Positions 1-64,000 of a stretch of 64,000 nt of DNA are shown piece after piece; the stretch's first letter is position 1; each line of letters begins with the position of its first letter. The stretch comes from Herbiconiux moechotypicola. GTDB taxonomy: Bacteria; Actinomycetota; Actinomycetes; Actinomycetales; Microbacteriaceae. The DNA lies in contig NZ_JANLCN010000006.1 of NCBI RefSeq assembly GCF_024979255.1, positions 62,001 to 126,000 of the forward strand. Reading direction: 5' to 3'. The translations under genes and the position numbers were made by a program. The notes below the pieces were generated by a model. It did no database searches. It had not been told where the DNA came from and saw nothing but the letters and a program-made list of their open reading frames with translations.

Positions 1-1
1 C

Positions 2-433
2 GCCGCACACTTGAGCGATGGTATCGACCCGAGCATGCAAGACGCGTCGATTGTGGTCGCGACGCTCGACTGGATCCTGGCGGAACTCGTCAGGCTGAAC
101 CATACCGTCTCTGCGACTGAGGCTCAGCGCGTCATCGAGGCGTTGGTCCGTCGCGAAGTTCCGATGATTCAGGAGTTCAACGGCAGACCGAGGATCCTCA
201 AGACCCTCAGCCATGCTGATCACCTCCTGGTGCTGTTGTACTGGTGGGGCGATCGACCGATAGCGCGGTCCATTCTGAACTCCTGGCTCCCCGCGAACAT
301 GCGGAAGAATTCCACCCGGGTATTGCGCACGCTTCATGACGGATACTTGATCACTTTGTCGGATGACGAGGCACACATCACCCAACTTGGCCTACGGTCT
401 GTGGAAGAACGTCAACTAATCGGTTCGCTTTAG
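2..433 (+). CDS. Partial hypothetical protein, winged-helix-like C-terminal part
   Basis: I do not recognise this gene. The frame is open to the window edge, so the start may lie upstream; the first internal candidate is TTG at 11, giving 140 residues. The visible part is a helical segment followed by a region (about residues 60-135 from the TTG) with helices and a closing hairpin around GYLITLSDDEAHITQLG, like a winged-helix DNA-binding domain. The G+C content and codon use are clearly lower than in every other gene here, which suggests transfer or an accessory island ending near position 640. A regulator is my guess from the fold only; no function is claimed. Confidence 0.6.
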   Translation, partial: AAHLSDGIDPSMQDASIVVATLDWILAELVRLNHTVSATEAQRVIEALVRREVPMIQEFNGRPRILKTLSHADHLLVLLYWWGDRPIARSILNSWLPANMRKNSTRVLRTLHDGYLITLSDDEAHITQLGLRSVEERQLIGSL

Positions 434-673
434 GCGAAAATCGCTCGATCATACTGACATTGCTCGGGACCTTGGCGTGTGACGTCTTCGCCAGCCCAAA
501 TCCGGAACCGCCCCAGTTCGTGCCAATTCGACACGCGATATATTTCTCTGTCCTGCTGGAGAAGCACGCGTCGGTCGCTGGACAGTCTGTAAATTAGCTT
601 CGTCGAGTTCCGCTTGAACAACTAGACACAAAGCCGACTGTACGTGGCGCACCGAGAACCAGAAGGACACCCG
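434..673. other. AT-richer non-coding stretch at the island boundary
   Basis: No convincing gene lies on either strand. Composition rises from A+T-rich to the 70% G+C typical of the rest at about 640. I see no tRNA, integrase or clear direct repeat that would mark an attachment site, and no promoter I can place firmly for the next gene. Confidence 0.5.
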
Positions 674-1132
674 ATGACCACGACCACCACCGCCCTCCGC
701 CGCACCGGAACGCTCGCACTCGCCGCCGGCTCGCTGCTCGTGGCCGGGGGAGCGGGCGCCTGGGTGGCGGTCACGCAGCAGCTCCGCGCCGAGAAAATCA
801 CGGTGCCGGGCAACGCCCCCGCGCTGAAGGGCAAACTGGTGCAGGGCCCGGCCACGGCCTATGTGGAGGCCCTCGTCATCAAGGGCAACGCCGAGCGCGG
901 TGCCGGCGGCCGCACCTTCGCCGACATCAGTGAGGCCCTCCGTCACGTGGAGCCGGGCTCCGACGAGGAGCGCGCCCTGCGCGGCCAGAGCATGTCGCTC
1001 TCGACCGCCGCGTCGCTGCGCACCTCGCTCATGACCTCGGTACTCGCCTTCGGCGTCAGCGCCCTCGTCACGGGCCTCGGCGCCCTCTTCGTCGTCACCG
1101 GGGCCCAGCTCCGCCGAGTCGACCCGAAGTAG
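674..1132 (+). CDS. Small two-helix membrane protein (family often auto-named LigA)
   Basis: The protein has 152 residues. The start is the ATG at 674, seven bases after AGAAGGA (661-667); an upstream GTG at 644 lacks a ribosome site. One hydrophobic helix lies at about residues 12-32 and a second near residues 118-142, leaving an external loop of about 80 residues between them. Related actinobacterial proteins are often named aromatic ring-opening dioxygenase LigA in databases, but I see no metal site or dioxygenase motif, so that name should not be trusted. Function is unknown. It converges on the TM2 protein gene six bases away. Confidence 0.75.
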   Translation: MTTTTTALRRTGTLALAAGSLLVAGGAGAWVAVTQQLRAEKITVPGNAPALKGKLVQGPATAYVEALVIKGNAERGAGGRTFADISEALRHVEPGSDEERALRGQSMSLSTAASLRTSLMTSVLAFGVSALVTGLGALFVVTGAQLRRVDPK

Positions 1133-1138
1133 TTTCTC

Positions 1139-1492
1139 TCAGCGAATCCCGGCGGCCCGGCGGGCGTTGATGGTCTTCGTCTGCGAGGGCAGCGTGAAGA
1201 GGTCGACGATGGTGCCGATGCCGAGCAGCCCGAAGGTGAGCAGCCACAGGATGCCGCGGCCGATCTTGCCGAGATAGAAGTGCTGCACCCCAGCCACGCC
1301 GATGAGTGTGAAGAGCATGAATGCGTACGCCGCAGCCACGTCCTTCGGCGGCAAAGCGGCGTTGTAGGCCGAAGCCGGAGCCCCGACACCCGGCGCGCCC
1401 GCGGGCGCCGCATAGTGCCCCCACGCCGCGCCGTCCCACCACCGCTGCCGGCCCGTGCCGTCGTCATACCACCCTGCGGGCTGTGCTGTCAT
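1139..1492 (-). CDS. DUF2510/TM2 domain membrane protein
   Basis: The protein has 117 residues. The N-terminus carries the WYDDGTGRQRWWDG motif of DUF2510, a short tryptophan-rich domain. The C-terminal half is a TM2 domain: two membrane helices joined by a tight turn, with the usual HFYLGKIGRGI segment before the second helix. The start ATG at 1492 follows a GGAGG ribosome site, and a longer upstream reading frame has no such signal. TM2 proteins sit in the cytoplasmic membrane, and this family has no settled function. The gene converges with the small membrane protein gene upstream. Confidence 0.85.
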   Translation of the reverse strand: MTAQPAGWYDDGTGRQRWWDGAAWGHYAAPAGAPGVGAPASAYNAALPPKDVAAAYAFMLFTLIGVAGVQHFYLGKIGRGILWLLTFGLLGIGTIVDLFTLPSQTKTINARRAAGIR

Positions 1493-1594
1493 GGCTGCCT
1501 CCGAGTCGCTCGATCGCCGTCGCGTCGAGCATAGCGGCGCGACCTGGACGCGCCACGCCCGTTCGGGGGTGAGCGCCCGCCCGCGCGCGAGCGG

Positions 1595-1600
1595 TACAGT
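1595..1600 (+). promoter_or_regulatory. Probable -10 element for the flavin oxidase gene
   Basis: TACAGT lies 26 bases before the ATG at 1627, which leaves room for a short leader carrying the GAGGA ribosome site at 1616-1620. The -35 region is not clear. Confidence 0.4.
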
Positions 1601-1626
1601 CAGGCGCCGGCACACGAGGAGACCCC

Positions 1627-3045
1627 ATGGACTGGATGCCCCGCACCGAAGACCTCCCGCTCGGCCTCTCGCGCGACGACGACGGATTCGCCCAGGTGAT
1701 CACGGCCGGACTGTTCAACCCCCTCGACGCCGCTCTCGACACCGCGCCCGGCACCGACCCGGCCCTCCCCGAGGAGATCGTCTTCCCCCGATCCGAACGC
1801 GACGTGCTCGAGATCGTGCGCCTCGCCCGCGAGACCGGACGCCGCGTGGCGGTCCGCTCCGGCGGCCACAGCTGGGTGGCCTCCAGCGTGCGCGGAGACG
1901 GCATCCTCATCGATCTCGCCGCCCTCGACCACGTCCGGTTCGACCTCGCCGACCCCGCGCATCCCACCGCCACCGTCGGCCCCGGCGTGCGCGGCCAGAA
2001 CCTCTCCCGCCTCCTCGAGCAGAACGGCGTGGCCTTCCCCGTCGGTCACTGCGGTACACCGGCGGTCGGCGGCTTCCTGCTCGGCGGCGGACTCGGCGTG
2101 AATTGGGGGCACTGGAAGCCCGCGTGCTTCTCGGTGCTCCGGATGCGCGTGGTGACGGCCGCGGGCGAGTCGGTGACGGCGTCGGCCACCGAGAACCCCG
2201 AGCTGTTCTGGCTGGCCCGCGGTGCGGGGCCGGGCTTTCCCGGCGTCGTGACCGAGTTCGAGCTCGCGCTGCAGCCGCTGCCCGGCGGCATCCGGGTCTC
2301 CACCTGGCTCTTCGACCTCGACGATCTCCCCGCGGTCACGGAGTGGGTGACGGAGGCTTCCCGCTCGCTCCCGCCGAACGTGGAGGTGTCGCTCGTGACC
2401 TCGGGTGCGAACCGCCCGGATGGAAGGGGCGCGAGTGACCCGCATCCGTTCGTCGTCGGGGTGGCCGCGACCGCCTTCGCCGACGACGTCGCCGAGGCCG
2501 AACGACTGCTCGCGCCCCTCAGTACAGCACCGACCGCGCTCGAGCACGCCGCTCTCCTCGACGTGCCCTTCTCGGCGCTGCACGAGCCCGTCGACGACAC
2601 CTATCCGGTGGGAGCCCGCTTCCTCGCCGACACCTTCTGGTTCTCCGGCGACCTCCGCGAGGCGATGGCTCCCCTGCAACGACTCATGCGCCGGGCCCCC
2701 TCGGGTCACAGCTACGTGCTCGCCGGAATGCCTGCCAACGGCGCAGGTTCCCGCCTGCTCACGCCGGGCGAGGCGGCGTATGGGATGCACGACACCACGT
2801 GCTTCAACGTGTACACGATCTGGCACGACTCCGCCGACGACGCCGTCAACCGCGCCTGGCTCGACGAGGTGGCGGCGACCCTGCTGCCGATGAGCTCGGG
2901 GCACTTCCTCAACGAGGCCGACATCCGGCGCCGCCCCGAGCGGGTGCCCGCGTCGTTCCGGCCCGCGGACTGGGAGCGGCTGCAGCGGCTGCGGCGCGAG
3001 TGGGACCCGGAGGAGCTGTTCCACGGCTGGCCAGGGGGCGGGTGA
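1627..3045 (+). CDS. FAD-binding oxidoreductase, berberine-bridge-like (PCMH-type)
   Basis: The protein has 472 residues and an ATG preceded by GAGGA. The N-terminal third is a PCMH-type FAD domain. RSGGHSW places His81 where the family attaches FAD through the 8-alpha carbon. Cys142, in GHCGTPAVGG before the GGGLG turn, aligns with the cysteine that forms the second (6-S-cysteinyl) bond in berberine-bridge-type oxidases. The flavin is therefore predicted to be bicovalently bound, as in oxidases acting on bulky alcohols, sugars or alkaloids; the substrate cannot be read from sequence. The C-terminal region ends in a short berberine-type tail. No signal peptide is seen, so it is probably cytoplasmic. 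It stands alone. Confidence 0.85.
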   Translation: MDWMPRTEDLPLGLSRDDDGFAQVITAGLFNPLDAALDTAPGTDPALPEEIVFPRSERDVLEIVRLARETGRRVAVRSGGHSWVASSVRGDGILIDLAALDHVRFDLADPAHPTATVGPGVRGQNLSRLLEQNGVAFPVGHCGTPAVGGFLLGGGLGVNWGHWKPACFSVLRMRVVTAAGESVTASATENPELFWLARGAGPGFPGVVTEFELALQPLPGGIRVSTWLFDLDDLPAVTEWVTEASRSLPPNVEVSLVTSGANRPDGRGASDPHPFVVGVAATAFADDVAEAERLLAPLSTAPTALEHAALLDVPFSALHEPVDDTYPVGARFLADTFWFSGDLREAMAPLQRLMRRAPSGHSYVLAGMPANGAGSRLLTPGEAAYGMHDTTCFNVYTIWHDSADDAVNRAWLDEVAATLLPMSSGHFLNEADIRRRPERVPASFRPADWERLQRLRREWDPEELFHGWPGGG

Positions 3046-3180
3046 GCGCGCGCCGGCTCGTGAGGTCGTCGAACGGTCGAACAAGGGAGGAGATTCGGGG
3101 GAGAGGGCAGTCAGAGGGGCAGGTTGCCGAATTCCCCTCCCGAACTCACGCGATACGCTCGGGAGCGGAGGGATATCGCG

Positions 3181-3954
3181 ATGAACATGATCACCGTCGT
3201 CAAGAACGGCAGGCTCAACCCCGACGTGAGGCTCTGGACAGGCATGTCCGCGATCGCGGTCGGCGGCCTCACGCTGGCCGAGTTCCTGGTGCAGGCGCTC
3301 CTGGTGGGCGCGAGGCCCGCGCTCGACGACAGCGAGGCGCTCGCGGAGTTCATGACGCGCACCGCCAACCAGACCCTGTTCACGATCCTCATCGACACCT
3401 TCCTCATGGCCGCGCTGATCGTGTTCATCTCGGGGTTCCGGCAGCTCATCACGCACACCCGGCCCGATCTGCAGTGGGTGGCGAACATCATGTACGGCTC
3501 GGGGCTGCTGTTCATCGCCGTGACCCTCGTGGGCGACGGGATGGAGGGCGGCACGGCCCTCGACACCATGGGGCTGACCGCAGACGCGTCGTCGTTGCGG
3601 GCGCTCACCGTGGGTCACACCCTCATGTTCGGGTCGATCGGATGCACGCTGAACGCCCTGGTCGCCGGATCGGCGGGCTACCTCACGATCGCGTCGGGTG
3701 CACTGCCGCGCTGGACGGGCGTCATCGCCTATGCGGTGGCCGCTCTCAACCTGCTCTCGGTGCCCACCATGTTCGGCGGCACGAGCCCCGACTCGTTCTT
3801 CGCCGCCGGGGGAGCGGCCACCGCGATGCTCGCGACCTTCCCGTGGCTCGTGTGGGTGGTGTGCGTCGGCTTCGTCGCCATCCGCGACCGGCGACGCCTC
3901 GAGCACCTGCCCGCCGAGGTGCGCGCCCAGCTGGCGGACGGAGCTGCGGCCTGA
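3181..3954 (+). CDS. Polytopic membrane protein of unknown function
   Basis: The protein has 257 residues. I chose the ATG at 3181 because GGAGGG lies eight bases before it; an upstream ATG at 3124 has no ribosome site. About six or seven hydrophobic segments are visible, at roughly residues 20-40, 75-95, 105-125, 135-160, 170-190 and 205-235, and the tail is short, charged and probably cytoplasmic. The layout resembles DUF4386-type membrane proteins, but I cannot confirm that family. It converges on lgt across a repeat-rich gap. Confidence 0.75.
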   Translation: MNMITVVKNGRLNPDVRLWTGMSAIAVGGLTLAEFLVQALLVGARPALDDSEALAEFMTRTANQTLFTILIDTFLMAALIVFISGFRQLITHTRPDLQWVANIMYGSGLLFIAVTLVGDGMEGGTALDTMGLTADASSLRALTVGHTLMFGSIGCTLNALVAGSAGYLTIASGALPRWTGVIAYAVAALNLLSVPTMFGGTSPDSFFAAGGAATAMLATFPWLVWVVCVGFVAIRDRRRLEHLPAEVRAQLADGAAA

Positions 3955-4034
3955 GCCGACCCGCGGACTGAGCAGGCCCACGGCCCGAGCCGGCCGGCCC
4001 GTGGTCAGAGCCGGCCCGCGGCCTGAGGTGGTGT
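3946..4034. repeat. Degenerate 17-bp tandem repeats over the stop codon, possible terminator
   Basis: Imperfect copies of a GCGGxCTGAGCCGGCCC unit start at 3946, 3963, 3980 and 4018, with a longer variant between the last two. The first copy contains the TGA stop of the membrane protein gene (3952-3954). CCACGG at 3978-3983 can pair with CCGTGG at 3999-4004, so the array may also act as a terminator between the two convergent genes. Confidence 0.5.
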
Positions 4035-4041
4035 CGCCGCG

Positions 4042-5055
4042 TCAGTCCTTCGCGGGAGCGGCAGAGCCCGAAGCGGGAGCCGCCGCGGCGAGCTCCTCGT
4101 CGGTCCAGACTCCGGACTCCGACGAACCCTCGCCCTCGTCGGCGGTGACGGCGTCCTCGCCGCCCTTGCCCTTCTTCTTGCGGGGCTCCACCACACGCGG
4201 CCCGCGACCCGGCCGGTAGACCGAGTTCTCGAGGCCGGGGTGACGGCGCGACTGCACCGCGAAGAGAACGATGCCGAGGGCGATCGCGACGAACGAGGCC
4301 CACACGTTGGCGGGGATGCCGAGGAACCCGTCGCTCGTGGGGTCGATGCGGATGGCTTCGAGCCAGCTGCGGCCGAGCCCGTACCAGATGAGGTAGAGCG
4401 CGAACAGCTTGCCCCAGCGCAGCGCGAAGCGACGCTCGAGCAGCAGGAGCAGAGCGATGCCCACCACGTTCCAGATGATCTCGTAGAGGAACAGAGGGTG
4501 GAACAGCGTGCCGTCGGCCAGCCCGGCCGGGAACTTGGCGTTGTCGGACTCGATCTCGAGGCCCCACGGCAGCGTGGTCGGCAGGCCGAACAGCTCGTGG
4601 TTGACGTAGTTGCCGAGGCGGCCGATGGCCTGGGCGAGTAGCATCGCGGGTGCCAGCGCGTCGGCGAACGACCAGAGCCGGATGCCCGACATGCGGCAGC
4701 CGATCCAGGCACCGATCGCGCCCCCGATCAGCGACCCGTAGAGGGCGTTCCCGCCGTCCCAGATGGCGAACACGTCGAGGAGGTTCGCGCCCGGGTAGAA
4801 GTAGTCGCCCAGGTGCGTGAACACGTGGTAGAAACGTGCACCGATGATGCCGAGCGGCACCGCCCACAGCACGATGTCGACGACCACTCCGGGCTCGCCG
4901 CCGCGCTGGGTCAGCCTGCGGTTCACCCAGAACATCGCGACGATGATGCCGGCGAGGATGCAGAGCGCGTAGGTGTGGATCGTGAGCGGACCGATCGAGA
5001 ACGACTGGAACACCGGATCGGGGCTCGGGATGCTGAGCGGGCTGATGAAGGGCAC
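4042..5055 (-). CDS. lgt: Prolipoprotein diacylglyceryl transferase
   Basis: Lgt moves diacylglyceryl from phosphatidylglycerol to the lipobox cysteine of prolipoproteins in the cytoplasmic membrane. The core shows several membrane helices, the YHVFTH segment and the family signature QAIGRLGNYVNHELFG. The tail of about 70 residues is charged and low in complexity, as is common in actinobacteria. I prefer the GTG at 5055, giving 337 residues, because homologues have only a few residues before the SIPSP segment and a TAGAAT hexamer (complement of 5061-5066) lies just upstream; GTG at 5085 is the alternative. Its clients in this window include the binding protein, EfeO and two further lipoproteins. 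Confidence 0.93.
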   Translation of the reverse strand: MPFISPLSIPSPDPVFQSFSIGPLTIHTYALCILAGIIVAMFWVNRRLTQRGGEPGVVVDIVLWAVPLGIIGARFYHVFTHLGDYFYPGANLLDVFAIWDGGNALYGSLIGGAIGAWIGCRMSGIRLWSFADALAPAMLLAQAIGRLGNYVNHELFGLPTTLPWGLEIESDNAKFPAGLADGTLFHPLFLYEIIWNVVGIALLLLLERRFALRWGKLFALYLIWYGLGRSWLEAIRIDPTSDGFLGIPANVWASFVAIALGIVLFAVQSRRHPGLENSVYRPGRGPRVVEPRKKKGKGGEDAVTADEGEGSSESGVWTDEELAAAAPASGSAAPAKD

Positions 5056-5118
5056 GCTGAATTCTAAGGCGTGAGGGCCCCACACGCCGAACCAGTAGCC
5101 TCCCGCGCACCCACCCGG

Positions 5119-5131
5119 CTATGATTCATAG
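5119..5131. promoter_or_regulatory. 13-bp palindrome ahead of the cold-shock gene
   Basis: CTATGATTCATAG is a perfect inverted repeat around a central T and contains a TATGAT that could serve as a -10 for the cold-shock gene about 100 bases downstream. It lies between the divergent lgt and cold-shock genes and may be an operator or part of a long, structured leader. Confidence 0.4.
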
Positions 5132-5227
5132 CAGTTGTTGTGTTGGCTTGTTTTCGAATGCGGAAGAAAGTTTGACCGCGACGGTAGGCTCCGACTGGCG
5201 GGGCCGCTTACCTCGAAAGAGAAAACA

Positions 5228-5434
5228 ATGGCCACTGGCACCGTTAAATGGTTCAACTCCGAGAAGGGCTTCGGCTTCATCTCTCCCGACGACGGGGGCG
5301 AGGACGTCTTCGCCCACCACTCCGGCATCGCCGGCTCGGGCTACAAGAACCTCGAAGAGAACCAGCGCGTCGAGTTCGACGTGACGCAGGGCCGCAAGGG
5401 CCTGCAGGCGGAGAACATCACGCCCATCCGCTGA
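5228..5434 (+). CDS. cspA: Cold-shock protein (CspA family)
   Basis: The protein has 68 residues, a single cold-shock OB-fold. The RNA-binding motifs KGFGFI (RNP1) and DVFAHH (RNP2) are intact, and the start [10 protein letters not shown] is typical. It binds single-stranded nucleic acid and melts RNA structure in the cytoplasm. The gene stands alone: about 100 bases of leader precede the ATG if the TATGAT at 5120-5125 is the -10, which is common for cold-regulated csp genes, and a strong terminator follows. The ribosome site is weak (AAGAGA). Whether it is induced by cold or constitutive cannot be decided from sequence. Confidence 0.95.
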
Positions 5435-5450
5435 TCTCCCCAGCACTCGC

Positions 5451-5488
5451 CGAACGGCCCGTCCCGACATTCCGGGGCGGGCCGTTCG
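5451..5488 (+). terminator. Strong hairpin terminator after cspA
   Basis: A 16-bp stem (5451-5466 with 5473-5488, one G-U pair) encloses a six-base loop. There is no U-tract, as is usual for actinobacterial terminators. Confidence 0.85.
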
Positions 5489-5595
5489 CCGTCTGCCGGG
5501 TAACGCGCAGCTTCACCCCGTAGTGTCACAGCATCTGAGGGCACCTGCTCGACATCGCGGCTGGGAAGTCGACCCGACACCAGTGAGCAGGCTCC

Positions 5596-6696
5596 ATGAG
5601 CGTCACCAGCAGTCCTTCCCCGCGTGCCACCCGGCCCCGCCAGACCGGCTCCGCGCATCCGACCGCCGCCTACTCGGAGCTCCTCGCGACCGCCAAAGAC
5701 ATGGGGCTCATGCGCCGCCGGCGAGGGTTCTACCTCGGTCTCTTCGGCGTGCTGCTCCTGGCCCTGGGCGGAGCAGTGACCGGATTCGTGCTCCTCGGCG
5801 ACAGCTGGTTCCAGCTTCTCATCGCGGGAGCGCTCGGCATCATCTTCACCCAGTTCGCCTTCCTGGCCCACGAGGCGTCGCACCGCCAGGTGTTCACCTC
5901 GGGCAAGGCCAACGACCGTGCCGGCCGTGCGCTCGCGACCGCCTTCGTGGGCATGAGCTACTCCTGGTGGATGAGCAAGCACACCCGCCACCACGGCAAC
6001 CCCAACACGGTCGGCAAAGATCCCGACATCGCGCGCGACACCGTCTCCTTCCTCGAGGAGGACGCCGCGAAGACCCGGGGCGCGATGGCCTGGCTCACGC
6101 GCCGTCAGGGTTACGCGCTCTACCCGCTGCTGCTGCTCGAGGGCATCAACCTGCACTACCTCTCGTTCAAGACCCTGTTCGGTCGCCGGCCGGTGGAGGG
6201 CCGCGGTCTCGAGCTCTCGTTCATCGGTCTCCGGCTTGCGGCCTACCTCGCGGCGGTGTTCCTCGTGCTGCCGCTCGGCATGGCCTTCGCCTTCCTCGGC
6301 GTGCAGCTGGCCGTGTTCGGCTTCTACATGGGCGCCTCGTTCGCTCCGAACCACGTCGGCATGACCGTGTTCCCCGCCGGGTCCCGCCTCGACTTCCTCT
6401 CCAAGCAGGTGCTCTCCTCACGCAACATCACGGGCGGCTGGGCGATGACGACCCTCATGGGCGGTCTCGACCTGCAGGTCGAGCACCACCTCTTCCCGAG
6501 CATGCCGCGACCGGCTCTCGTGCGCGTGCGCCCGATGGTGGAGGAGTACTGCGCCACCCACAAGATCCCCTACACCCAGACCTCGCTCCTCGAGGCGCAC
6601 AAGCAGGTCGTCGCGTACCTGAACCGGGTGGGGCTCGCCGCTCCCGACCCGTTCGACTGCCCGATGGTCAACCAGTTCCGCACGCGCCGGGCCTGA
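5596..6696 (+). CDS. Membrane fatty-acid desaturase
   Basis: The protein has 366 residues. The three histidine boxes of the di-iron desaturases are all present: HEASH at 92-96, HTRHH at 129-133 and QVEHH at 294-298. Pairs of hydrophobic segments flank them (about 48-90 and 205-250), so the active site faces the cytoplasm. The enzyme puts a cis double bond into acyl chains using O2 and electrons from ferredoxin or a reductase. The glutamine in the third box is typical of front-end or acyl-lipid types, but the position of the double bond cannot be read. The ribosome site before ATG 5596 is weak. No reductase gene is adjacent. It may act in membrane-fluidity control, being next to a cold-shock gene. 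Confidence 0.9.
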   Translation: MSVTSSPSPRATRPRQTGSAHPTAAYSELLATAKDMGLMRRRRGFYLGLFGVLLLALGGAVTGFVLLGDSWFQLLIAGALGIIFTQFAFLAHEASHRQVFTSGKANDRAGRALATAFVGMSYSWWMSKHTRHHGNPNTVGKDPDIARDTVSFLEEDAAKTRGAMAWLTRRQGYALYPLLLLEGINLHYLSFKTLFGRRPVEGRGLELSFIGLRLAAYLAAVFLVLPLGMAFAFLGVQLAVFGFYMGASFAPNHVGMTVFPAGSRLDFLSKQVLSSRNITGGWAMTTLMGGLDLQVEHHLFPSMPRPALVRVRPMVEEYCATHKIPYTQTSLLEAHKQVVAYLNRVGLAAPDPFDCPMVNQFRTRRA

Positions 6697-6725
6697 GTGC
6701 CCGCGCGCCGGGCCTGAGCGCCCGC
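6684..6725 (+). repeat. 21-bp tandem duplication across the desaturase stop codon
   Basis: The unit GCGCCGGGCCTGAGYGCCCGC occurs at 6684-6704 and 6705-6725 with one difference. The first copy holds the TGA stop; the second places another TGA in frame 21 bases on. Confidence 0.8.
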
Positions 6726-6731
6726 TATCGT
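6726..6731 (+). promoter_or_regulatory. -10 TATCGT for copC, probably leaderless
   Basis: TATCGT ends six bases before GTG 6738, so transcription should start at or next to the start codon. Confidence 0.55.
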
Positions 6732-6737
6732 GGCGGG

Positions 6738-7460
6738 GTGAGCACCCCGTCGCGACTCCTGACCGCATCCCTCTCGGCCGCCGCCGCGATCGGCCTCGCG
6801 GTCGTGCCCGCGACCGCCGCGCTCGCGCACGACGACCTCGCCTCCTCCAGCCCCGCGGCCGACTCCTCGATCACCGCCGACCCCGGTGTCGTCACCCTCG
6901 ACTTCACCGAGACGCTGCTCACCGTCGGCGGCACCCCTGACGGGGGCAGCCCCGACGGCTTCGCCATCCAGGTGGTCGACCCCGAGGGCATGCACTACGA
7001 GTCGGGGTGCGTGACGGTCCAGGATGCGCAGAGCAGCACCCCGGTCGCACTCGGCGACGCGGGCGGCTACGTGGTGCTGTGGCAGGTCGTCTCCTCCGAC
7101 GGGCACCCCACCTCGGGCCAGTTCGAGTTCGACTACGAGCCGACGACGCTCGACGGAGCCGCCGACGGCCTCACGAACGCACCGGTCTGCGGCGACGCCT
7201 GGGCGGGCGACCCCGACGGCACGCCCACACCGACTGCGGCGCCTGCCACCCCGACCGAGACCGCGGCGGAGCCGGAGGCCACCGCGTCGCCGACGACGGA
7301 CTCGGCCGCCGGAGACCCCACCGGCACCGCCGTGCCCCTGGTCGCCGGGGGCGCGCTGCCGTGGCCCGTCGTGGTGCTCGTCGCCCTCGTGGGGGCCGGC
7401 CTCATCGCCTCGATCATCGTGCTCGTGCTCCGGCGGCAGCGCGGCGGCTTCGGCCAGTAG
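6738..7460 (+). CDS. Copper resistance protein CopC domain, membrane-anchored
   Basis: The protein has 240 residues. A signal peptide (about residues 1-30) ends in ALA, so the mature protein begins at His31, as expected for CopC proteins that bind Cu(II) with the N-terminal histidine. A CopC-type beta-sandwich follows (about 31-135, with the typical HDDLASSSPAADSSI start and a later HPTSGQFEF strand). Then come a Thr/Pro/Ala-rich linker and one C-terminal membrane helix (about 210-232). No CopD gene is adjacent. It is likely an extracellular copper-binding protein held at the membrane. Use of GTG 6738 rests on the signal peptide and on the -10 placement. Confidence 0.88.
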   Translation: MSTPSRLLTASLSAAAAIGLAVVPATAALAHDDLASSSPAADSSITADPGVVTLDFTETLLTVGGTPDGGSPDGFAIQVVDPEGMHYESGCVTVQDAQSSTPVALGDAGGYVVLWQVVSSDGHPTSGQFEFDYEPTTLDGAADGLTNAPVCGDAWAGDPDGTPTPTAAPATPTETAAEPEATASPTTDSAAGDPTGTAVPLVAGGALPWPVVVLVALVGAGLIASIIVLVLRRQRGGFGQ

Positions 7461-7472
7461 CACCACCCGCGC

Positions 7473-7478
7473 TATGCT
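7473..7478 (+). promoter_or_regulatory. Probable -10 element of the gcv operon
   Basis: TATGCT lies about 60 bases before the riboswitch, which suits a transcript starting near 7485. The -35 region is poorly defined. Confidence 0.4.
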
Positions 7479-7537
7479 CGTGGCACAGCACCCCTCAGCA
7501 GCACCCCTCAACTGAACACCGACCGGCCATCAGTTCC

Positions 7538-7750
7538 CAGCGGGAGAGCCGCCACCGTCGTCACGACGCACGCGGCACCGAAGGAGCAATCCTCCCCGAT
7601 AATCTCTCAGGTCCTCGTACCGCTTCGACCTGGCCACTCTGGAAAGCAGTCGCGGCATCGACAGCGGCTCGCCCACGGTGAAAGCACGCAGCCCCACCCG
7701 CACGGTGGAGGGCGTGTGAATCTCTCAGGCCCGATGACAGAGGGGGAGTT
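7538..7750 (+). promoter_or_regulatory. Tandem glycine riboswitch
   Basis: Two aptamers stand in tandem, as in the gcvT-type glycine riboswitch. Aptamer 1 opens with CGGGAGAG at 7541, has CCGAAGGAGCAA near 7579 and closes with AATCTCTCAGG at 7601 and CTGGAAAG at 7640. Aptamer 2 has GGTGAAAGC near 7678, AATCTCTCAGG at 7719 and GATGACAGAGGGGGAG at 7733-7748. It sits directly upstream of gcvT, so glycine binding is expected to switch the operon on. Confidence 0.93.
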
Positions 7751-7813
7751 CTCGACAGCGCATCCGCGCAGATCGTTCGTGCCGGCCGGTCCGGCGCAGC
7801 AGAAGGAGAACTC

Positions 7814-8995
7814 ATGCCCCCGTCCGCCGACCCCGCGGAGAGCACGCCTGCCTCGGAGACGCCGCCCGCGCATCCGCCGCAGGCCCTGCGCCCCTCGCCG
7901 CTCGACGCCGTGCACGAGGCCGCCGGTGCCTCGTTCACCGACTTCGCCGGCTGGCGCATGCCCGTGCGCTACTCCAGCGACCTCGCCGAGCACCGCGCCG
8001 TGCGCACCGCCGCCGGGCTGTTCGATCTCTCGCACATGGCCGAGTTCGAGGTCTCGGGCCCGGAGGGCGCCGCGTTCCTCGACCACGCGCTGGCCGGCAG
8101 GCTCTCGGCGATCGCCGAGGGGCAGGCGAAGTACTCGCTGCTGCTCGCCGACGACGGCGGGGTGATCGACGACGTCGTGGTCTACCGGCTGGGCGCCGAG
8201 GAATTCCTGGTGGTTGCCAACGCCTCCAACCGCGAACCGGTCGCCGAAGCGTTGGCCGACCGGGTGGCGGGGTTCCCGGATGCGCGGGTCGCCGACGTGA
8301 GCGACCAGACCGCGCTCGTGGCGGTGCAGGGGCCGGCCGCGCTGAGCATCCTGAGCGGCACCGAGGGTTTCGACGCACCGGGCTTCGGCGAGCTGCGCTA
8401 CTACCGGGTGCTGCGCGGACGGTTCGAGGGCGGCCCGGTGCTGGTGGCCCGCACGGGCTACACCGGCGAGGACGGTTTCGAGCTGTACCTCGCGCCCGAA
8501 GCCGCTCCGGCGCTCTGGGCAGCCATCTCGGCGGCCGGTGCCGGCGAAGGCCTCGTGCCAGCGGGTCTCGCCAGCCGCGACACGCTCCGGCTCGAGGCCG
8601 GCATGCCGCTCTACGGCCACGAGCTCGACCGCGGCACGCTCCCCGTGCAGGCCGGCCTCGGCCGGGTGCCCGCCCTCGACAAGCCCGGGTTCGTGGGCCG
8701 CGACGCCCTCGTGGCCGGGCCCCGCGCATCCGCCCCGGTGCTCGTCGGCCTCGTGGCCGAGGGCAGACGCGCCGCCCGCGCCGGCTACGAAGTGTTCGCC
8801 GACGACGATTCGACCGAGCCGATCGGGCGCGTCACGAGCGGCGCGCTCTCGCCGACCCTCGGCCATCCCATCGCCCTCGCCTACGTCGACCCCGCCCACG
8901 CGGAGCCCGGACGGCGGCTCAGCGTCGACATCCGGGGCCGCCGCCTCGGCTACACCCTCACCACCCCTCCGTTCTACCGCCGGAAGAAGGACTGA
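7814..8995 (+). CDS. gcvT: Aminomethyltransferase, glycine cleavage T protein
   Basis: The protein has 393 residues and its ATG follows AGAAGGAGAA. GcvT takes the aminomethyl group from GcvH, releases ammonia and passes the carbon to tetrahydrofolate. The family features are the N-terminal [13 protein letters not shown] segment, [12 protein letters not shown], and the substrate-binding [10 protein letters not shown] region; a C-terminal barrel closes the protein. An N-terminal extension of about 30 residues rich in Pro and Ala precedes the domain and is probably disordered. This is the first gene of gcvT-gcvH-gcvP, and it sits behind a tandem glycine riboswitch. The lipoamide dehydrogenase (L protein) is not in the window. 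Confidence 0.96.
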
Positions 8996-8996
8996 C

Positions 8997-9368
8997 ATGA
9001 CCGATCTCACCGCTCTCGGATACACCGCCGAACACGAATGGGTGAAGGTCGACGGCTCCGTCGCGACCATCGGCATCACCGCCTACGCCGCCGCCCAGCT
9101 CGGCGACATCGTCTACCTCGACCTGCCCGCCGAGGGCACCGAGCTCTCCGGCGGCACCGTCGTGGGCGAGATCGAGTCGACCAAGTCGGTGGGCGAGCTC
9201 TTCGCCCCCGTCGACGGCACCGTCGTGGAGACCAACCCGGCCGTGGCCGACTCGCCCGAGCTCGTGAACTCCGACCCCTTCGGCGAGGGCTGGCTCATCA
9301 AGGTGGAGTTCACCGCGCTGCCCACCCTGCTCACGGCCGCCGAGTACGCGGCGCTGACGGGGGAGTGA
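8997..9368 (+). CDS. gcvH: Glycine cleavage H protein
   Basis: The protein has 123 residues, the usual size. The lipoyl-carrier loop reads [14 protein letters not shown] with the lipoylated lysine at Lys63. The lipoyl arm shuttles the aminomethyl group from GcvP to GcvT and is re-oxidised by the L protein. The ATG lies one base after the gcvT stop, so the two are probably coupled in translation. The conserved HEWVKVDG start is present. Confidence 0.97.
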
Positions 9369-9376
9369 CCCACCCG

Positions 9377-12301
<2,925 letters not shown>

Positions 12302-12331
12302 GTGCTCGGGATCCGGGTCATCCGCCGCTGG

Positions 12332-12337
12332 TAGGGT
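12332..12337 (+). promoter_or_regulatory. -10 TAGGGT, probably leaderless
   Basis: TAGGGT ends seven bases before ATG 12345, with no ribosome site between them. Confidence 0.5.
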
Positions 12338-12344
12338 CGGCCGC

Positions 12345-13100
12345 ATGCCGCCCCGCACCGTGTTCCGTATTCCGCTCGCCGTCGCCGGGGCGGTCGTGGC
12401 GGCCTCGATCCTGGCCGTCGCCCCTGTCGCCGCAGCCTCGGCCGATCCGCTCTTCGAGGAGGGCGGATGCGTGGTGCTGCCCGTCTCCGACGGCGGCGCC
12501 GGAGGAGCGCAGTGCGCCGGGGTCGACCTCAGTGGCACCCGATTCGGCGAGGCCGACTTCACGGGCGCCGACCTCGCCGGGGCGTCGTTCGTCGACGGCG
12601 ACGTGCAGGGAGCGGTGTTCACGGGCGCCGATCTCGCCGGGGCCGACTTCACGGGCACGCGGATCGTGGGGGCCGACTTCACGGGGTCGAGCATCCTGCC
12701 CGCCACGCTGACCGCTGAGGCCGACGAGACGGGCACCGCGCCGATCGAGATCGCGCCGGCCGTGCCGACCGGTCTGACGGTCGAAGGCTGCTCGATCGTG
12801 GGCACCCCGGTGGAGTCGGGCCAGAGCTTTCCGGTCGGCACCTCGTCGATGCTCTGCAGCATCTCGTCGTCGTTCGCGGGCACCGCGAGCGCCCTGGTGA
12901 CGATCGAGGTGACGGCCTCGGTCTCGGCGCCCGCGACCCAGCAGCCGCTGTTCACCGAGGTGCCGGTCACCGGGGCGCCGGTCGCGGCTGAACAGGGTCC
13001 CGACGGTCTGCTGATCGGCCTCCTGATCGGGGGAGGGGCGCTCGTGGCCCTCGGCGTCGTGGCGTTCGTGTTGGCCAACCGGCGCCCGAGAGAGCGCTAG
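12345..13100 (+). CDS. Exported pentapeptide-repeat protein with C-terminal membrane anchor
   Basis: The protein has 251 residues. Residues 1-33 form a Sec signal peptide ending in ASA. Between about residues 57 and 118 the sequence follows the A(D/N)LxG pentapeptide pattern (GADFTGADLAGASF, GADLAGADFTG), which folds as a right-handed square helix. A second domain with two cysteines follows (about 128-200), then a membrane helix (about 220-243) and a short basic tail. I infer a surface-exposed, membrane-anchored protein; pentapeptide repeats give structure but do not tell function. It converges with the CPBP gene three bases away. Confidence 0.82.
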   Translation: MPPRTVFRIPLAVAGAVVAASILAVAPVAAASADPLFEEGGCVVLPVSDGGAGGAQCAGVDLSGTRFGEADFTGADLAGASFVDGDVQGAVFTGADLAGADFTGTRIVGADFTGSSILPATLTAEADETGTAPIEIAPAVPTGLTVEGCSIVGTPVESGQSFPVGTSSMLCSISSSFAGTASALVTIEVTASVSAPATQQPLFTEVPVTGAPVAAEQGPDGLLIGLLIGGGALVALGVVAFVLANRRPRER

Positions 13101-13103
13101 CCG

Positions 13104-13880
13104 TCAGCCGAACAGCGTGGGGAACCAGGCCAGGGCCACCGGGTACCCCACGAACGACACGATGTCGATGATCCAGTGCGCCACCACGAGCGGCATCACG
13201 CGGCCCCAGCGCCAGTAGCACCAGCCGAACACGATCCCCATCGCCACGTTGCCGACGAACGGCCCGGGCCCCTGGTAGAGGTGGTAGCTGCCCCGCAGCA
13301 CGGCGGCACCCAGGATGATCGCCCACTTCGACAGGCCGAGCTGGCGCAGGCGGGTGAACAGGTAGCCCACCACGATCACCTCCTCCTGCAGGGCGGCCCG
13401 CAGCGCCGCCAGCACGAGGACCGGCACGGTGTACCAGTGGGTGTCGAGCGGCGAGGCCACCACGGCGGCGCTGTAGCCGAGCATCCGCCACACCGCGTAG
13501 AGCACGATGCCCGGCACGCCCACGACCAGCACGAGGAGCCAGCCGCGGCCGAGGTCGCGGGCCGGCTCGCGGAAGTCGAAGCCGATGCGGCGGAAGGGGT
13601 TGCCCCCCGAGATCGCGAGCAGGTAGAGCACCAGCGCGACCGGTACCAGGTCGAAGAAGATCGCGAGCAGCTGATACGTGAGGTCGAGCCAGGCCCGGTC
13701 GCTGAGCGCCCCGTTGAGGGTGGCCGTCTGGTCGGCGAGAGCGGTCTCCTGGGTGAGACGGGAGATCAGGCTCACGACGGAGTAGACGGCAGAGGCGCCG
13801 AGCGAGATACCGAGCACGAGCCCGATCTCCGTCCACAGCCGTCGGCGCCTCAGACGGGCCCATTCGAGCGCTCGAACCAT
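13104..13880 (-). CDS. CPBP-family intramembrane glutamic endopeptidase
   Basis: The protein has 258 residues with about eight membrane segments. The CAAX-protease/bacteriocin-processing (CPBP, Abi) motifs are visible: EEVIVVGYLFTRL (motif 1, the glutamate pair), RGSYHLYQG (motif 2, histidine) and HWIIDI (motif 4, histidine). These proteases cut within the membrane and serve in CAAX-like processing, bacteriocin immunity or sigma-factor control; the target here is unknown. The ATG at 13880 is preferred; the codon before it is GTG. It stands alone, divergent from the oligopeptide transporter. Confidence 0.85.
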   Translation of the reverse strand: MVRALEWARLRRRRLWTEIGLVLGISLGASAVYSVVSLISRLTQETALADQTATLNGALSDRAWLDLTYQLLAIFFDLVPVALVLYLLAISGGNPFRRIGFDFREPARDLGRGWLLVLVVGVPGIVLYAVWRMLGYSAAVVASPLDTHWYTVPVLVLAALRAALQEEVIVVGYLFTRLRQLGLSKWAIILGAAVLRGSYHLYQGPGPFVGNVAMGIVFGWCYWRWGRVMPLVVAHWIIDIVSFVGYPVALAWFPTLFG

Positions 13881-13985
13881 CACTTCACTTTCTTGCGTAG
13901 AGCGCTACTTTTTCACACGAACTGTGGGATTCGCACAAGGATTCCTTGGAGATAGTTTCGGGTCTGTAACTTTTTTCTCCGTGGT

Positions 13986-14014
13986 TTGCAGCCAGCCTGG
14001 CCCCCACTTAGGGT
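13986..14014 (+). promoter_or_regulatory. Promoter of the oligopeptide transporter operon
   Basis: TTGCAG (13986-13991) and TAGGGT (14009-14014) are separated by 17 bases, the best -35/-10 pair I can see in the window. The transcript would start near 14021, within an unusually A+T-rich intergenic stretch, and carry about 60 bases of leader. Confidence 0.6.
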
Positions 14015-14029
14015 ACTTCCTTAGGTTGC

Positions 14030-14077
14030 GCCCCCCAGAAGGGGGCCGATCTCCTGCACCCATTTCTGCACAGGAGG
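14030..14077 (+). promoter_or_regulatory. Structured leader with a ribosome site in a hairpin
   Basis: A first hairpin pairs GCCCCC (14030-14035) with GGGGGC (14041-14046). A second pairs CTCCTG (14051-14056) with CAGGAG (14071-14076), which is the ribosome site AGGAGG of the next gene. Pairing would hide the site, so translation may be controlled by structure. Confidence 0.45.
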
Positions 14078-14081
14078 AAAA

Positions 14082-15698
14082 TTGAACAAGAGAAGGTACG
14101 GCATCGGCGCGCTCGCGCTGGTCGCCGCGAGCACCCTCGTGCTCGCCGGCTGCGCCAGCGGCGGCGCGGAGAGCACCTCGGGCGCCGACACGTCGGCGGT
14201 CATCACGGCGAACGGCTCCGAGCCGCAGAACCCGCTGATCCCCACCAACACCAACGAGACCGGTGGCGGCAAGATCCTCGACTCCATCTTCGCGGGGCTC
14301 GAGTACTACGACGCCACGGGGGCGCCGCAGCTCGACATGGCCGAGTCGATCGAGACCGAGGACTCGCAGACCTTCACCATCACGATCAAGCCCGACCAGA
14401 CTTTCACCAACGGTGAGCCGGTCGACGCCAACTCCTTCGTCGACGCCTGGCAGTACGGCGCGCTCCTGTCGAACGAGCAGCTCAACAGCTACTTCTTCGA
14501 GGACATCGAGGGCTTCAGCTACGACGAGGACAGCCCCCTCACGGGTCTGAACGTCGTCGACGACCTCACCTTCACGGTGACCCTGAAAGAGCCCCGCTCC
14601 GACTTCCCGCTGCGCCTCGGCTACTCGGCCTTCTACCCGCTGCCCGCGTCGGCGTTCGACGACATCGAGGCCTACGGCCAGAACCCGATCGGCAACGGCC
14701 CGTACAAGCTGGCCTCCGACACCGCGTGGCAGCACAACGAGAAGATCGACCTGGTCGTGAACGAGGACTACGACGGCGGCCGCAAGGCGGCCAACGGCGG
14801 CCTCACCATCGTCTTCTACGCCAGTGAAGACGCCGCCTACGCCGACCTGCTCGGTGGCAACCTCGACGTGCTCGACGCCGTTCCTGCCAGCGCCTTCGCG
14901 ACCTACGAGTCCGACCTGGGCGACCGTGCGGTGAACCAGCCGGCCGCGATCTTCCAGTCGTTCACCATCCCGGAGCGCCTCGCGCACTTCGGCAACGACG
15001 AGGAGGGCAAGCTCCGCCGCGCCGCCCTGTCGATGGCGATCAACCGCGACGAGATCACCGACATCATCTTCCAGGGCACCCGCACCCCGGCCAGCGACTT
15101 CACCTCCCCGGTGATCGACGGCTGGAGCGACTCGCTCGAGGGTGCCGAGGTACTCGCCTACGACCCCGACCAGGCCAAGGAGCTGTGGGCCCAGGCCGAC
15201 GCCATCTCCCCGTGGTCGGGCACCTTCCAGATCGCGTACAACGCCGACGGCGGTCACGCCGAGTGGGTCGACGCCGTGTCGAACAGCATCAAGAACACCC
15301 TCGGCATCGACGCGTCGGGCGCTCCGTACCCGACCTTCGCCGAGGCGCGCACCGCGATCACCGACCGCTCCATCCAGACCGCGTTCCGCACCGGATGGCA
15401 GGCCGACTACCCGGGTCTGTTCAACTTCCTCGGCCCGCTCTACGCGACCAACGCGTCCTCCAACGACGGCGACTACACGAACCCCGAGTTCGACGCGCTG
15501 CTGAACGAGGGCTCGTCGACCGCCGACAGCGCCGAGGCGAACGCCGACTTCCAGAAGGCTCAGGAGATCCTGCTGCAGGACCTCCCCGCCATCCCGCTGT
15601 GGTACTCGAACGTGACCGGCGGTTACGGCGAGGGCGTGCAGAACGTGGAGTTCGGCTGGAACTCGGTGCCGCTCTACTACGAGATCACCAAGGGCTAG
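14082..15698 (+). CDS. Peptide ABC transporter substrate-binding lipoprotein (SBP family 5)
   Basis: The protein has 538 residues and starts at TTG 14082, six bases after AGGAGG. A lipoprotein signal peptide ends in LAGC with the acylated Cys24. The mature part is a family-5 solute-binding protein (DppA/OppA type): LDSIFAGLEYYD, the PEAVDANSF-like segment near residue 115 and the NPIGNGPYKL motif are in order, and the end reads VPLYYEITKG. It captures oligopeptides outside the membrane for the permeases encoded next. The gene is cut off from them by a strong terminator, so it is probably made in excess. Peptide specificity cannot be read. Confidence 0.92.
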   Translation: MNKRRYGIGALALVAASTLVLAGCASGGAESTSGADTSAVITANGSEPQNPLIPTNTNETGGGKILDSIFAGLEYYDATGAPQLDMAESIETEDSQTFTITIKPDQTFTNGEPVDANSFVDAWQYGALLSNEQLNSYFFEDIEGFSYDEDSPLTGLNVVDDLTFTVTLKEPRSDFPLRLGYSAFYPLPASAFDDIEAYGQNPIGNGPYKLASDTAWQHNEKIDLVVNEDYDGGRKAANGGLTIVFYASEDAAYADLLGGNLDVLDAVPASAFATYESDLGDRAVNQPAAIFQSFTIPERLAHFGNDEEGKLRRAALSMAINRDEITDIIFQGTRTPASDFTSPVIDGWSDSLEGAEVLAYDPDQAKELWAQADAISPWSGTFQIAYNADGGHAEWVDAVSNSIKNTLGIDASGAPYPTFAEARTAITDRSIQTAFRTGWQADYPGLFNFLGPLYATNASSNDGDYTNPEFDALLNEGSSTADSAEANADFQKAQEILLQDLPAIPLWYSNVTGGYGEGVQNVEFGWNSVPLYYEITKG

Positions 15699-15708
15699 CA
15701 CCCGCGTC

Positions 15709-15743
15709 ATCGGGGGCGGCGGCTTCGTGCCGCCGCCCCCGAT
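15709..15743 (+). terminator. Perfect 15-bp hairpin between binding protein and permease genes
   Basis: The arms 15709-15723 and 15729-15743 are perfectly complementary around a TTCGT loop. There is no U-tract. It should stop or reduce transcription into the permease genes. Confidence 0.88.
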
Positions 15744-15791
15744 CCATGTCCCTGATCCTCGCGCGGCTACCCGCCCCTAGTTCTCGATTGG

Positions 15792-15797
15792 TACGGT
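15792..15797 (+). promoter_or_regulatory. -10 TACGGT for the permease genes, probably leaderless
   Basis: TACGGT ends seven bases before GTG 15805, after the terminator, so the permease and ATPase genes may have their own start. Confidence 0.55.
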
Positions 15798-15804
15798 CTG
15801 ATTC

Positions 15805-16734
15805 GTGGCCGGATACATCCTCAGGCGTCTCCTCCAGGCGATCCCCGTCCTGCTGGGCACGACGTTCCTCATCTACTTCATGGTCTTCGCCATGCCGGGC
15901 GACCCCCTGCTCGCCCTGTTCGGCGACAAGACGCCGAACCCGGCCCTGCTCGAGCGGCTCCGCGAGGAGTACCACCTCGATCAGCCGTTCATCGTGCAGT
16001 ACTTCCTCTACCTCGGCGGCATCTTCCGGGGCGACTTCGGCACCTCGTTCAGCGGCGAACCGGTCTCCGAGATCCTCGCCCGCACCTTCCCGGTGACGAT
16101 CCGCCTCGCGATCATGGCGCTCATCATCGAGTTCGTCGGCGGCGTGATCGTCGGCCTCGTCTCCGGCCTCCGCAAGGGCAAGCTGTTCGACGCATCGGCG
16201 CTCGTCATCAGCCTCATCTTCATCTCGCTGCCGATCTTCGTGATCGCCTTCGTGGCGCAGTTCATCTTCGGCATCCAACTGGGCTGGGCCAGGACGACGG
16301 TGTCCACCGGGGCCCCGATCCAAGACCTGATCCTCCCCGCGTTCGTGCTGGCGTCGATCACCTTCGCCCAGCTGGTGAGGCTCACCCGGGCCTCCGTCAT
16401 CGAGACCGAGGGTCTCGACTTCGTGCGCACCGCCTACGGCAAGGGGCTCAGCCGCCGCCGCATCATCCCGGTGCACATCCTGCGCAACTCGCTCATCCCG
16501 GTGGTCACCTACGCGGCCACCGACTTCGGCGTGCTGCTCGTGGGCGCCACGGTCACGGAGGGCATCTTCAACGTGCCCGGCGTCGGCCGCACGCTCTACC
16601 AGGCGATCATCCGAGGCGAGGGCCCGACCGTCGTCTCCTTCGTGACCGTGATGGTGCTCATCTACCTGGTGGTCAACCTCGTCGTCGACCTCCTGTACGG
16701 CCTTCTCGACCCGAGGATCCGCTATGTCAAATAA
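15805..16734 (+). CDS. Peptide ABC transporter permease (DppB type)
   Basis: The protein has 309 residues and six predicted membrane segments. It opens with the typical MAGYILRRLLQAIPVLLGTT of DppB/OppB. The binding-protein-dependent permease loop that docks on the ATPase is visible near FVRTAYGKGLSRRRIIPVHILRN at about residues 207-228. It forms the channel together with the next gene product. The GTG start lies seven bases after TACGGT with no ribosome site. Confidence 0.93.
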   Translation: MAGYILRRLLQAIPVLLGTTFLIYFMVFAMPGDPLLALFGDKTPNPALLERLREEYHLDQPFIVQYFLYLGGIFRGDFGTSFSGEPVSEILARTFPVTIRLAIMALIIEFVGGVIVGLVSGLRKGKLFDASALVISLIFISLPIFVIAFVAQFIFGIQLGWARTTVSTGAPIQDLILPAFVLASITFAQLVRLTRASVIETEGLDFVRTAYGKGLSRRRIIPVHILRNSLIPVVTYAATDFGVLLVGATVTEGIFNVPGVGRTLYQAIIRGEGPTVVSFVTVMVLIYLVVNLVVDLLYGLLDPRIRYVK

Positions 16735-17680
16735 CACTCCCACCCGGGGGCCCGGGCACTTCGTCGCTCCGTTGGAGGAGACTCCTCTCGTCGCCGTCGA
16801 CGCCATCAAACTCGACGAGCGCAAGAGCAACCTCTGGATCGACGCCTGGCGCGACATGCGCCGCCGCCCCATGTTCTGGATCTCCGCCGTCATCATCCTG
16901 CTGGTGATCTTCGTGGCGTTCTTCCCCACGCTGTTCACGCAGGTGCCGCCCAACGACGACTGCCAGCTCGCGAACAGCAATGGCGCGCCCACCGGAGAGC
17001 ACATCCTGGGCTTCACCAAGCAGGGCTGCGACATCTTCTCGCGCATCGTGCACGGTACCGCCACCTCGCTCTCGGTCGGCATCATCGTGACGATCCTCAC
17101 CACGGTGCTCGGCATCCTGTTCGGCGCCTTCGCCGGGTTCTACGGCGGCTGGCTCGACTCGGTGCTCTCGCGCGCCGGCGACATCTTCTTCTCGATCCCC
17201 TACATCCTGGCCGCCGTGGTCATCATGTCGGTGTTCTCGGCCTACCGGAACGTGTTCGTCATCTCGCTGGCCATCGGAATCTTCGCCTGGCCGGCGACGG
17301 CCCGAGTGCTGAGAGCCGAGATCCTGAGGGTCAAACAGTCCGACTACGTGATGGCGGCGCAGGCGGTCGGGGTGTCGAACTTCCGCATCCTGCTGCGGCA
17401 CGTGCTGCCGAACTCGATCGCCCCGGTGATCGTGGTCACCACCATCTCGCTGGGCGCGGCGATCGTGGCCGAGGCCACGCTGTCGTTCCTCGGCGTGGGG
17501 CTGCCGAACTCCACCATGTCGTGGGGCAACGACATCAGCGCCGCGCAGGTCGACCTGCGCACCGCCCCGCAGACGCTCATCTACCCCTCACTCGCGCTCT
17601 CCATCACCGTCCTCGCCTTCATCATGATGGGCGAGGTCATCCGAGACGCGCTCGACCCGAAGGCGAGGGCCCAGCGATGA
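16724..17680 (+). CDS. Peptide ABC transporter permease (DppC type)
   Basis: The protein has 318 residues. The N-terminal 40 residues are cytoplasmic, followed by the DppC-type first helix after RDMRRRPMFWISA and five more helices. The ATPase-docking loop (EAA-like) reads YVMAAQAVGVSNFRIL in its core. The start overlaps the end of the previous permease gene by 11 bases, which points to coupled translation and a one-to-one ratio in the heterodimeric channel. Confidence 0.93.
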   Translation: MSNNTPTRGPGHFVAPLEETPLVAVDAIKLDERKSNLWIDAWRDMRRRPMFWISAVIILLVIFVAFFPTLFTQVPPNDDCQLANSNGAPTGEHILGFTKQGCDIFSRIVHGTATSLSVGIIVTILTTVLGILFGAFAGFYGGWLDSVLSRAGDIFFSIPYILAAVVIMSVFSAYRNVFVISLAIGIFAWPATARVLRAEILRVKQSDYVMAAQAVGVSNFRILLRHVLPNSIAPVIVVTTISLGAAIVAEATLSFLGVGLPNSTMSWGNDISAAQVDLRTAPQTLIYPSLALSITVLAFIMMGEVIRDALDPKARAQR

Positions 17681-19449
17681 GCGACCCCACCACCACCCCG
17701 GGCGCGCGCCCGCTGCTCGAGATCAAGAACCTCGAGGTCGGCTTCCAGTCCTCCGACGGCATCATCCCGGCCGTGCGCGGGGTCGATCTCACCCTCATGG
17801 CCGGCCAGACCCTCGCCATCGTGGGGGAGTCCGGCTCGGGCAAGTCGACCACCGCCTCCGCCATCATCAACCTGCTCCCGGGGGCCGGACGCATCACCGG
17901 CGGGTCGATCCTCTTCGATGGCAAAGAGCTCACCAACTACTCCACGAAGCAGATGGAGGACATCCGGGGCCGCGAGATCGGCTACGTGCCGCAAGACCCC
18001 ATGTCGAACCTCAACCCGGTGTGGAGCGTCGGCTTCCAGGTCGAGGAGACGATCCGCGCGAACGGCATCGCCACCGGCCGGAAGGCCGTGCGGGAGCACG
18101 CCATCCAGGTGCTCCGCGAGGCCGGGCTGCAGGATGCGGACAAGCGGCTCAAGCAGTTCCCGCACCAGTTCTCGGGCGGTATGCGGCAGCGCGTGCTCAT
18201 CGGCATCGGCCTGTCGTCGCGCCCCAAGCTGCTCATCGCCGACGAGCCCACCTCGGCGCTCGACGTCACCGTGCAGCGGCGCATCCTCGACCACCTCGAG
18301 ACCCTCACCCGCGACATCGGCACCGCGGTGCTCTTCATCACCCACGACCTGGGCCTCGCCGCCGAGCGCGCCGAGCAGCTCGTGGTGATGTACAAGGGGC
18401 GCATCGTCGAGGCGGGCCCCTCGCGGGAGATCCTCGAGAACCCCCTGCACCCCTACACGCAGCGCCTGGTGGCCGCAGCGCCCAGCCTGGCCTCGCGCCG
18501 CATCCTCTCGGCCACGCAAGAATCGGCGACGCACTCGCTCAGCGACCTCGACTACGCGCCCACGACGGTCACCGAGGGCATCGACCTCATCGCGGCCGCG
18601 GAGGAGCGGGTCGAGCGGGAGCGCGCCGGTGGAGCCGCGCCGACGCGCCGCCCCGACGCCATCGTGGTGAACGACCTCACGAAGGTCTACAAGATCCGCG
18701 GCCAGGGCAAGGGCTCGGCGGGCGAGATCACCGCCGCCGACCACGTGTCGTTCGCGGTGGAGAAGGGCACCACCACGGCGATCGTGGGGGAGTCGGGCTC
18801 GGGCAAGTCGACCGTGGCGAAGATGATCCTCAAGCTCGAGCAGCCCACCAGCGGCCAGATCCTGATCGACGGCGTCGACGTGGCGCCGCTGAAGGGTCGC
18901 TCGCTGCTCGACCTGCGCCGCCGCCTGCAGCCGGTGTTCCAAGACCCCTACGGTTCGCTCAACCCGCTGCGCAACATCGGCAACACCATCGCCGAGCCGT
19001 TGCTCGTGCACAAGGCGGGTGACCACGCGAGCCGCCGCGCCCGGGTGCTCGAGCTGCTCGACCAGGTGGCCTTGCCCCAATCGCTCATCACGCGCTACCC
19101 GAACGAACTCTCGGGCGGACAGCGTCAGCGCGTCGCCATCGCACGCGCTCTCGCGCTCAAGCCCGACATCGTCGTGCTCGACGAGGCGGTGTCGGCACTC
19201 GACGTGCTGGTGCAGGCGCAGATCCTGAAGCTCCTGGCCGAGCTGCAGTCCGAGCTCGAGCTCACTTACCTCTTCATCACGCACGATCTCGCGGTCGTGC
19301 GGGTCATCGCCGACAACGTGTGCGTGATGCAGAAGGGTCGCATCGTGGAGGCGGCTTCGACCGACGAGGTCTTCGACCACCCTCAGGAGCAGTACACTAA
19401 GGAGTTGCTGAACGCCATTCCGGGTGCCGGAATCGCCCTGGGCGTCTAG
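17677..19449 (+). CDS. Fused dual-domain peptide ABC transporter ATPase (DppD-DppF)
   Basis: The protein has 590 residues and contains two complete ABC domains in one chain. Domain 1 has GESGSGKST, the FSGGMRQR signature and Walker B LLIADEPTSALD; domain 2 has a second GESGSGKST, LSGGQRQR and IVVLDEAVSALD. Domain 1 resembles DppD and domain 2 DppF, which are separate genes in many bacteria. A linker of about 50 residues rich in charged residues joins them. The start ATG overlaps the dppC-type stop in ATGA. It powers import of peptides through the two permeases encoded just before it. Confidence 0.94.
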   Translation: MSDPTTTPGARPLLEIKNLEVGFQSSDGIIPAVRGVDLTLMAGQTLAIVGESGSGKSTTASAIINLLPGAGRITGGSILFDGKELTNYSTKQMEDIRGREIGYVPQDPMSNLNPVWSVGFQVEETIRANGIATGRKAVREHAIQVLREAGLQDADKRLKQFPHQFSGGMRQRVLIGIGLSSRPKLLIADEPTSALDVTVQRRILDHLETLTRDIGTAVLFITHDLGLAAERAEQLVVMYKGRIVEAGPSREILENPLHPYTQRLVAAAPSLASRRILSATQESATHSLSDLDYAPTTVTEGIDLIAAAEERVERERAGGAAPTRRPDAIVVNDLTKVYKIRGQGKGSAGEITAADHVSFAVEKGTTTAIVGESGSGKSTVAKMILKLEQPTSGQILIDGVDVAPLKGRSLLDLRRRLQPVFQDPYGSLNPLRNIGNTIAEPLLVHKAGDHASRRARVLELLDQVALPQSLITRYPNELSGGQRQRVAIARALALKPDIVVLDEAVSALDVLVQAQILKLLAELQSELELTYLFITHDLAVVRVIADNVCVMQKGRIVEAASTDEVFDHPQEQYTKELLNAIPGAGIALGV

Positions 19450-19501
19450 CTGTACGGGCCTCGTCGCCCACCTTCTCACGCACACCAAGAGGACTTCTCC
19501 C

Positions 19502-21409
19502 ATGGCCCATGCCACCCGTTCCGACCTGCGCAACGTCGCGATCGTCGCCCACGTCGACCACGGCAAGACCACCCTGGTCGACGCCATGCTCACGCAGACG
19601 AACTCGTTCGACGCGCACTTCGACGCCGACGACCGCATGATGGACTCGAACGACCTCGAGCGCGAGAAGGGCATCACGATCCTCGCCAAGAACACGGCGA
19701 TCTCGTACAACGGCGTGCACGCCACCGGCGCCCCCATCACCATCAACGTGATCGACACCCCGGGCCACGCCGACTTCGGCGGCGAGGTGGAGCGCGGCCT
19801 CTCGATGGTCGACGGCGTGGTGCTGCTCGTCGACGCCAGCGAGGGCCCGCTGCCGCAGACCCGCTTCGTGCTGCGCAAGGCCCTCGAGGCGAAGCTCCCC
19901 GTCATCCTCCTGGTCAACAAGACCGACCGGCCGGATGCGCGCATCGACGAGGTCGTCGGAGAGTCGCAAGACCTGCTGCTGGGTCTCGCCTCCGACCTGG
20001 CCGACGACGTGCCCGACCTCGACCTCGACGCCATCCTCGACGTGCCGGTGGTCTACGCCTCGGGCCGTAACGGCGCCGCGAGCCTGAACAAGCCGGCCAA
20101 CGGCGAGCTGCCCGACAACGGCGACCTCGAGCCGCTCTTCGGCGCCATCCTCGAGCACATCCCGGCCCCCACCTACGACGACGAGGCGCCCCTCCAGGCC
20201 CACGTCACCAACCTCGACTCCTCGCCCTTCCTCGGCCGCCTCGCGCTCCTGCGCGTGTTCAATGGCGAGATCAAGAAGGGCCAGCAGGTCGCGTGGGTCA
20301 AGCACGACGGCACGGTGCAGAACCAGCGCATCACCGAGCTGCTCATGACCAAGGCGCTCACCCGCTACCCGACCGAGAAGGCCGGCCCCGGCGACATCGT
20401 GGCCATCGCGGGCATTGAGAACATCACCATCGGCGAGACCATCGCCGACCCGGAGGACGTGCGTCCCCTGCCCGCCATCGTGGTCGACGACCCCGCCATC
20501 TCGATGACCATCGGCACCAACACCTCGCCGCTCGTCGGCAAGGTGAAGGGCCACAAGCTCACCGCCCGCATGGTGAAGGACCGCCTCGACCGCGAGCTCA
20601 TCGGCAACGTGTCGCTCCGGGTCGAAGACATCGGGCAGCCCGACGCCTGGGAGGTTCAGGGCCGTGGCGAGCTCGCCCTCGCCATCCTGGTCGAGAACAT
20701 GCGCCGCGAGGGCTTCGAGCTCACCGTCGGCAAGCCCCAGGTGGTCACCCGCCAGATCGACGGCAAGACCCACGAGCCCTTCGAGCACCTCACCATCGAC
20801 GCGCCCGAGGAACACCTCGGCGCCATCACCCAGCTGCTGGCCGCGCGTAAGGGCCGCATGGAGGGCATGTCGAACCACGGTACGGGCTGGGTACGCATGG
20901 AGTTCATCGTGCCCTCGCGCGGCCTCATCGGCTTCCGCACCGAGTTCCTCACCATCACCCGCGGCACCGGTATCGCCAACGCGATCTCGCACGGTTACGA
21001 GCCCTGGGCGGGGTCCATCGTCACCCGCAACAACGGCTCCATCGTGGCCGACCGCTCCGGCGTCGTCACCCCGTTCGCCATCATCGGCCTGCAGGAGCGC
21101 ATGACCTTCTTCGTGAACCCCACCGAGGAGGTCTACGAGGGCATGGTCATCGGTGAGAACTCGCGCGCCGACGACATGGACGTGAACATCACGAAGGAGA
21201 AGAAGCTCACGAACATGCGTTCGTCGACGGCCGACTCCTTCGAGTCGATGACGCCGTCGCGCCAGCTCTCGCTCGAAGAGTGCCTGGAGTTCGCCCGCGA
21301 GGACGAGTGCGTCGAGGTCACGCCCGAGACGGTGCGCATCCGCAAGGTGGAGCTCGACCAGAACGCGCGCGCCCGACGCACCGCGAACCTCAAGCGCGCC
21401 AACCAGTAG
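19502..21409 (+). CDS. typA: Translational GTPase TypA/BipA
   Basis: The protein has 635 residues. The GTPase motifs are complete: AHVDHGKTT (residues 16-24), EKGITIL in switch I, DTPGHADF and NKTD. EF-G-like domains follow and the family-specific C-terminal domain closes the protein ([29 protein letters not shown]). TypA binds the 70S ribosome and helps large-subunit assembly and growth at low temperature and under stress. AGAGGA lies before the ATG at 19502. The gene stands alone after the transporter operon. Confidence 0.96.
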
Positions 21410-21429
21410 CGCGGGGCCCCGGATGCGGC

Positions 21430-21435
21430 CATAAT
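21430..21435 (+). promoter_or_regulatory. -10 CATAAT, probably leaderless
   Basis: CATAAT ends seven bases before ATG 21443. The interval CGGGGGC could also be read as a very close ribosome site. Confidence 0.45.
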
Positions 21436-21442
21436 CGGGGGC

Positions 21443-21910
21443 ATGAGGCTCACGAAGACGTCCGCCGCCCTCGCCCTAGCGCTGGGCGCCCTGCTCGCGC
21501 CGGCGCTCACCGGCTGCATCGGCAACCCGGTGGAGCAGATCGTCGAGGGCGCGGTGGAGCAGGCCGGCGGGGGAGACGTCGACCTCAATTCCGACGGCGG
21601 CCTTCCCGACGGCTTCCCCACCGAGGTGCCGCTCTACGACGGCGAGATCCAGGGCGGCGTGGCCGTCGACACCGCCGAGGGCGGGGGCTGGACGGTCGTG
21701 GTGGCGGTCTCCGACCCGCAGGCCTCCTTCACGAGCATCAACGACCAGCTCGTGGCCGCCGGCTTCGAGTCGCAGTTCTCGGGGTTCACCGACGGCTCCG
21801 GCACAGGGATGTACGTGGGGCCCACGTACTCGGTGCTCGTCACCGTCGCCGACGACGGGTCGGGCGCGGTCACGGCCACCTACATCGTCACGCAGTCGGC
21901 GTCGCAGTAG
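21443..21910 (+). CDS. Small lipoprotein of unknown function
   Basis: The protein has 155 residues. A signal peptide ends in ALTGC with lipobox Cys25. The mature part has a polar glycine/aspartate-rich linker (to about residue 55) and then a small alpha/beta region with the segment LPDGFPTEVPLYDGEIQGG, which recurs in short actinobacterial lipoproteins. No catalytic motif is visible. It faces the outside of the membrane and is a client of Lgt. It converges with the MFS gene. Confidence 0.8.
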   Translation: MRLTKTSAALALALGALLAPALTGCIGNPVEQIVEGAVEQAGGGDVDLNSDGGLPDGFPTEVPLYDGEIQGGVAVDTAEGGGWTVVVAVSDPQASFTSINDQLVAAGFESQFSGFTDGSGTGMYVGPTYSVLVTVADDGSGAVTATYIVTQSASQ

Positions 21911-21916
21911 CCCCGT

Positions 21917-23413
21917 TCAGTCGCGCGGCATGCGGGCGCTGATCGCCCACGAGCAGGCCGTGAGAACGAGTCCGAGGGCGAACACGGCGGCGAACGATAT
22001 CGCCGACGATGCGCCCGCGGACACACCCGCCCCGGCCACCGACTGGAACAGGATGCCGCCCAGCGCGATCGACATCGCGGGCCCCGCGGCGTCGGCGATG
22101 TTGAGCGCGGCGCTGTTGAACCCCTGCCGCTCGGGCTCCGAGTGCCCGAGCACGAGCACCGACAGCCGTGGGTAGGCCAGCCCCATCCCCGTGCCGGAGA
22201 TCGCCCATCCGGCGATGGCCACCCAGACCGGGAGCTCGAAGGCGGCGGCGACCAGCACCACGGCCAGGGCGAGCAGCACGGCGGCCACCCCGATACGCAC
22301 GCTCGACCGGCTCGACAGCCTCGACCCGAGGCGGCCCTGCAGCAGCGACGCGCCACCCCAGAACACACCGCTCACCGTCAGCGAGAGCCCGGCCGCGGCC
22401 GGTGAGAGCCCGTGCTCGGCGGTGAAGAGATAGGGCAGGTAGATCTCGGCCACGAAGTAGCCGCCCGCGAGCGCGAGCTTGGCCAGGATGACGCTCGGCA
22501 GTCCGCGGCCCGCCCGCAGCGTGCCCGGTGGCGTGAGCGGGCGCAGCGCCACGAGGGCGACGACGAAGCCGAGCGTGGCGGCCACGAACACGAAGGCCCC
22601 TTCGAGTTCGGTCGACGCACTCAGCACGAGCACCGCCAGGGCGAGTCCGGCCGCCCAGAGGATGCGAGCCACCGGGCGCCCGGGCGCCTCCGAACCCACG
22701 GCCTGACCACCATCGCGAAGGCCGCCGTCGCGAGGGCCGCCGTCGCCGTAGCCTCGCGCATCCGTCTCGGCGACCGCGTCCGCATCCGCCCGCGCATCCG
22801 CCCCCGCCGGCACGCCGCGCAGCACCCGCATGGCCGGTGCCACCATGAGCGCCGCCGGCACCACGAGCGCCGCCACGCCGAGAAAGACCCAGCGCCAGCC
22901 CACCGTGTCGCCGATCACGCCCGCCAGGAACGGCCCCACCAGGGCGGGCAGCACCCACGCCGCCGAGAACGCCCCGAACACCTTGGGCTGCAGCGCGCCC
23001 GGATACACTCGCGCCACGATCACGTAGAGCGCCACCGTCGTGCCGCCCGACCCGAGCCCCTGCACGAGGCGGCCGAGCACCACCAGCTCCATGACGGGCG
23101 CCGTGCCGGCGACCACCAGTCCCGCGAAGAACAGCCCCACCGCGAGCACCAGCGGCGTGCGCGGACCCGTGCGGTCGCACCAGATGCCGGCCGCGACCAT
23201 CCCGAGCACCGAGGCGGCCAGCGGGGCCGCGAACGCGACGGCGTAGAGCTCGGCCCCGTCGAGCTCGGCGGCGATCACCGGCATCACCGTGGTGACCGCG
23301 AGGTTCTCGAACGCGGCCACGAACACCAGGACGATGGCGCCCAGCGTCACCAGCCGGAACCTCGAGGAGAACAGCCCATCCGTTACCGGAGCGAGATCGG
23401 GCGGTGAGGTCAC
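21917..23413 (-). CDS. MFS transporter
   Basis: The protein has 498 residues and about 12-14 membrane segments. The N-terminal half shows the MFS motif A region (GIWCDRTGPRTPL) between helices 2 and 3 and the helix-5 GPFLAGVIGDTVGWRWVFLGVA motif C of drug:proton antiporters, so export of a small molecule is likely. The central cytoplasmic loop (about residues 200-250) is unusual: low in complexity, with ADA and DGG repeats. The substrate is unknown. The GTG start is seven bases after TACGGT. Confidence 0.88.
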   Translation of the reverse strand: MTSPPDLAPVTDGLFSSRFRLVTLGAIVLVFVAAFENLAVTTVMPVIAAELDGAELYAVAFAAPLAASVLGMVAAGIWCDRTGPRTPLVLAVGLFFAGLVVAGTAPVMELVVLGRLVQGLGSGGTTVALYVIVARVYPGALQPKVFGAFSAAWVLPALVGPFLAGVIGDTVGWRWVFLGVAALVVPAALMVAPAMRVLRGVPAGADARADADAVAETDARGYGDGGPRDGGLRDGGQAVGSEAPGRPVARILWAAGLALAVLVLSASTELEGAFVFVAATLGFVVALVALRPLTPPGTLRAGRGLPSVILAKLALAGGYFVAEIYLPYLFTAEHGLSPAAAGLSLTVSGVFWGGASLLQGRLGSRLSSRSSVRIGVAAVLLALAVVLVAAAFELPVWVAIAGWAISGTGMGLAYPRLSVLVLGHSEPERQGFNSAALNIADAAGPAMSIALGGILFQSVAGAGVSAGASSAISFAAVFALGLVLTACSWAISARMPRD

Positions 23414-23420
23414 ACCACCG

Positions 23421-23426
23421 ACCGTA
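23421..23426 (-). promoter_or_regulatory. -10 TACGGT for the MFS gene, probably leaderless
   Basis: The complement of 23421-23426 reads TACGGT, seven bases before GTG 23413. Confidence 0.5.
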
Positions 23427-23462
23427 GAACCTCGACCCCGGTGGAGGTCAAGTCGGCGCGCG

Positions 23463-24764
23463 TCACCCGAAAAGGGTCTCGCCCACGTAGCCGCCCTCGC
23501 TCGCCCCCGGGGGCACCGCGAAGATGCCCGAACCCACGTGCCGGATGTACTCGTTCATCGCGTCGTTCTTGGCGAGGTTGAGCTGGATCGGGATGAACTG
23601 GGTGCGGGGGTCGCGCTGGAACGCAATGAAGAACAGGCCCGCGTTCAGCCGCCCGAGCTCGTCGTTGCCGTCGACGAAGTTGTAGCCGCGGCGCAGCAGT
23701 TGGGCGCCGGCGTTCTGGTCGGGATGAGACAGCCGCACGTGTGCATCCGTCGCAATGAGCGGCTCGCCGCCCCGGCCCGTCGCGGCGAAGTCGGGCGGGG
23801 TGAACTCGGTGCCGCCCGAGAACGGCGCGCCCTCGCCCTTCGTGCGGCCCACGATCGCCTCCTGCTCGCGGAGCGAGGTGCGGTCCCAGGTCTCGATGGT
23901 CATGCGGATCTTGCGGGCCACGAGGTAGGAGCCGCCCGCCATCCAGGCCGCCCCGTCGTCGGCGGAGGCCCACACCTGCTCGTCGACCACCTCCGTTTCT
24001 TCGGCCTTGATGTTCGCGGTGCCGTCCTTGAACCCGAACAGGTTGCGCGGCGTCGCCTGCGCCGTGGTGGTGGAGCTGGTGCGGCCGAAGCCGAGCTGCG
24101 ACCAGCGGATGGCCGCGCGGCCGAACGCGATGCGGGAGAGGTTGCGGATGGCGTGCACCGCGACCTGGGGGTCGTCGCTGCAGGCCTGGATGCAGAGGTC
24201 GCCGCCCGTGAGCGTGTCTTGCAGCATGTCGGCGGGGAAGTGCGGCAGGTCGACGAGGGCCGCCGGACGCTGCGCGGCGATGCCGAAGCGGTCGGTGCCG
24301 TCGGCCGCGGTGAAGAGGGTGGGGCCGAACCCGAAGGTGATGGTGAGACCGGATGCGGGCAGACCCAGGGCCTCGCCGGTGTCGTCGGGCGGTGCGTCGT
24401 AGGGGCCGTTGACGGCGCCGTACTGACCGACCGGCTGACCCGCTGTCATGAGGGCTGCGGCGGCGCTCCAGTCCTGCAGCAGCTCGATAAGGTCGTCGCG
24501 CGACAGGTCGGCGGCGACGTCGTAGCTGGCGAAGTGGAGCCGGTCTTGCGCGGGGCTGATGATGCCCGACTGGTGCGTGCCGTAGAACGGGTACACCGCC
24601 GCGTTCTCCTGCGCGGAGGCAGATGCTGTGGCGGGGGCGACGACGAAGCGGTCGAGCGAGAAGCCGACCCCGGCCCCCACGACGCCGGCGCCGGCCAGCC
24701 CGAGCAGTCCCCGTCGGGAGATGCCCGGGCGTGCCGGCGCCGGTTCGTCGTGGTGGTCGGTCAT
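23463..24764 (-). CDS. efeB: Dye-decolorising peroxidase EfeB (Tat-exported)
   Basis: The protein has 433 residues. The N-terminus has a twin-arginine signal, SRRGLLGLAG at residues 16-25, and a hydrophobic stretch after it. The DyP signature GFKDGTANI (GxxDG, with the catalytic aspartate) is present, and a proximal haem histidine lies in the C-terminal half. EfeB uses haem and peroxide outside the cell to oxidise Fe(II) or to remove iron from haem, and passes iron to EfeO and EfeU. It is the third gene of efeU-efeO-efeB, 31 bases after efeO, but also has its own -10 box. Confidence 0.94.
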   Translation of the reverse strand: MTDHHDEPAPARPGISRRGLLGLAGAGVVGAGVGFSLDRFVVAPATASASAQENAAVYPFYGTHQSGIISPAQDRLHFASYDVAADLSRDDLIELLQDWSAAAALMTAGQPVGQYGAVNGPYDAPPDDTGEALGLPASGLTITFGFGPTLFTAADGTDRFGIAAQRPAALVDLPHFPADMLQDTLTGGDLCIQACSDDPQVAVHAIRNLSRIAFGRAAIRWSQLGFGRTSSTTTAQATPRNLFGFKDGTANIKAEETEVVDEQVWASADDGAAWMAGGSYLVARKIRMTIETWDRTSLREQEAIVGRTKGEGAPFSGGTEFTPPDFAATGRGGEPLIATDAHVRLSHPDQNAGAQLLRRGYNFVDGNDELGRLNAGLFFIAFQRDPRTQFIPIQLNLAKNDAMNEYIRHVGSGIFAVPPGASEGGYVGETLFG

Positions 24765-24771
24765 GCGATCA

Positions 24772-24777
24772 ACTGTA
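24772..24777 (-). promoter_or_regulatory. -10 TACAGT for efeB, probably leaderless
   Basis: The complement of 24772-24777 reads TACAGT, seven bases before ATG 24764, inside the efeO-efeB gap. Confidence 0.5.
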
Positions 24778-24795
24778 GGTGCAGCGGATGGGCGC

Positions 24796-25977
24796 TCAGC
24801 CCACCAGCGTCGCGGTGAGCTGGCTGAGCGGTTCGCTGAGCGCGGAGACGCCGTCGGCGAGCTCCTTCACCTCGTCGGGGGTGAGGTCGGTGTAGTAGAC
24901 GAACCCGTCGTCGAGGCTGCCGTAGCCGGCCAGCAGGGTCTCCAGCGACGCGAAGCGCTCGTCGATGGTGGTGACCAGCTCGGGGTCCTTCTCCTCGACG
25001 ATGTCGCGCACGCCCTCGTAGGCCACACGGGCGCCCTCGAGGTTGGCCTGGAAGTCCCACAGGTCGGTGTGCGACCAGATCTCCTCCTCACCGGTGATCT
25101 TGCCGGAGGCGACCTCCTCGAGCAGGCCGATGGCGCCGTTGGAGATGGCGTCGATCGACACGGTGTAGTCGGCCGCGTTCACGGCGTCCGCGAGCAGCTG
25201 GGTGTCGGCCACGAGCTTCTCGGCGTAGTAGCTGCGCTCGTCCGAGGTGAGCGGCGTGTACTCCACCCCTCCGTTGTCGGCGGCCGCCGGCGGGAAGAGA
25301 TCCTTCTCGATGCGGTGCCAGCCGGTCCACTCGTCGCCCTCGGCCACGTCGGCCTCGCGGAAGTCGATGGCCGGGTCGAGGTCGCCGAACGACTCCGCGA
25401 CGGGCTCGATGCGCTCGTAGTTCGCGCGGGTGGTGGCGTAGAGGGCGCGGGCCTCGTCGTCGTTCCCGGCGAGGTAGGCGTCGACGAAGGTCTGGGTGCC
25501 CACCACGAGCTGGGCCACCTGGTCCTTGATGTAGGCGACGTAGTTCGCCGCCGCGGCGTCGACCTGGTCCTGCAGGTCGCCGGCGAGCTCGACGCGGTCG
25601 CCGGTCACCGAGAACGCGGCCTTGCCGATGCCGTCGCCCACCATGCCGGGCTTGCACACGGTGAAGTAGTCGCCGGGCTGGGCCTGCACCACGAGGTCGC
25701 GCGAGATGCCGGGGCCCACGTTCTCGACCTCGCCCACGATGCGCAGGCCGTCGTCGGCGAGCAGGTAGAACTCGGTCACCTGGTCGCCCGAGTTGGTGAC
25801 CGAGAAGGTGAGCGTGCCGCTCGTGGCGGTGGAGGCGCTCACGACGCAGTCGTCGGCCGTGCTGTCGACCGTGATGGCTGCGGTGTCGCTCGACGACGAC
25901 GCGTTCGGCACGCACCCCGAGAGGGCGAGCAGAGCCGCGGCCGCGGTGGCCGTGGCGAGGAGGGACTTGGTCTTCAC
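24796..25977 (-). CDS. efeO: Iron uptake lipoprotein EfeO (cupredoxin plus imelysin/M75)
   Basis: The protein has 393 residues and starts at GTG 25977, ten bases after AGGAG. It is a lipoprotein with LALSGC (Cys22) at the lipobox. Residues about 35-120 form the EfeO cupredoxin-like N-terminal domain; the rest is an imelysin-like M75 helical domain with the segment EWTGWHRIEKDLFP that holds the HxxE-type iron ligands. EfeO collects ferric or ferrous iron at the membrane surface for the permease. It follows efeU by eight bases; its ribosome site overlaps the efeU stop codon. Confidence 0.94.
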   Translation of the reverse strand: MKTKSLLATATAAAALLALSGCVPNASSSSDTAAITVDSTADDCVVSASTATSGTLTFSVTNSGDQVTEFYLLADDGLRIVGEVENVGPGISRDLVVQAQPGDYFTVCKPGMVGDGIGKAAFSVTGDRVELAGDLQDQVDAAAANYVAYIKDQVAQLVVGTQTFVDAYLAGNDDEARALYATTRANYERIEPVAESFGDLDPAIDFREADVAEGDEWTGWHRIEKDLFPPAAADNGGVEYTPLTSDERSYYAEKLVADTQLLADAVNAADYTVSIDAISNGAIGLLEEVASGKITGEEEIWSHTDLWDFQANLEGARVAYEGVRDIVEEKDPELVTTIDERFASLETLLAGYGSLDDGFVYYTDLTPDEVKELADGVSALSEPLSQLTATLVG

Positions 25978-25985
25978 GAATGCTC

Positions 25986-26846
25986 CTAGCTGTGTGCGGT
26001 GCGTGGGGTGGTGGCGGCCTCTGCTGGTGCGGCCGTCGTCTTCGGTCCTCGGCGCACGGCGCGGAGGAAGAGCAGCATCGTCGGCACGAAGTAGGCGAGC
26101 CAGACGACGAGTTCGAGCCACGTGGTGGCGGGGGAGAAGTTGATGGTGCCCTTCAGCAGGGTGCCGTACCAGCTGTCGGGCGGGATGACGGCGCTCACGT
26201 CGAAGGCGAGGTTGTTCAGCCCCGGGAGGATGCCGGCCTCCTGCAGGTCGTGCACGCCGTAGCTCAGCACTCCGGCGGCGACCAGGATGAGGAACCCGCC
26301 CGACCAGGCGAAGAACTTCGCGAGGTTGATGCGCACGAGCCCCCGGTAGATGAGGTAACCCAGCACGACCGCGGCGGCGATGCCGAGCGCCGCGCCGAGG
26401 ATCGGCAGCGTGGTCTCGCCGGTCGCCTGCACGGCGGCCCAGATGAACAGCGCCGTCTCGATGCCCTCGCGGCCCACCGCGAGGAACGCGACGAGCACGA
26501 GCCCCCAGCCGGCGCCGACGAGCGCCTTGTCGATGTCGCTGTGCAGGGTTCCCCTGAGGTTCTGGCTGGTGCGCAGCATCCAGAACACCATCCAGGTGAC
26601 GAACCCGGTGGCGATGATGGAGAGCGAGCCGCCGATGGCCTCCTGCGCCTCGAAGCTCAACCCGTAGGCCCCGAAGGTGAGCACCGCGCCGAGCGTGAGG
26701 GCCACCAGCACGGCGAGACCCACGCCCATCCAGAGCCGCACGAGCACGTCGGCCCGGCCGAGCTTCTTCACGTAGGCGATGAGGATGCCGACCACCAGGG
26801 CCGCCTCGAGGCCTTCACGCAGGCCGATCAGGAAGTTGGCGAGCAC
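25986..26846 (-). CDS. efeU: Ferrous/ferric iron permease EfeU (FTR1 family)
   Basis: The protein has 286 residues with seven membrane segments. Both REGLE-type motifs that carry iron through the membrane are present: LREGLEAALV at about residues 9-18 and GREGIETALF at about 138-147. I place the start at GTG 26846 because homologues begin VLANFLIGLREGLEA; longer upstream reading would run through the iron-box palindrome. It is the first gene of efeU-efeO-efeB. The charged tail of about 20 residues is cytoplasmic. Confidence 0.93.
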   Translation of the reverse strand: MLANFLIGLREGLEAALVVGILIAYVKKLGRADVLVRLWMGVGLAVLVALTLGAVLTFGAYGLSFEAQEAIGGSLSIIATGFVTWMVFWMLRTSQNLRGTLHSDIDKALVGAGWGLVLVAFLAVGREGIETALFIWAAVQATGETTLPILGAALGIAAAVVLGYLIYRGLVRINLAKFFAWSGGFLILVAAGVLSYGVHDLQEAGILPGLNNLAFDVSAVIPPDSWYGTLLKGTINFSPATTWLELVVWLAYFVPTMLLFLRAVRRGPKTTAAPAEAATTPRTAHS

Positions 26847-26870
26847 GCGAACCGATTCTTCATAGGAAAG

Positions 26871-26890
26871 CGGTAAGGGTTGCCTTACCG
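26871..26890. promoter_or_regulatory. Iron-box-like palindrome ahead of efeUOB
   Basis: CGGTAAGG and CCTTACCG form a perfect 8-bp inverted repeat around GTTG. Site and layout resemble IdeR/DmdR (DtxR-family) operators, whose half sites share AGGxxAGG. It lies 24 bases before the efeU start and would repress the operon when iron is plentiful. Confidence 0.65.
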
Positions 26891-26983
26891 AATGTCGAGA
26901 GTAGACCCGCGGCGGTCTTTTGTCCATCGCGGGGGTCGACAGCGGTGTCGCGCACAGTTCAGGATGCTCGCGGCGGAGCCTCG

Positions 26984-26989
26984 TAGGCT
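26984..26989 (+). promoter_or_regulatory. -10 TAGGCT, probably leaderless
   Basis: TAGGCT ends six bases before GTG 26996. It is followed by GGTGGC, too close to serve as a ribosome site. Confidence 0.5.
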
Positions 26990-26995
26990 GGTGGC

Positions 26996-27436
26996 GTGTC
27001 GTACCCGCCCGCCGTCGCATCCGCCCCGCCCGCCGCATCCGGAGCCCTCGTGCCCTCGACCGGTCTGCGTGTGCTCGCCGTCGTCGTGGCGCTCGCACTG
27101 GGGTTCCTGTTCGGGGTGCTCGGCACGATCGTGCACCAGATCACCGTCAGCGCGTTCGGGCTGTTCGACCTCCCGGTCGGCCTCATCATCGCCCTGCCCG
27201 CGTTCGCCCTGCTACTCGTCGGGCTGCGCATGGTGGCGCCGTCGCGGTGGGCGGCGCTCGCGGCCGCCGCGGGGGCCGTCGCGATCGTGGCGCTGCTGGC
27301 GCTGCCGGGCCCCGGAGGCTCCGTACTCATCCCCGACAGCGTGCTCGGCATGGTGTGGGTGGTGGGAGCGCCGCTGGTCGCCGTGGTGGTGCTGGCCTGG
27401 CCGCGGATGCGCGGAGCATCCCGGCCCGCGGCGTAG
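26996..27436 (+). CDS. Small polytopic membrane protein
   Basis: The protein has 146 residues with four membrane helices (about 24-47, 60-78, 84-105, 113-133). A short proline/alanine-rich N-terminus precedes them. Small four-helix proteins of this kind (possibly DUF6113) often lie next to fdxA and dapC in actinobacteria. It holds no motif that gives a function. It is divergent from efeUOB, with the iron box between the two. Confidence 0.75.
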   Translation: MSYPPAVASAPPAASGALVPSTGLRVLAVVVALALGFLFGVLGTIVHQITVSAFGLFDLPVGLIIALPAFALLLVGLRMVAPSRWAALAAAAGAVAIVALLALPGPGGSVLIPDSVLGMVWVVGAPLVAVVVLAWPRMRGASRPAA

Positions 27437-27439
27437 ACT
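27434..27439 (+). promoter_or_regulatory. Probable -10 TAGACT for fdxA-dapC
   Basis: TAGACT overlaps the preceding stop codon and leaves a leader of about 28 bases carrying GAAGGAG (27456-27462) before GTG 27474. Confidence 0.45.
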
Positions 27440-27473
27440 TGACTGCCTGGTGTTCGAAGGAGCCTGAACCACT

Positions 27474-27797
27474 GTGACCTATGTCATCGCCCTCCCGTGC
27501 GTCGACGTCAAAGACCGTGCGTGCATCGACGAATGCCCCGTCGACTGCATCTACGAGGGTGAACGCTCGCTCTACATCCACCCCGACGAGTGCGTCGACT
27601 GCGGTGCCTGCGAGCCGGTGTGCCCGGTCGAGGCCATCTACTACGAAGACGACCTGCCCGAGGAGTGGACCGACTACTACAAGGCCAACGTCGAATTCTT
27701 CGACGAGGTCGGCTCTCCGGGGGGCGCCGCCAAGGTGGGCGTGATCAAGCACGACCACCCGCTGGTGGCCGCGCTGCCGCCCCAGGGCGAGCACTGA
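27474..27797 (+). CDS. fdxA: 7Fe ferredoxin FdxA
   Basis: The protein has 107 residues. Cysteines 9, 17, 21 and 50 fit the [3Fe-4S] site and cysteines 25, 40, 43 and 46 the [4Fe-4S] site of seven-iron ferredoxins. The C-terminal extension of about 45 residues is typical of the actinobacterial FdxA group. It carries electrons in the cytoplasm, for instance to oxygenases; the desaturase in this window is one possible user, but that is inference. It is probably co-transcribed with dapC 16 bases downstream. Confidence 0.95.
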
Positions 27798-27813
27798 CCG
27801 GGCGGCCCGGCAC

Positions 27814-28944
27814 GTGGCGCTAGGGGAGCTGCCCGACTATCCGTGGGATGCGATGGTGCCGTTCGCGGCCACCGCCCGCGCGCATCCGGACGGCATCGTC
27901 GACCTCTCGATCGGCTCGCCCGTCGACCCCACCCCGGCGGTGGTGCGCGAGGCGCTCGCCGCCGCCACCGATGCGCACTCCTACCCGGCGACCGCCGGGA
28001 CGCCCGCCCTGCAGGAAGCCATCGCTTCGTGGTTCGATCGGCGCCGGGGCGTGCACGGGCTGACGGCGGCGAACGTGCTGCCGACCATCGGGTCGAAGGA
28101 GTTCGTGGCCTGGCTGCCGTTCATGCTCGGCCTCGGCGAGGGCGACGTGGTCGTGCATCCGTCGGTCGCGTACCCCACCTACGCCATGGGGGCGATCATC
28201 GCCGGCGCCACCCCGGTCGCCGCTGACGACCCCGACGACTGGCCCGCGGGCACGCGGCTGGTGTGGACGAACAGTCCCGGCAACCCCGACGGATCGGTGC
28301 TCGACGCGGAGCGGTTGCGCATCCTGGTGGCGGCGGCCCGGGAGCGCGGCGCGGTCATCGTGGGCGACGAGTGCTACGCCGAGCTGGGCTGGGACGGGGT
28401 GTGGGCGACCGAGCCCGTGCCGAGCATCCTCGACCCGCGCGTCACCGGGGGTGATCTCACGGGGGTGCTGGCCGCCTACTCGCTGAGCAAGCAGTCGAAC
28501 CTCGCCGGGTACCGCGCCGCCTTCACAGCGGGTGATCCCGCGCTCATCGCGCGGCTGCTCACCGTGCGCAAGCAGGCCGGCATGATGCCGCCCGCGCCCG
28601 TGCAGGCGGCGATGCTCGCGGCGCTCGGCGACGACGCGCACGTGGCCGCGCAGAAGGAGCTGTACCGCGCTCGCCGCGCGGTGCTGCGCCCCGCGGTCGA
28701 GGCGGCCGGGTTTCGGATCGACCGCAGTGAGGCCGGGCTGTACCTCTGGGCCACCGAGGGGCGGGATGCTTGGGAGTCGATCGGCAGGCTCGCGGCGCTC
28801 GGCATCCTGGCGGGGCCGGGGCCGTTCTACGGCGACGCCTCGCCGTCGCACGTGCGGTTCTCCCTCACCGCGAGCGACGAGCGCGTCGCGGCGGCGGCCG
28901 CGCGGCTGCGCGGAGACGCCGGCGCTGTCGCCGGCGCGTTGTAG
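27814..28944 (+). CDS. dapC: Succinyldiaminopimelate transaminase DapC
   Basis: The protein has 376 residues and is a class I/II PLP aminotransferase. The PLP lysine is Lys226 in SLSKQSNLAGYR. Actinobacterial DapC typically follows fdxA, as here. It makes N-succinyl-LL-2,6-diaminopimelate from the ketone in the lysine/peptidoglycan route. The partners dapD and dapE lie 3-5 kb downstream. The GTG at 27814 starts the LGELPDYPWDAM segment with no clear ribosome site, which fits coupling to fdxA. Confidence 0.92.
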   Translation: MALGELPDYPWDAMVPFAATARAHPDGIVDLSIGSPVDPTPAVVREALAAATDAHSYPATAGTPALQEAIASWFDRRRGVHGLTAANVLPTIGSKEFVAWLPFMLGLGEGDVVVHPSVAYPTYAMGAIIAGATPVAADDPDDWPAGTRLVWTNSPGNPDGSVLDAERLRILVAAARERGAVIVGDECYAELGWDGVWATEPVPSILDPRVTGGDLTGVLAAYSLSKQSNLAGYRAAFTAGDPALIARLLTVRKQAGMMPPAPVQAAMLAALGDDAHVAAQKELYRARRAVLRPAVEAAGFRIDRSEAGLYLWATEGRDAWESIGRLAALGILAGPGPFYGDASPSHVRFSLTASDERVAAAAARLRGDAGAVAGAL

Positions 28945-29006
28945 AGAGTTCCTCCAACAGACATCCGCCAGTGTGGGTGGATGCAACAGTGGGCTCGCGC
29001 CGCCAG

Positions 29007-29012
29007 TAGGCT
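29007..29012 (+). promoter_or_regulatory. Probable -10 TAGGCT for gltA
   Basis: TAGGCT (followed by TATACG) lies about 90 bases before the gltA start, in a 155-base gap that otherwise holds no gene. Confidence 0.35.
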
Positions 29013-29099
29013 GTATACGGGTCAACGCGGTCACGGTCTACGAGACGCTGTCCGCGTCCCGCCAGCACCACCTCAGGCAGGACATCTCAAGGAGGCTCC

Positions 29100-30386
<1,287 letters not shown>

Positions 30387-30431
30387 CGCGCGCGCGGGCG
30401 CGCGCCCCGCGCATCCTCACCTCTCCTTCAT

Positions 30432-30485
30432 GACCCGCCAAGAATCCTCCTTCCCACGGGATTTTTGAAGGATTTTTGGCGGTTC
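30432..30485. repeat. Inverted repeat, left flank of the DUF559 gene
   Basis: Arm 30432-30450 pairs with arm 30467-30485 at 16 of 19 positions plus one G-U pair, around a 16-base spacer. It could end gltA transcription. The right arm recurs after the DUF559 gene. Confidence 0.65.
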
Positions 30486-30486
30486 G
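30467..30486 (+). repeat. Left copy of a 20-bp direct repeat
   Basis: GAAGGATTTTTGGCGGTTCG matches the copy at 31521-31540 at 19 of 20 positions. Confidence 0.75.
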
Positions 30487-30554
30487 TGAGGGGAGATTTC
30501 CACAGGGCTCGAGGATGCGGTGCCAACGGTGGTGAGGTGCGGCACGATGGCGGG

Positions 30555-31487
30555 GTGGTCCGTTCAACACCTCTCCCTGAGTCGCTCCGTGAGGGTGCGT
30601 TCTCTGTGCGCGATGCGCGCCGACGTGGGGTCGGCAAGACGCGGCTCCAGGGACGAGACCTCGATCGCCCCTTTCACGGGGTGCGGATCGCGGAGGGTTC
30701 GCCGTCGAGTGTCCTCGACCGCTGCCGTGCGTACTCGGTGCGACTCGCTCCCGGGCAGGCCTTCAGTCACGCGACCGCTGCGCTGCTCTGGGGAATGCCT
30801 CTACCTCGTCACGAGGAGCGGAGCGGGGTGATGCACGTCTCGTCGTGCGACGGGAACAACAGGCCACGGCTCGGCGGGGTACGAGGGCACGAGCTGAGCG
30901 ACCGTGCGATCCGAGTGGTGTCGCGACACGGGCTGCGCGTGGTGGACGCCGTGTCGACGTGGTTCCACCTGGCGGCGGTGCTCACACTCGACGAACTCGT
31001 CGCGGCGGCCGATCACCTCGTGCTGACGCCGCGGTTCGCCGATCCCCACGATCCGCGTCCGTACGTGCTGCCCGAGGAACTCACCCAGCGCGTGCTGGCA
31101 TCGCGCAGTCGAGGGCGGCGCCGCGCTCTCGAGGCTCTGGAGTTCGTGCGTGACGGAGCGGAATCACCACGGGAGACCCAGCTGCGCCTTCGCCTCGTGC
31201 GCGCTGGACTTCCGGAACCCGCCTGCAACGTTGCCATCCTCGAGAACGACGGCACCCTGATCGGATACGGGGACCTCGTCTACCGGTCGGAGCGTGTCGT
31301 CGTCGAGTACGACGGGGAGCAGCACCGCACCGACGACCGGCAGCACCACCGCGATCTCGAGCGTCATGAGGCCCTGCTCGGCGCCGGCTGGTTGCACGTG
31401 CGGGAGACCAAGCGCACGCCCCACGCCGGACCGCGCTCGACCGTGTCCCGGGTTCGAGACGCTCTCACGACCCGCCAGCAGTGGTGA
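30555..31487 (+). CDS. AbiEi-type/DUF559 protein, nuclease-like C-terminus
   Basis: The protein has 310 residues from GTG 30555. The N-terminal part (TPLPESLREGAFSVRDARRRGV, then the RDLDRPFHGVRI wing) is an AbiEi-like helix-turn-helix region as in type IV antitoxins. The C-terminal part (about 225-295) is a DUF559 fold of the Vsr/PD-(D/E)XK kind: VEYDGEQH at 250-257 and a later HVRETK. Such proteins are common in Microbacteriaceae as scattered single genes of unknown role; nuclease or defence function is inference. I chose this start because CACGAT lies six bases before it. It sits alone between gltA and dapD, flanked by 20-bp direct repeats, and no partner toxin gene is visible. Confidence 0.82.
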   Translation: MVRSTPLPESLREGAFSVRDARRRGVGKTRLQGRDLDRPFHGVRIAEGSPSSVLDRCRAYSVRLAPGQAFSHATAALLWGMPLPRHEERSGVMHVSSCDGNNRPRLGGVRGHELSDRAIRVVSRHGLRVVDAVSTWFHLAAVLTLDELVAAADHLVLTPRFADPHDPRPYVLPEELTQRVLASRSRGRRRALEALEFVRDGAESPRETQLRLRLVRAGLPEPACNVAILENDGTLIGYGDLVYRSERVVVEYDGEQHRTDDRQHHRDLERHEALLGAGWLHVRETKRTPHAGPRSTVSRVRDALTTRQQW

Positions 31488-31520
31488 TCCGCCAAAAAGT
31501 CGCCCATCGGCGCCTGGCGG

Positions 31521-31540
31521 GAAGGATTTTTGGCGGGTCG
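31521..31540 (+). repeat. Right copy of the 20-bp direct repeat
   Basis: GAAGGATTTTTGGCGGGTCG differs from the left copy by one base. It also pairs with GATCCGCCAAAAA just downstream of the DUF559 stop codon (31485-31497), forming a hairpin like the one on the left. Confidence 0.75.
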
Positions 31541-31626
31541 CGTGGAGGGCGGGCGGGACGCGTGCGGGCGCGTCAGGCGTGGAGGGCGGGCGGGACGCGT
31601 GCGGGCGCGTCAGGCGTGAAGGGCGG
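31541..31626. repeat. 37-bp tandem repeat across the dapD stop codon
   Basis: Two exact 37-base units (31541-31577 and 31578-31614) are followed by a partial third that is the dapD 3' end. The dapD stop (complement of 31610-31612) lies in the second unit. Confidence 0.85.
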
Positions 31627-32575
31627 CGTTGAGGGTGATGCCGGTGCCGGTGCGGGAGACGGCCTCGACGGCGCCCGTGAGGGAGTTGCGGCGGAAGAGG
31701 AGGTTGGGGGCGCCGGAGAGCGTGACCGCCTTCACGATGCGGTTCTCCTCATCCGAGCCCGAACCGTCGATGAGCACCACCTTCGTGCCCGCGGTGACGT
31801 AGAGCCCCGCCTCGACGACACTGTCGTCGCCGATCGAGATGCCGATGCCCGAGTTCGCGCCGAGCAGCGAGCGGCGGCCGATCGACACGCGCTGCGTGCC
31901 GCCGCCCGAGAGGGTGCCCATGATCGAGGCGCCGCCGCCGACGTCGCTGCCGTCGCCCACGACCACGCCCTGCGAGATGCGGCCTTCCACCATCGAGGTT
32001 CCGACGGTGCCGGCGTTGAAGTTCACGAAGCCCTCGTGCATGACCGTGGTGCCGGGCGCGAGGTGCGCGCCGAGGCGCACGCGCGACGCGTCGGCGATGC
32101 GCACCTTCGGCGGGGCGACGTAGTCGAGCAGGCGCGGGAACTTGTCGATCGCGTAGGCCTGGATGCCCTCGCGCTGCAGCGAGGGCCGCAGCCGCGTGTA
32201 GTCGTCGGGATGCACGGGGCCGGCGTTCGTGAAGGCCACGATCGGCAGGTGCCCGAAGATGCCGTCGAGGTTGATCGTGTTGGGCTCCACGAGCAGGTGC
32301 GAGAGCAGGTGCAGCCGCAGGTAGGCGTCGGGCGTGGACTGCGGGGGAGCGGCCAGCTCGATCGAGACCGTCGTGACCTCCACCGTGACGTTCCGCCGCG
32401 CATCCGGCAGCGCGTGCGAGCGCAGCTCGTCGGGTGCCGCGGCACCGGCGGGCAGCTCTCCGAGCGCGGGCGCCGGGAACCAGGTGTCGAGCACCGCGCC
32501 GTCGCCCGCGACGGTCTGGAGACCGTGACCCCAGGCGTGGGTGGCGGATGCGGTGGAGAGTTCGTCTGCGGGCAT
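31610..32575 (-). CDS. dapD: Tetrahydrodipicolinate N-succinyltransferase DapD
   Basis: The protein has 321 residues. It adds succinyl from succinyl-CoA to tetrahydrodipicolinate in the lysine/DAP route. The C-terminal half is a left-handed beta-helix built of hexapeptide repeats ([27 protein letters not shown] in short steps). The end LNAALHA lies in a tandem repeat. It is divergent from dapE, only 43 bases away, and reads from ATG 32575 six bases after TACGCT. Confidence 0.95.
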
Positions 32576-32581
32576 ACCCCC

Positions 32582-32587
32582 AGCGTA
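32582..32587 (-). promoter_or_regulatory. -10 TACGCT for dapD, probably leaderless
   Basis: The complement of 32582-32587 reads TACGCT, six bases before ATG 32575. Confidence 0.55.
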
Positions 32588-32606
32588 TCGAGAAGCGGCC
32601 CGCCTC

Positions 32607-32612
32607 TAGACT
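32607..32612 (+). promoter_or_regulatory. -10 TAGACT for dapE, probably leaderless
   Basis: TAGACT ends six bases before ATG 32619. Confidence 0.6.
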
Positions 32613-32618
32613 TGACCA

Positions 32619-33719
32619 ATGGCATTCGACCCCGCGCATCCGGTTCTCGACCTCGGCGAGTCGTCGACGGTGCTCACCCAGCAGATCTGCGACGTCGAGT
32701 CGGTCTCGGGTGACGAGACGCTGCTCGCCGACGCGATCGAGGCGGCGCTCGCCGCCCAGGCCCCGCACCTCGAGGTGGTGCGCGACGGCGACACCATCGT
32801 GGCGCGCACGCACCTCGGGCGTGAGCAGCGCGTGGTGATCGCGGGGCACATCGACACCGTGCCGCTCAACGCGAACCTGCCCACCCGATACGAGACCGTC
32901 GACGGCGAGGAGTACCTCTGGGGGCGCGGCACCGTCGACATGAAGGCGGGCGTGGCGGTGCAGCTGAAGCTCGCCGCCGAACTCACCGATCCCGTGGTCG
33001 ACATCACCTGGATGTGGTACGACCACGAGGAGGTCTCCAACGACCTCAACGGCCTCACCCGGCTGGCCCGCAACCGGCCCGATCTCTTCGCGGGCGACTT
33101 CGCCATCCTGGGCGAGCCGAGCAACTCGCAGGTGGAGGGCGGCTGCAACGGCAACCTGCGCGCCGAGATCCGCGCCTACGGCCTGCGGGCGCACTCGGCG
33201 CGCAGCTGGGTGGGCGACAACGCCATCCACAAGGCCTCCGAGGTGCTCGGCGTGCTCGCCGCCTACGAACCGCGCCAGGTGGAGGTCGACGGCCTCGTCT
33301 ACCGCGAGGGCCTCAACGCGGTCGGCATCTCGGGCGGGGTGGCGGGCAACGTCATCCCCGACGAGGTGATGGTGCACGTGAACTACCGCTTCGCGCCCAG
33401 CCGGTCGGGGGCGGAGGCCGAGGCGCACATCCGCCAGCTCTTCCCCGAGTTCGACGTGCGCATCGTCGACCTCGCCGAGGGCGCCCGCCCCGGGCTCGAC
33501 GCCCCGCTCGCCCAGCGCTTCGTGGCCGCGGTCGGCGGCGAACCGAAGCCGAAGTACGGCTGGACAGACGTGGCCCGCTTCTCGGCGATGGGCGTGCCCG
33601 CCGTGAACTACGGCCCCGGCGACCCGCTCAAGGCCCACGCCGACGACGAGCGTGTTCGGCTCAGCCAGATCGAGTCGTGCGAGGCGGGCCTGCGCGCCTG
33701 GCTCACCGGCGCGGCCTGA
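32619..33719 (+). CDS. dapE: Succinyl-diaminopimelate desuccinylase DapE
   Basis: The protein has 366 residues, an M20 metallopeptidase-fold hydrolase. The first zinc ligand lies in AGHIDTVPLN, the bridging aspartate in GRGTVDMKAG, the catalytic glutamate pair in DHEEVSN, and the last histidine in DPLKAHADDE. A lid domain is inserted in the middle. It removes succinate to give LL-diaminopimelate for lysine and peptidoglycan. With dapC and dapD it completes the succinylase branch in this window. Confidence 0.95.
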   Translation: MAFDPAHPVLDLGESSTVLTQQICDVESVSGDETLLADAIEAALAAQAPHLEVVRDGDTIVARTHLGREQRVVIAGHIDTVPLNANLPTRYETVDGEEYLWGRGTVDMKAGVAVQLKLAAELTDPVVDITWMWYDHEEVSNDLNGLTRLARNRPDLFAGDFAILGEPSNSQVEGGCNGNLRAEIRAYGLRAHSARSWVGDNAIHKASEVLGVLAAYEPRQVEVDGLVYREGLNAVGISGGVAGNVIPDEVMVHVNYRFAPSRSGAEAEAHIRQLFPEFDVRIVDLAEGARPGLDAPLAQRFVAAVGGEPKPKYGWTDVARFSAMGVPAVNYGPGDPLKAHADDERVRLSQIESCEAGLRAWLTGAA

Positions 33720-33723
33720 CCGG

Positions 33724-34923
33724 ATGCGCGTGAGCCGGATGCGCGGATCGCGCCTGCTCCTGAACCGCCCGTGGTGGCTGCAGGTACTGATCGTGTTCGC
33801 GCTCTCGCGTATGGTCACCACCGTCATCGTTCTGCTCTTCGCGCGGGCGCAGGGCGAGAACCCATGGACCGGCGCGAACCCGCCGTACCTCTCCTACGCC
33901 GCCATCTGGGACGGCAACTGGTACAAGATCATCTCGTACTTCGGCTACCCGGCCGAGCTGCCCGTCACCGCAGACGGCCACATCGGCGAGAACGCCTGGG
34001 CCTTCATGCCGGTCTACCCCTTCGTGGTGCAGGCGCTCCGCTGGGCGACGGGTGCCGGCTGGGAGCTCATCGCGGTGCTCGTCTCGGTGGCGTGCTCGCT
34101 GGGCGCGGCCCTGGTGTTCCACCGCCTGATGAAGCACGTGCTGAAAGACGACGGCGCCGCCCTGTTCGCGGTGGTGCTGTTCTGCGTGGCCCCGCTCTCG
34201 CCCCTGCTGCAGTTCGCCTACGCCGAGGCCGCCGGGCTGCTGCTGCTCGTCTCGGCGCTCTACCTCGTGGTGCTGCGGCGGTACGGCTGGGTGTTCCCCG
34301 TCGTAGCGGTGATGGCGCTCACCCGGCCGAGCGGCCTGGCCTTCGCCCTCTTCGTCGGCCTCCACCTCGTGCATCGGTTCCTGGTGCGGCGCACCGACCC
34401 GTTCCCCGTGCGCGACCGTGTCGTCACCGTCGGTCTCGCCGCATTCAGCGGGGTGATGGGATTCGCGTGGCTCGTCATCGCGTGGATCGCGACGGGCACG
34501 ATGAACGCCTACACCGACACCGAGCTGGCCTGGCGCGCCGCCTACATCGGCTACGGCGAACTGGTGCCCTTCACCGCCTGGTTCCAGGGCGGCAACTGGT
34601 GGCTGGGCGAACCGTGGGGCGCCATCGTGGTGGTGCTCCTCATCCTCGGCTTTGCAGCGTTCCTGTTCACCCCGATCGTGAAGAGGCTGGGCGTCGACCT
34701 CCGGCTGTGGCTCGCGAGCTACGCCACCTACCTCCTCGCGGTGTTCTTCCCGCAATCGAGCACCTTCCGGCTGCTCATGCCGATGTTCCCCGCCCTGGGG
34801 GCGCTCGCCGTGCCCCGATCGCCGGTGTACCGCATCCTGCTCGTCGTGGTGTGCATCGCGGGGCAGGTGGGGTGGATGGCGATCGGATGGGGCGTCGACG
34901 GGAGGGATTGGACCCCGCCGTGA
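33724..34923 (+). CDS. PIG-V-like integral membrane glycosyltransferase
   Basis: The protein has 399 residues with about nine membrane helices. The motif IWDGNWYKIISYFGYP after the first helix matches the WDxxWYxxIxxxGY motif of PIG-V-type GT-C mannosyltransferases, and the external loop holds the catalytic acidic pair. Such enzymes move mannose from a polyprenyl-phosphate donor outside the membrane; the acceptor here is not known. It begins four bases after the dapE stop, so it probably shares the dapE transcript. The first two basic residues set the N-terminus inside. Confidence 0.85.
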   Translation: MRVSRMRGSRLLLNRPWWLQVLIVFALSRMVTTVIVLLFARAQGENPWTGANPPYLSYAAIWDGNWYKIISYFGYPAELPVTADGHIGENAWAFMPVYPFVVQALRWATGAGWELIAVLVSVACSLGAALVFHRLMKHVLKDDGAALFAVVLFCVAPLSPLLQFAYAEAAGLLLLVSALYLVVLRRYGWVFPVVAVMALTRPSGLAFALFVGLHLVHRFLVRRTDPFPVRDRVVTVGLAAFSGVMGFAWLVIAWIATGTMNAYTDTELAWRAAYIGYGELVPFTAWFQGGNWWLGEPWGAIVVVLLILGFAAFLFTPIVKRLGVDLRLWLASYATYLLAVFFPQSSTFRLLMPMFPALGALAVPRSPVYRILLVVVCIAGQVGWMAIGWGVDGRDWTPP

Positions 34924-34970
34924 TCGCTTCGACGGGAAGCCCGTGGTTACGTCGGGTGTCCCGGATCGGG

Positions 34971-34976
34971 GATAAT
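34971..34976 (+). promoter_or_regulatory. Probable -10 GATAAT for the DUF3117 gene
   Basis: GATAAT leaves a leader of about 23 bases with AAAGGGGA (34994-35001) before ATG 35006. Confidence 0.4.
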
Positions 34977-35005
34977 AGGGAGGGAGACCACGAAAGGGGA
35001 GCCGA

Positions 35006-35179
35006 ATGGCCGCCATGAAACCGAGGACCGGCGACGGGCCGATGGAGGCAGTGAAGGAAGGGCGCCTCATCATCGTGCGTGTCCCGCTCGAAGGAGGGGG
35101 ACGCCTGGTCGTGTCCGTCAACGACGAGGAGGCGAAGGAGCTGCACGACGCCCTCGCCGGAGTGGTCAGCCCCGCCTGA
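35006..35179 (+). CDS. DUF3117 small protein
   Basis: The protein has 57 residues. It reads MAAMKPRTGDGPMEAVKEGR, then LIIVRVPLEGGGRLVV, which is the DUF3117 core conserved in actinobacteria. The ATG follows AAAGGGGA with good spacing. Proteins of this family are short, conserved and of unknown function. The gene stands alone between a promoter and a strong terminator. Confidence 0.93.
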   Translation: MAAMKPRTGDGPMEAVKEGRLIIVRVPLEGGGRLVVSVNDEEAKELHDALAGVVSPA

Positions 35180-35194
35180 CGTCCTGATTCGCGA

Positions 35195-35224
35195 ACGACC
35201 CCGGTGCTTCGGCGCCGGGGTCGT
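35195..35224 (+). terminator. Hairpin terminator after DUF3117
   Basis: A 13-bp stem (35195-35207 with 35212-35224, one G-U pair) holds a TTCG tetraloop. The next gene is convergent, so it may serve both strands. Confidence 0.85.
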
Positions 35225-35279
35225 CGTGATTCCGGCGGCCGCGCCCCAGCCGGCCGAAGCGCCTCAGCCGGGGCGCGCC

Positions 35280-35912
35280 TCAGCCGACGATCTTCGTGAC
35301 CTGCAGCAGCCCGTCGCCGGCCGGCGAGACCGCCGTGAGCACCGCATCCGATGCCGACAGCTCGGCGATGAGGGTGCGGAAGTCGGTGACGGTCGCACCG
35401 CGCTGGGCCGGGTCGGCCACGCGGTCCTTCCAGAGCGCATGCGGCACGAGCACGGTGCCGCCGCGGCGCACCAGCCGCAGCGCGTGCTCGACGTACTCGA
35501 TGACCGAGGCGGGATCGGCGTCGACCAGCACCAGGTCGTACGATCCCTCGTTGAGCCGGGGCAGCACGTCGGCGGCCTTGCCCGAGATGAGACGGATGCG
35601 GTTGGCCGGCACCTTGGCGTCGAGGAGCGCCGCACGCGCCACCTGCTGGTGGTCGGGCTCGGAGTCGATCGAGGTGAGCGTGGCCTCGGGGGCGCCGCGC
35701 AGCAGCCACAGGGCCGACACCCCGAGCCCGGTTCCGATCTCGACGATGGAGCGCGCCCCGGTCGCCGCCGCGATGATGCCGATCTGCGCCCCGAGGGCGG
35801 GCGCGATCGATTCCACGCCGAGCTCGGCCGCGTGAGCACGGGCCGCGATCATCTGCGGCGTCTCCACCACGGCGTCGTCGACGTACTTCCAGCTGGACTC
35901 TTTGCTTGACAC
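35280..35912 (-). CDS. O-methyltransferase (SAM-dependent, COMT type)
   Basis: The protein has 210 residues. The SAM-binding motif I is VEIGTGLGVS, followed by LTSIDSEPDH (motif II) and LVLVDADP (the metal/SAM aspartate). It belongs with small bacterial O-methyltransferases such as mycobacterial Rv1220c, which also sits next to sigE-tatB genes. The substrate is unknown. GTG 35912 follows GGAGGG. It is divergent from tatB. Confidence 0.9.
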   Translation of the reverse strand: MSSKESSWKYVDDAVVETPQMIAARAHAAELGVESIAPALGAQIGIIAAATGARSIVEIGTGLGVSALWLLRGAPEATLTSIDSEPDHQQVARAALLDAKVPANRIRLISGKAADVLPRLNEGSYDLVLVDADPASVIEYVEHALRLVRRGGTVLVPHALWKDRVADPAQRGATVTDFRTLIAELSASDAVLTAVSPAGDGLLQVTKIVG

Positions 35913-35993
35913 GGTGACCCTCCGCTTGACAGCTTAGAGACAGGGCGACGGTCGGCCCGCTCGCCACGCGCGGGGGCCATCGGGCAGCGGAGG

Positions 35994-35999
35994 TATGAT
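35994..35999 (+). promoter_or_regulatory. -10 TATGAT for tatB, probably leaderless
   Basis: TATGAT ends six bases before ATG 36006. The hexamer is close to consensus. Confidence 0.6.
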
Positions 36000-36005
36000 T
36001 TCAGA

Positions 36006-36578
36006 ATGTTCGGACTCACCTTCGAGAAGCTGCTGCTGATCGGAGTGATCGCCGTGTTCGTGCTCGGCCCCGAACGGCTGCCGGGTTACACGCAGAAGTT
36101 CGCCCAGTTCATCCGCAACCTCCGGTCGATGGCGAACGGCGCCAAAGACCGCATGCGCGACGAGATGGGCCCCGATTTCGACGAGGTCGACTGGAAGAAG
36201 CTCGACCCCCGGCAGTACGACCCGCGCCGCATCATCCGCGAGGCCCTGCTCGAAGACGACACGCCTACGCCGGCCGTGCGCCCCGTCACCCGGTCGACGA
36301 ACCGTCCCGCCCCCGCCTACCTGCAGCACAAGGCGAAGTCGGCGGGCGGGCCCGTGCCGGTGACGGATGCGGCGGGCGCGGCCGAGGGAGCGGGTGCGGC
36401 GGCGGCCGTAGCCGGGGTCGCCGGAGGCGTCGCGGGCGCCGCGGCGCTCTCAGGGGTGTCGGGGGGTTCCAGCGACTCCGCGAGCACCGCAGACGGCGAC
36501 GCCGGACTCACGACCTTCGACGACACCCCGTTCCCGGGCGAGGTGCCGGTGACGAGCTACGACTCCGAGGCCACCTGA
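36006..36578 (+). CDS. tatB: Sec-independent translocase TatB-like protein
   Basis: The protein has 190 residues. An N-terminal helix (about 5-20) ends in FVLGPERLPGY, the TatB hinge, followed by an amphipathic helix rich in basic and acidic residues (about 22-75). The tail from residue 95 is a long Ala/Gly/Val stretch and is probably disordered. TatB is part of the receptor complex that takes folded twin-arginine proteins; EfeB in this window is a likely client. The last codons lie in a tandem repeat. Confidence 0.9.
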   Translation: MFGLTFEKLLLIGVIAVFVLGPERLPGYTQKFAQFIRNLRSMANGAKDRMRDEMGPDFDEVDWKKLDPRQYDPRRIIREALLEDDTPTPAVRPVTRSTNRPAPAYLQHKAKSAGGPVPVTDAAGAAEGAGAAAAVAGVAGGVAGAAALSGVSGGSSDSASTADGDAGLTTFDDTPFPGEVPVTSYDSEAT

Positions 36579-36619
36579 GCTCACCGGCCACCTGAGCTCA
36601 CCGGCCACCTGAGCTCACT
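36571..36619. repeat. 17-bp triplication shared by two convergent stop codons
   Basis: CCACCTGAGCTCACCGG occurs at 36571 and 36588 and, as a partial copy, at 36605. The core TGAGCTCA is a palindrome, so every copy offers TGA on both strands; the tatB stop uses the first copy and the convergent lipoprotein stop the third. Confidence 0.85.
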
Positions 36620-37565
36620 CCGCGGCGAACCCGCAGCGCTCCGCGATGAAGTCGTACAGCGTCTCGCGGGCCTCCACGCCCGGGTCGAGGTAGATCGTGC
36701 CCTCGGCACCGGAGGCGAGCGTGATGCCCACGGGCAGCACCGTGCCGCGCTTGTCCTCGGCCACCGCGTGCGGGTCGCACCGTGCGGGCACGGCGTTCAG
36801 CACGATCGTGCCGGGCTGGTCTCCGCCCACGACCGCGAGCCCGACCGGCCAGTCCTGCGAGGCCTCCCCGGTGGCGGAGACCCCGTCGGGAGCCAGCAGG
36901 ATCGTGAAGCGCACCTCGTCGATCGTCAGTTCCCCCGCGCCCTCACGGGGGTCGATCCCGATCGTGATGCGCGCCACGGCGTCGGCCCCCGAGCCCTCGA
37001 TCGAGACGCTCTCGATCGCGAGTGATGCGACCGCGGCCACGTCGTCGCCGAAGCAGTCCTCGGCTGCGATTCGCGGGAGCACGCCGAACGGGTCGGCGGG
37101 AGCGCCCGACACCTCGCGACGGGCACCGGATGCGTCGATCACCGTGACCGTGAGCGTCGCGTCGGCCGACATCCCGGCCGGTGCGGGGCACACCGCGCCC
37201 GCGAGGCTCACGGGCAGATGCCTCGTGAGGCCGGCGGGTACCTCGACGGGCCCGTTCGCGCCCGGAGTCCAGATGACCGGCGCGTCGAACTGGGGTGACT
37301 CGAACCGCGCCGACTCCACGCTGAACGCCTCGTCGCCGGGATTCGAGATCGACAGCTGCAGGCCGCGCACGGCGTAGTCGGTGCGGCTCTGCAGGATCTC
37401 GAGGCCGACGCCGTCGGCGATCGACGGTGACGGGGCCGGAGTCGCCGACGGCTCGCCGCCGCTGCCCGCACCCCCTGTGGTGCAGCCGGTCAGGATCGCG
37501 GCGGCCAGCATCAGCCCCAGCACCCCAGTGCCCGCGGCCATCGCACCGCGCCGGACGCGCATCAT
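36615..37565 (-). CDS. Lipoprotein of unknown function
   Basis: The protein has 316 residues. The signal peptide ends in ILTGC with lipobox Cys28. A short Ser/Pro-rich linker follows, then two beta-rich domains (about 50-150 and 165-300) with pairs of cysteines, as in exported Ig-like folds. No enzymatic motif is seen. The start overlaps the mrp stop (TGATG), so the two are translationally coupled. Export and lipidation are likely; function is unknown. Confidence 0.82.
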   Translation of the reverse strand: MMRVRRGAMAAGTGVLGLMLAAAILTGCTTGGAGSGGEPSATPAPSPSIADGVGLEILQSRTDYAVRGLQLSISNPGDEAFSVESARFESPQFDAPVIWTPGANGPVEVPAGLTRHLPVSLAGAVCPAPAGMSADATLTVTVIDASGARREVSGAPADPFGVLPRIAAEDCFGDDVAAVASLAIESVSIEGSGADAVARITIGIDPREGAGELTIDEVRFTILLAPDGVSATGEASQDWPVGLAVVGGDQPGTIVLNAVPARCDPHAVAEDKRGTVLPVGITLASGAEGTIYLDPGVEARETLYDFIAERCGFAAE

Positions 37566-38722
37566 CACGCGGGGGCGAGCCCCAGCCGCCGCCCGGCGAG
37601 GTCGCGCCCGCGCCTGGCCATCCGCTCGGCCACCGAGTCGATCGCCACGCTGGCGGGGTCGGCGGGATCGGCCAGCACCACCGGCACCCCGTCGTCTCCG
37701 CCCCGGCGCAGCGCCACGCTGATCGGCACCGACGCCAGCAGCGGCACCGGAGCATCCGGAGACCGCTCGCTCAACCGCCTCGCCACCTCGGCCCCGCCGC
37801 CCGCGCCGAAGATCTCGACGATCTCGCCGTCGGGGCCTGCGAAGCCGGCCATGTTCTCGATCACGCCGTAGAGCCGCTGGCCGGTCTGGCGGGCGACGAG
37901 CCCAGAGCGCTCCGCGACCTCGGCGGCGGCGGCCTGCGGGGTGGTGAGCACGATCACGTCGGCGTTGGGCAGCAGCTGACCGATCGAGATGGCCACGTCT
38001 CCGGTGCCGGGCGGGAGGTCGAGCAACAGCACGTCGAGGTCGCCGAAGTACACGTCGGTGAGGAACTGCGTGATGGTGCGGTGCAGCATCGGCCCTCGCC
38101 AGGCGACGGCTCCACCGGTGGCCGAGGCCTGTGCCGGGTCGATGAACATGCCGATCGAGATGACCTTCACGCCGTACGCCACCGGGGGCAGGATCATGTC
38201 ATCGACGCGGGTGGGCCGCGCGGCCAGCCCGTCCTCGCCCACGAGACCGAGGACGCCCGGGATCGAGAAACCGTGCACGTCGGCGTCGACGAGCCCCACC
38301 GAGAGGCCCTTCGCGGCGAGGCTCACGGCGAGGTTCGCGGTGAGCGTCGACTTGCCCACACCGCCCTTGCCGCTCGTGATCGCGTAGACCCTGGTGAGAG
38401 AGCCAGGGCCGAACGGCATGGTGCGGGCGCCGGGGCCGCGCAGCCGCTCGGTGAGGGCCGCCCGCTCCTCCTTGGTCATCACGTCGACGTCCACGTCGAC
38501 CCGCTGCACCCCGGCCACGGTCGCGGCGGCCTCGCGCACGTCGCGCTCGATGGTGTGCGCGGCGGGGCAACCCACGATCGTGAGCTTGAGCGCGATCGAG
38601 GCGGTGCCCTGGTCGTCGACGGACACCTCCCCGAGCATCCCGAGCTCGGTGATGGGCTTGCGAATCTCGGGGTCGACGACGCGCGCGAGCGCCCCGCGCA
38701 CCCCGTCGGCGAGGGAGCTCAC
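37565..38722 (-). CDS. mrp: Mrp/ApbC-type iron-sulfur cluster carrier ATPase
   Basis: The protein has 385 residues. The N-terminal DUF59 (MIP18) domain begins ALARVVDPEIRKPITELGM. The P-loop ATPase domain has the deviant Walker A SGKGGVGKST. Such proteins carry or load [Fe-S] clusters onto apoproteins in the cytoplasm. The start GTG 38722 overlaps the DUF1003 gene stop in GTGA. The operon reads CBS protein, DUF1003, mrp, lipoprotein. Confidence 0.94.
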   Translation of the reverse strand: MSSLADGVRGALARVVDPEIRKPITELGMLGEVSVDDQGTASIALKLTIVGCPAAHTIERDVREAAATVAGVQRVDVDVDVMTKEERAALTERLRGPGARTMPFGPGSLTRVYAITSGKGGVGKSTLTANLAVSLAAKGLSVGLVDADVHGFSIPGVLGLVGEDGLAARPTRVDDMILPPVAYGVKVISIGMFIDPAQASATGGAVAWRGPMLHRTITQFLTDVYFGDLDVLLLDLPPGTGDVAISIGQLLPNADVIVLTTPQAAAAEVAERSGLVARQTGQRLYGVIENMAGFAGPDGEIVEIFGAGGGAEVARRLSERSPDAPVPLLASVPISVALRRGGDDGVPVVLADPADPASVAIDSVAERMARRGRDLAGRRLGLAPA

Positions 38723-39288
38723 CGCGTGGTGCCCCGCTGCACCGGCGTGGGGCGGGTGCGCGGCGAGGGGGCCGAGGCGGTGTCGCCGTCGCCGCGGTCG
38801 AGCTCCTCGAGCAGGGCGCGCAGCTCGGCGCGGATGAACTCCTTGCTCGCCATGTCTTGCAAGGCCAGGCGCAGGGCGACCACCTCGCGGGCGAGGTACT
38901 CGGTGTCGGCGAGGTTGCGCTCGGCACGCTGCCTGTCCTGCTCGAACTGCACGCGGTCGCGGTCGTCCTGCCGGTTCTGGGCGAGCAGGATGAGCGGGGC
39001 CGCGTAGGAGGCCTGGAGCGACAGGATGAGCGTGAGGGCCGTGAACCCGATCGCGGCCGAGTCGAAGCGCCAGGCCTCGGGGCCGTAGGTGTTGAAGATC
39101 ATCCACACCACCACGAAGAGCGTGAGCCCCACCAGGAACCACGGCGTGCCCATGGCGCGCGCGATCGCCTCGGTGACTCGCCCGAACCGGTCGCGATTGG
39201 TGACCGGGCGACGGGGGATGACGCTGCTGCGCAGGCCCTTGGGGGCGTCGAGCCCGGAGCTGCTGGTGTTCGGTGTCTTACGAGCCAT
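38719..39288 (-). CDS. DUF1003 membrane protein
   Basis: The protein has 189 residues. Two membrane helices (about 50-67 and 80-100) with the DUF1003 hallmarks PWFLVGLTLFVVVWMIFN and ALTLILSLQASYAAPLILL-like segments are followed by a charged coiled-coil-like region (QNRQDDRDRVQFEQDRQRAE onward). The family function is unknown. It overlaps the CBS gene by 11 bases and mrp by four, so all are coupled. Confidence 0.9.
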   Translation of the reverse strand: MARKTPNTSSSGLDAPKGLRSSVIPRRPVTNRDRFGRVTEAIARAMGTPWFLVGLTLFVVVWMIFNTYGPEAWRFDSAAIGFTALTLILSLQASYAAPLILLAQNRQDDRDRVQFEQDRQRAERNLADTEYLAREVVALRLALQDMASKEFIRAELRALLEELDRGDGDTASAPSPRTRPTPVQRGTTR

Positions 39289-40609
39289 GACCGGTCCTCC
39301 TTCCGCGAGTGGGGGTGCGCAGCGCTCCGCTCAGAGCTCGCGCGGGGGTGCGCTCCGGCGCGGGGGCGCCGTCGTCGCTGTCGCTACTTCGCCAGTCGTC
39401 GGGCAGGAGGTAGTCGAGGACGTCGTCGATGGTCACCACCCCGACGAGACGGTGGTTGTCGTCGACCACGGGCACGGAGACGAGGTTGTAACTGGCCAGG
39501 ATGCGCGCCACGACCGCCGCCGAGGTGGTGGCCGTCACGGGTTCGAGACCCTGGTCGAGGATGGTGCCGAGGCGCTCGTGCGGGGGGTAGCGCAGCATCC
39601 GCTGGAAATGCACCATGCCGAGGAAGCGGCCGGTGGGGGGCTCGTAGGGCGGCAGGGTGACGCAGATGGCTGCGCCGAGCGCCGGAGCGAGCTCGTGGCG
39701 GCGGATGAGGGCGAGGCCCTCGGCCACGGTGGCGTCGGCGCTCACGATGATGGGCTCGGTGGTCATGAGACCCCCGGCGGTGTCGGGCGCGTAGGCGAGC
39801 AGCATGCGCACGTCGTCGGCCTCTTCGGGTTGCATGAGCTCGAGCAGCTGCTCGCCGCGCTCCTCGGAGAGCTGGGCGATGAGGTCGGCGGCGTCGTCGG
39901 GCTGCATCTGGTCGAGCACGTCGGCGGCGCGGTCGTCGTCGAGCCGGGCGAGGATCTCGACCTGCTCGCTCTCGGGCATCTCCTCGAGCACGTCGGCGAG
40001 GCGGTCGTCGGGGAGCTCTTCGGCCACTTCGAGCCGGCGCTGCGCGGGGAGGTCGAGCAGCGTGGTGGCGAGGTCGGCGGGCTTCAGTTCGCTGAACGTG
40101 GCGATCAGCTGCTCGGCCGACTGCGCCTGGCCGGCCGCGGTGCGCTCGCGCACGTCGCCCCACGAGGCGAACACGGTCGCACCCTTGGCGAACGGCGACG
40201 AGCTCGTCTTCGGGCGGCGCACGAACAACTGGGCCACCGCCCACTCGCCCGGGCCGTGCTCCTCGATGGAGACGTCTTCGATGGTGGCCTCGCCCGAGCC
40301 GTCGGTGAAGTCGACGGTGCGGCCGAACAGCTCGGCCACCACGCGCACCTCGCCGCCGCGCTGCTCGAAGCGGCGCACGTTGATGAGGCCGGTGGTGATG
40401 ATCTGCCCGCCCGAGATGCTCGTGACCCGGCCGATGGAGACGAACACCCGGCGCCGGCCGGGGATCTCGACGATGAGGCCCACGACCCGTGGCGGGTCGT
40501 TGCGGCGGTACACGACGAGCACGTCGCGCACCTTGCCCAGGCGGTCGCCGGCGGGGTCGAAGACGGTGCACCCCACCAATCGGGCGACGAAGACTCTGGT
40601 GGCACTCAC
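39278..40609 (-). CDS. Soluble MgtE-N/CBS-domain protein with PRC-barrel
   Basis: The protein has 443 residues and lacks the membrane channel of MgtE. Residues 1-130 form a PRC-barrel-like part; about 160-275 is the MgtE N-terminal superhelix (repeated L-P-x-x-R-L-A-D-V-L-E-E-M steps); about 285-420 holds a CBS pair. Mg2+ or nucleotide sensing with a separate partner is likely. In mycobacteria a similar gene (Rv1232c) lies next to a DUF1003 gene and mrp. GTG 40609 is eight bases after TACAGT. The tail is basic and low in complexity. Confidence 0.9.
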   Translation of the reverse strand: MSATRVFVARLVGCTVFDPAGDRLGKVRDVLVVYRRNDPPRVVGLIVEIPGRRRVFVSIGRVTSISGGQIITTGLINVRRFEQRGGEVRVVAELFGRTVDFTDGSGEATIEDVSIEEHGPGEWAVAQLFVRRPKTSSSPFAKGATVFASWGDVRERTAAGQAQSAEQLIATFSELKPADLATTLLDLPAQRRLEVAEELPDDRLADVLEEMPESEQVEILARLDDDRAADVLDQMQPDDAADLIAQLSEERGEQLLELMQPEEADDVRMLLAYAPDTAGGLMTTEPIIVSADATVAEGLALIRRHELAPALGAAICVTLPPYEPPTGRFLGMVHFQRMLRYPPHERLGTILDQGLEPVTATTSAAVVARILASYNLVSVPVVDDNHRLVGVVTIDDVLDYLLPDDWRSSDSDDGAPAPERTPARALSGALRTPTRGRRTGHGS

Positions 40610-40672
40610 AGCTCTTAACTGTAGACCTTCGGCTCTCGGTGACCGCGGAGGCGGGCGTGGGAGGATGGGGGA

Positions 40673-41167
40673 GTGACGGATCCTTCAGCCGCCCCTCGTC
40701 GAGCCCCCTCCCGCATCCCGGTGATTCCCCGGGGCGAGGTGGTGGCGAGTTTCGAGAACTACCAGGATGCGCAGCGCGCCGTGGAGAAGCTCGCACTGGC
40801 GGAGTTCCCGGTGAAGCAGGTGTCGATCGTGGGCAGCGACCTCAAGAGCGTCGAGCAGGTGACCGGCAAGATGAGCTACGGCCGGGCGGCGCTCGCCGGG
40901 GCTCTCTCGGGGCTCTGGGTGGGGCTGTTCTTCGGGTTGCTGCTCGTGCTGCTGTCGCCCACGTCGACCACGCCGGGGTTCATCGGTGCGGCCGCCCTCA
41001 TCGGTGCCGGATTCGGCCTCTTCTTCAACATCGTGGTGTACAGCATCAGCCGCCGCCGTCGCGACTACACCTCGGTGATGCAGGTGGTCGCCTCCTCCTA
41101 CGCCGTCATCGTCGCCCCCGAGCTCGCCAACCGCGCCCGCAACGCCCTCGACCGCCCCGCGGAGTAG
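40673..41167 (+). CDS. General-stress-type membrane protein (DUF1269/YflT-like)
   Basis: The protein has 164 residues. A soluble N-terminal domain with VVASFENYQDAQRAVEKLALAEF (general-stress 17M-like) is followed by two membrane helices joined by a glycine-rich turn (about 70-118), then a small cytoplasmic end. The gene is divergent from the MgtE-N/CBS protein, as in mycobacteria (Rv1234 next to Rv1232c). GAGGAT lies six bases before GTG 40673. The role is stress-linked only by family. Confidence 0.82.
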   Translation: MTDPSAAPRRAPSRIPVIPRGEVVASFENYQDAQRAVEKLALAEFPVKQVSIVGSDLKSVEQVTGKMSYGRAALAGALSGLWVGLFFGLLLVLLSPTSTTPGFIGAAALIGAGFGLFFNIVVYSISRRRRDYTSVMQVVASSYAVIVAPELANRARNALDRPAE

Positions 41168-41200
41168 TCTGCGAGCCCGGCCCGGCAGCGCGCGCCGGGC

Positions 41201-42661
41201 TCAGGGCCGGAGGCGGGCGATCCAGGCCTCGACGTCGTCGGCGGTGCGGGGGATGGCGATGGAGAGGTTCTCGGCGCCGTCGGCGGTGACGAGGATGTCG
41301 TCTTCGATGCGCACGCCGATGCCGCGGAACGCCTCGGGCACCGTGAGGTCGTCGGGCTGGAAATAGAGGCCGGGCTCGATGGTGAACACCATGCCGGGCT
41401 CGAGCACGCCGTCGAGGTAGAGCTCACGCCGGGCCTTGGCACAGTCGTGCACGTCGATGCCGAGGTGGTGGCTGGTGCCGTGCACCATGTAGCGGCGGTG
41501 CTGCTGGTTGTCGGCCTCGAGAGCCTCCTCGGCGCTCACAGGCAGCAGACCCCACTCGGCCGTGCGACGCGCGATCACGGCCATCGCCGCCTGATGGATC
41601 TCACGGAACCGGATGCCCGGCTTCACGATGGCGAAGGCCGCGTCGGCGGCCTCGCGCACCGCCTCGTACACCCGGCGCTGCACCGGCGAGAAGACGCCGT
41701 CGATCGGCAGGGTGCGGGTGATGTCGGCCGTGTAGAGGCTGTCGACCTCCACTCCGGCGTCGAGCAGGATGAGGTCGCCGGGCAGCACCGGCCCGTCGTT
41801 CCGCGTCCAGTGCAGGATGCACGCGTGCGGCCCCGAGGCCGCGATCGTGTCGTAGCCCACGGTGTTGCCGTCGAGCCGTGCGCGGGTGTTGAACACGCCC
41901 TCGACGAGCCGTTCGCCGCGGTGGTGCCCGCTGCTGCGGCCCAGGTCGGCGATCACGTCGTCGAACCCACGGGCGGTGGCCGCCACGGCCTCGCGCATCT
42001 CCGCGATCTCGAAGGAGTCCTTCACGAGCCGCATCTCGGAGAGCACCCGGGCGAGCTCGTCGTCGGCCGTCTCGCCGGCGCCGCCGGGCAGCGACCCGTC
42101 GGCCTCGCGCAGCACGAGCGTGTCGGTGTCGAACCCGACCGATGCGAACGCAGCGATGCCCTGGGTGGCCAGCGCCAGATCTCCGGCCACCTGGGCCAGC
42201 GACGGTCGCGCACCGATCCAGAACTCGCCGATCTCGGGGTTGGCGTAGAACTCGTCGGAGTCGCGCCCGGCCCGCTCACGGAAGTAGAGCGTGGCGTCGT
42301 GCCCGGCGTCGGAGGGCTCGAGCACGAGGAAGGCGCCGGGCTCCGCATCCGACGCCCACCCGGTGAGATAGGAGAACGCCGAGTGCGCGCGATAGGGGTA
42401 GTCGGTGTCGTTGGAGCGCTGCTTGAGTGCGCCCGCGGGGATGACGAGACGCTTGCCGGGGAAGGCCTCCGACAGGCGCGCCCGCCGCTCGGCGGCGAAC
42501 CGCGCCTGCGGGCGGGCGGGCGGAACCACGTCGTGCCGCTCAGCCCAGCCGTGCCCGATGTAGTCGCGGAAGGCATCGGAACCCGGTGTGGTCGACCGGT
42601 TCGCCGTGGCCCGCGGCGCGGGCTCGGATGCGGTGGTGGTGCGTTCCGTCGTGTCTGCCAT
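41201..42661 (-). CDS. pepP: Xaa-Pro aminopeptidase (M24B)
   Basis: The protein has 486 residues. The pita-bread metal ligands are all present: LLDAGVEVDSLYTADITRT (two aspartates), VHGTSHHLGIDVHD (histidine), FTIEPGLYF (glutamate) and GIGVRIEDDI (glutamate). The N-terminal domain of about 190 residues matches proteobacterial and actinobacterial PepP. It cuts the first residue off peptides with proline in second place. The first 30 residues are Thr/Ala-rich and likely disordered. It could process peptides brought in by the ABC transporter. The ATG at 42661 is six bases after GAGAAT. Confidence 0.93.
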   Translation of the reverse strand: MADTTERTTTASEPAPRATANRSTTPGSDAFRDYIGHGWAERHDVVPPARPQARFAAERRARLSEAFPGKRLVIPAGALKQRSNDTDYPYRAHSAFSYLTGWASDAEPGAFLVLEPSDAGHDATLYFRERAGRDSDEFYANPEIGEFWIGARPSLAQVAGDLALATQGIAAFASVGFDTDTLVLREADGSLPGGAGETADDELARVLSEMRLVKDSFEIAEMREAVAATARGFDDVIADLGRSSGHHRGERLVEGVFNTRARLDGNTVGYDTIAASGPHACILHWTRNDGPVLPGDLILLDAGVEVDSLYTADITRTLPIDGVFSPVQRRVYEAVREAADAAFAIVKPGIRFREIHQAAMAVIARRTAEWGLLPVSAEEALEADNQQHRRYMVHGTSHHLGIDVHDCAKARRELYLDGVLEPGMVFTIEPGLYFQPDDLTVPEAFRGIGVRIEDDILVTADGAENLSIAIPRTADDVEAWIARLRP

Positions 42662-42733
42662 GCGTCCATTCTCCCACCGGCAGTCCGGGCGGGCCCTGGG
42701 TGACGGGTGATCTGTGGAGAACTCCCCGGCGGT

Positions 42734-42739
42734 TACGAT
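42734..42739 (+). promoter_or_regulatory. -10 TACGAT for the PHP gene, probably leaderless
   Basis: TACGAT ends six bases before ATG 42746. On the other strand GAGAAT (complement of 42668-42673) plays the same part for pepP. Confidence 0.55.
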
Positions 42740-42745
42740 TGTGGA

Positions 42746-43615
42746 ATGTCTTCGGAGCGGTTGTTCAGGGAGCCGATCGACCTGCACACCCACAGCCGGG
42801 TCTCCGACGGCACCGAGTCGCCCGCCGAGCTCGTGCGGGCGGCGAAACGGGCCGGCCTCGGCACCGTGGCGCTGACCGACCACGATTCCACCGCGGGCTG
42901 GGCCGAGGCGGGGGCGGAGGCCCTCGTGCAGGGCGTCACGCTCATCCCCGGCATGGAGCTGTCGACCCGGGTGGGCTGGTCGAGCGTGCACCTCCTCGCC
43001 TATCTCTTCGACCCGCTCGACCCCGATCTGCTCGACGCCACCGCGCGCATCCGGGAGGCCCGGCTGCACCGGGCGGAGCAGATGGTCGAGCGCATCGCCC
43101 GCGACTACGACCTCAGCTGGGACGACGTGCTCGCGCAGACCGAGCCCGGCGCCACGGTCGGCCGGCCCCACATCGCCGACGCCCTCGTGGCACGAGGACT
43201 CGCGGCCGACCGCAGTGCGGCGTTCGCGGGCATCCTGCACTGGCGGGCCGGCTACTACCAGCCGCACGACGCCCCCGAGCCGCTCGAAGCCGTGCGTCTC
43301 GTGGCGGGTGCGGGCGGCGTGCCGGTGATCGCGCATCCGGCCACCCGCAGCCAGGCCGACCTGCAGCTGGAGGGGCAGTTCGGCGAGCTGGTCGACGCGG
43401 GGCTGTTCGGCCTCGAGATCGACCATCGCGAGAACACCGCCGAGGGCCGGGTGCGCCTGGAGCGGCTCGCCCGACGCTACGGACTCGCCCTCACCGGCTC
43501 GAGTGACTACCACGGCTCCGGCAAGCCCAACCGCCTCGGCGAGAACACCACCTCACCCGAGGTGCTCGACGCCCTCATCGCCCGCGCGACCGGCTCCGAG
43601 CCCGTCTACGGCTGA
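42746..43615 (+). CDS. PHP-domain phosphoesterase (RNase AM/YciV type)
   Basis: The protein has 289 residues. The PHP motifs are all visible: DLHTHSRVSDGTESP near residue 12, LTDHDSTAGW, PGMELST, IAHPATR and SDYHGSGK. These build a trinuclear metal site. YciV-type proteins act as 5'-3' exoribonucleases and 3',5'-nucleoside bisphosphate phosphatases, so RNA 5'-end trimming or pAp hydrolysis is the likely role. It is divergent from pepP. Confidence 0.9.
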   Translation: MSSERLFREPIDLHTHSRVSDGTESPAELVRAAKRAGLGTVALTDHDSTAGWAEAGAEALVQGVTLIPGMELSTRVGWSSVHLLAYLFDPLDPDLLDATARIREARLHRAEQMVERIARDYDLSWDDVLAQTEPGATVGRPHIADALVARGLAADRSAAFAGILHWRAGYYQPHDAPEPLEAVRLVAGAGGVPVIAHPATRSQADLQLEGQFGELVDAGLFGLEIDHRENTAEGRVRLERLARRYGLALTGSSDYHGSGKPNRLGENTTSPEVLDALIARATGSEPVYG

Positions 43616-43662
43616 TCCCCTCCACCCGCCGAGCCACGCCGACCGCGGGGCGGATGCGCACA

Positions 43663-43721
43663 ACGCCACGCCACGCGCCAACCGGCCCCGTGACGGGCTA
43701 GGTGTGCGTGTGGCGTGGCGT
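43663..43721. terminator. Bidirectional hairpin between convergent genes
   Basis: ACGCCACGCCAC (43663-43674) pairs perfectly with GTGGCGTGGCGT (43710-43721); an inner GCCC/GGGC stem lies near 43686-43697. The PHP gene and the RNA helicase gene converge here. Confidence 0.85.
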
Positions 43722-43736
43722 GGGAGCCGGAACGCC

Positions 43737-45275
<1,539 letters not shown>

Positions 45276-45528
45276 TGGGAAACCTGTCGTGAGTGCGGAG
45301 CCGCCGTGAAGGGAACGGTGCCGCGGCGCAGCGGCGCTGCAGCGGCGATGCCGGCGATGGCGCCGGACGGCGGCGAGTTGCCCTGAATGTTCGTCAGGGC
45401 CCGAGCCGAGTTTAGCCGACGGCGGCTGTGAGGCCTCCTCACGGCGTTCGACGGCGGGTCGGGATGCGCGAGGCGGCGCGCTGGGGCGCGGTCGGGATGC
45501 GCAGGGCGGCCCGGTTAGGATGGGCGTC
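45276..45528. other. Divergent intergenic region, possible long leader of the helicase gene
   Basis: No gene is supported here. A TAAACT on the minus strand (complement of 45409-45414) could be the helicase -10, giving a leader of about 130 bases as in cold-inducible helicase mRNAs. GTGAGG/CCTCAC (45428-45442) form a small inverted repeat. Two copies of GGTCGGGATGCGC stand near 45459 and 45491. Confidence 0.35.
45516..45521 (+). promoter_or_regulatory. -10 TAGGAT, probably leaderless
   Basis: TAGGAT ends seven bases before GTG 45529. Confidence 0.55.
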
Positions 45529-46245
45529 GTGTTCGGATTCCTCCGCCGCCCGAAGGTGCGCATCGACATCCCGCGGCTGAAGCCCCGAGACGACTCGGTG
45601 AGCTACCCGAAGGTGAATCTCGCCGAACTCACGCCCGAGGTGCTGCCCTACCTGGGCCAGGCCGCCTACGTGCAGCTGGCGATCTTCGAGGAGATCAGCG
45701 ACGCGATGAACGGCGCCCCGACGGTCGGCGCCAAGCAGGCGCTCGCACCCGCGGCCGGGCAGGCTCTCGACAAGCACGAGCGGCTGGTGGCCGAGATCCG
45801 CCGCCGCGTCGACACGCCGTCCGAGGTGATCGAACCGTTCGTGGCGGGCATCGACCGCTACCGCGTGCTCGTGAAGGGCTCCGACTGGTACGAGCAGCTG
45901 GCGAGCGTCTATCTCACCGCGGGCATCCTCGACGACTTCTTCACTCTGCTCGCCGCGGGACTGCCGGGCGACATCGGCCCGCGCTGCGTGGCGGTCCTCG
46001 ATGCCGACACGGCGCGGCAGGCGGTCGCCGGGCTCCTCGGCGAGGCGATCACCGACGACCCGGTGCTCGGCTCGCGCCTGGCGATGTGGGGCAGGCGCGT
46101 GGTCGGCGACACCCTGCTCGTGTGCCGTTCGGCGATCCACCTCACGGGCAATCCGCAGTCCGACGAGCAGCGCATCGAGCCGGTGTTCACCGAGATGATC
46201 GCGGCCCACACCCGCCGCATGGACGGCCTCGGCCTCACCGCCTGA
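45529..46245 (+). CDS. Ferritin-like-fold protein
   Basis: The protein has 238 residues. It is mostly helical with E and H residues spaced as in ferritin-like four-helix folds (AIFEEISD near residue 61, ALDKHERLVAEI near residue 82, the SDWYEQLASVY helix, and FTEMIAAHTRRM near the end). A homologue lies beside the DEAD-box helicase gene in mycobacteria (Rv3210c). A di-iron role or tRNA hydroxylase-like activity is possible but not shown. GTG 45529 is seven bases after TAGGAT, which I prefer over the ATG inside the -10 element itself. Confidence 0.8.
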   Translation: MFGFLRRPKVRIDIPRLKPRDDSVSYPKVNLAELTPEVLPYLGQAAYVQLAIFEEISDAMNGAPTVGAKQALAPAAGQALDKHERLVAEIRRRVDTPSEVIEPFVAGIDRYRVLVKGSDWYEQLASVYLTAGILDDFFTLLAAGLPGDIGPRCVAVLDADTARQAVAGLLGEAITDDPVLGSRLAMWGRRVVGDTLLVCRSAIHLTGNPQSDEQRIEPVFTEMIAAHTRRMDGLGLTA

Positions 46246-46301
46246 TCAGCGCTCCAGGCGGCGGCCCGCCCGCGCATCCGGAAGGCCCGGAGTGCCCCGC
46301 C

Positions 46302-46616
46302 TCAGCCCGCGTGGGCGAGCGGGATGCGCCCGGAGAGCAGGCCCTCGAGTCGCGCCTCGTCGTGAGCGGCGCGCAGCCGCCCGAGCGCCAGGTCGGCGGC
46401 GACCACCACGAGGCCGGTGACCACCAGGCTCACCACCCAGATCCACCCGCCGTCCCAGGCCCAGCCGAGCCAGGTGAGGGCGACCCAGACCACAGCGGCG
46501 ACACCCGCGCCGATCGCGGGCACGAGCACCACGCCGTGACGCTCACGGCCGGGCAGCAGGTACCGGGCGCCGAGCCCGAGGATCGCTCCGCCGAGGGTGA
46601 TGAACAGCAGCTCCAC
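46302..46616 (-). CDS. Small membrane protein
   Basis: The protein has 104 residues with three membrane segments (about 3-19, 28-50, 58-80) and a charged cytoplasmic end (AAHDEARLEGLLSGRIPL). The GTG start follows the DUF3107 gene by nine bases, so they form a pair. No known motif is seen. Confidence 0.72.
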   Translation of the reverse strand: MELLFITLGGAILGLGARYLLPGRERHGVVLVPAIGAGVAAVVWVALTWLGWAWDGGWIWVVSLVVTGLVVVAADLALGRLRAAHDEARLEGLLSGRIPLAHAG

Positions 46617-46625
46617 GGCCGTGCC

Positions 46626-46850
46626 TCAGCCGACGAAGCCGATGCGCCGCGACTCCTCGCTGCCGATCTCGACGTAGCTGAGCGAGGCGACCGGAACGAG
46701 GTACAGCTTGCCCTTGTCGTCGCTGAGCGAGACGTGGGTGCCGCCGTCGGCGAGCGCGCCGGCGACGATCTTCTCGATCTCGGCAGGGGTCTGGCCCGAC
46801 TCGAAGGCGAGTTCGCGGGGCGAGTTGGCGATTCCGATCCGGATGTCCAT
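46626..46850 (-). CDS. DUF3107 small protein
   Basis: The protein has 74 residues. It begins MDIRIGIANSPRELAFES and has the central KLYLVPVASLSYVEIG strand, the DUF3107 core known from mycobacterial TB9.4 (Rv3208A). Function is unknown; the family is almost universal in actinobacteria and stays next to the ferritin-like and helicase genes. ATG follows GAAAGG. It is first of a two-gene operon with the small membrane protein. Confidence 0.93.
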   Translation of the reverse strand: MDIRIGIANSPRELAFESGQTPAEIEKIVAGALADGGTHVSLSDDKGKLYLVPVASLSYVEIGSEESRRIGFVG

Positions 46851-47085
46851 CAGCTGTGCCTTTCACGTCACGTGACCGCGTGGGCGGCCACCAGCCCAGA
46901 GTACGGCACCGCTCGCAGCCGCTCGGCCGGCGGGCGAGAGTCGGGCACCTGCCCAGAGCGAACAGGCGGCCGACCGCGGGGCGAGACCGTGGGGCGACGA
47001 CGGGGAGCGGAACGTCTGAAGCCGAGGGCGGACACCCGGATGCGCGTCCCACGCGATGTCCGAGGGTGCGGCTAGCGTGGTGGCC
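46851..47085. other. Divergent intergenic region before adnA
   Basis: No gene is supported. It holds the divergent promoters of DUF3107 and adnA; the adnA side ends in TAGCGT (47073-47078). I see no strong hairpin. Confidence 0.4.
47073..47078 (+). promoter_or_regulatory. -10 TAGCGT for adnA, probably leaderless
   Basis: TAGCGT ends seven bases before GTG 47086. Confidence 0.55.
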
Positions 47086-50000
47086 GTGATGGACCACGGC
47101 ACCCTCGAGCGCGACACGGCCCTCGGCCGTCCGGTCGAGCTCGATGCGAGCCAGACCGAGGTGCTCGGCCGGCCCGCCGGGGCGTCGTTCTCGGTGATCG
47201 GCGCCCCGGGCAGCGGCAAGACCACGGTGCTCGCCGAGCTCGCCGCACACCGCGTGCTCGGGCAGGGCCTACCCCTCGACCGCCTGCTGGTGCTCACCCC
47301 CACCCGCCGCGGGGCGACGGCGCTGCGCGACCGCCTCGCCCTGAGGCTCGGCCTGCCGAGCAGCGGCCCACTCGCCCGCACACCGGTGTCGGCGGCCTTC
47401 GCCCTGCTGCGCGGCAGCGCCCGAGAGCGCGAGGTGGCGCTGCTCACCGGAGCGGAGCAGGACTCCATCGTGGCCGACCTCCTCCAGGGCGAGCTCGACG
47501 ACGAGGCCGCCGGCGGAGCGGGTCTCGGCTGGCCCGAGTCGCTGCCGCCCGAGGTGCGGCGGCTCCGCGCGTTCCGCACCGAGCTGCGCGAGCTCATGAT
47601 GCGGGCGACCGAGAGCGGCGTCGGCGCCCGTCGGCTCGACGCCCTCGGCCGTCGGCACGGGGTGCCCGAGTGGTGCGCCGCGGCGAGGTTCCTCGCGGCC
47701 TACCAGGGCGTGGTCGACTCCTACGACGCCGAACGGCTCGATTCGGCCGAGCTGCTGGCCGAGGCGAGGGCGGTGCTGCGCCGGCGTCGGGAGAGCGGCG
47801 GCGCCGAGGGTTCCGCGCCGGCGCTCGTGCTCGTCGACGACGCGCACGACCTGCCCGTAGGCGCCTGGAACCTGCTCTCCGAGTTCGCCCGCTCGGGTTC
47901 GGCCGTGGTCGCCTTCGGCGATCCGGATGTCGCGACGACGGGGTTCCGGGGCTCCGACGTGCGTGCCCTCGGCCAGCTCGGCCGCGCGCTCGGCGTGGCG
48001 GTGCTGCCGCCGCTGGTACTGCAGACCAGTCACCGGCAGAGCGGTGCGCTGCGCGCCCTGACCCGCCGCATCACCGAGCGCACCGGGGCCGCGGCCGCCG
48101 GGACTCAGCGCACTGCGGGCTCCCAGCGCACCGAGAGCCCGGCGACGGCAGGAGACGCCCCCGGCGCCCGCCCGGCCGGCAGGGTGCTCACCATCCAGGC
48201 CGACACCCGCGCGGGCGAGATCGCCACCGTGGCGCGGGTGCTCCGCGAGCAGCACCTGCTGCACGGCGTCGACTGGCACCAGATGGCGGTGATCGTGCGC
48301 TCCGGGTCGCTCGTGCCGGGCCTCGCCCGCGGCCTGGCGCTCGCCGAGGTGCCCACCCGCACGCACTCCGCCGTGCAGGCGCTCCGCGAAGACTACGCTG
48401 CGCGCCATCTCATCGGGGCGCTGGCACTCGCCATCGGCGCGAGCGAGCCCACCCCCGACGCCGTCGACGACCTGCTGCTCGGGCCGCTGGGCGGCATCGA
48501 CGGCATCGGTCTCCGCCGTCTGCGCCTGGCGCTGCGCCACGACGAGCTCGCGCAGGGCGGCTCCCGCCACGCCGACGAGCTGCTGCGGGAGGCACTCGCC
48601 ACGCCGGGGGCGCTCGCCACCTTCGACTCCGCGCCGGCCCGCCGCGTCGCGGCGCTCGCCACCACGCTGGCCGCCGTCGCCGACCGCGCTCGGGCGGGGG
48701 AGTCGGTGGAATCGCTGCTCTGGGAGCTCTGGCAGCGTTCGGGGCTGGCGCGCCGCTGGGGCGATCTCGCCTCGGGGTCGGGTGTGCTCGCCGAGGAGGC
48801 CGACCGCAATCTCGACGGCGCCGTGGCGCTGTTCACCGCCGCCCGTCGCTCGGTCGAGCGCGACCCCTCCCGCGCCCCCGAGCTGTTCGTGGCCGAGGTG
48901 CTCGGGGCCGAGGTGCCCGAAGACACGCTCTCCCCGCACTCGCGCGCCGACTCGGTGCTCGTCACGACACCGACCGGGGCCGTCGGCCTCGAGGTGGAGG
49001 TCGTCGTGGTGGCCGGGCTGCAGGAGTCGGTGTGGCCCAACCTCCGGCTGCGCAACTCGCTGCTGCACGCGGAGCGGATGGTGGAGGTCGCCGATCACGA
49101 GCTGGCCGACAACGAGATGGGCGTGGGCCCGCATCCCGTGACCGCCGCCGTCACCCTGGCCGACTCGCGCGCCGAGGTGCTCTCCGGCGAACTGCGCATG
49201 CTCGCGCTCTCCACCTCCCGTGCCCGGAGCCTGGCGGTGCTCTCCTGCGTCGCCAACGACGAGGAGCAGCCCTCGGCGTTCTTCGGCTTCGCGCCCGACG
49301 CCGACCCGGTGCCCACCGCGCGTCAGCCGCTCACCCTGCGTGGCCTCACCGGGCAGCTGCGCCGTCGGCTGGTCGAGCGCGGCGACCGCCAGGCCGCGCC
49401 CGCGCTGGCGCGGCTCGCCGCCGAGGGGGTGCCCGGTGCCGCCGTCACCGACTGGTACGGGCTCGCCCCGGCCAGCACCGAGCATCCGCTCGTCGACCCG
49501 GCAGACCCCGAGGCGGTGGTGCGGGTGTCACCCTCCCGCATCGAGGCGTTCGAGCAGTCGCCGTTGGTGTGGTTCGTCGACCAGGTGGCGGGAGGCTCGA
49601 AGTCGCTCGCCGCGGGCATCGGCACGATCGTGCACGCGGTGATGGAGGGCGCATCGACCGACCCCGACGCCGATCTCTCACCCGAGGCGCTCGCCGAGTC
49701 GGCGGGGGAGCGCTGGACCGAGCTGCGCTTCGAGGCGCCCTGGCTCGAGCAGCGCGAACAGCGTGCCCTGCGGGTGAAGCTCGAGGGCCTCTCCGACTAT
49801 CTGCGCGAGTTCAGAGCGGGTGAGCGGGAGCTCGCCGGGGCCGAGGCCACCTTCGCCCTGCGCCAGGGGCGGGCGCTCGTGTCGGGGTCGATCGACCGGG
49901 TGGAGCGGCTTCCCGACGGCCGCCTCGTGGTGATCGACCTCAAGACCGGCCGCACCCCGCCGCGCCGGGCCGACCTCCCCGGTCACGCGCAGCTCGCGAG

Positions 50001-50325
50001 CTACCAGCTCGCGCTGCACGTCGCGTCGATCGACGACCTGCCTCTCGACGATGCCGGCCCTCTCGACGATCCCGGCGCACCGGCGGTCGATCTGGGGGGT
50101 GCCGCGCTGCTCTACGTGTCGAAGGGCGGCCGGGGGTCGAGGTTCACCGTGCTCGATCAGGAGCCGCTCGACGAGGAGGCGCTCGCCCTCATCCGGAGCC
50201 GTATCGACGCGGTGGCCGACGGGATGAGCGGGGCCCGGTTCAGGGCCGTCGCCGAGCCCGAGGAGCGCGATCACCAGAACCGCTACGAGTACCGCATCCA
50301 GCTCGTGAAGGCGGTGTCGGAGTGA
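47086..50325 (+). CDS. adnA: AdnA-like helicase-nuclease subunit
   Basis: The protein has 1079 residues. The N-terminal UvrD-like motor has Walker A GAPGSGKTT (39-47). The Walker B is LVLVDDAHD with Asp251-Asp252 in place of the usual DExQ, and the motor motifs are weaker than in its partner, as known for AdnA. The C-terminal RecB-like nuclease module has the metal residues in SGSIDRVE and VVIDLKTG and the HAQLASYQLAL motif. With AdnB it forms the end-resection motor of actinobacterial double-strand break repair in the cytoplasm. It overlaps adnB by the GTGA stop-start. Its place before adnB, nudC and uvrD2 matches mycobacteria. Confidence 0.9.
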   Translation: MMDHGTLERDTALGRPVELDASQTEVLGRPAGASFSVIGAPGSGKTTVLAELAAHRVLGQGLPLDRLLVLTPTRRGATALRDRLALRLGLPSSGPLARTPVSAAFALLRGSAREREVALLTGAEQDSIVADLLQGELDDEAAGGAGLGWPESLPPEVRRLRAFRTELRELMMRATESGVGARRLDALGRRHGVPEWCAAARFLAAYQGVVDSYDAERLDSAELLAEARAVLRRRRESGGAEGSAPALVLVDDAHDLPVGAWNLLSEFARSGSAVVAFGDPDVATTGFRGSDVRALGQLGRALGVAVLPPLVLQTSHRQSGALRALTRRITERTGAAAAGTQRTAGSQRTESPATAGDAPGARPAGRVLTIQADTRAGEIATVARVLREQHLLHGVDWHQMAVIVRSGSLVPGLARGLALAEVPTRTHSAVQALREDYAARHLIGALALAIGASEPTPDAVDDLLLGPLGGIDGIGLRRLRLALRHDELAQGGSRHADELLREALATPGALATFDSAPARRVAALATTLAAVADRARAGESVESLLWELWQRSGLARRWGDLASGSGVLAEEADRNLDGAVALFTAARRSVERDPSRAPELFVAEVLGAEVPEDTLSPHSRADSVLVTTPTGAVGLEVEVVVVAGLQESVWPNLRLRNSLLHAERMVEVADHELADNEMGVGPHPVTAAVTLADSRAEVLSGELRMLALSTSRARSLAVLSCVANDEEQPSAFFGFAPDADPVPTARQPLTLRGLTGQLRRRLVERGDRQAAPALARLAAEGVPGAAVTDWYGLAPASTEHPLVDPADPEAVVRVSPSRIEAFEQSPLVWFVDQVAGGSKSLAAGIGTIVHAVMEGASTDPDADLSPEALAESAGERWTELRFEAPWLEQREQRALRVKLEGLSDYLREFRAGERELAGAEATFALRQGRALVSGSIDRVERLPDGRLVVIDLKTGRTPPRRADLPGHAQLASYQLALHVASIDDLPLDDAGPLDDPGAPAVDLGGAALLYVSKGGRGSRFTVLDQEPLDEEALALIRSRIDAVADGMSGARFRAVAEPEERDHQNRYEYRIQLVKAVSE

Positions 50326-53300
50326 ACGGCGACGCCCTGTTCGAGCTGGCCGAGCTCGACGATCCCGGGGCCTTCGAGGCCCGGCTCGACCGCGCCTCCG
50401 GGCGCGCGTCCGACGCCCGCATCCCGTCGGTGGACCGATCCGTCGCGCCCAGCCGATCCGGCTCCGCCTCCCAGGCCTCAGCGGCGCGCCACTCGGCCGC
50501 CGAGATCGCCGAGCGGCTCGGGCTGCCCACCCCCACGCGCCAGCAGCAGGCCGTCATCGAAGCGCCCCTCGAGCCGGCGATCGTGGTCGCCGGGGCGGGC
50601 AGCGGCAAGACCGAGACGATGGCGAACCGCGTGGTGTGGCTCGTGGCCAACGGACTCGTGCGGGAGTCGGAGGTGCTCGGCCTCACGTTCACGCGCAAGG
50701 CCGCCGGCGAGCTCGCCGAGCGCATCCGCCGCCGTCTCGCCGAGCTGGCGCTCTCGGGTCTCGTCGAGCGCGAGAGCGATCCGTTCCAGACACCCGTCAT
50801 CTCCACCTACAACGCCTTCGCCAACGGCATCTACCGCGAGAACGCGACCGTCATCGGCCGCGAGAGCGAGGCCGCCGTCCTGAGCGAGGCCTCGGCCTGG
50901 CAGCTCACCCGGTCGGTCGTGGTGGGCAGCTCCGACGAGCGTCTGCTGAAGGTCGACCGGCAGGTCGACGCCGTCACGAGCGCGGTGCTCGCTCTCAGCC
51001 GCGCCCTCGCCGAGAACGTGGCCGACGCGGGTGCGGTCGGCCGGTACGCCGACCGCTTCGCGGCGCTGGCCGAGCTGCCCACGGGGTCGTCGCGGGTGCG
51101 CGACGTCTACGCACCCCTGCGCCGTTCCATCGAGGCGGTGGCGCCGCTCCCGCTCGTGCTCGCCCTCGCCGAGGAGTACGCGGCCGAGAAGGTGCGGCGC
51201 GGCTACGTGGAGTTCTCCGACCAGATCGCCCTCGCCCTCGCCGTCGCCGAGAGCTCCCCGGCCATCGTCGCCGATTACCGCGACCGCAGCCGGGTGGTGC
51301 TGCTCGACGAGTACCAAGACACCAGCGTGGTGCAGACCCGGCTGCTCGCACGCCTGTTCGCGGGGCATGCGGTGATGGCGGTGGGAGACCCGCACCAGTC
51401 CATCTACGGCTGGCGCGGGGCGAGCGCCGCCAACCTCGCCCGGTTCGCGACCGACTTCGGCGCCTCGGGCGAGCCGTTCGCGCTGTCGACGAGCTGGCGC
51501 AACCCGACCCGGGTGCTGGATGCGGCCAACGCGCTGGTGACGCCGCTCACGGCCGAGAGCGCGGTCGTGGTGGAGAGCCTGCAGCCGCGGCCGGGCGCGG
51601 GTGAGGGGTCGGTCGACACCGCGTTCGCCGAGACGGTCACCGAGGAGGCCGACGCGGTCGCCTCCTGGTTCCAGCGCAGGCTGGCCGCCGCCGAGCCACC
51701 GACAGCGGCGCTGCTGTGCCGCTCGGTGAAGAAGATCGAGCCGTTCACGGCCGCTCTGGAGCGCCGGGGAATCCCGTATCACGTGCTCGGGCTCGGCGGT
51801 CTGCTCATGCAGCCCGCGGTGGCCGACCTCGTGTCCACGCTGCGCGTGCTCTACCACCCCACCGCCGGGGCCGACCTCCTGCGGGTGCTGGGCGGTGCCC
51901 GCTGGCGCATCGGGGTGCGCGACCTCGCGGCCCTTCGCGCCCTCGCCTCGTGGATCGCCGAGCGCGACCATCGCTTCCAGAAGCTCGAACCGGCCGTGGC
52001 CGGGCGCATCCGGGGTTCGGTCGTGGCCGACGAAGACCGGTCGATCGTCGACGCGCTCGACTTCGTCGCCACCGCGCCCGAGGGTCACTCCGCCCTGGAA
52101 GGCTTCTCGCCGGTGGGACTCGACCGGCTGCGCCGAGCCGGTGCCCAGCTCGCCGAACTGCGCACCCGCGCCGGCCTCGGACTCGTCGACTTCGTCGACC
52201 TCGTGCAGCAGGAGCTGCTGCTCGACGTGGAGGTGCTCGCGAGCCCCCACGCCGCAGAGGGCCGCGCGGCACTCGACGCCTTCTCGGAGCAGCTCGTCTC
52301 CTTCCTCGCCCTCGACCCGTCGTCGGGGCTCGGCGACTTCCTCGCCTGGCTGGAGGAGGCGGAGAAACGCGAGCGGCTCGAACCGCGGAGCGATCCGGCC
52401 GAGCCCGGCACCGTGCAGATCCTCACCATCCACGGTGCCAAAGGTCTGGAATGGGACCTGGTCGCCGTGCCGCGGATGGTGGAGGGCGAGCTGCCGGGCG
52501 ACCCGCGCAGCAAGCTCGGCTGGCTGGCGTTCGGCGAGCTGCCCTACGACTTCCGGGGCGACCGCGCCGAGCTGCCGATGCTCGACTGGCAGGGGATCGA
52601 GACCCAGACCGCGTTCGGGCCGGTTCTCGAGGAGTTCCGCGAGGCGAACGCCGAGCACTACGCGGCGGAGCAGCGCCGCCTCGCCTACGTGGCGGTGACG
52701 CGCGCGCGCGACGCGCTCCTGGTGTCGGGCTCGTTCTGGTCGACCGGTGTCACCGCGCGCCCGCCGAGCCGCTACCTGCACGAGCTGGCCGAGGCCGGCG
52801 TTGTCGAGGCGGAGGTGCTGCCCGACCGCTCCGAGCACGAGCAGAACCCGCTCGCCGAGACCGAGTCCTGGGTGAGCTGGCCCCGGGAGCCGCTCGGCAC
52901 GCGGCGAGGCCGGATGGAGTCGGCTGCGGCGCTGGTGGAGGGGTCCGACCCCGCGGCTCCCACCCCGTGGGACTCCGAGATCGAGCTGTTGCTGGCCGAA
53001 CGGGCCGACCGGATGCGCGCGGCGCGGCTCGACGTGCCGGTACGCATCCCGGCCTCGCGGTTCAAGGACTACGTCGCCGACCCGCAGGCGGTGCTGCGAA
53101 CGCTGCGACGGCCGATGCCCGAGCGCCCGTTCCGCCAGACCCGTCTCGGCACCCGGTTCCACAGCTGGGTGGAGAACCGCTTCCGCGACCGCGGAGGCGA
53201 GCTGCTCGCGGCGGCGTCGCCCTCGTCGGGCGACCTCGACGCGTTCGCCGACGAGCTCGAGTTCGACGACGACGATCTCGGAGACGACGCCGGTGCCTCC

Positions 53301-53753
53301 GGTGCGTCCGCGCCCGGTGTCTCAGCTCTCGAGAGCGCAACCTGGCGCGCGGCGGACGAGCTCGACGACGACGAGCGCCGACTCGCGGAGCTCATCGCCA
53401 CCTTCGAACGCTCGGAGTTCGCCGAGCGCGACGCCGTCGAGGTGGAGCGCGAACTCCACCTCGTGCTCGGCGGGCGCATCGTGGTGTGCAAGATCGACGC
53501 GATCTTCGCCGAGGGGGATGGCTTTCTCGTGGTCGACTGGAAGACGGGCAAGGCCCCCCGCGACGAGGAGGAGCTGCAACTGAAGCAGCTTCAGCTCGCT
53601 CTCTACCGACTCGCCTACGCGCGCTGGGCCGGCATCGATGTGGAGCGGGTCGACGCCTGCTTCTACTTCGTCTCCGACGACGCCGTCGTCAGGCCGACCA
53701 TGCTCGACGACGAGGCCGAGCTCGAGCGGCTCGTGCGGAGCACGCTCGGCTGA
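50322..53753 (+). CDS. adnB: AdnB-like helicase-nuclease subunit
   Basis: The protein has 1143 residues, a full UvrD/Rep motor plus nuclease. Motor motifs: GAGSGKT (91-97), TFTRKAAGEL, LLDEYQDTS, GDPHQSIYGWRGA, TIHGAKGLEWD and VAVTRARDAL. The C-terminal nuclease motifs are VCKIDAIF and VVDWKTGKAP, then QLQLALYRLAYAR. In the AdnAB heterodimer the B subunit is known as the main motor, which agrees with the intact motifs here. The first 65 residues are Ser/Ala-rich. GTG 50322 overlaps the adnA stop. Confidence 0.93.
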   Translation: MNGDALFELAELDDPGAFEARLDRASGRASDARIPSVDRSVAPSRSGSASQASAARHSAAEIAERLGLPTPTRQQQAVIEAPLEPAIVVAGAGSGKTETMANRVVWLVANGLVRESEVLGLTFTRKAAGELAERIRRRLAELALSGLVERESDPFQTPVISTYNAFANGIYRENATVIGRESEAAVLSEASAWQLTRSVVVGSSDERLLKVDRQVDAVTSAVLALSRALAENVADAGAVGRYADRFAALAELPTGSSRVRDVYAPLRRSIEAVAPLPLVLALAEEYAAEKVRRGYVEFSDQIALALAVAESSPAIVADYRDRSRVVLLDEYQDTSVVQTRLLARLFAGHAVMAVGDPHQSIYGWRGASAANLARFATDFGASGEPFALSTSWRNPTRVLDAANALVTPLTAESAVVVESLQPRPGAGEGSVDTAFAETVTEEADAVASWFQRRLAAAEPPTAALLCRSVKKIEPFTAALERRGIPYHVLGLGGLLMQPAVADLVSTLRVLYHPTAGADLLRVLGGARWRIGVRDLAALRALASWIAERDHRFQKLEPAVAGRIRGSVVADEDRSIVDALDFVATAPEGHSALEGFSPVGLDRLRRAGAQLAELRTRAGLGLVDFVDLVQQELLLDVEVLASPHAAEGRAALDAFSEQLVSFLALDPSSGLGDFLAWLEEAEKRERLEPRSDPAEPGTVQILTIHGAKGLEWDLVAVPRMVEGELPGDPRSKLGWLAFGELPYDFRGDRAELPMLDWQGIETQTAFGPVLEEFREANAEHYAAEQRRLAYVAVTRARDALLVSGSFWSTGVTARPPSRYLHELAEAGVVEAEVLPDRSEHEQNPLAETESWVSWPREPLGTRRGRMESAAALVEGSDPAAPTPWDSEIELLLAERADRMRAARLDVPVRIPASRFKDYVADPQAVLRTLRRPMPERPFRQTRLGTRFHSWVENRFRDRGGELLAAASPSSGDLDAFADELEFDDDDLGDDAGASGASAPGVSALESATWRAADELDDDERRLAELIATFERSEFAERDAVEVERELHLVLGGRIVVCKIDAIFAEGDGFLVVDWKTGKAPRDEEELQLKQLQLALYRLAYARWAGIDVERVDACFYFVSDDAVVRPTMLDDEAELERLVRSTLG

Positions 53754-53759
53754 GCATCC

Positions 53760-54812
53760 TCAGTCCTCGGCGATGCGGTTGGCGTGCGCGACGCGGTCGC
53801 CTTCGCCGAAGCGGTCGGCGAGGGGCGTGCGGTCGAGCATCGCCTCGACGTCTTCGACGGCCATGATCTGGCCGGTGTCGGTGGAGAGCGGGTTGAGCAG
53901 GTCGTTCTGCACGGTGCTGCTGAGGCCGGCCAGCATGGCCTCGGCGTCGGCCACGATCGCCTGGTCGCGCGTGTCGTGGCCGTGCAGCAGCCAACGGGCG
54001 ATCTCGAGCTCGGCGTAGAGGCGCGCGCGTTTGCGCAGCTGACGGTCGGCAGGGCGGCCCAGGGCGCCCTCGTAGGCGGCGAACACCCGGTCGGCGCTCT
54101 CGGCGCGCGCGGCCGAGTTGAGCCAGAACAGGTCGAGGGCGGGATCGCCCACCTTGAGTTCGTGCCAGCCGAGCACACCGAACACCTGATCGCCCGAGAC
54201 GAGGAACGACTCCGGCGCCAGCGAGCCGTGCACCACCGTGGGCTGGAACTGCCACAGTGCGCTGTCGTCGATCGCGAGAGCCCAGCGGGTGAGCAGCTCT
54301 TTCGGCACCTTGCCGGTGGCGCCCGCGCGCTCGGCGAGCTTCTTCGCCGTCGCGGCCGCCTGCGTGGCGGACTGCGACGACAGCCCGGCGTCGGAGACGA
54401 CCGAGGTGGGCAGCGAGTGCACCGCCGCGATGGCCCGGCCGATCGAGTCGGAGGCGCTGTGCTCGCCGCCGACATCGGCGAGGGTGGCGGGCCTGCCCTG
54501 GATGTAGTCGTAGACGAGCGCGCGCGTGCCGCCGATCGGGGCCTGGCCGATGAGGGCCGGGATGTGGAACGGCAGTCGCGACCGCACCCCGGCGGTGAGG
54601 GCGTTGAGGGCGACGAGGTCGCGGGACTGCTCGGACTCGGCGTCGGGGCCGGTGGGCACCCGCACCGTGTACTCCTCGCCGGAGCGGAGCGTGACGACCG
54701 CGGAGTCGAAGCGCCCGGCGCCCGAGGAGGAGAGCGCACGCGACGCCACGATGTCGGCTCCGGCGACGGCGGAGGTCGCCAGCGCGGCTAGAGTGAGGTG
54801 GGATCTCGCCAT
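53760..54812 (-). CDS. Aminoglycoside-phosphotransferase-fold protein
   Basis: The protein has 350 residues. The kinase-like fold has VVHGSLAPESFLV, in which the usual catalytic HxDxxxxN is changed to HGSLAPES (Asp and Asn replaced), and FGVLGWHELKVGDPALDL where IDW is usual, so activity is doubtful. It may have lost kinase activity or act as a scaffold. It stands between adnB and nudC, as kinase-like genes do in several actinobacteria. ATG 54812 is seven bases after TACTCT. Confidence 0.85.
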   Translation of the reverse strand: MARSHLTLAALATSAVAGADIVASRALSSSGAGRFDSAVVTLRSGEEYTVRVPTGPDAESEQSRDLVALNALTAGVRSRLPFHIPALIGQAPIGGTRALVYDYIQGRPATLADVGGEHSASDSIGRAIAAVHSLPTSVVSDAGLSSQSATQAAATAKKLAERAGATGKVPKELLTRWALAIDDSALWQFQPTVVHGSLAPESFLVSGDQVFGVLGWHELKVGDPALDLFWLNSAARAESADRVFAAYEGALGRPADRQLRKRARLYAELEIARWLLHGHDTRDQAIVADAEAMLAGLSSTVQNDLLNPLSTDTGQIMAVEDVEAMLDRTPLADRFGEGDRVAHANRIAED

Positions 54813-54819
54813 GCCTTCC

Positions 54820-54825
54820 AGAGTA
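54820..54825 (-). promoter_or_regulatory. -10 TACTCT, probably leaderless
   Basis: The complement of 54820-54825 reads TACTCT, seven bases before ATG 54812. GGAAGG in between is only one base from the ATG and so is too close to be a ribosome site. Confidence 0.5.
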
Positions 54826-54873
54826 GGGCGGCGCGCTCCGGCCACGGTTTCCGCCACGCACGATTGGGCAACC

Positions 54874-55893
54874 ATGTCTCGCGCTTTTCACGCCACGTTG
54901 CCGCTGTCGAGGGCCGCCGTCGATCGCGACCACGCCTCGCGCGGGGTGCCCGAGCGGCAGCGCGACCTGTGGCGCCACGAGCACGCCCGTGTGCTCGTAC
55001 TGCATCGCGGCCTGGCCCTCGGCCGACCGGCCGGCGAGGAGGATGCGCGCCCGTCGTTGCGCCTGGTGGCTCCGGATGCGCTGGAGGGCCTGGTGGGCAT
55101 CACAGGGCCCGACTCCCCACCGGCCACAGACGCGGCGACGCACACGAACGGGCCGGTGGTGCTCTACCTCGGCACGACCCTGGAGTCCTCGGCGGAGACG
55201 GTCGCCGGCGCACCGGTCTTCGCCGTCTCGCTCGACGACGAAGGGGCCGACGCACTGACGGCCGTCGACGGCGGAGCCTGGCTCGACCTGCGCCGGATCG
55301 CCGTGCTGCTCGACGACCTCGCCGCCGGCGTGTTCACCGAGGCGCTGGCCATGGCCAACTGGCACTCCAACCACGAGTTCTGCCCGCGTTGCGGTTCGCC
55401 CACCACGATCGAGAGCGCCGGCTGGGTGCGGCGCTGCGTGGCCGAGGACGTCGAACTCTTCCCGCGCACCGACTCCGCCGTCATCGTGGGGATCACCGAC
55501 GCCGAGGACCGCATCCTGCTCGGCTCGAACGCACTGTGGGAGCACAACCGCTATTCGCTGCTCGCGGGCTTCGTGGAGCCGGGGGAGTCGTTCGAAGCCG
55601 CCGCCGTGCGCGAGGTCGCCGAGGAGTCGGGCGTGGTCATCCGCAACCCGGAGTACGTGGGCTCGCAGCCGTGGCCCTTTCCCGCCTCCCTCATGGTGGG
55701 GTTCCTCGCGAGGGCCGACGACGGCGCGGTGCTGCGGCCCGACGGCGACGAGATCCTCGAGCTGCGCTGGTTCAGCCGCGCCGAGGTCGCCGACCCCGCT
55801 GTCGACGTGCTTCTGCCCGGCCCCTCGTCGATCGCCCGGGCCATCATCGAGCGCTGGTACGGCGGCCCCCTTCCGGAGCATCACACCGCATGA
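54874..55893 (+). CDS. nudC: NADH pyrophosphatase/RNA decapping Nudix hydrolase
   Basis: The protein has 339 residues. The Nudix box is GFVEPGESFEAAAVREVAEE (from residue 232), and SQPWPFP (264-270), the NudC hallmark, follows. Zinc ligands at Cys170, Cys173 and Cys188 are visible, but the fourth expected cysteine (position 191) is Glu. NudC cuts NADH, and NAD caps on RNA 5' ends. It overlaps uvrD2 by ATGA, as in related genomes. The ATG has CACGAT nine bases upstream and no ribosome site. Confidence 0.92.
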   Translation: MSRAFHATLPLSRAAVDRDHASRGVPERQRDLWRHEHARVLVLHRGLALGRPAGEEDARPSLRLVAPDALEGLVGITGPDSPPATDAATHTNGPVVLYLGTTLESSAETVAGAPVFAVSLDDEGADALTAVDGGAWLDLRRIAVLLDDLAAGVFTEALAMANWHSNHEFCPRCGSPTTIESAGWVRRCVAEDVELFPRTDSAVIVGITDAEDRILLGSNALWEHNRYSLLAGFVEPGESFEAAAVREVAEESGVVIRNPEYVGSQPWPFPASLMVGFLARADDGAVLRPDGDEILELRWFSRAEVADPAVDVLLPGPSSIARAIIERWYGGPLPEHHTA

Positions 55894-57752
55894 CGGGGAT
55901 TCCCGACGGCCGACCCCCGGCGTCGAGCGCCACCGCGCTCGGGGGCGATCAGGCCGTTCCCGAGGCCGACGCGCTGCTCGCCGCGCTCGACCCTGAGCAG
56001 CGCGTGGCGGCGAGCAGCCTGCTCGGTCCGGTGTGCATCCTCGCCGGTGCGGGCACCGGCAAGACGCGCGCCATCACGCACCGCATCGCCTACGGCGTGG
56101 CCACGGGCGTCTACCCGCCGAACCGGGTCATGGCGCTCACGTTCACCAGTCGTGCGGCGGGCGAACTGCGCACCCGGCTCCGCCCGCTCGGCGCGGGTGC
56201 CGTGGCCGCGCGCACCTTCCACGCCGCAGCGCTCTCGCAGCTCAACTTCTTCTGGCCGCAGGTGGTGGGCGGTGAGGCCCCCCGCATCATCGACAACAAG
56301 GCCAGGGCGATCGCCCACGCGGCCGAGCAACTCAGGCTGCGACTCGACACCGCGGCGCTGCGCGACGTGGCGGCCGAGATCGAGTGGCGCAAGGTGTCGG
56401 AGCTGTCGATCGAGGAATACGGTCGGGCGGCCAGGTCGAGTCGTGCGGTGCCGGGCGGGCTGAGCGTGGAGCAGCTGCTCGAGCTGCAGGCGCGCTACGA
56501 GCAGCTGAAAGACGAGCGACGACAGCTCGACTTCGAGGACGTGCTGCTCGCCACGGCGGGCATGATCGAGCTCGAGCCCTCGGTGGCGATGCAGGTGCGC
56601 GAGCAGTACCGCTTCTTCGTGGTGGACGAGTACCAAGACGTGTCGCCGCTGCAGCAGCACCTGCTCGAGCTGTGGCTCGGTGAGCGGCGCGACCTGTGCG
56701 TGGTCGGCGACGCCAGCCAGACCATCTACTCCTTCGCGGGCGCGAGTGCGGACTTCCTGCTCGGATTCTCGCGGCGCTACCCGAGCGCCTCCATGGTGTC
56801 GCTCGACCGCAACTACCGCTCGACGGCGCCCATCGTGCACGCCGCCAACAGTCTCATGCGGGGCAGGCCCGGCGCCCTCACCCTGCGCGCGATCGAGCCG
56901 AGCGGCCCCGCTGAGCCGGTCACGACCGCCGAGCTCGCGCAGCCCGCCGAGCTCGCGCAGCCCGCCGAGCCCGCGCAGCCCGCCGAGCCCGCGCAGCCCG
57001 CCGTGACGGCCTATGCGAGCGACAGCGACGAGGCACGCGCCGTCGCCGCGCGGATCGCGCAGCTCATCGCGCAGGGAACGCCGCCGCAGGACATCGCGGT
57101 GCTGTACCGCGTGAACGCGCAGTCGGTCGTGCTCGAACAGGCGCTCGCCGACGCGGGCGTGCCCTCACAGGTGCGCGGCGCCGCGCGGTTCTTCGACCAG
57201 CCCGACGTGAAACGCGCCGTGATGGAACTGCGCGCGGCCTCGGTGACGATCGTCGACGAACCCCTGTTCAAGTCGGTGAGCGACGTGCTCCGCTCGCGCG
57301 GCTGGTCGCAGCACGCTCCGGAGGGCACCGGCGCCGAGCGCGACCGGTGGGAGTCGCTCAACGCCCTGATGGGCCTCGCTGAGGCGATGCCCGCCGGCTC
57401 CAGCTTCCGTCAGTTCACCGACGAACTCTTGGCGCGCCAGGCCACCCAGCACGAGCCGACGCTGCGCGCCGTCACTCTCGCCACCCTCCACTCCTCCAAG
57501 GGTCTCGAGTGGCCCGCCGTCTTCGTGGTGGGCGTCGCCGAGGGCCTCCTGCCGATCGCCCATGCCGTCGGCTTCGACGCCGTCGACGAGGAGCGCCGCC
57601 TGCTCTACGTGGGCATCACCCGGGCACGCCGTTACCTCGAGCTCTCGTGGGCAGCCCGCGGTCAGCGACGGGGCCAGGACCGGACGGCATCGCGATTCCT
57701 GTCGGAGATCGGCACCCGCACCACGGGTGCGACTCCAGCTCCTCGCGGCTGA
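55890..57752 (+). CDS. uvrD2: UvrD2-like ATP-dependent DNA helicase
   Basis: The protein has 620 residues. Motor motifs are complete: GAGTGKT (53-59), LTFTSRAAGEL, FVVDEYQDVSP, GDASQTIYSFAGA, TLHSSKGLEW and YVGITRARRYL. It is shorter than mycobacterial UvrD2 and I see no HRDC domain at the end. A four-fold AELAQP/AEPAQP repeat sits near residues 347-370. It unwinds DNA 3'-5'. The start overlaps the nudC stop. The last 137 bases overlap the convergent gene on the other strand. Confidence 0.92.
   Translation: MTGIPDGRPPASSATALGGDQAVPEADALLAALDPEQRVAASSLLGPVCILAGAGTGKTRAITHRIAYGVATGVYPPNRVMALTFTSRAAGELRTRLRPLGAGAVAARTFHAAALSQLNFFWPQVVGGEAPRIIDNKARAIAHAAEQLRLRLDTAALRDVAAEIEWRKVSELSIEEYGRAARSSRAVPGGLSVEQLLELQARYEQLKDERRQLDFEDVLLATAGMIELEPSVAMQVREQYRFFVVDEYQDVSPLQQHLLELWLGERRDLCVVGDASQTIYSFAGASADFLLGFSRRYPSASMVSLDRNYRSTAPIVHAANSLMRGRPGALTLRAIEPSGPAEPVTTAELAQPAELAQPAEPAQPAEPAQPAVTAYASDSDEARAVAARIAQLIAQGTPPQDIAVLYRVNAQSVVLEQALADAGVPSQVRGAARFFDQPDVKRAVMELRAASVTIVDEPLFKSVSDVLRSRGWSQHAPEGTGAERDRWESLNALMGLAEAMPAGSSFRQFTDELLARQATQHEPTLRAVTLATLHSSKGLEWPAVFVVGVAEGLLPIAHAVGFDAVDEERRLLYVGITRARRYLELSWAARGQRRGQDRTASRFLSEIGTRTTGATPAPRG
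56928..56999 (+). repeat. 18-bp in-frame repeat, four copies, inside uvrD2
   Basis: The unit GCCGAGCTCGCGCAGCCC (CTC to CCC in later copies) encodes AELAQP or AEPAQP. It is in frame, so it alters only a linker. Confidence 0.9.
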
Positions 57753-58554
57753 CCGACGGCCCGGCCCCCGCCGACCCACCGAGGAGCGGGTGGTGCCACC
57801 GGAGAGCGCGCGCGTGCCACGACGCAGCGCCCCGCGCCGTCAGATGCGCCACCGCCACCTCCACCGCGAGCGGTGCGGCCGCCGCGATGCCCAGCGCGTC
57901 GGCCGTGGGCGGCGCGCGGCGCACGAGCTGGGCGGCGATGGCCGGCCACGCCGGGTCGGCGTCGCGCCGATGGTGCTCGATGCACGTGGAGCAGGGCCCT
58001 TCACCGGCCACCACGACCGGACCCACGCGCACCGAGCGGTCGCCGAACTCCACGAGCAGGTGCGGCACATCGCGCCGCAACCACACCGCTGCGCGCCGCG
58101 GCGCCGTGGCGAACGCCGACACGAGCACCGCGAGATCGACCGGGCCCACGTCGCCGTCGCGCGCCGTGCCGTCGACCTCGACGAGCACGGCGCCGCACCG
58201 CTGCACGAGGGCCGCGATCCATTCGGCCGCTTGCCCGCGCCCGTCGACGCACACCCGCGAGCCGGCGAGCGGCGCATGCGCCGGTGCCGACTCCGTGGTC
58301 ACCACCGCGGGGCCGAGACGCTCTACGATGCTCTCGGCACACGACGCAGGAGCGCCCTCGGCCGCCAGCAGCGAGCGCAGGCCCAACGGGGTGACCCCGC
58401 GGCGCAGCAGTTCGAGCGCCTGCTCGTCGTGCGCGCTCTCGAGCGCCACGACGGCGTGCGGGCGCTCGATGCCGAACTGCACGCTGGAGGGGGTGCGCCA
58501 CACCACAGGCGCGGAGGGATCGAGTCGCAAGATCACCCCTGCAGCATGCACCAC
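57616..58554 (-). CDS. Cyclodehydratase (E1-like/TOMM leader-binding) domain protein
   Basis: The protein has 312 residues. Its C-terminal half resembles the E1-like partner of YcaO enzymes (TOMM cyclodehydratase) in the segment GPCSTCIEHHRRDADPAWPA near residues 186-204. Cys188, Cys191, Cys279 and Cys281 (in HPWCGC) form a likely zinc site. The N-terminal half lacks an obvious ATP-binding loop. No YcaO gene or precursor peptide is near, so a peptide-modifying role is not supported; in mycobacteria such genes also lie next to uvrD2 without a known task. About 38 residues follow the HPWCGC motif because the reading frame runs on into the uvrD2 3' end. Confidence 0.72.
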   Translation of the reverse strand: MVHAAGVILRLDPSAPVVWRTPSSVQFGIERPHAVVALESAHDEQALELLRRGVTPLGLRSLLAAEGAPASCAESIVERLGPAVVTTESAPAHAPLAGSRVCVDGRGQAAEWIAALVQRCGAVLVEVDGTARDGDVGPVDLAVLVSAFATAPRRAAVWLRRDVPHLLVEFGDRSVRVGPVVVAGEGPCSTCIEHHRRDADPAWPAIAAQLVRRAPPTADALGIAAAAPLAVEVAVAHLTARGAASWHARALRWHHPLLGGSAGAGPSVSREELESHPWCGCRSPTGIAMPSGPGPVADRGLPTRARGNGVPG

Positions 58555-58653
58555 CGCCGAGCACCCTCAGGAGTTCTCCACAGGCACCGACCGAGAATCT
58601 CGTCAGAGCACATCCGTGCAGGAGCAGTCAGCAGCACGGCCGACGTCGGCGCC

Positions 58654-60000
58654 TCACGGTGCCGGCGGCTGCTCGCCCTCCCCGCGCGACTCCTCGCCGC
58701 GCAGCAGGTCTTCCAGCGCCTGATCCATCTCGTCGGGCTCGGGCGCGCCCGCCTGCAGCCGGGCCACGAACGCGGCCGGGTCGTCGAGGTCGGCCGAGGT
58801 GGGCACCAGGTCGGGATGCGACCAGAGCGCGTCGCGCTGCTCCGGGCCCACCGCATCCGTCACCGCCTGCCACAGGGCCGCGGCCTCGCGCAGCCGGCGC
58901 GGCCGGAGCTCGAGCCCGATCAGGGCACCGAACGCCGACTCGGCCGGGCCGCCCGTGGCGCGCCGGCGCCGCACGGTCTCGGCGATCGCGTTCCAGCGCG
59001 GCAGCCGGCTCGACGCCTGCGCCGTCACCGTGTCGACCCACCCCTCGATGAGGGCGAGCGTGGTCTCCAGTCGCCCGAGCGCGTGCAGCTGCTGCTCGGT
59101 CTTCGGGGGGATGAGGGCGCCACTGGCCATCGCCGCGCGGAGCTCTTCGGGGTTGGAGGGGTCGAAACTCTCGGCGAGCTCCTCGAGCCGCGAGGTGTCG
59201 ATGGTGATGCCCTTGGCGAACTCCGTGATCGACGAGATGACGTGCAGGCGCAGCCAGCGCGCGTGCTTGAACAGGCGCGCGTGGGCGAGCTCGCGCACGG
59301 CGAGGTAGAGCTGCACCTCGTCGGCCGGGATGTCGAGGCCGTCGCCGAAGGCCGCGATGTTCTGGGGGAGCAGCGCCGCCTGGCCCTCCTCGAGCAGGGG
59401 GATGCCGATGTCGCCGCCCGACACCACCTCCTGGGAGAGCTGACCCACGATGTGGCCCAGCTGCATGGCGAACAGGGTTCCGCCCAGGTTGCGCATGAGC
59501 TGGCTCGCCCCGGCCAGCATGCCGGCCATCTCTTCGGGTGCCTGGTCTTTCAGCACGGTGGTGAGCGCATCCGAGATGCTCACGGCCACCGGCTCGGCCA
59601 GCTGCGACCACACCGGGATGGTCGTGGTGGCCCATTCGGTGCGCGTGAGAAGGCGGGGCGCGACGGCCGACTCCGAGAGGGAGGTGACTTCGTCGAGCCA
59701 CATCGAGGAGATGTGGAGGGCCTGCTCGAGCTGCGAGCGCTGCTGATCGGTGACGGAGAGCGAGCCGGGGCCCGCGATCTCCTTCGCCTGCGTGAGTGCC
59801 GCATCCCAGTTCACGCCGTCGGCGCTGGACTGCATGGCGTTCTGGAGCTGCTGCATGAGCTGCGAGACGGCCGCGGGGTCGGAGGGCAGGCCCGCCGCGC
59901 TCGCGAGCTTGGCGGGGTCGATGTCGGACTCGCCGGAGAGGAACGCCCGCAGCATGTCGCGGAACTCGTCCTCCGGCCGATCTGGGGACTGGTCGCTCAC
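58654..60000 (-). CDS. DUF2342 protein, annotated as zinc-dependent metalloprotease
   Basis: The protein has 448 residues. It is the DUF2342/COG5282 family, which databases call a zinc-dependent metalloprotease or F420-associated hydrolase. The usual zinc motif HExxH reads RELAHARLFKHARWLR here, with arginine in the first ligand place, so hydrolase activity is not assured. An acidic helical N-terminal part is followed by the conserved core near residues 95-390. Its genomic place, divergent from a PDZ protease gene and UPF0182, is the same in mycobacteria (Rv3195-Rv3193c). GGAAGAG precedes GTG 60000. Confidence 0.88.
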   Translation of the reverse strand: MSDQSPDRPEDEFRDMLRAFLSGESDIDPAKLASAAGLPSDPAAVSQLMQQLQNAMQSSADGVNWDAALTQAKEIAGPGSLSVTDQQRSQLEQALHISSMWLDEVTSLSESAVAPRLLTRTEWATTTIPVWSQLAEPVAVSISDALTTVLKDQAPEEMAGMLAGASQLMRNLGGTLFAMQLGHIVGQLSQEVVSGGDIGIPLLEEGQAALLPQNIAAFGDGLDIPADEVQLYLAVRELAHARLFKHARWLRLHVISSITEFAKGITIDTSRLEELAESFDPSNPEELRAAMASGALIPPKTEQQLHALGRLETTLALIEGWVDTVTAQASSRLPRWNAIAETVRRRRATGGPAESAFGALIGLELRPRRLREAAALWQAVTDAVGPEQRDALWSHPDLVPTSADLDDPAAFVARLQAGAPEPDEMDQALEDLLRGEESRGEGEQPPAP

Positions 60001-60119
60001 AGCTCTTCCTTCCGCGTTCTCTGCACACTCCCTGCACGCTGTCAGAGAGTGCTTCTACGCTAACTCGTGGCCCGTCGCGGAGGCTGGGTTTTCCCATAAG
60101 CTTGACCGTCCGGCCGTGC

Positions 60120-60138
60120 GCCCGTGGCGAACACGGGC
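60120..60138 (+). promoter_or_regulatory. Hairpin in the leader of the PDZ protease gene
   Basis: GCCCGTG (60120-60126) pairs with CACGGGC (60132-60138) around GCGAA, 30 bases before the start codon. CATAAG near 60095 may be the -10. Confidence 0.45.
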
Positions 60139-60167
60139 TCCCCACCTCCTCGTCCCGAAAGGACAGC

Positions 60168-61310
60168 GTGACCCTGTTCGAACCCGAGGGCGCACCGGCA
60201 CGCCCCCGCTCCGGCGCGCGCCGGGTCACCGGCCCCGTCAATGCCGGGTGGACGGTGCTCATCGTCGCCCTGGTGCTGGGCCTGGTCATGAGCCTCCTGC
60301 CCGCGCCCTACGTGATCGAGCAGCCGGGCCCCGTCTACGACACCCTCGGCACCCAGGAGCAGGACGGCGAGGAGGTGCCGCTCATCTCGATCGAGGGCAC
60401 CGAGACCTATCCCACGGCGGGCACCCTCGACATGCTCACGGTGTCGGTGCGCGGCACCCCGGAGTCGCGGCCGAGTTGGGCCGAGATCCTCAGCGCCTGG
60501 TTCGACCCCACCAAGGCCGTGCTCCCGATCGACCAGGTGTACCCGCCGAGCGTCACCACCGAGGAGCGCAACGAGCAGAACGCGACCCTCATGGTCGACA
60601 GCCAGCAGGCCGCGATCGCCGCCGCGCTCACCCAGCAGGACATCGCGTTCGGCACCGAGCTCGCGGTCGCCGCGGTCGACGACGAGGGGCCCTCGGCCGG
60701 CTCGCTCGTGGAGGGCGACCTCATCCTCAGCGTCAACGGCACGTCTGCCGACGACGTCGACGAGCTGCGTGCGGCGCTCGCCGCGAACGGCACCGAGCAG
60801 CCCGCGCAGGTCGTCGTGCAGCACGAGGACGGCACCGAGGAGACCGTCGGCATCGTGCCCCAGATCTCCGACACGACGGGAACGCCGGCCCTCGGCATCA
60901 CCGTGATGCAGAGCTACGACTTCCCGTTCGACGTCGAGATCCAGCTCGACAACGTGGGCGGGCCGAGCGCCGGCATGATGTTCGCACTCGGCATCATCGA
61001 CATGCTCACCCCCGGCGAGCTGAACGGCGGCCAGAACGTGGCCGGCACGGGCACCATCGACGCCGCGGGCGAGGTGGGCGCGATCGGCGGCATCCGCCAG
61101 AAGATGTACGGGGCGAAGGATGCGGGGGCCGGCTGGTTCCTCGCCCCCGCGTCGAACTGCGGCGAGGTCGTGGGCCATGTGCCCGACGGGCTCACGGTGT
61201 TCGCCGTGTCGACCCTCGACGACTCGATGGCGGCGCTCGACGCCATCGCGAGCGGAGGGGACACCTCGGCGCTGCCCACCTGCGACAGCGTGCTGAGCGC
61301 CGCCAGCTGA
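60168..61310 (+). CDS. Membrane-anchored PDZ/Lon-type serine protease
   Basis: The protein has 380 residues. One membrane helix (about 27-48) anchors it with the rest outside. A PDZ-like domain (about 170-235: GPSAGSLVEGDLILSVNGT) precedes a Lon-type protease domain with the catalytic Ser267 (in GGPSAGMMF) and Lys312 (in GIRQKMYG), 45 residues apart, as in Lon. Substrates are unknown; the PDZ domain suggests choice of C-terminal tails. GTG 60168 follows GAAAGGA. It is probably the first of the pair with UPF0182. Confidence 0.92.
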   Translation: MTLFEPEGAPARPRSGARRVTGPVNAGWTVLIVALVLGLVMSLLPAPYVIEQPGPVYDTLGTQEQDGEEVPLISIEGTETYPTAGTLDMLTVSVRGTPESRPSWAEILSAWFDPTKAVLPIDQVYPPSVTTEERNEQNATLMVDSQQAAIAAALTQQDIAFGTELAVAAVDDEGPSAGSLVEGDLILSVNGTSADDVDELRAALAANGTEQPAQVVVQHEDGTEETVGIVPQISDTTGTPALGITVMQSYDFPFDVEIQLDNVGGPSAGMMFALGIIDMLTPGELNGGQNVAGTGTIDAAGEVGAIGGIRQKMYGAKDAGAGWFLAPASNCGEVVGHVPDGLTVFAVSTLDDSMAALDAIASGGDTSALPTCDSVLSAAS

Positions 61311-61405
61311 CGCACGGCGGCCCGCCAGCGGGCTCCCAGCCGGTCGCTCCTAGTATTCGGAGTGTCTAGGATTGACAGACACCGGCACCAGACGCAGAGG
61401 CATAC

Positions 61406-64000
61406 GTGACTTCCCAATCAGCAGAGAAGCCCGCACGACGTTCGAGAGTCACTCTCGCGATCGCGATCGCGATCGTGGTGGTGCTCGCCATCCTGTTCTT
61501 CGTCTTCTCGACGCTCTACACCGAGATCCTCTGGTACGACCAGCTCGGCTTCCTCAACGTGCTCACCACGCAGTGGCTCGCGGCCGGGGTGATGTTCGTC
61601 ATCGGCTTCTTCGCCATGGCACTGCCCGTGTGGGCCTCCATCGAGATTGCCTTCCGCTGGCGGCCGGTGTACGCCAAGCTCAACTCGCAGCTCGACCGCT
61701 ACCAGCAGGTCATCGAGCCGCTCCGCCGTCTCGCCACCTTCGGCGTGCCCGCGGTGCTCGGCCTGTTCGCGGGTGTCGCCACCGCCTCCCGGTGGCAGCT
61801 CACGCTGCAGTACCTCAACCGCACCGCGTTCGGCCAGACCGACCCGCAGTTCGGGCTCGACATCTCGTTCTACATCTACGACCTCCCGTTCTGGCGCGGG
61901 GTCGTGGGGTTCGCCTCCGCCGTCGTGATCGTGTCGGGGCTCGCGGCCATCGCCACGAGCTACCTCTACGGGGCCATCCGGTTCTCGCAGCGTGAGGTGC
62001 GCATCTCGAAGATCGCGCGCATCCAGATGGCCGTCACCGCCGCCGTCTACCTGCTGCTGCAGGCCGTGAGCATCTGGCTCGACCAGTACGCCACGCTCGC
62101 CAACAGCTCGGGGCTCATCACGGGAGCGAGCTACTCCGACGTCAACGCCACCATCCCGGGTCTTCAGATCCTGGCCGGCATCGCGGCCATCGTCGCCATC
62201 CTCTTCCTCGTCGCCGCCGTCATCGGCCGCTGGCGGCTGCCCATCATCGGCACGGCCCTGCTCGTGGTGAGCGCCCTCATCCTGGGCTCGCTCGCGCCGT
62301 GGGTGGTGCAGCGGTTCCAGGTCGACCCCTCGGAGCGCACGCTCGAGGCCGAGTACATCCAGCGCAACATCGACATGACGCGCGACGCCTACGGGGTCGC
62401 CGACGTGGAGGAGACGCCCTACGAGGCCACCACCACGGCCGAGGCGGGTGCGCTGCGCAACGACGCCGAGACCACGGCCAACATCCGCATCCTCGACCCC
62501 GCCCTCGTGTCGCGGTCGTTCCAGCAGCTGCAGCAGTTCAGGCAGTACTACCAGTTCCCCGAGCACCTCGACGTCGACCGCTACGACATCGACGGCCAGG
62601 TGCAGGATGCAGTGGTCACCGTGCGCGACATCGACATCGACGCCCTGGGCGCCTCGGCCACCTGGTACAACCAGACCGTCGTCTACACCCACGGCTACGG
62701 CGTGGTCGCTGCCTACGGCAACCAGCGCTCGGCCGACGGCCAGCCCGTGTTCCTGGAGTCGGGCATCCCGTCGGTGGGCGAGCTCGGCGACTTCGAGCCG
62801 CGCGTGTACTTCGGTGAGAACTCGCCCGCGTACTCCATCGTGGGCGGGCCCGAGGGCGGCTCGAACGTGGAGCTCGACTACCCGTCGGGCACCGACGGCG
62901 CCTCGCAGACCTACACCACCTTCCAGGGCGACGGCGGGCCGAAGCTCGACAACATCTTCAAGAGGCTCGTCTACGCGCTGAAGTTCCAGTCCGAGCAGAT
63001 CGTGCTGTCGGATGCGGTGAACGACGACTCGCAGATCCTCTACGACCGCGACCCCGCGCAGCGCGTGTCGAAGGTGGCGCCCTACCTCACCATCGACTCC
63101 GACCCCTACCCCTCGGTGGTCGACGGGCGGATCGTGTGGATCGTCGACGGCTACACCACCTCGGCGAACTACCCGTACTCCAAAGTGCAGTCGCTCAGCG
63201 AGTCGATCGCCGACACCTACACGCCCACCCCGGCGTACCCGGTCGACGACATCAACTACATCCGCAACTCGGTCAAGGCCACGGTCGACGCCTACGACGG
63301 CTCGGTCACGCTCTACGCCTGGGACGAGAGCGACCCGCTGCTGCAGACCTGGGAGAAGATCTACCCGGCCACCATCAAGCCGATCAGCGAGATGTCGGGC
63401 GACCTCATGAGCCACGTGCGCTACCCGGCCGACCTGTTCAAGGTGCAGCGGTCGATCCTCGGCACCTACCACGTGACGGATGCGGGCTCCTTCTACTCGC
63501 AGGAGGACGCCTGGACGACGCCCAACGACCCGACCTCCTCGGCCACCAGCCCCACGCTGCAGCCGCCGTACTACCTCACCCTGCAGATGCCCACGCAGGA
63601 CGACCCGTCGTACTCGCTGTACTCGACGTTCATCCCGCTCTCGCAGCAGGAGGCGGAGTCGTCGCGGAGCGTGCTCACGGGCTACCTGGCGGTGGATGCG
63701 AACGCCGGCTCGACCGACGGGGAGAAGTCCGACGACTACGGCAAGCTGAGGCTGCTCACGCTGCCGAAGGACGACACGATACCGGGGCCCGGCCAGGTGC
63801 AGAACAGCTTCTCGGCCGACCCGGCGGTCTCGGGCGCCCTCAACCTGCTGCGGCAGGGCGAGAGCAGCGTGATCAGCGGCAACCTGCTCACCCTGCCCGT
63901 GGGCGGCGGTCTGCTCTACGTGCAGCCGGTGTACGTGCAGTCGCGCGGTGAGACGAGCTTCCCGCTGCTGCAGAAGGTGCTCGTGTCGTTCGGTAACGAG
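61406..64000 (+). CDS. UPF0182 (COG1615) large membrane protein, 3' partial
   Basis: The visible part is 865 residues and runs off the window, so the end is not seen. GTG 61406 follows AGAGG. About seven membrane helices fill the first 310 residues (IAIAIVVVLAILFFVFST first), then a large extracellular domain with the family segments RTLEAEYIQRNIDMTR and SVKATVDAYDGSV. The family is conserved next to the PDZ protease gene in actinobacteria. Function is unknown. The preceding TAGGAT (61366-61371) may be its own -10. Confidence 0.93.
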   Translation, partial: MTSQSAEKPARRSRVTLAIAIAIVVVLAILFFVFSTLYTEILWYDQLGFLNVLTTQWLAAGVMFVIGFFAMALPVWASIEIAFRWRPVYAKLNSQLDRYQQVIEPLRRLATFGVPAVLGLFAGVATASRWQLTLQYLNRTAFGQTDPQFGLDISFYIYDLPFWRGVVGFASAVVIVSGLAAIATSYLYGAIRFSQREVRISKIARIQMAVTAAVYLLLQAVSIWLDQYATLANSSGLITGASYSDVNATIPGLQILAGIAAIVAILFLVAAVIGRWRLPIIGTALLVVSALILGSLAPWVVQRFQVDPSERTLEAEYIQRNIDMTRDAYGVADVEETPYEATTTAEAGALRNDAETTANIRILDPALVSRSFQQLQQFRQYYQFPEHLDVDRYDIDGQVQDAVVTVRDIDIDALGASATWYNQTVVYTHGYGVVAAYGNQRSADGQPVFLESGIPSVGELGDFEPRVYFGENSPAYSIVGGPEGGSNVELDYPSGTDGASQTYTTFQGDGGPKLDNIFKRLVYALKFQSEQIVLSDAVNDDSQILYDRDPAQRVSKVAPYLTIDSDPYPSVVDGRIVWIVDGYTTSANYPYSKVQSLSESIADTYTPTPAYPVDDINYIRNSVKATVDAYDGSVTLYAWDESDPLLQTWEKIYPATIKPISEMSGDLMSHVRYPADLFKVQRSILGTYHVTDAGSFYSQEDAWTTPNDPTSSATSPTLQPPYYLTLQMPTQDDPSYSLYSTFIPLSQQEAESSRSVLTGYLAVDANAGSTDGEKSDDYGKLRLLTLPKDDTIPGPGQVQNSFSADPAVSGALNLLRQGESSVISGNLLTLPVGGGLLYVQPVYVQSRGETSFPLLQKVLVSFGNE

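What the first reader, a model, noticed from the sequence alone, without database searches (positions are those of the whole stretch)
2141..63701. GGATGCG is strongly over-represented and overrides codon preference
By eye I counted roughly 35-45 copies of GGATGCG and about as many of CGCATCC on the + strand; base composition near 70% G+C would give about 8 per strand (my estimate). Copies occur in all genes and some gaps (21421, 30410, 43652, 47038). In coding DNA the word forces rare codons: Asp is mostly GAC here but is GAT before Ala GCG after a G-ending codon (10024, 18132, 19933, 36365, 40765, 51518, 61118, 63010), and His is mostly CAC but is CAT in His-Pro pairs reading CGCATCC (2441, 12156, 27881, 29491, 32635, 43332). 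Two amino-acid contexts and both strands keep the same DNA word, so selection seems to act on DNA. Counter-examples exist (GAG GAC GCC near 6060 and 63503). No strand bias, so it is unlike an FtsK-guiding motif. It could be a binding, repair-regulating or methylation site.
Basis: partly seen in the sequence, partly recalled or inferred. Interest (0 to 1): 0.7.

Follow-up and report, generated by a model that had tools for sequence, protein, structure and literature searches.

The report
Self-marking DNA word in Microbacteriaceae
A family of soil and plant bacteria carries one short DNA word thousands of times in its chromosomes, often using otherwise rare codons to keep it, and related genera carry altered versions of the word, which points to an unidentified DNA-reading system.

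Summary
The window has 84 sites (40 GGATGCG, 44 CGCATCC); all 18 listed Asp, His and gap coordinates are right, though 17 of 49 predicted genes have no copy. The genome (Microbacteriaceae, most likely Herbiconiux) has 2533 forward and 2537 reverse copies, about 1185 per Mb. In 1.26 Mb of it GGATGCG has the highest z-score of all 7-mers under three codon-preserving nulls (1212 seen; 364, 441, 490 expected) and in non-coding DNA (224 against 42). All six frame classes exceed a codon-pair model, one only marginally. Asp between G and GCG is GAT in 429 of 490 cases (11-12% overall), also in the most codon-adapted genes; between species the codon follows its context. No strand or origin-terminus bias was found and spacing is near random. 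Dialects: GGATGCG/GGATGCC in Herbiconiux, GGATGCC in Microbacterium, Agromyces and Cryobacterium, the palindrome GGATCC in Clavibacter; Curtobacterium and Plantibacter samples show no excess. Best reading: a highly iterated recognition word of the HIP1 type, kept by weak DNA-level selection or drive, reader unknown. A conserved orphan methyltransferase, ComEC and AdnA occur with or without the word, so presence of none of them explains it.

The parts
1958..63700 (.). 84 copies of the word (40 GGATGCG on +, 44 CGCATCC on +), first at 1958, last at 63694
   Evidence: one search lists every start; one search places 72 in predicted genes, 12 outside
10024..10030 (+). GGATGCG, CCG GAT GCG (Pro-Asp-Ala) in gcvP
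18132..18138 (+). GGATGCG, CAG GAT GCG (Gln-Asp-Ala)
19933..19939 (+). GGATGCG, CCG GAT GCG (Pro-Asp-Ala) in typA
36365..36371 (+). GGATGCG, ACG GAT GCG
40765..40771 (+). GGATGCG, CAG GAT GCG
51518..51524 (+). GGATGCG, CTG GAT GCG in the second gene of the AdnAB-like pair
61118..61124 (+). GGATGCG, AAG GAT GCG
63010..63016 (+). GGATGCG, TCG GAT GCG
2441..2447 (+). CGCATCC, CCG CAT CCG (Pro-His-Pro)
12156..12162 (+). CGCATCC, GCG CAT CCG in gcvP
27881..27887 (+). CGCATCC, GCG CAT CCG
29491..29497 (+). CGCATCC, GCG CAT CCG in the citrate synthase gene
32635..32641 (+). CGCATCC, GCG CAT CCG
43332..43338 (+). CGCATCC, GCG CAT CCG
21421..21427 (+). GGATGCG outside predicted genes
30410..30416 (+). 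CGCATCC outside predicted genes
43652..43658 (+). GGATGCG outside predicted genes
45462..45501 (+). two GGATGCG copies (45462, 45495) outside predicted genes
47038..47044 (+). GGATGCG outside predicted genes, just before the AdnAB-like pair
47077..50322 (+). AdnA-like helicase-nuclease (weaker UvrD domain match plus PDDEXK_1): candidate reader only, not shown
   Evidence: present in 32 of 32 genomes with or without the word
50322..53750 (+). AdnB-like helicase-nuclease (UvrD plus PDDEXK_1): context

Best explanation
GGATGCG (core GGATGC, best followed by G, and by preference flanked by C) is a highly iterated recognition word of the Microbacteriaceae, an actinobacterial counterpart of the cyanobacterial HIP sequences. 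SHOWN: the DNA word itself is favoured, in both orientations, in all reading frames and outside genes, at near-random spacing, about 1.2 per kb; between two species the synonymous codon follows the presence of the rest of the word; proteins are not visibly changed to make it; related lineages carry dialects (GGATGCC, GGATGCG, GGATCC) or no excess. INFERRED: a sequence-specific DNA-transaction protein reads the word as a mark of self DNA, most likely in repair or recombination of the chromosome (HIP-like or Chi-like), each copy adding a small advantage (a shift of about 2 to 2.7 logit units with the controls chosen, i.e. 2Nes of about 2-3). NOT KNOWN: which protein reads it.
For: Highest-z 7-mer under three codon nulls and in non-coding DNA; above a codon-pair model in six of six frame classes (one only 1.17-fold). 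Both orientations and all frames except one saturated class are 4- to 10-fold up. Shifts of similar size whatever base changes (Asp GAT .35 to .88, His CAT .21 to .79, Ala GCA .04 to .30, Arg CGG .27 to .75, Arg CGC .73 to .95), unlike a single mutation type. In 82 orthologues, 35 aligned Asp pairs have the word-compatible context in one genome only: that genome has GAT in 31, the other in 6; where both have it, 31 of 32 codons are GAT. GAT in word context is .81/.90/.90/.89 over codon-adaptation quartiles while GAT without a preceding G falls .158 to .043. Density 1185 per Mb lies in the 1000-2000 per million given for HIP sequences (PMC4390886 section 3.1), whose alternates include GGGATCCC, close to the Clavibacter word. 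Dialects. Microbacterium phages are much less enriched than hosts.
Against: No reader identified. HIP1 is palindromic and is linked to cognate methyltransferases; GGATGCG is not palindromic (only the Clavibacter form is), and the conserved orphan methyltransferase does not track the word. No diminishing returns in spacing (gap CV 0.88-1.07 on four contigs), which a 'one mark per neighbourhood' function would predict. Sites turn over: 45-69% of words are identical in a relative at 83% nucleotide identity, and sense GGATGCG (45-49%) is not better kept than composition-matched 7-mers (median 52%). Four M. foliorum phages do show some GGATGC excess (131/102). The size of the shifts depends on the control contexts; less favourable ones (e.g. 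GCA before CCC, 101 of 689) give about 0.9 units.
Confidence: 0.45

Rival explanations
1. Chi-like site of the AdnAB helicase-nuclease: AdnA, whose helicase domain matches its family more weakly than AdnB's, would read the word in single-stranded DNA and switch resection to RecA loading, so the word protects self DNA.
For: Short, GC-rich, non-palindromic 7-mer with a few-fold enrichment, as recalled for Chi of several bacteria; AdnA in 32 of 32 genomes, 62-71% identical in the two other genus members tested and 38-56% in the other genera, which would allow dialects; phages less enriched than hosts.
Against: No replication-strand bias, which most known Chi sites show (recalled); AdnA is equally present where the word is absent (Plantibacter, Curtobacterium); the Clavibacter word is a palindrome. 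No Chi of AdnAB is named in the listing and passages I saw.
Confidence: 0.2
2. DNA uptake word: competence machinery prefers DNA with the word, so transformation drives it up (DUS/USS type).
For: Dialects within one family resemble the DUS dialects of Neisseriaceae (PMC3630211, abstract); no strand bias; near-random spacing; drive explains codons that follow their context; ComEC in 32 of 32 genomes; natural transformation shown for two Microbacteriaceae (PMC11577799, passages).
Against: Core of 7 bases with almost no flanking information (at most 0.23 bit), shorter than DUS/USS (recalled as 9-12 bases), and only about 3- to 5-fold enrichment; two small genomes of the family (G025 and G027: 54-107 GGATGCG and 91-144 GGATGCC per strand in 1.4-1.5 Mb) look unenriched, uncorrected for composition; ComEC is present where the word is absent.
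Confidence: 0.15
3. Methylation-linked word: an orphan methyltransferase marks it, and methyl-directed repair or mutation accumulates it (the model proposed for HIP1).
For: A solitary beta-class methyltransferase (L235:2041-2943 minus): strong PF01555 match in 16 of 16 genus members, orthologue in 47 of 50 genomes; HIP precedent (PMC4390886, abstract and first part of section 3.4).
Against: The enzyme is also in genera without GGATGC excess (Plantibacter 2 of 2, Curtobacterium 2 of 4, Frigoribacterium, Leucobacter 7 of 7, Clavibacter) and in 27 of 149 order genomes without matching word density; its middle region looks conserved by eye in 18 aligned orthologues that include different dialects (Clavibacter not aligned). 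Nearest solved relative is M.RsrI (its GAATTC site is recalled). PF00145 and PF02384 enzymes are patchy. One marine metagenome paper names TTAA, not this word, as a methylated motif for Microbacteriaceae (PMC9516812, passages). Deamination of methyl-C would explain GGACGCG to GGATGCG but not the other frames.
Confidence: 0.12
4. Binding site of a nucleoid or chromosome-organising protein.
For: Spread over the chromosome, both strands, coding and non-coding; Clavibacter palindrome fits a dimeric binder.
Against: No periodicity, domain or origin-terminus pattern found; no candidate protein tested.
Confidence: 0.12
5. Ordinary codon, codon-pair or dinucleotide bias, including avoidance of GGAC.
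For: GGAC is avoided about 2-fold and raises GAT after any G (0.20 on average); one of six frame classes is only 1.17-fold above a codon-pair model.
Against: and the other five classes; the word is the highest-z 7-mer in non-coding DNA as well.
Confidence: 0.02

Closest known systems
HIP1 and alternate HIP sequences of cyanobacteria (PMC4390886)
   Same: About 1-2 per kb, GC-rich, replaced by alternate words in some lineages and rare in others; one alternate, GGGATCCC, resembles the Clavibacter GGATCC.
   Different: GGATGCG is not palindromic; no cognate methyltransferase could be tied to it; different phylum.
DUS/USS uptake words and DUS dialects (Neisseriaceae, PMC3630211, abstract)
   Same: Thousands of copies, dialects within one family.
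   Different: Shorter, weaker enrichment, almost no flanking consensus, no link to presence of ComEC.
Chi sites
   Same: Short, non-palindromic, GC-rich, over-represented, species-specific (recalled).
   Different: No replication-strand bias; the enzyme here would be AdnAB, for which no Chi is named in what I read.
KOPS (FtsK orienting words)
   Same: Short and genome-wide.
   Different: KOPS are strongly skewed towards the terminus (recalled); this word is not.

Membership tests
HIP sequences | density of about 1000-2000 per Mb | tested here: met
   1185 per Mb for GGATGCG; range from PMC4390886 section 3.1
HIP sequences | palindromic word | tested here: not met
   GGATGCG is not a palindrome; GGATCC in Clavibacter is
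HIP sequences | lineages with alternate words or none | tested here: met
HIP sequences | methyltransferase of matching specificity | tested here: inconclusive
   conserved orphan enzyme found, specificity unknown, presence does not track the word
Chi | bias to the leading strand (recalled) | tested here: not met
   0.548 best split against null mean 0.539 (95% 0.566) in G006, 25 stretches, 500 sites
Chi | recognised by the RecBCD/AddAB-type enzyme of the host | not testable with these tools
   AdnA present in 32 of 32 genomes; recognition needs biochemistry
DUS/USS | conserved word of about 9-12 bases (recalled) | tested here: not met
   information confined to 7 bases plus weak edges in 224 non-coding sites
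DUS/USS | naturally competent host with preference for the word | not testable with these tools
   ComEC present in 32 of 32 tested; uptake not measurable here
KOPS | orientation switches at origin and terminus (recalled) | tested here: not met

The most novel reading that the evidence does not exclude
Microbacteriaceae possess an undescribed genome-wide self-recognition code: a six- to seven-base word (GGATGCS, GGATCC and variants) read by an unknown protein, whose specificity has drifted between and even within genera so that thousands of synonymous sites per genome have been rewritten to a new dialect, with several lineages having lost the code or never had it.
Probability: 0.5. Interest if true: 0.85.

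Novelty: new variant of a known kind. Interest (0 to 1): 0.7.

Why it matters
A short word that lifts rare codons from a few per cent to 30-95% wherever they complete it is a strong trace of a DNA-level process. The word is also a simple signature of native against foreign DNA in these genera.

Tried and rejected
Codon usage, dinucleotide and codon-pair bias: rejected. GGAC avoidance alone: real, but too weak. A single mutation type such as CpG deamination: explains only some of the frames. Replication-strand or terminus-pointing motif: no skew. Regular spacing: gap CV 0.88-1.07 on four contigs; one of them has an excess of gaps of 10-19 bases (11 against 3.4), three do not (7/7.7, 2/2.5, 1/1.2). 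A long uptake-type consensus: coding 10-mers such as GACGGATGCG are 14-fold up, but non-coding flanks carry almost no information. Protein-level effect: Asp-Ala 1.05, His-Pro 1.60 and Arg-Ile 1.22 (observed over expected) against 1.18/1.44/1.25 and 1.12/1.70/1.29 in two sets without GGATGC excess, and 1.10/1.87/1.11 in Microbacterium. Gene presence as cause: PF01555 orphan methyltransferase, PF00145, PF02384, ComEC and AdnA do not separate word-rich from word-poor genomes. GGATGCS densities are not corrected for base composition. Phages: the first protein search listed no Microbacteriaceae phage among its 60 rows of 277. Papers: searches; none of the listings and passages that I saw names such a word in Microbacteriaceae (open-access library only; one search found 2,676 papers holding the letters, of which 20 were listed and none looked relevant by title). 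Passages were also read in PMC5217627 and PMC6329791 without a match. Genes were predicted with my own codon-model script, not a standard caller.
Full report
WHAT WAS CLAIMED AND WHETHER IT IS THERE. The window holds 40 GGATGCG and 44 CGCATCC. 'In all genes' is not right: 17 of 49 predicted genes have none. The window is G000:C41:62001-126000 of a 4,277,819-base genome in 51 contigs, with 2533 forward and 2537 reverse copies, against 280 and 344 of the word read backwards, about 1185 per Mb. A scan with the window's TypA found as nearest named relatives an unnamed Microbacteriaceae (95%) and Herbiconiux sp. VKM Ac-1786 (94%); contig lengths show that these are G010 and G013 of the window's own genus, so the window is most likely Herbiconiux (inference).

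NULL MODELS. On 1,261,930 bases of the same genome (61 pieces; 1094 predicted genes, 1.109 Mb coding) GGATGCG has 1212 coding copies. Shuffling synonymous codons within genes gives 364, keeping the 3|1 dinucleotide 441, keeping the 3|12 trinucleotide 490; the word has the highest z of all 7-mers each time. A codon-pair model, which already absorbs part of the effect, still falls short in six of six frame classes: 429/180, 86/33, 29/25, 367/231, 143/87, 158/103; the third is only 1.17-fold. In 153.6 kb of non-coding DNA the word is again the highest-z 7-mer, 224 against 41.5. Against the 3|1 null the frames of GGATGCG are up 4.1, 4.3 and 9.6-fold and those of CGCATCC 1.18, 4.9 and 5.9-fold; the 1.18 class (Arg CGC, Ile ATC) already uses the preferred codons.

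CODON CHOICE. Asp is GAT in 11-12% overall but in 429 of 490 cases when preceded by G and followed by GCG, and in 266 of 279 when preceded by CG; after C and before GCG it is 122 of 819; before GCT after G it is 19 of 23 and before GCC 53 of 152. His CAT is 143 of 182 in CG_CC against 7 of 34 in CC_CC; the other NG_CC contexts, which complete GGATGCA, GGATGCC or GGATGCT, are intermediate (CCG and CCC: 0.32-0.67). Ala GCA before TCC after C is 157 of 520 against 25 of 693 before TCG, but 101 of 689 before CCC. Gly GGA before TGCG is 29 of 75 against 4 of 45 before TGCC (12 of 45 before TGCA and 12 of 33 before TGCT, words that are themselves up). Arg CGG before ATGCG is 46 of 61 against 11 of 41 before ATGGC. 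Arg CGC before ATCC is 367 of 385 against 447 of 616 before ATCG. With the first control named in each case (for Asp, GCC or GTG after G), the shifts are about 1.9 to 2.7 logit units whatever base is changed (hand calculation); less favourable controls give less. This is a pattern of selection or conversion-like drive rather than of one mutation type. GAT in the word context stays at .81.90.90 and .89 across quartiles of codon adaptation, while GAT without a preceding G falls from .158 to .043; His CAT in word context is 24/33, 41/46, 53/60 and 25/43. Dipeptides that could carry the word are not clearly enriched over relatives without it.

THE WORD ITSELF. Of 21 single substitutions, A (2.15) and T (1.66) at base 7 keep a clear excess (G itself 2.71); C there is 1.12 and the other 18 lie at 0.26 to 1.28. 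C is preferred before the word and C or G after it. In 224 non-coding sites the flanks carry at most 0.23 bit per position, so the core is 7 bases. GGACGCG (0.26), GAATGCG (0.36), GCATGCG (0.39) and GGATCCG (0.46) are depleted; GGAC as such is avoided (5181 against 10145), a separate effect: GAT after G outside the word context averages 391 of 1963.

PLACEMENT. Gaps between sites are near random (CV 1.01 over 580 kb with 669 sites, 1.03 over 242 kb with 288, 1.07 and 0.88 on two shorter contigs). Counts in 10-20 kb windows are slightly clumped on one contig (variance/mean 1.4-1.6) and not on the other (0.7-1.3). Forward and reverse counts agree in 17 stretches of up to 50 kb (largest departure 1.6 standard deviations). 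Neighbouring copies are a little more often in opposite than in the same orientation: 609 same of 1352 in the own genome (z -3.6), 225 of 475 in G006 (z -1.2); this is unexplained. In 25 stretches of the 4.40 Mb contig of G006 no half-circle split gives more than 0.548 on one strand, against a null mean of 0.539 (95% 0.566).

EVOLUTION. 82 orthologues shared with G006 (83% nucleotide identity; the call counts each pair in both directions, here reduced to pairs). In 35 aligned Asp pairs only one genome has the word-compatible context: that genome has GAT in 31, the other in 6. In 16 pairs both have it: 31 of 32 codons are GAT. Elsewhere GAT is matched by GAT in 52 of 195 and GAC by GAT in 143 of 2677 (both directions). 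His: 9 of 10 codons CAT in 5 pairs with both contexts; 3 of 4 against 1 of 4 with one. No outgroup was used, so gains and losses are not told apart. CGACGCG stands opposite 7 of 42 GGATGCG sites of G000 and 2 of 39 of G006. Words turn over: 45-69% are identical in the other genome; the median of 93 frequent 7-mers is 39%, that of 18 composition-matched ones 52%, so the sites themselves are not specially conserved. A smaller set of 15 relatives agrees for Asp (45 of 92 against 47 of 179 in 13 of them; 6 of 16 against 5 of 26 in the two closest) but not for the few His sites (1 of 13 and 0 of 2).

DIALECTS. All 16 genus members are enriched for GGATGC (2.0- to 4.1-fold by order-2 Markov in about 11-21 kb each), with base 7 G or C in varying proportion: own genome GGATGCG 2533/2537 and GGATGCC 708/931; G012 1270/1234 and 2401/2514. 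With the codon null: Agromyces GGATGCC 87/38, Cryobacterium 122/50, Microbacterium 367/196, Mycetocola 52/18, Salinibacterium 48/18, Leifsonia GGATGCG 40/19, G035 GGATGCG 96/40, G034 GGATGCA 51/9 and GGATGCG 112/38. Clavibacter instead has the palindrome GGATCC, 156/41.5 in 92.6 kb coding, visible in three frames (Asp GAT in G_CC 48 of 73 against 17 of 118 in C_CC; Gly GGA before TCC 53 of 83 against 11 of 49 before TCG; Arg CGG before ATCC 24 of 44 against 12 of 70 before ATCG). Leucobacter shows only a mild GGATC effect (GGATCG 388/286, GGATCC 116/70), and Curtobacterium, Plantibacter, Microcella and Frigoribacterium PhB160 show no clear GGATGC excess (20-78 kb coding each). Within one unnamed genus (g45), G141 has about 540 GGATGCS per Mb while G110, G155, G169 and G183 have about 1800-2190.

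PHAGES. In 311 kb of seven Microbacterium phages GGATGC is 279 against 228 and GGATGCC 96 against 66-75, while hosts have 875 against 479 and 451 against 134. With a codon null four M. foliorum phages still show some excess of GGATGC (131/102), as does the stretch of Pumpernickel (42/28.8), but Min1 (32/30.6) and A3Wally (29/30.1) do not. Clavibacter phage CMP1 has GGATCC 22/12.9, a modest excess in the direction of its host. So the word is not simply printed onto any DNA that replicates in these hosts, though residence times differ.

CANDIDATE READERS. (a) A solitary beta-class methyltransferase, L235:2041-2943 minus (G000:C12), with unrelated neighbours, nearest solved relative M.RsrI. A strong PF01555 match is in 16 of 16 genus members, the only PF01555 match in 13. 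Of the 50 genomes (48 of the family, two of another family) 47 have the orthologue, among them Plantibacter, Frigoribacterium, Leucobacter, Clavibacter and two of four Curtobacterium, which lack GGATGC excess. Over 149 order genomes it is in 27, and word density does not follow it: family f20 with the enzyme has about 240-440 GGATGCS per Mb, while four f4 genomes without it have about 920-990 (not corrected for base composition). (b) ComEC is in 32 of 32 and (c) AdnA in 32 of 32, word-rich or not. AdnA diverges faster (62-71% within the genus, 38-56% in other genera) than the methyltransferase (59-82%), so a drifting specificity would suit AdnA better, but this is only suggestive. (d) PF00145 and PF02384 enzymes are patchy.

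COMPARISON WITH KNOWN KINDS. HIP sequences of cyanobacteria occur at 1000-2000 per million nucleotides, are replaced by alternates in some genomes, including GGGATCCC, and are linked to methyltransferases (PMC4390886: abstract, section 3.1 and the first part of section 3.4 read). The present word matches in density and replacement, but is not a palindrome outside Clavibacter and has no proven methyltransferase. DUS dialects in Neisseriaceae (PMC3630211, abstract read) match the dialect pattern but not the length. Chi and KOPS fail on strand bias (their biases are recalled). I therefore file it as a new variant of the kind 'highly iterated DNA-level words', not as a member of HIP, Chi, DUS or KOPS.

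VERDICT. The mechanism is open. I rank an HIP-like or Chi-like repair/recombination mark first, then AdnAB Chi specifically, uptake, methylation and architecture.

Noticed in passing
L235:2041-2943 (minus), = G000:C12:94040-94942: A solitary, well conserved beta-class DNA methyltransferase (RsrI-like by sequence) with an orthologue in 45 of 48 genomes of the family and in genomes of families f6 and f20 of the order; its target sequence is unknown.
   Followed up: partly
L287, L288, L289-L292: Phages of Microbacterium foliorum and phage Pumpernickel (host M. paraoxydans) lack GGATCC: coding counts 6 against 23.0 in four phages, 0 against 13.3 (Pumpernickel) and 0 against 10.6 (A3Wally), as if a BamHI-type enzyme were common in these hosts; phage Min1 does not lack it (17/13.4).
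   Followed up: no
window and own genome: GGAC/GTCC is avoided about 2-fold genome-wide and GGAC-containing 7-mers are among the most depleted under codon nulls; also seen in G012 and other Microbacteriaceae.
   Followed up: partly
L286: Clavibacter phage CMP1 carries an excess of GGATCC (22 against 12.9 in coding DNA), the word of its host genus.
   Followed up: no
   Followed up: no
own genome, contigs C1, C2, C3, C41: Neighbouring copies of the word alternate in orientation slightly more than chance (609 same of 1352). Cause unknown.
   Followed up: partly
G000 whole genome: GGATGCC is unequal between contig strands (708 forward, 931 reverse) whereas GGATGCG is equal (2533, 2537); contigs are arbitrarily oriented, so this may be chance or a repeat.
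   Followed up: no
window:47077-53750: An AdnAB-like helicase-nuclease pair lies in the window.
   Followed up: partly
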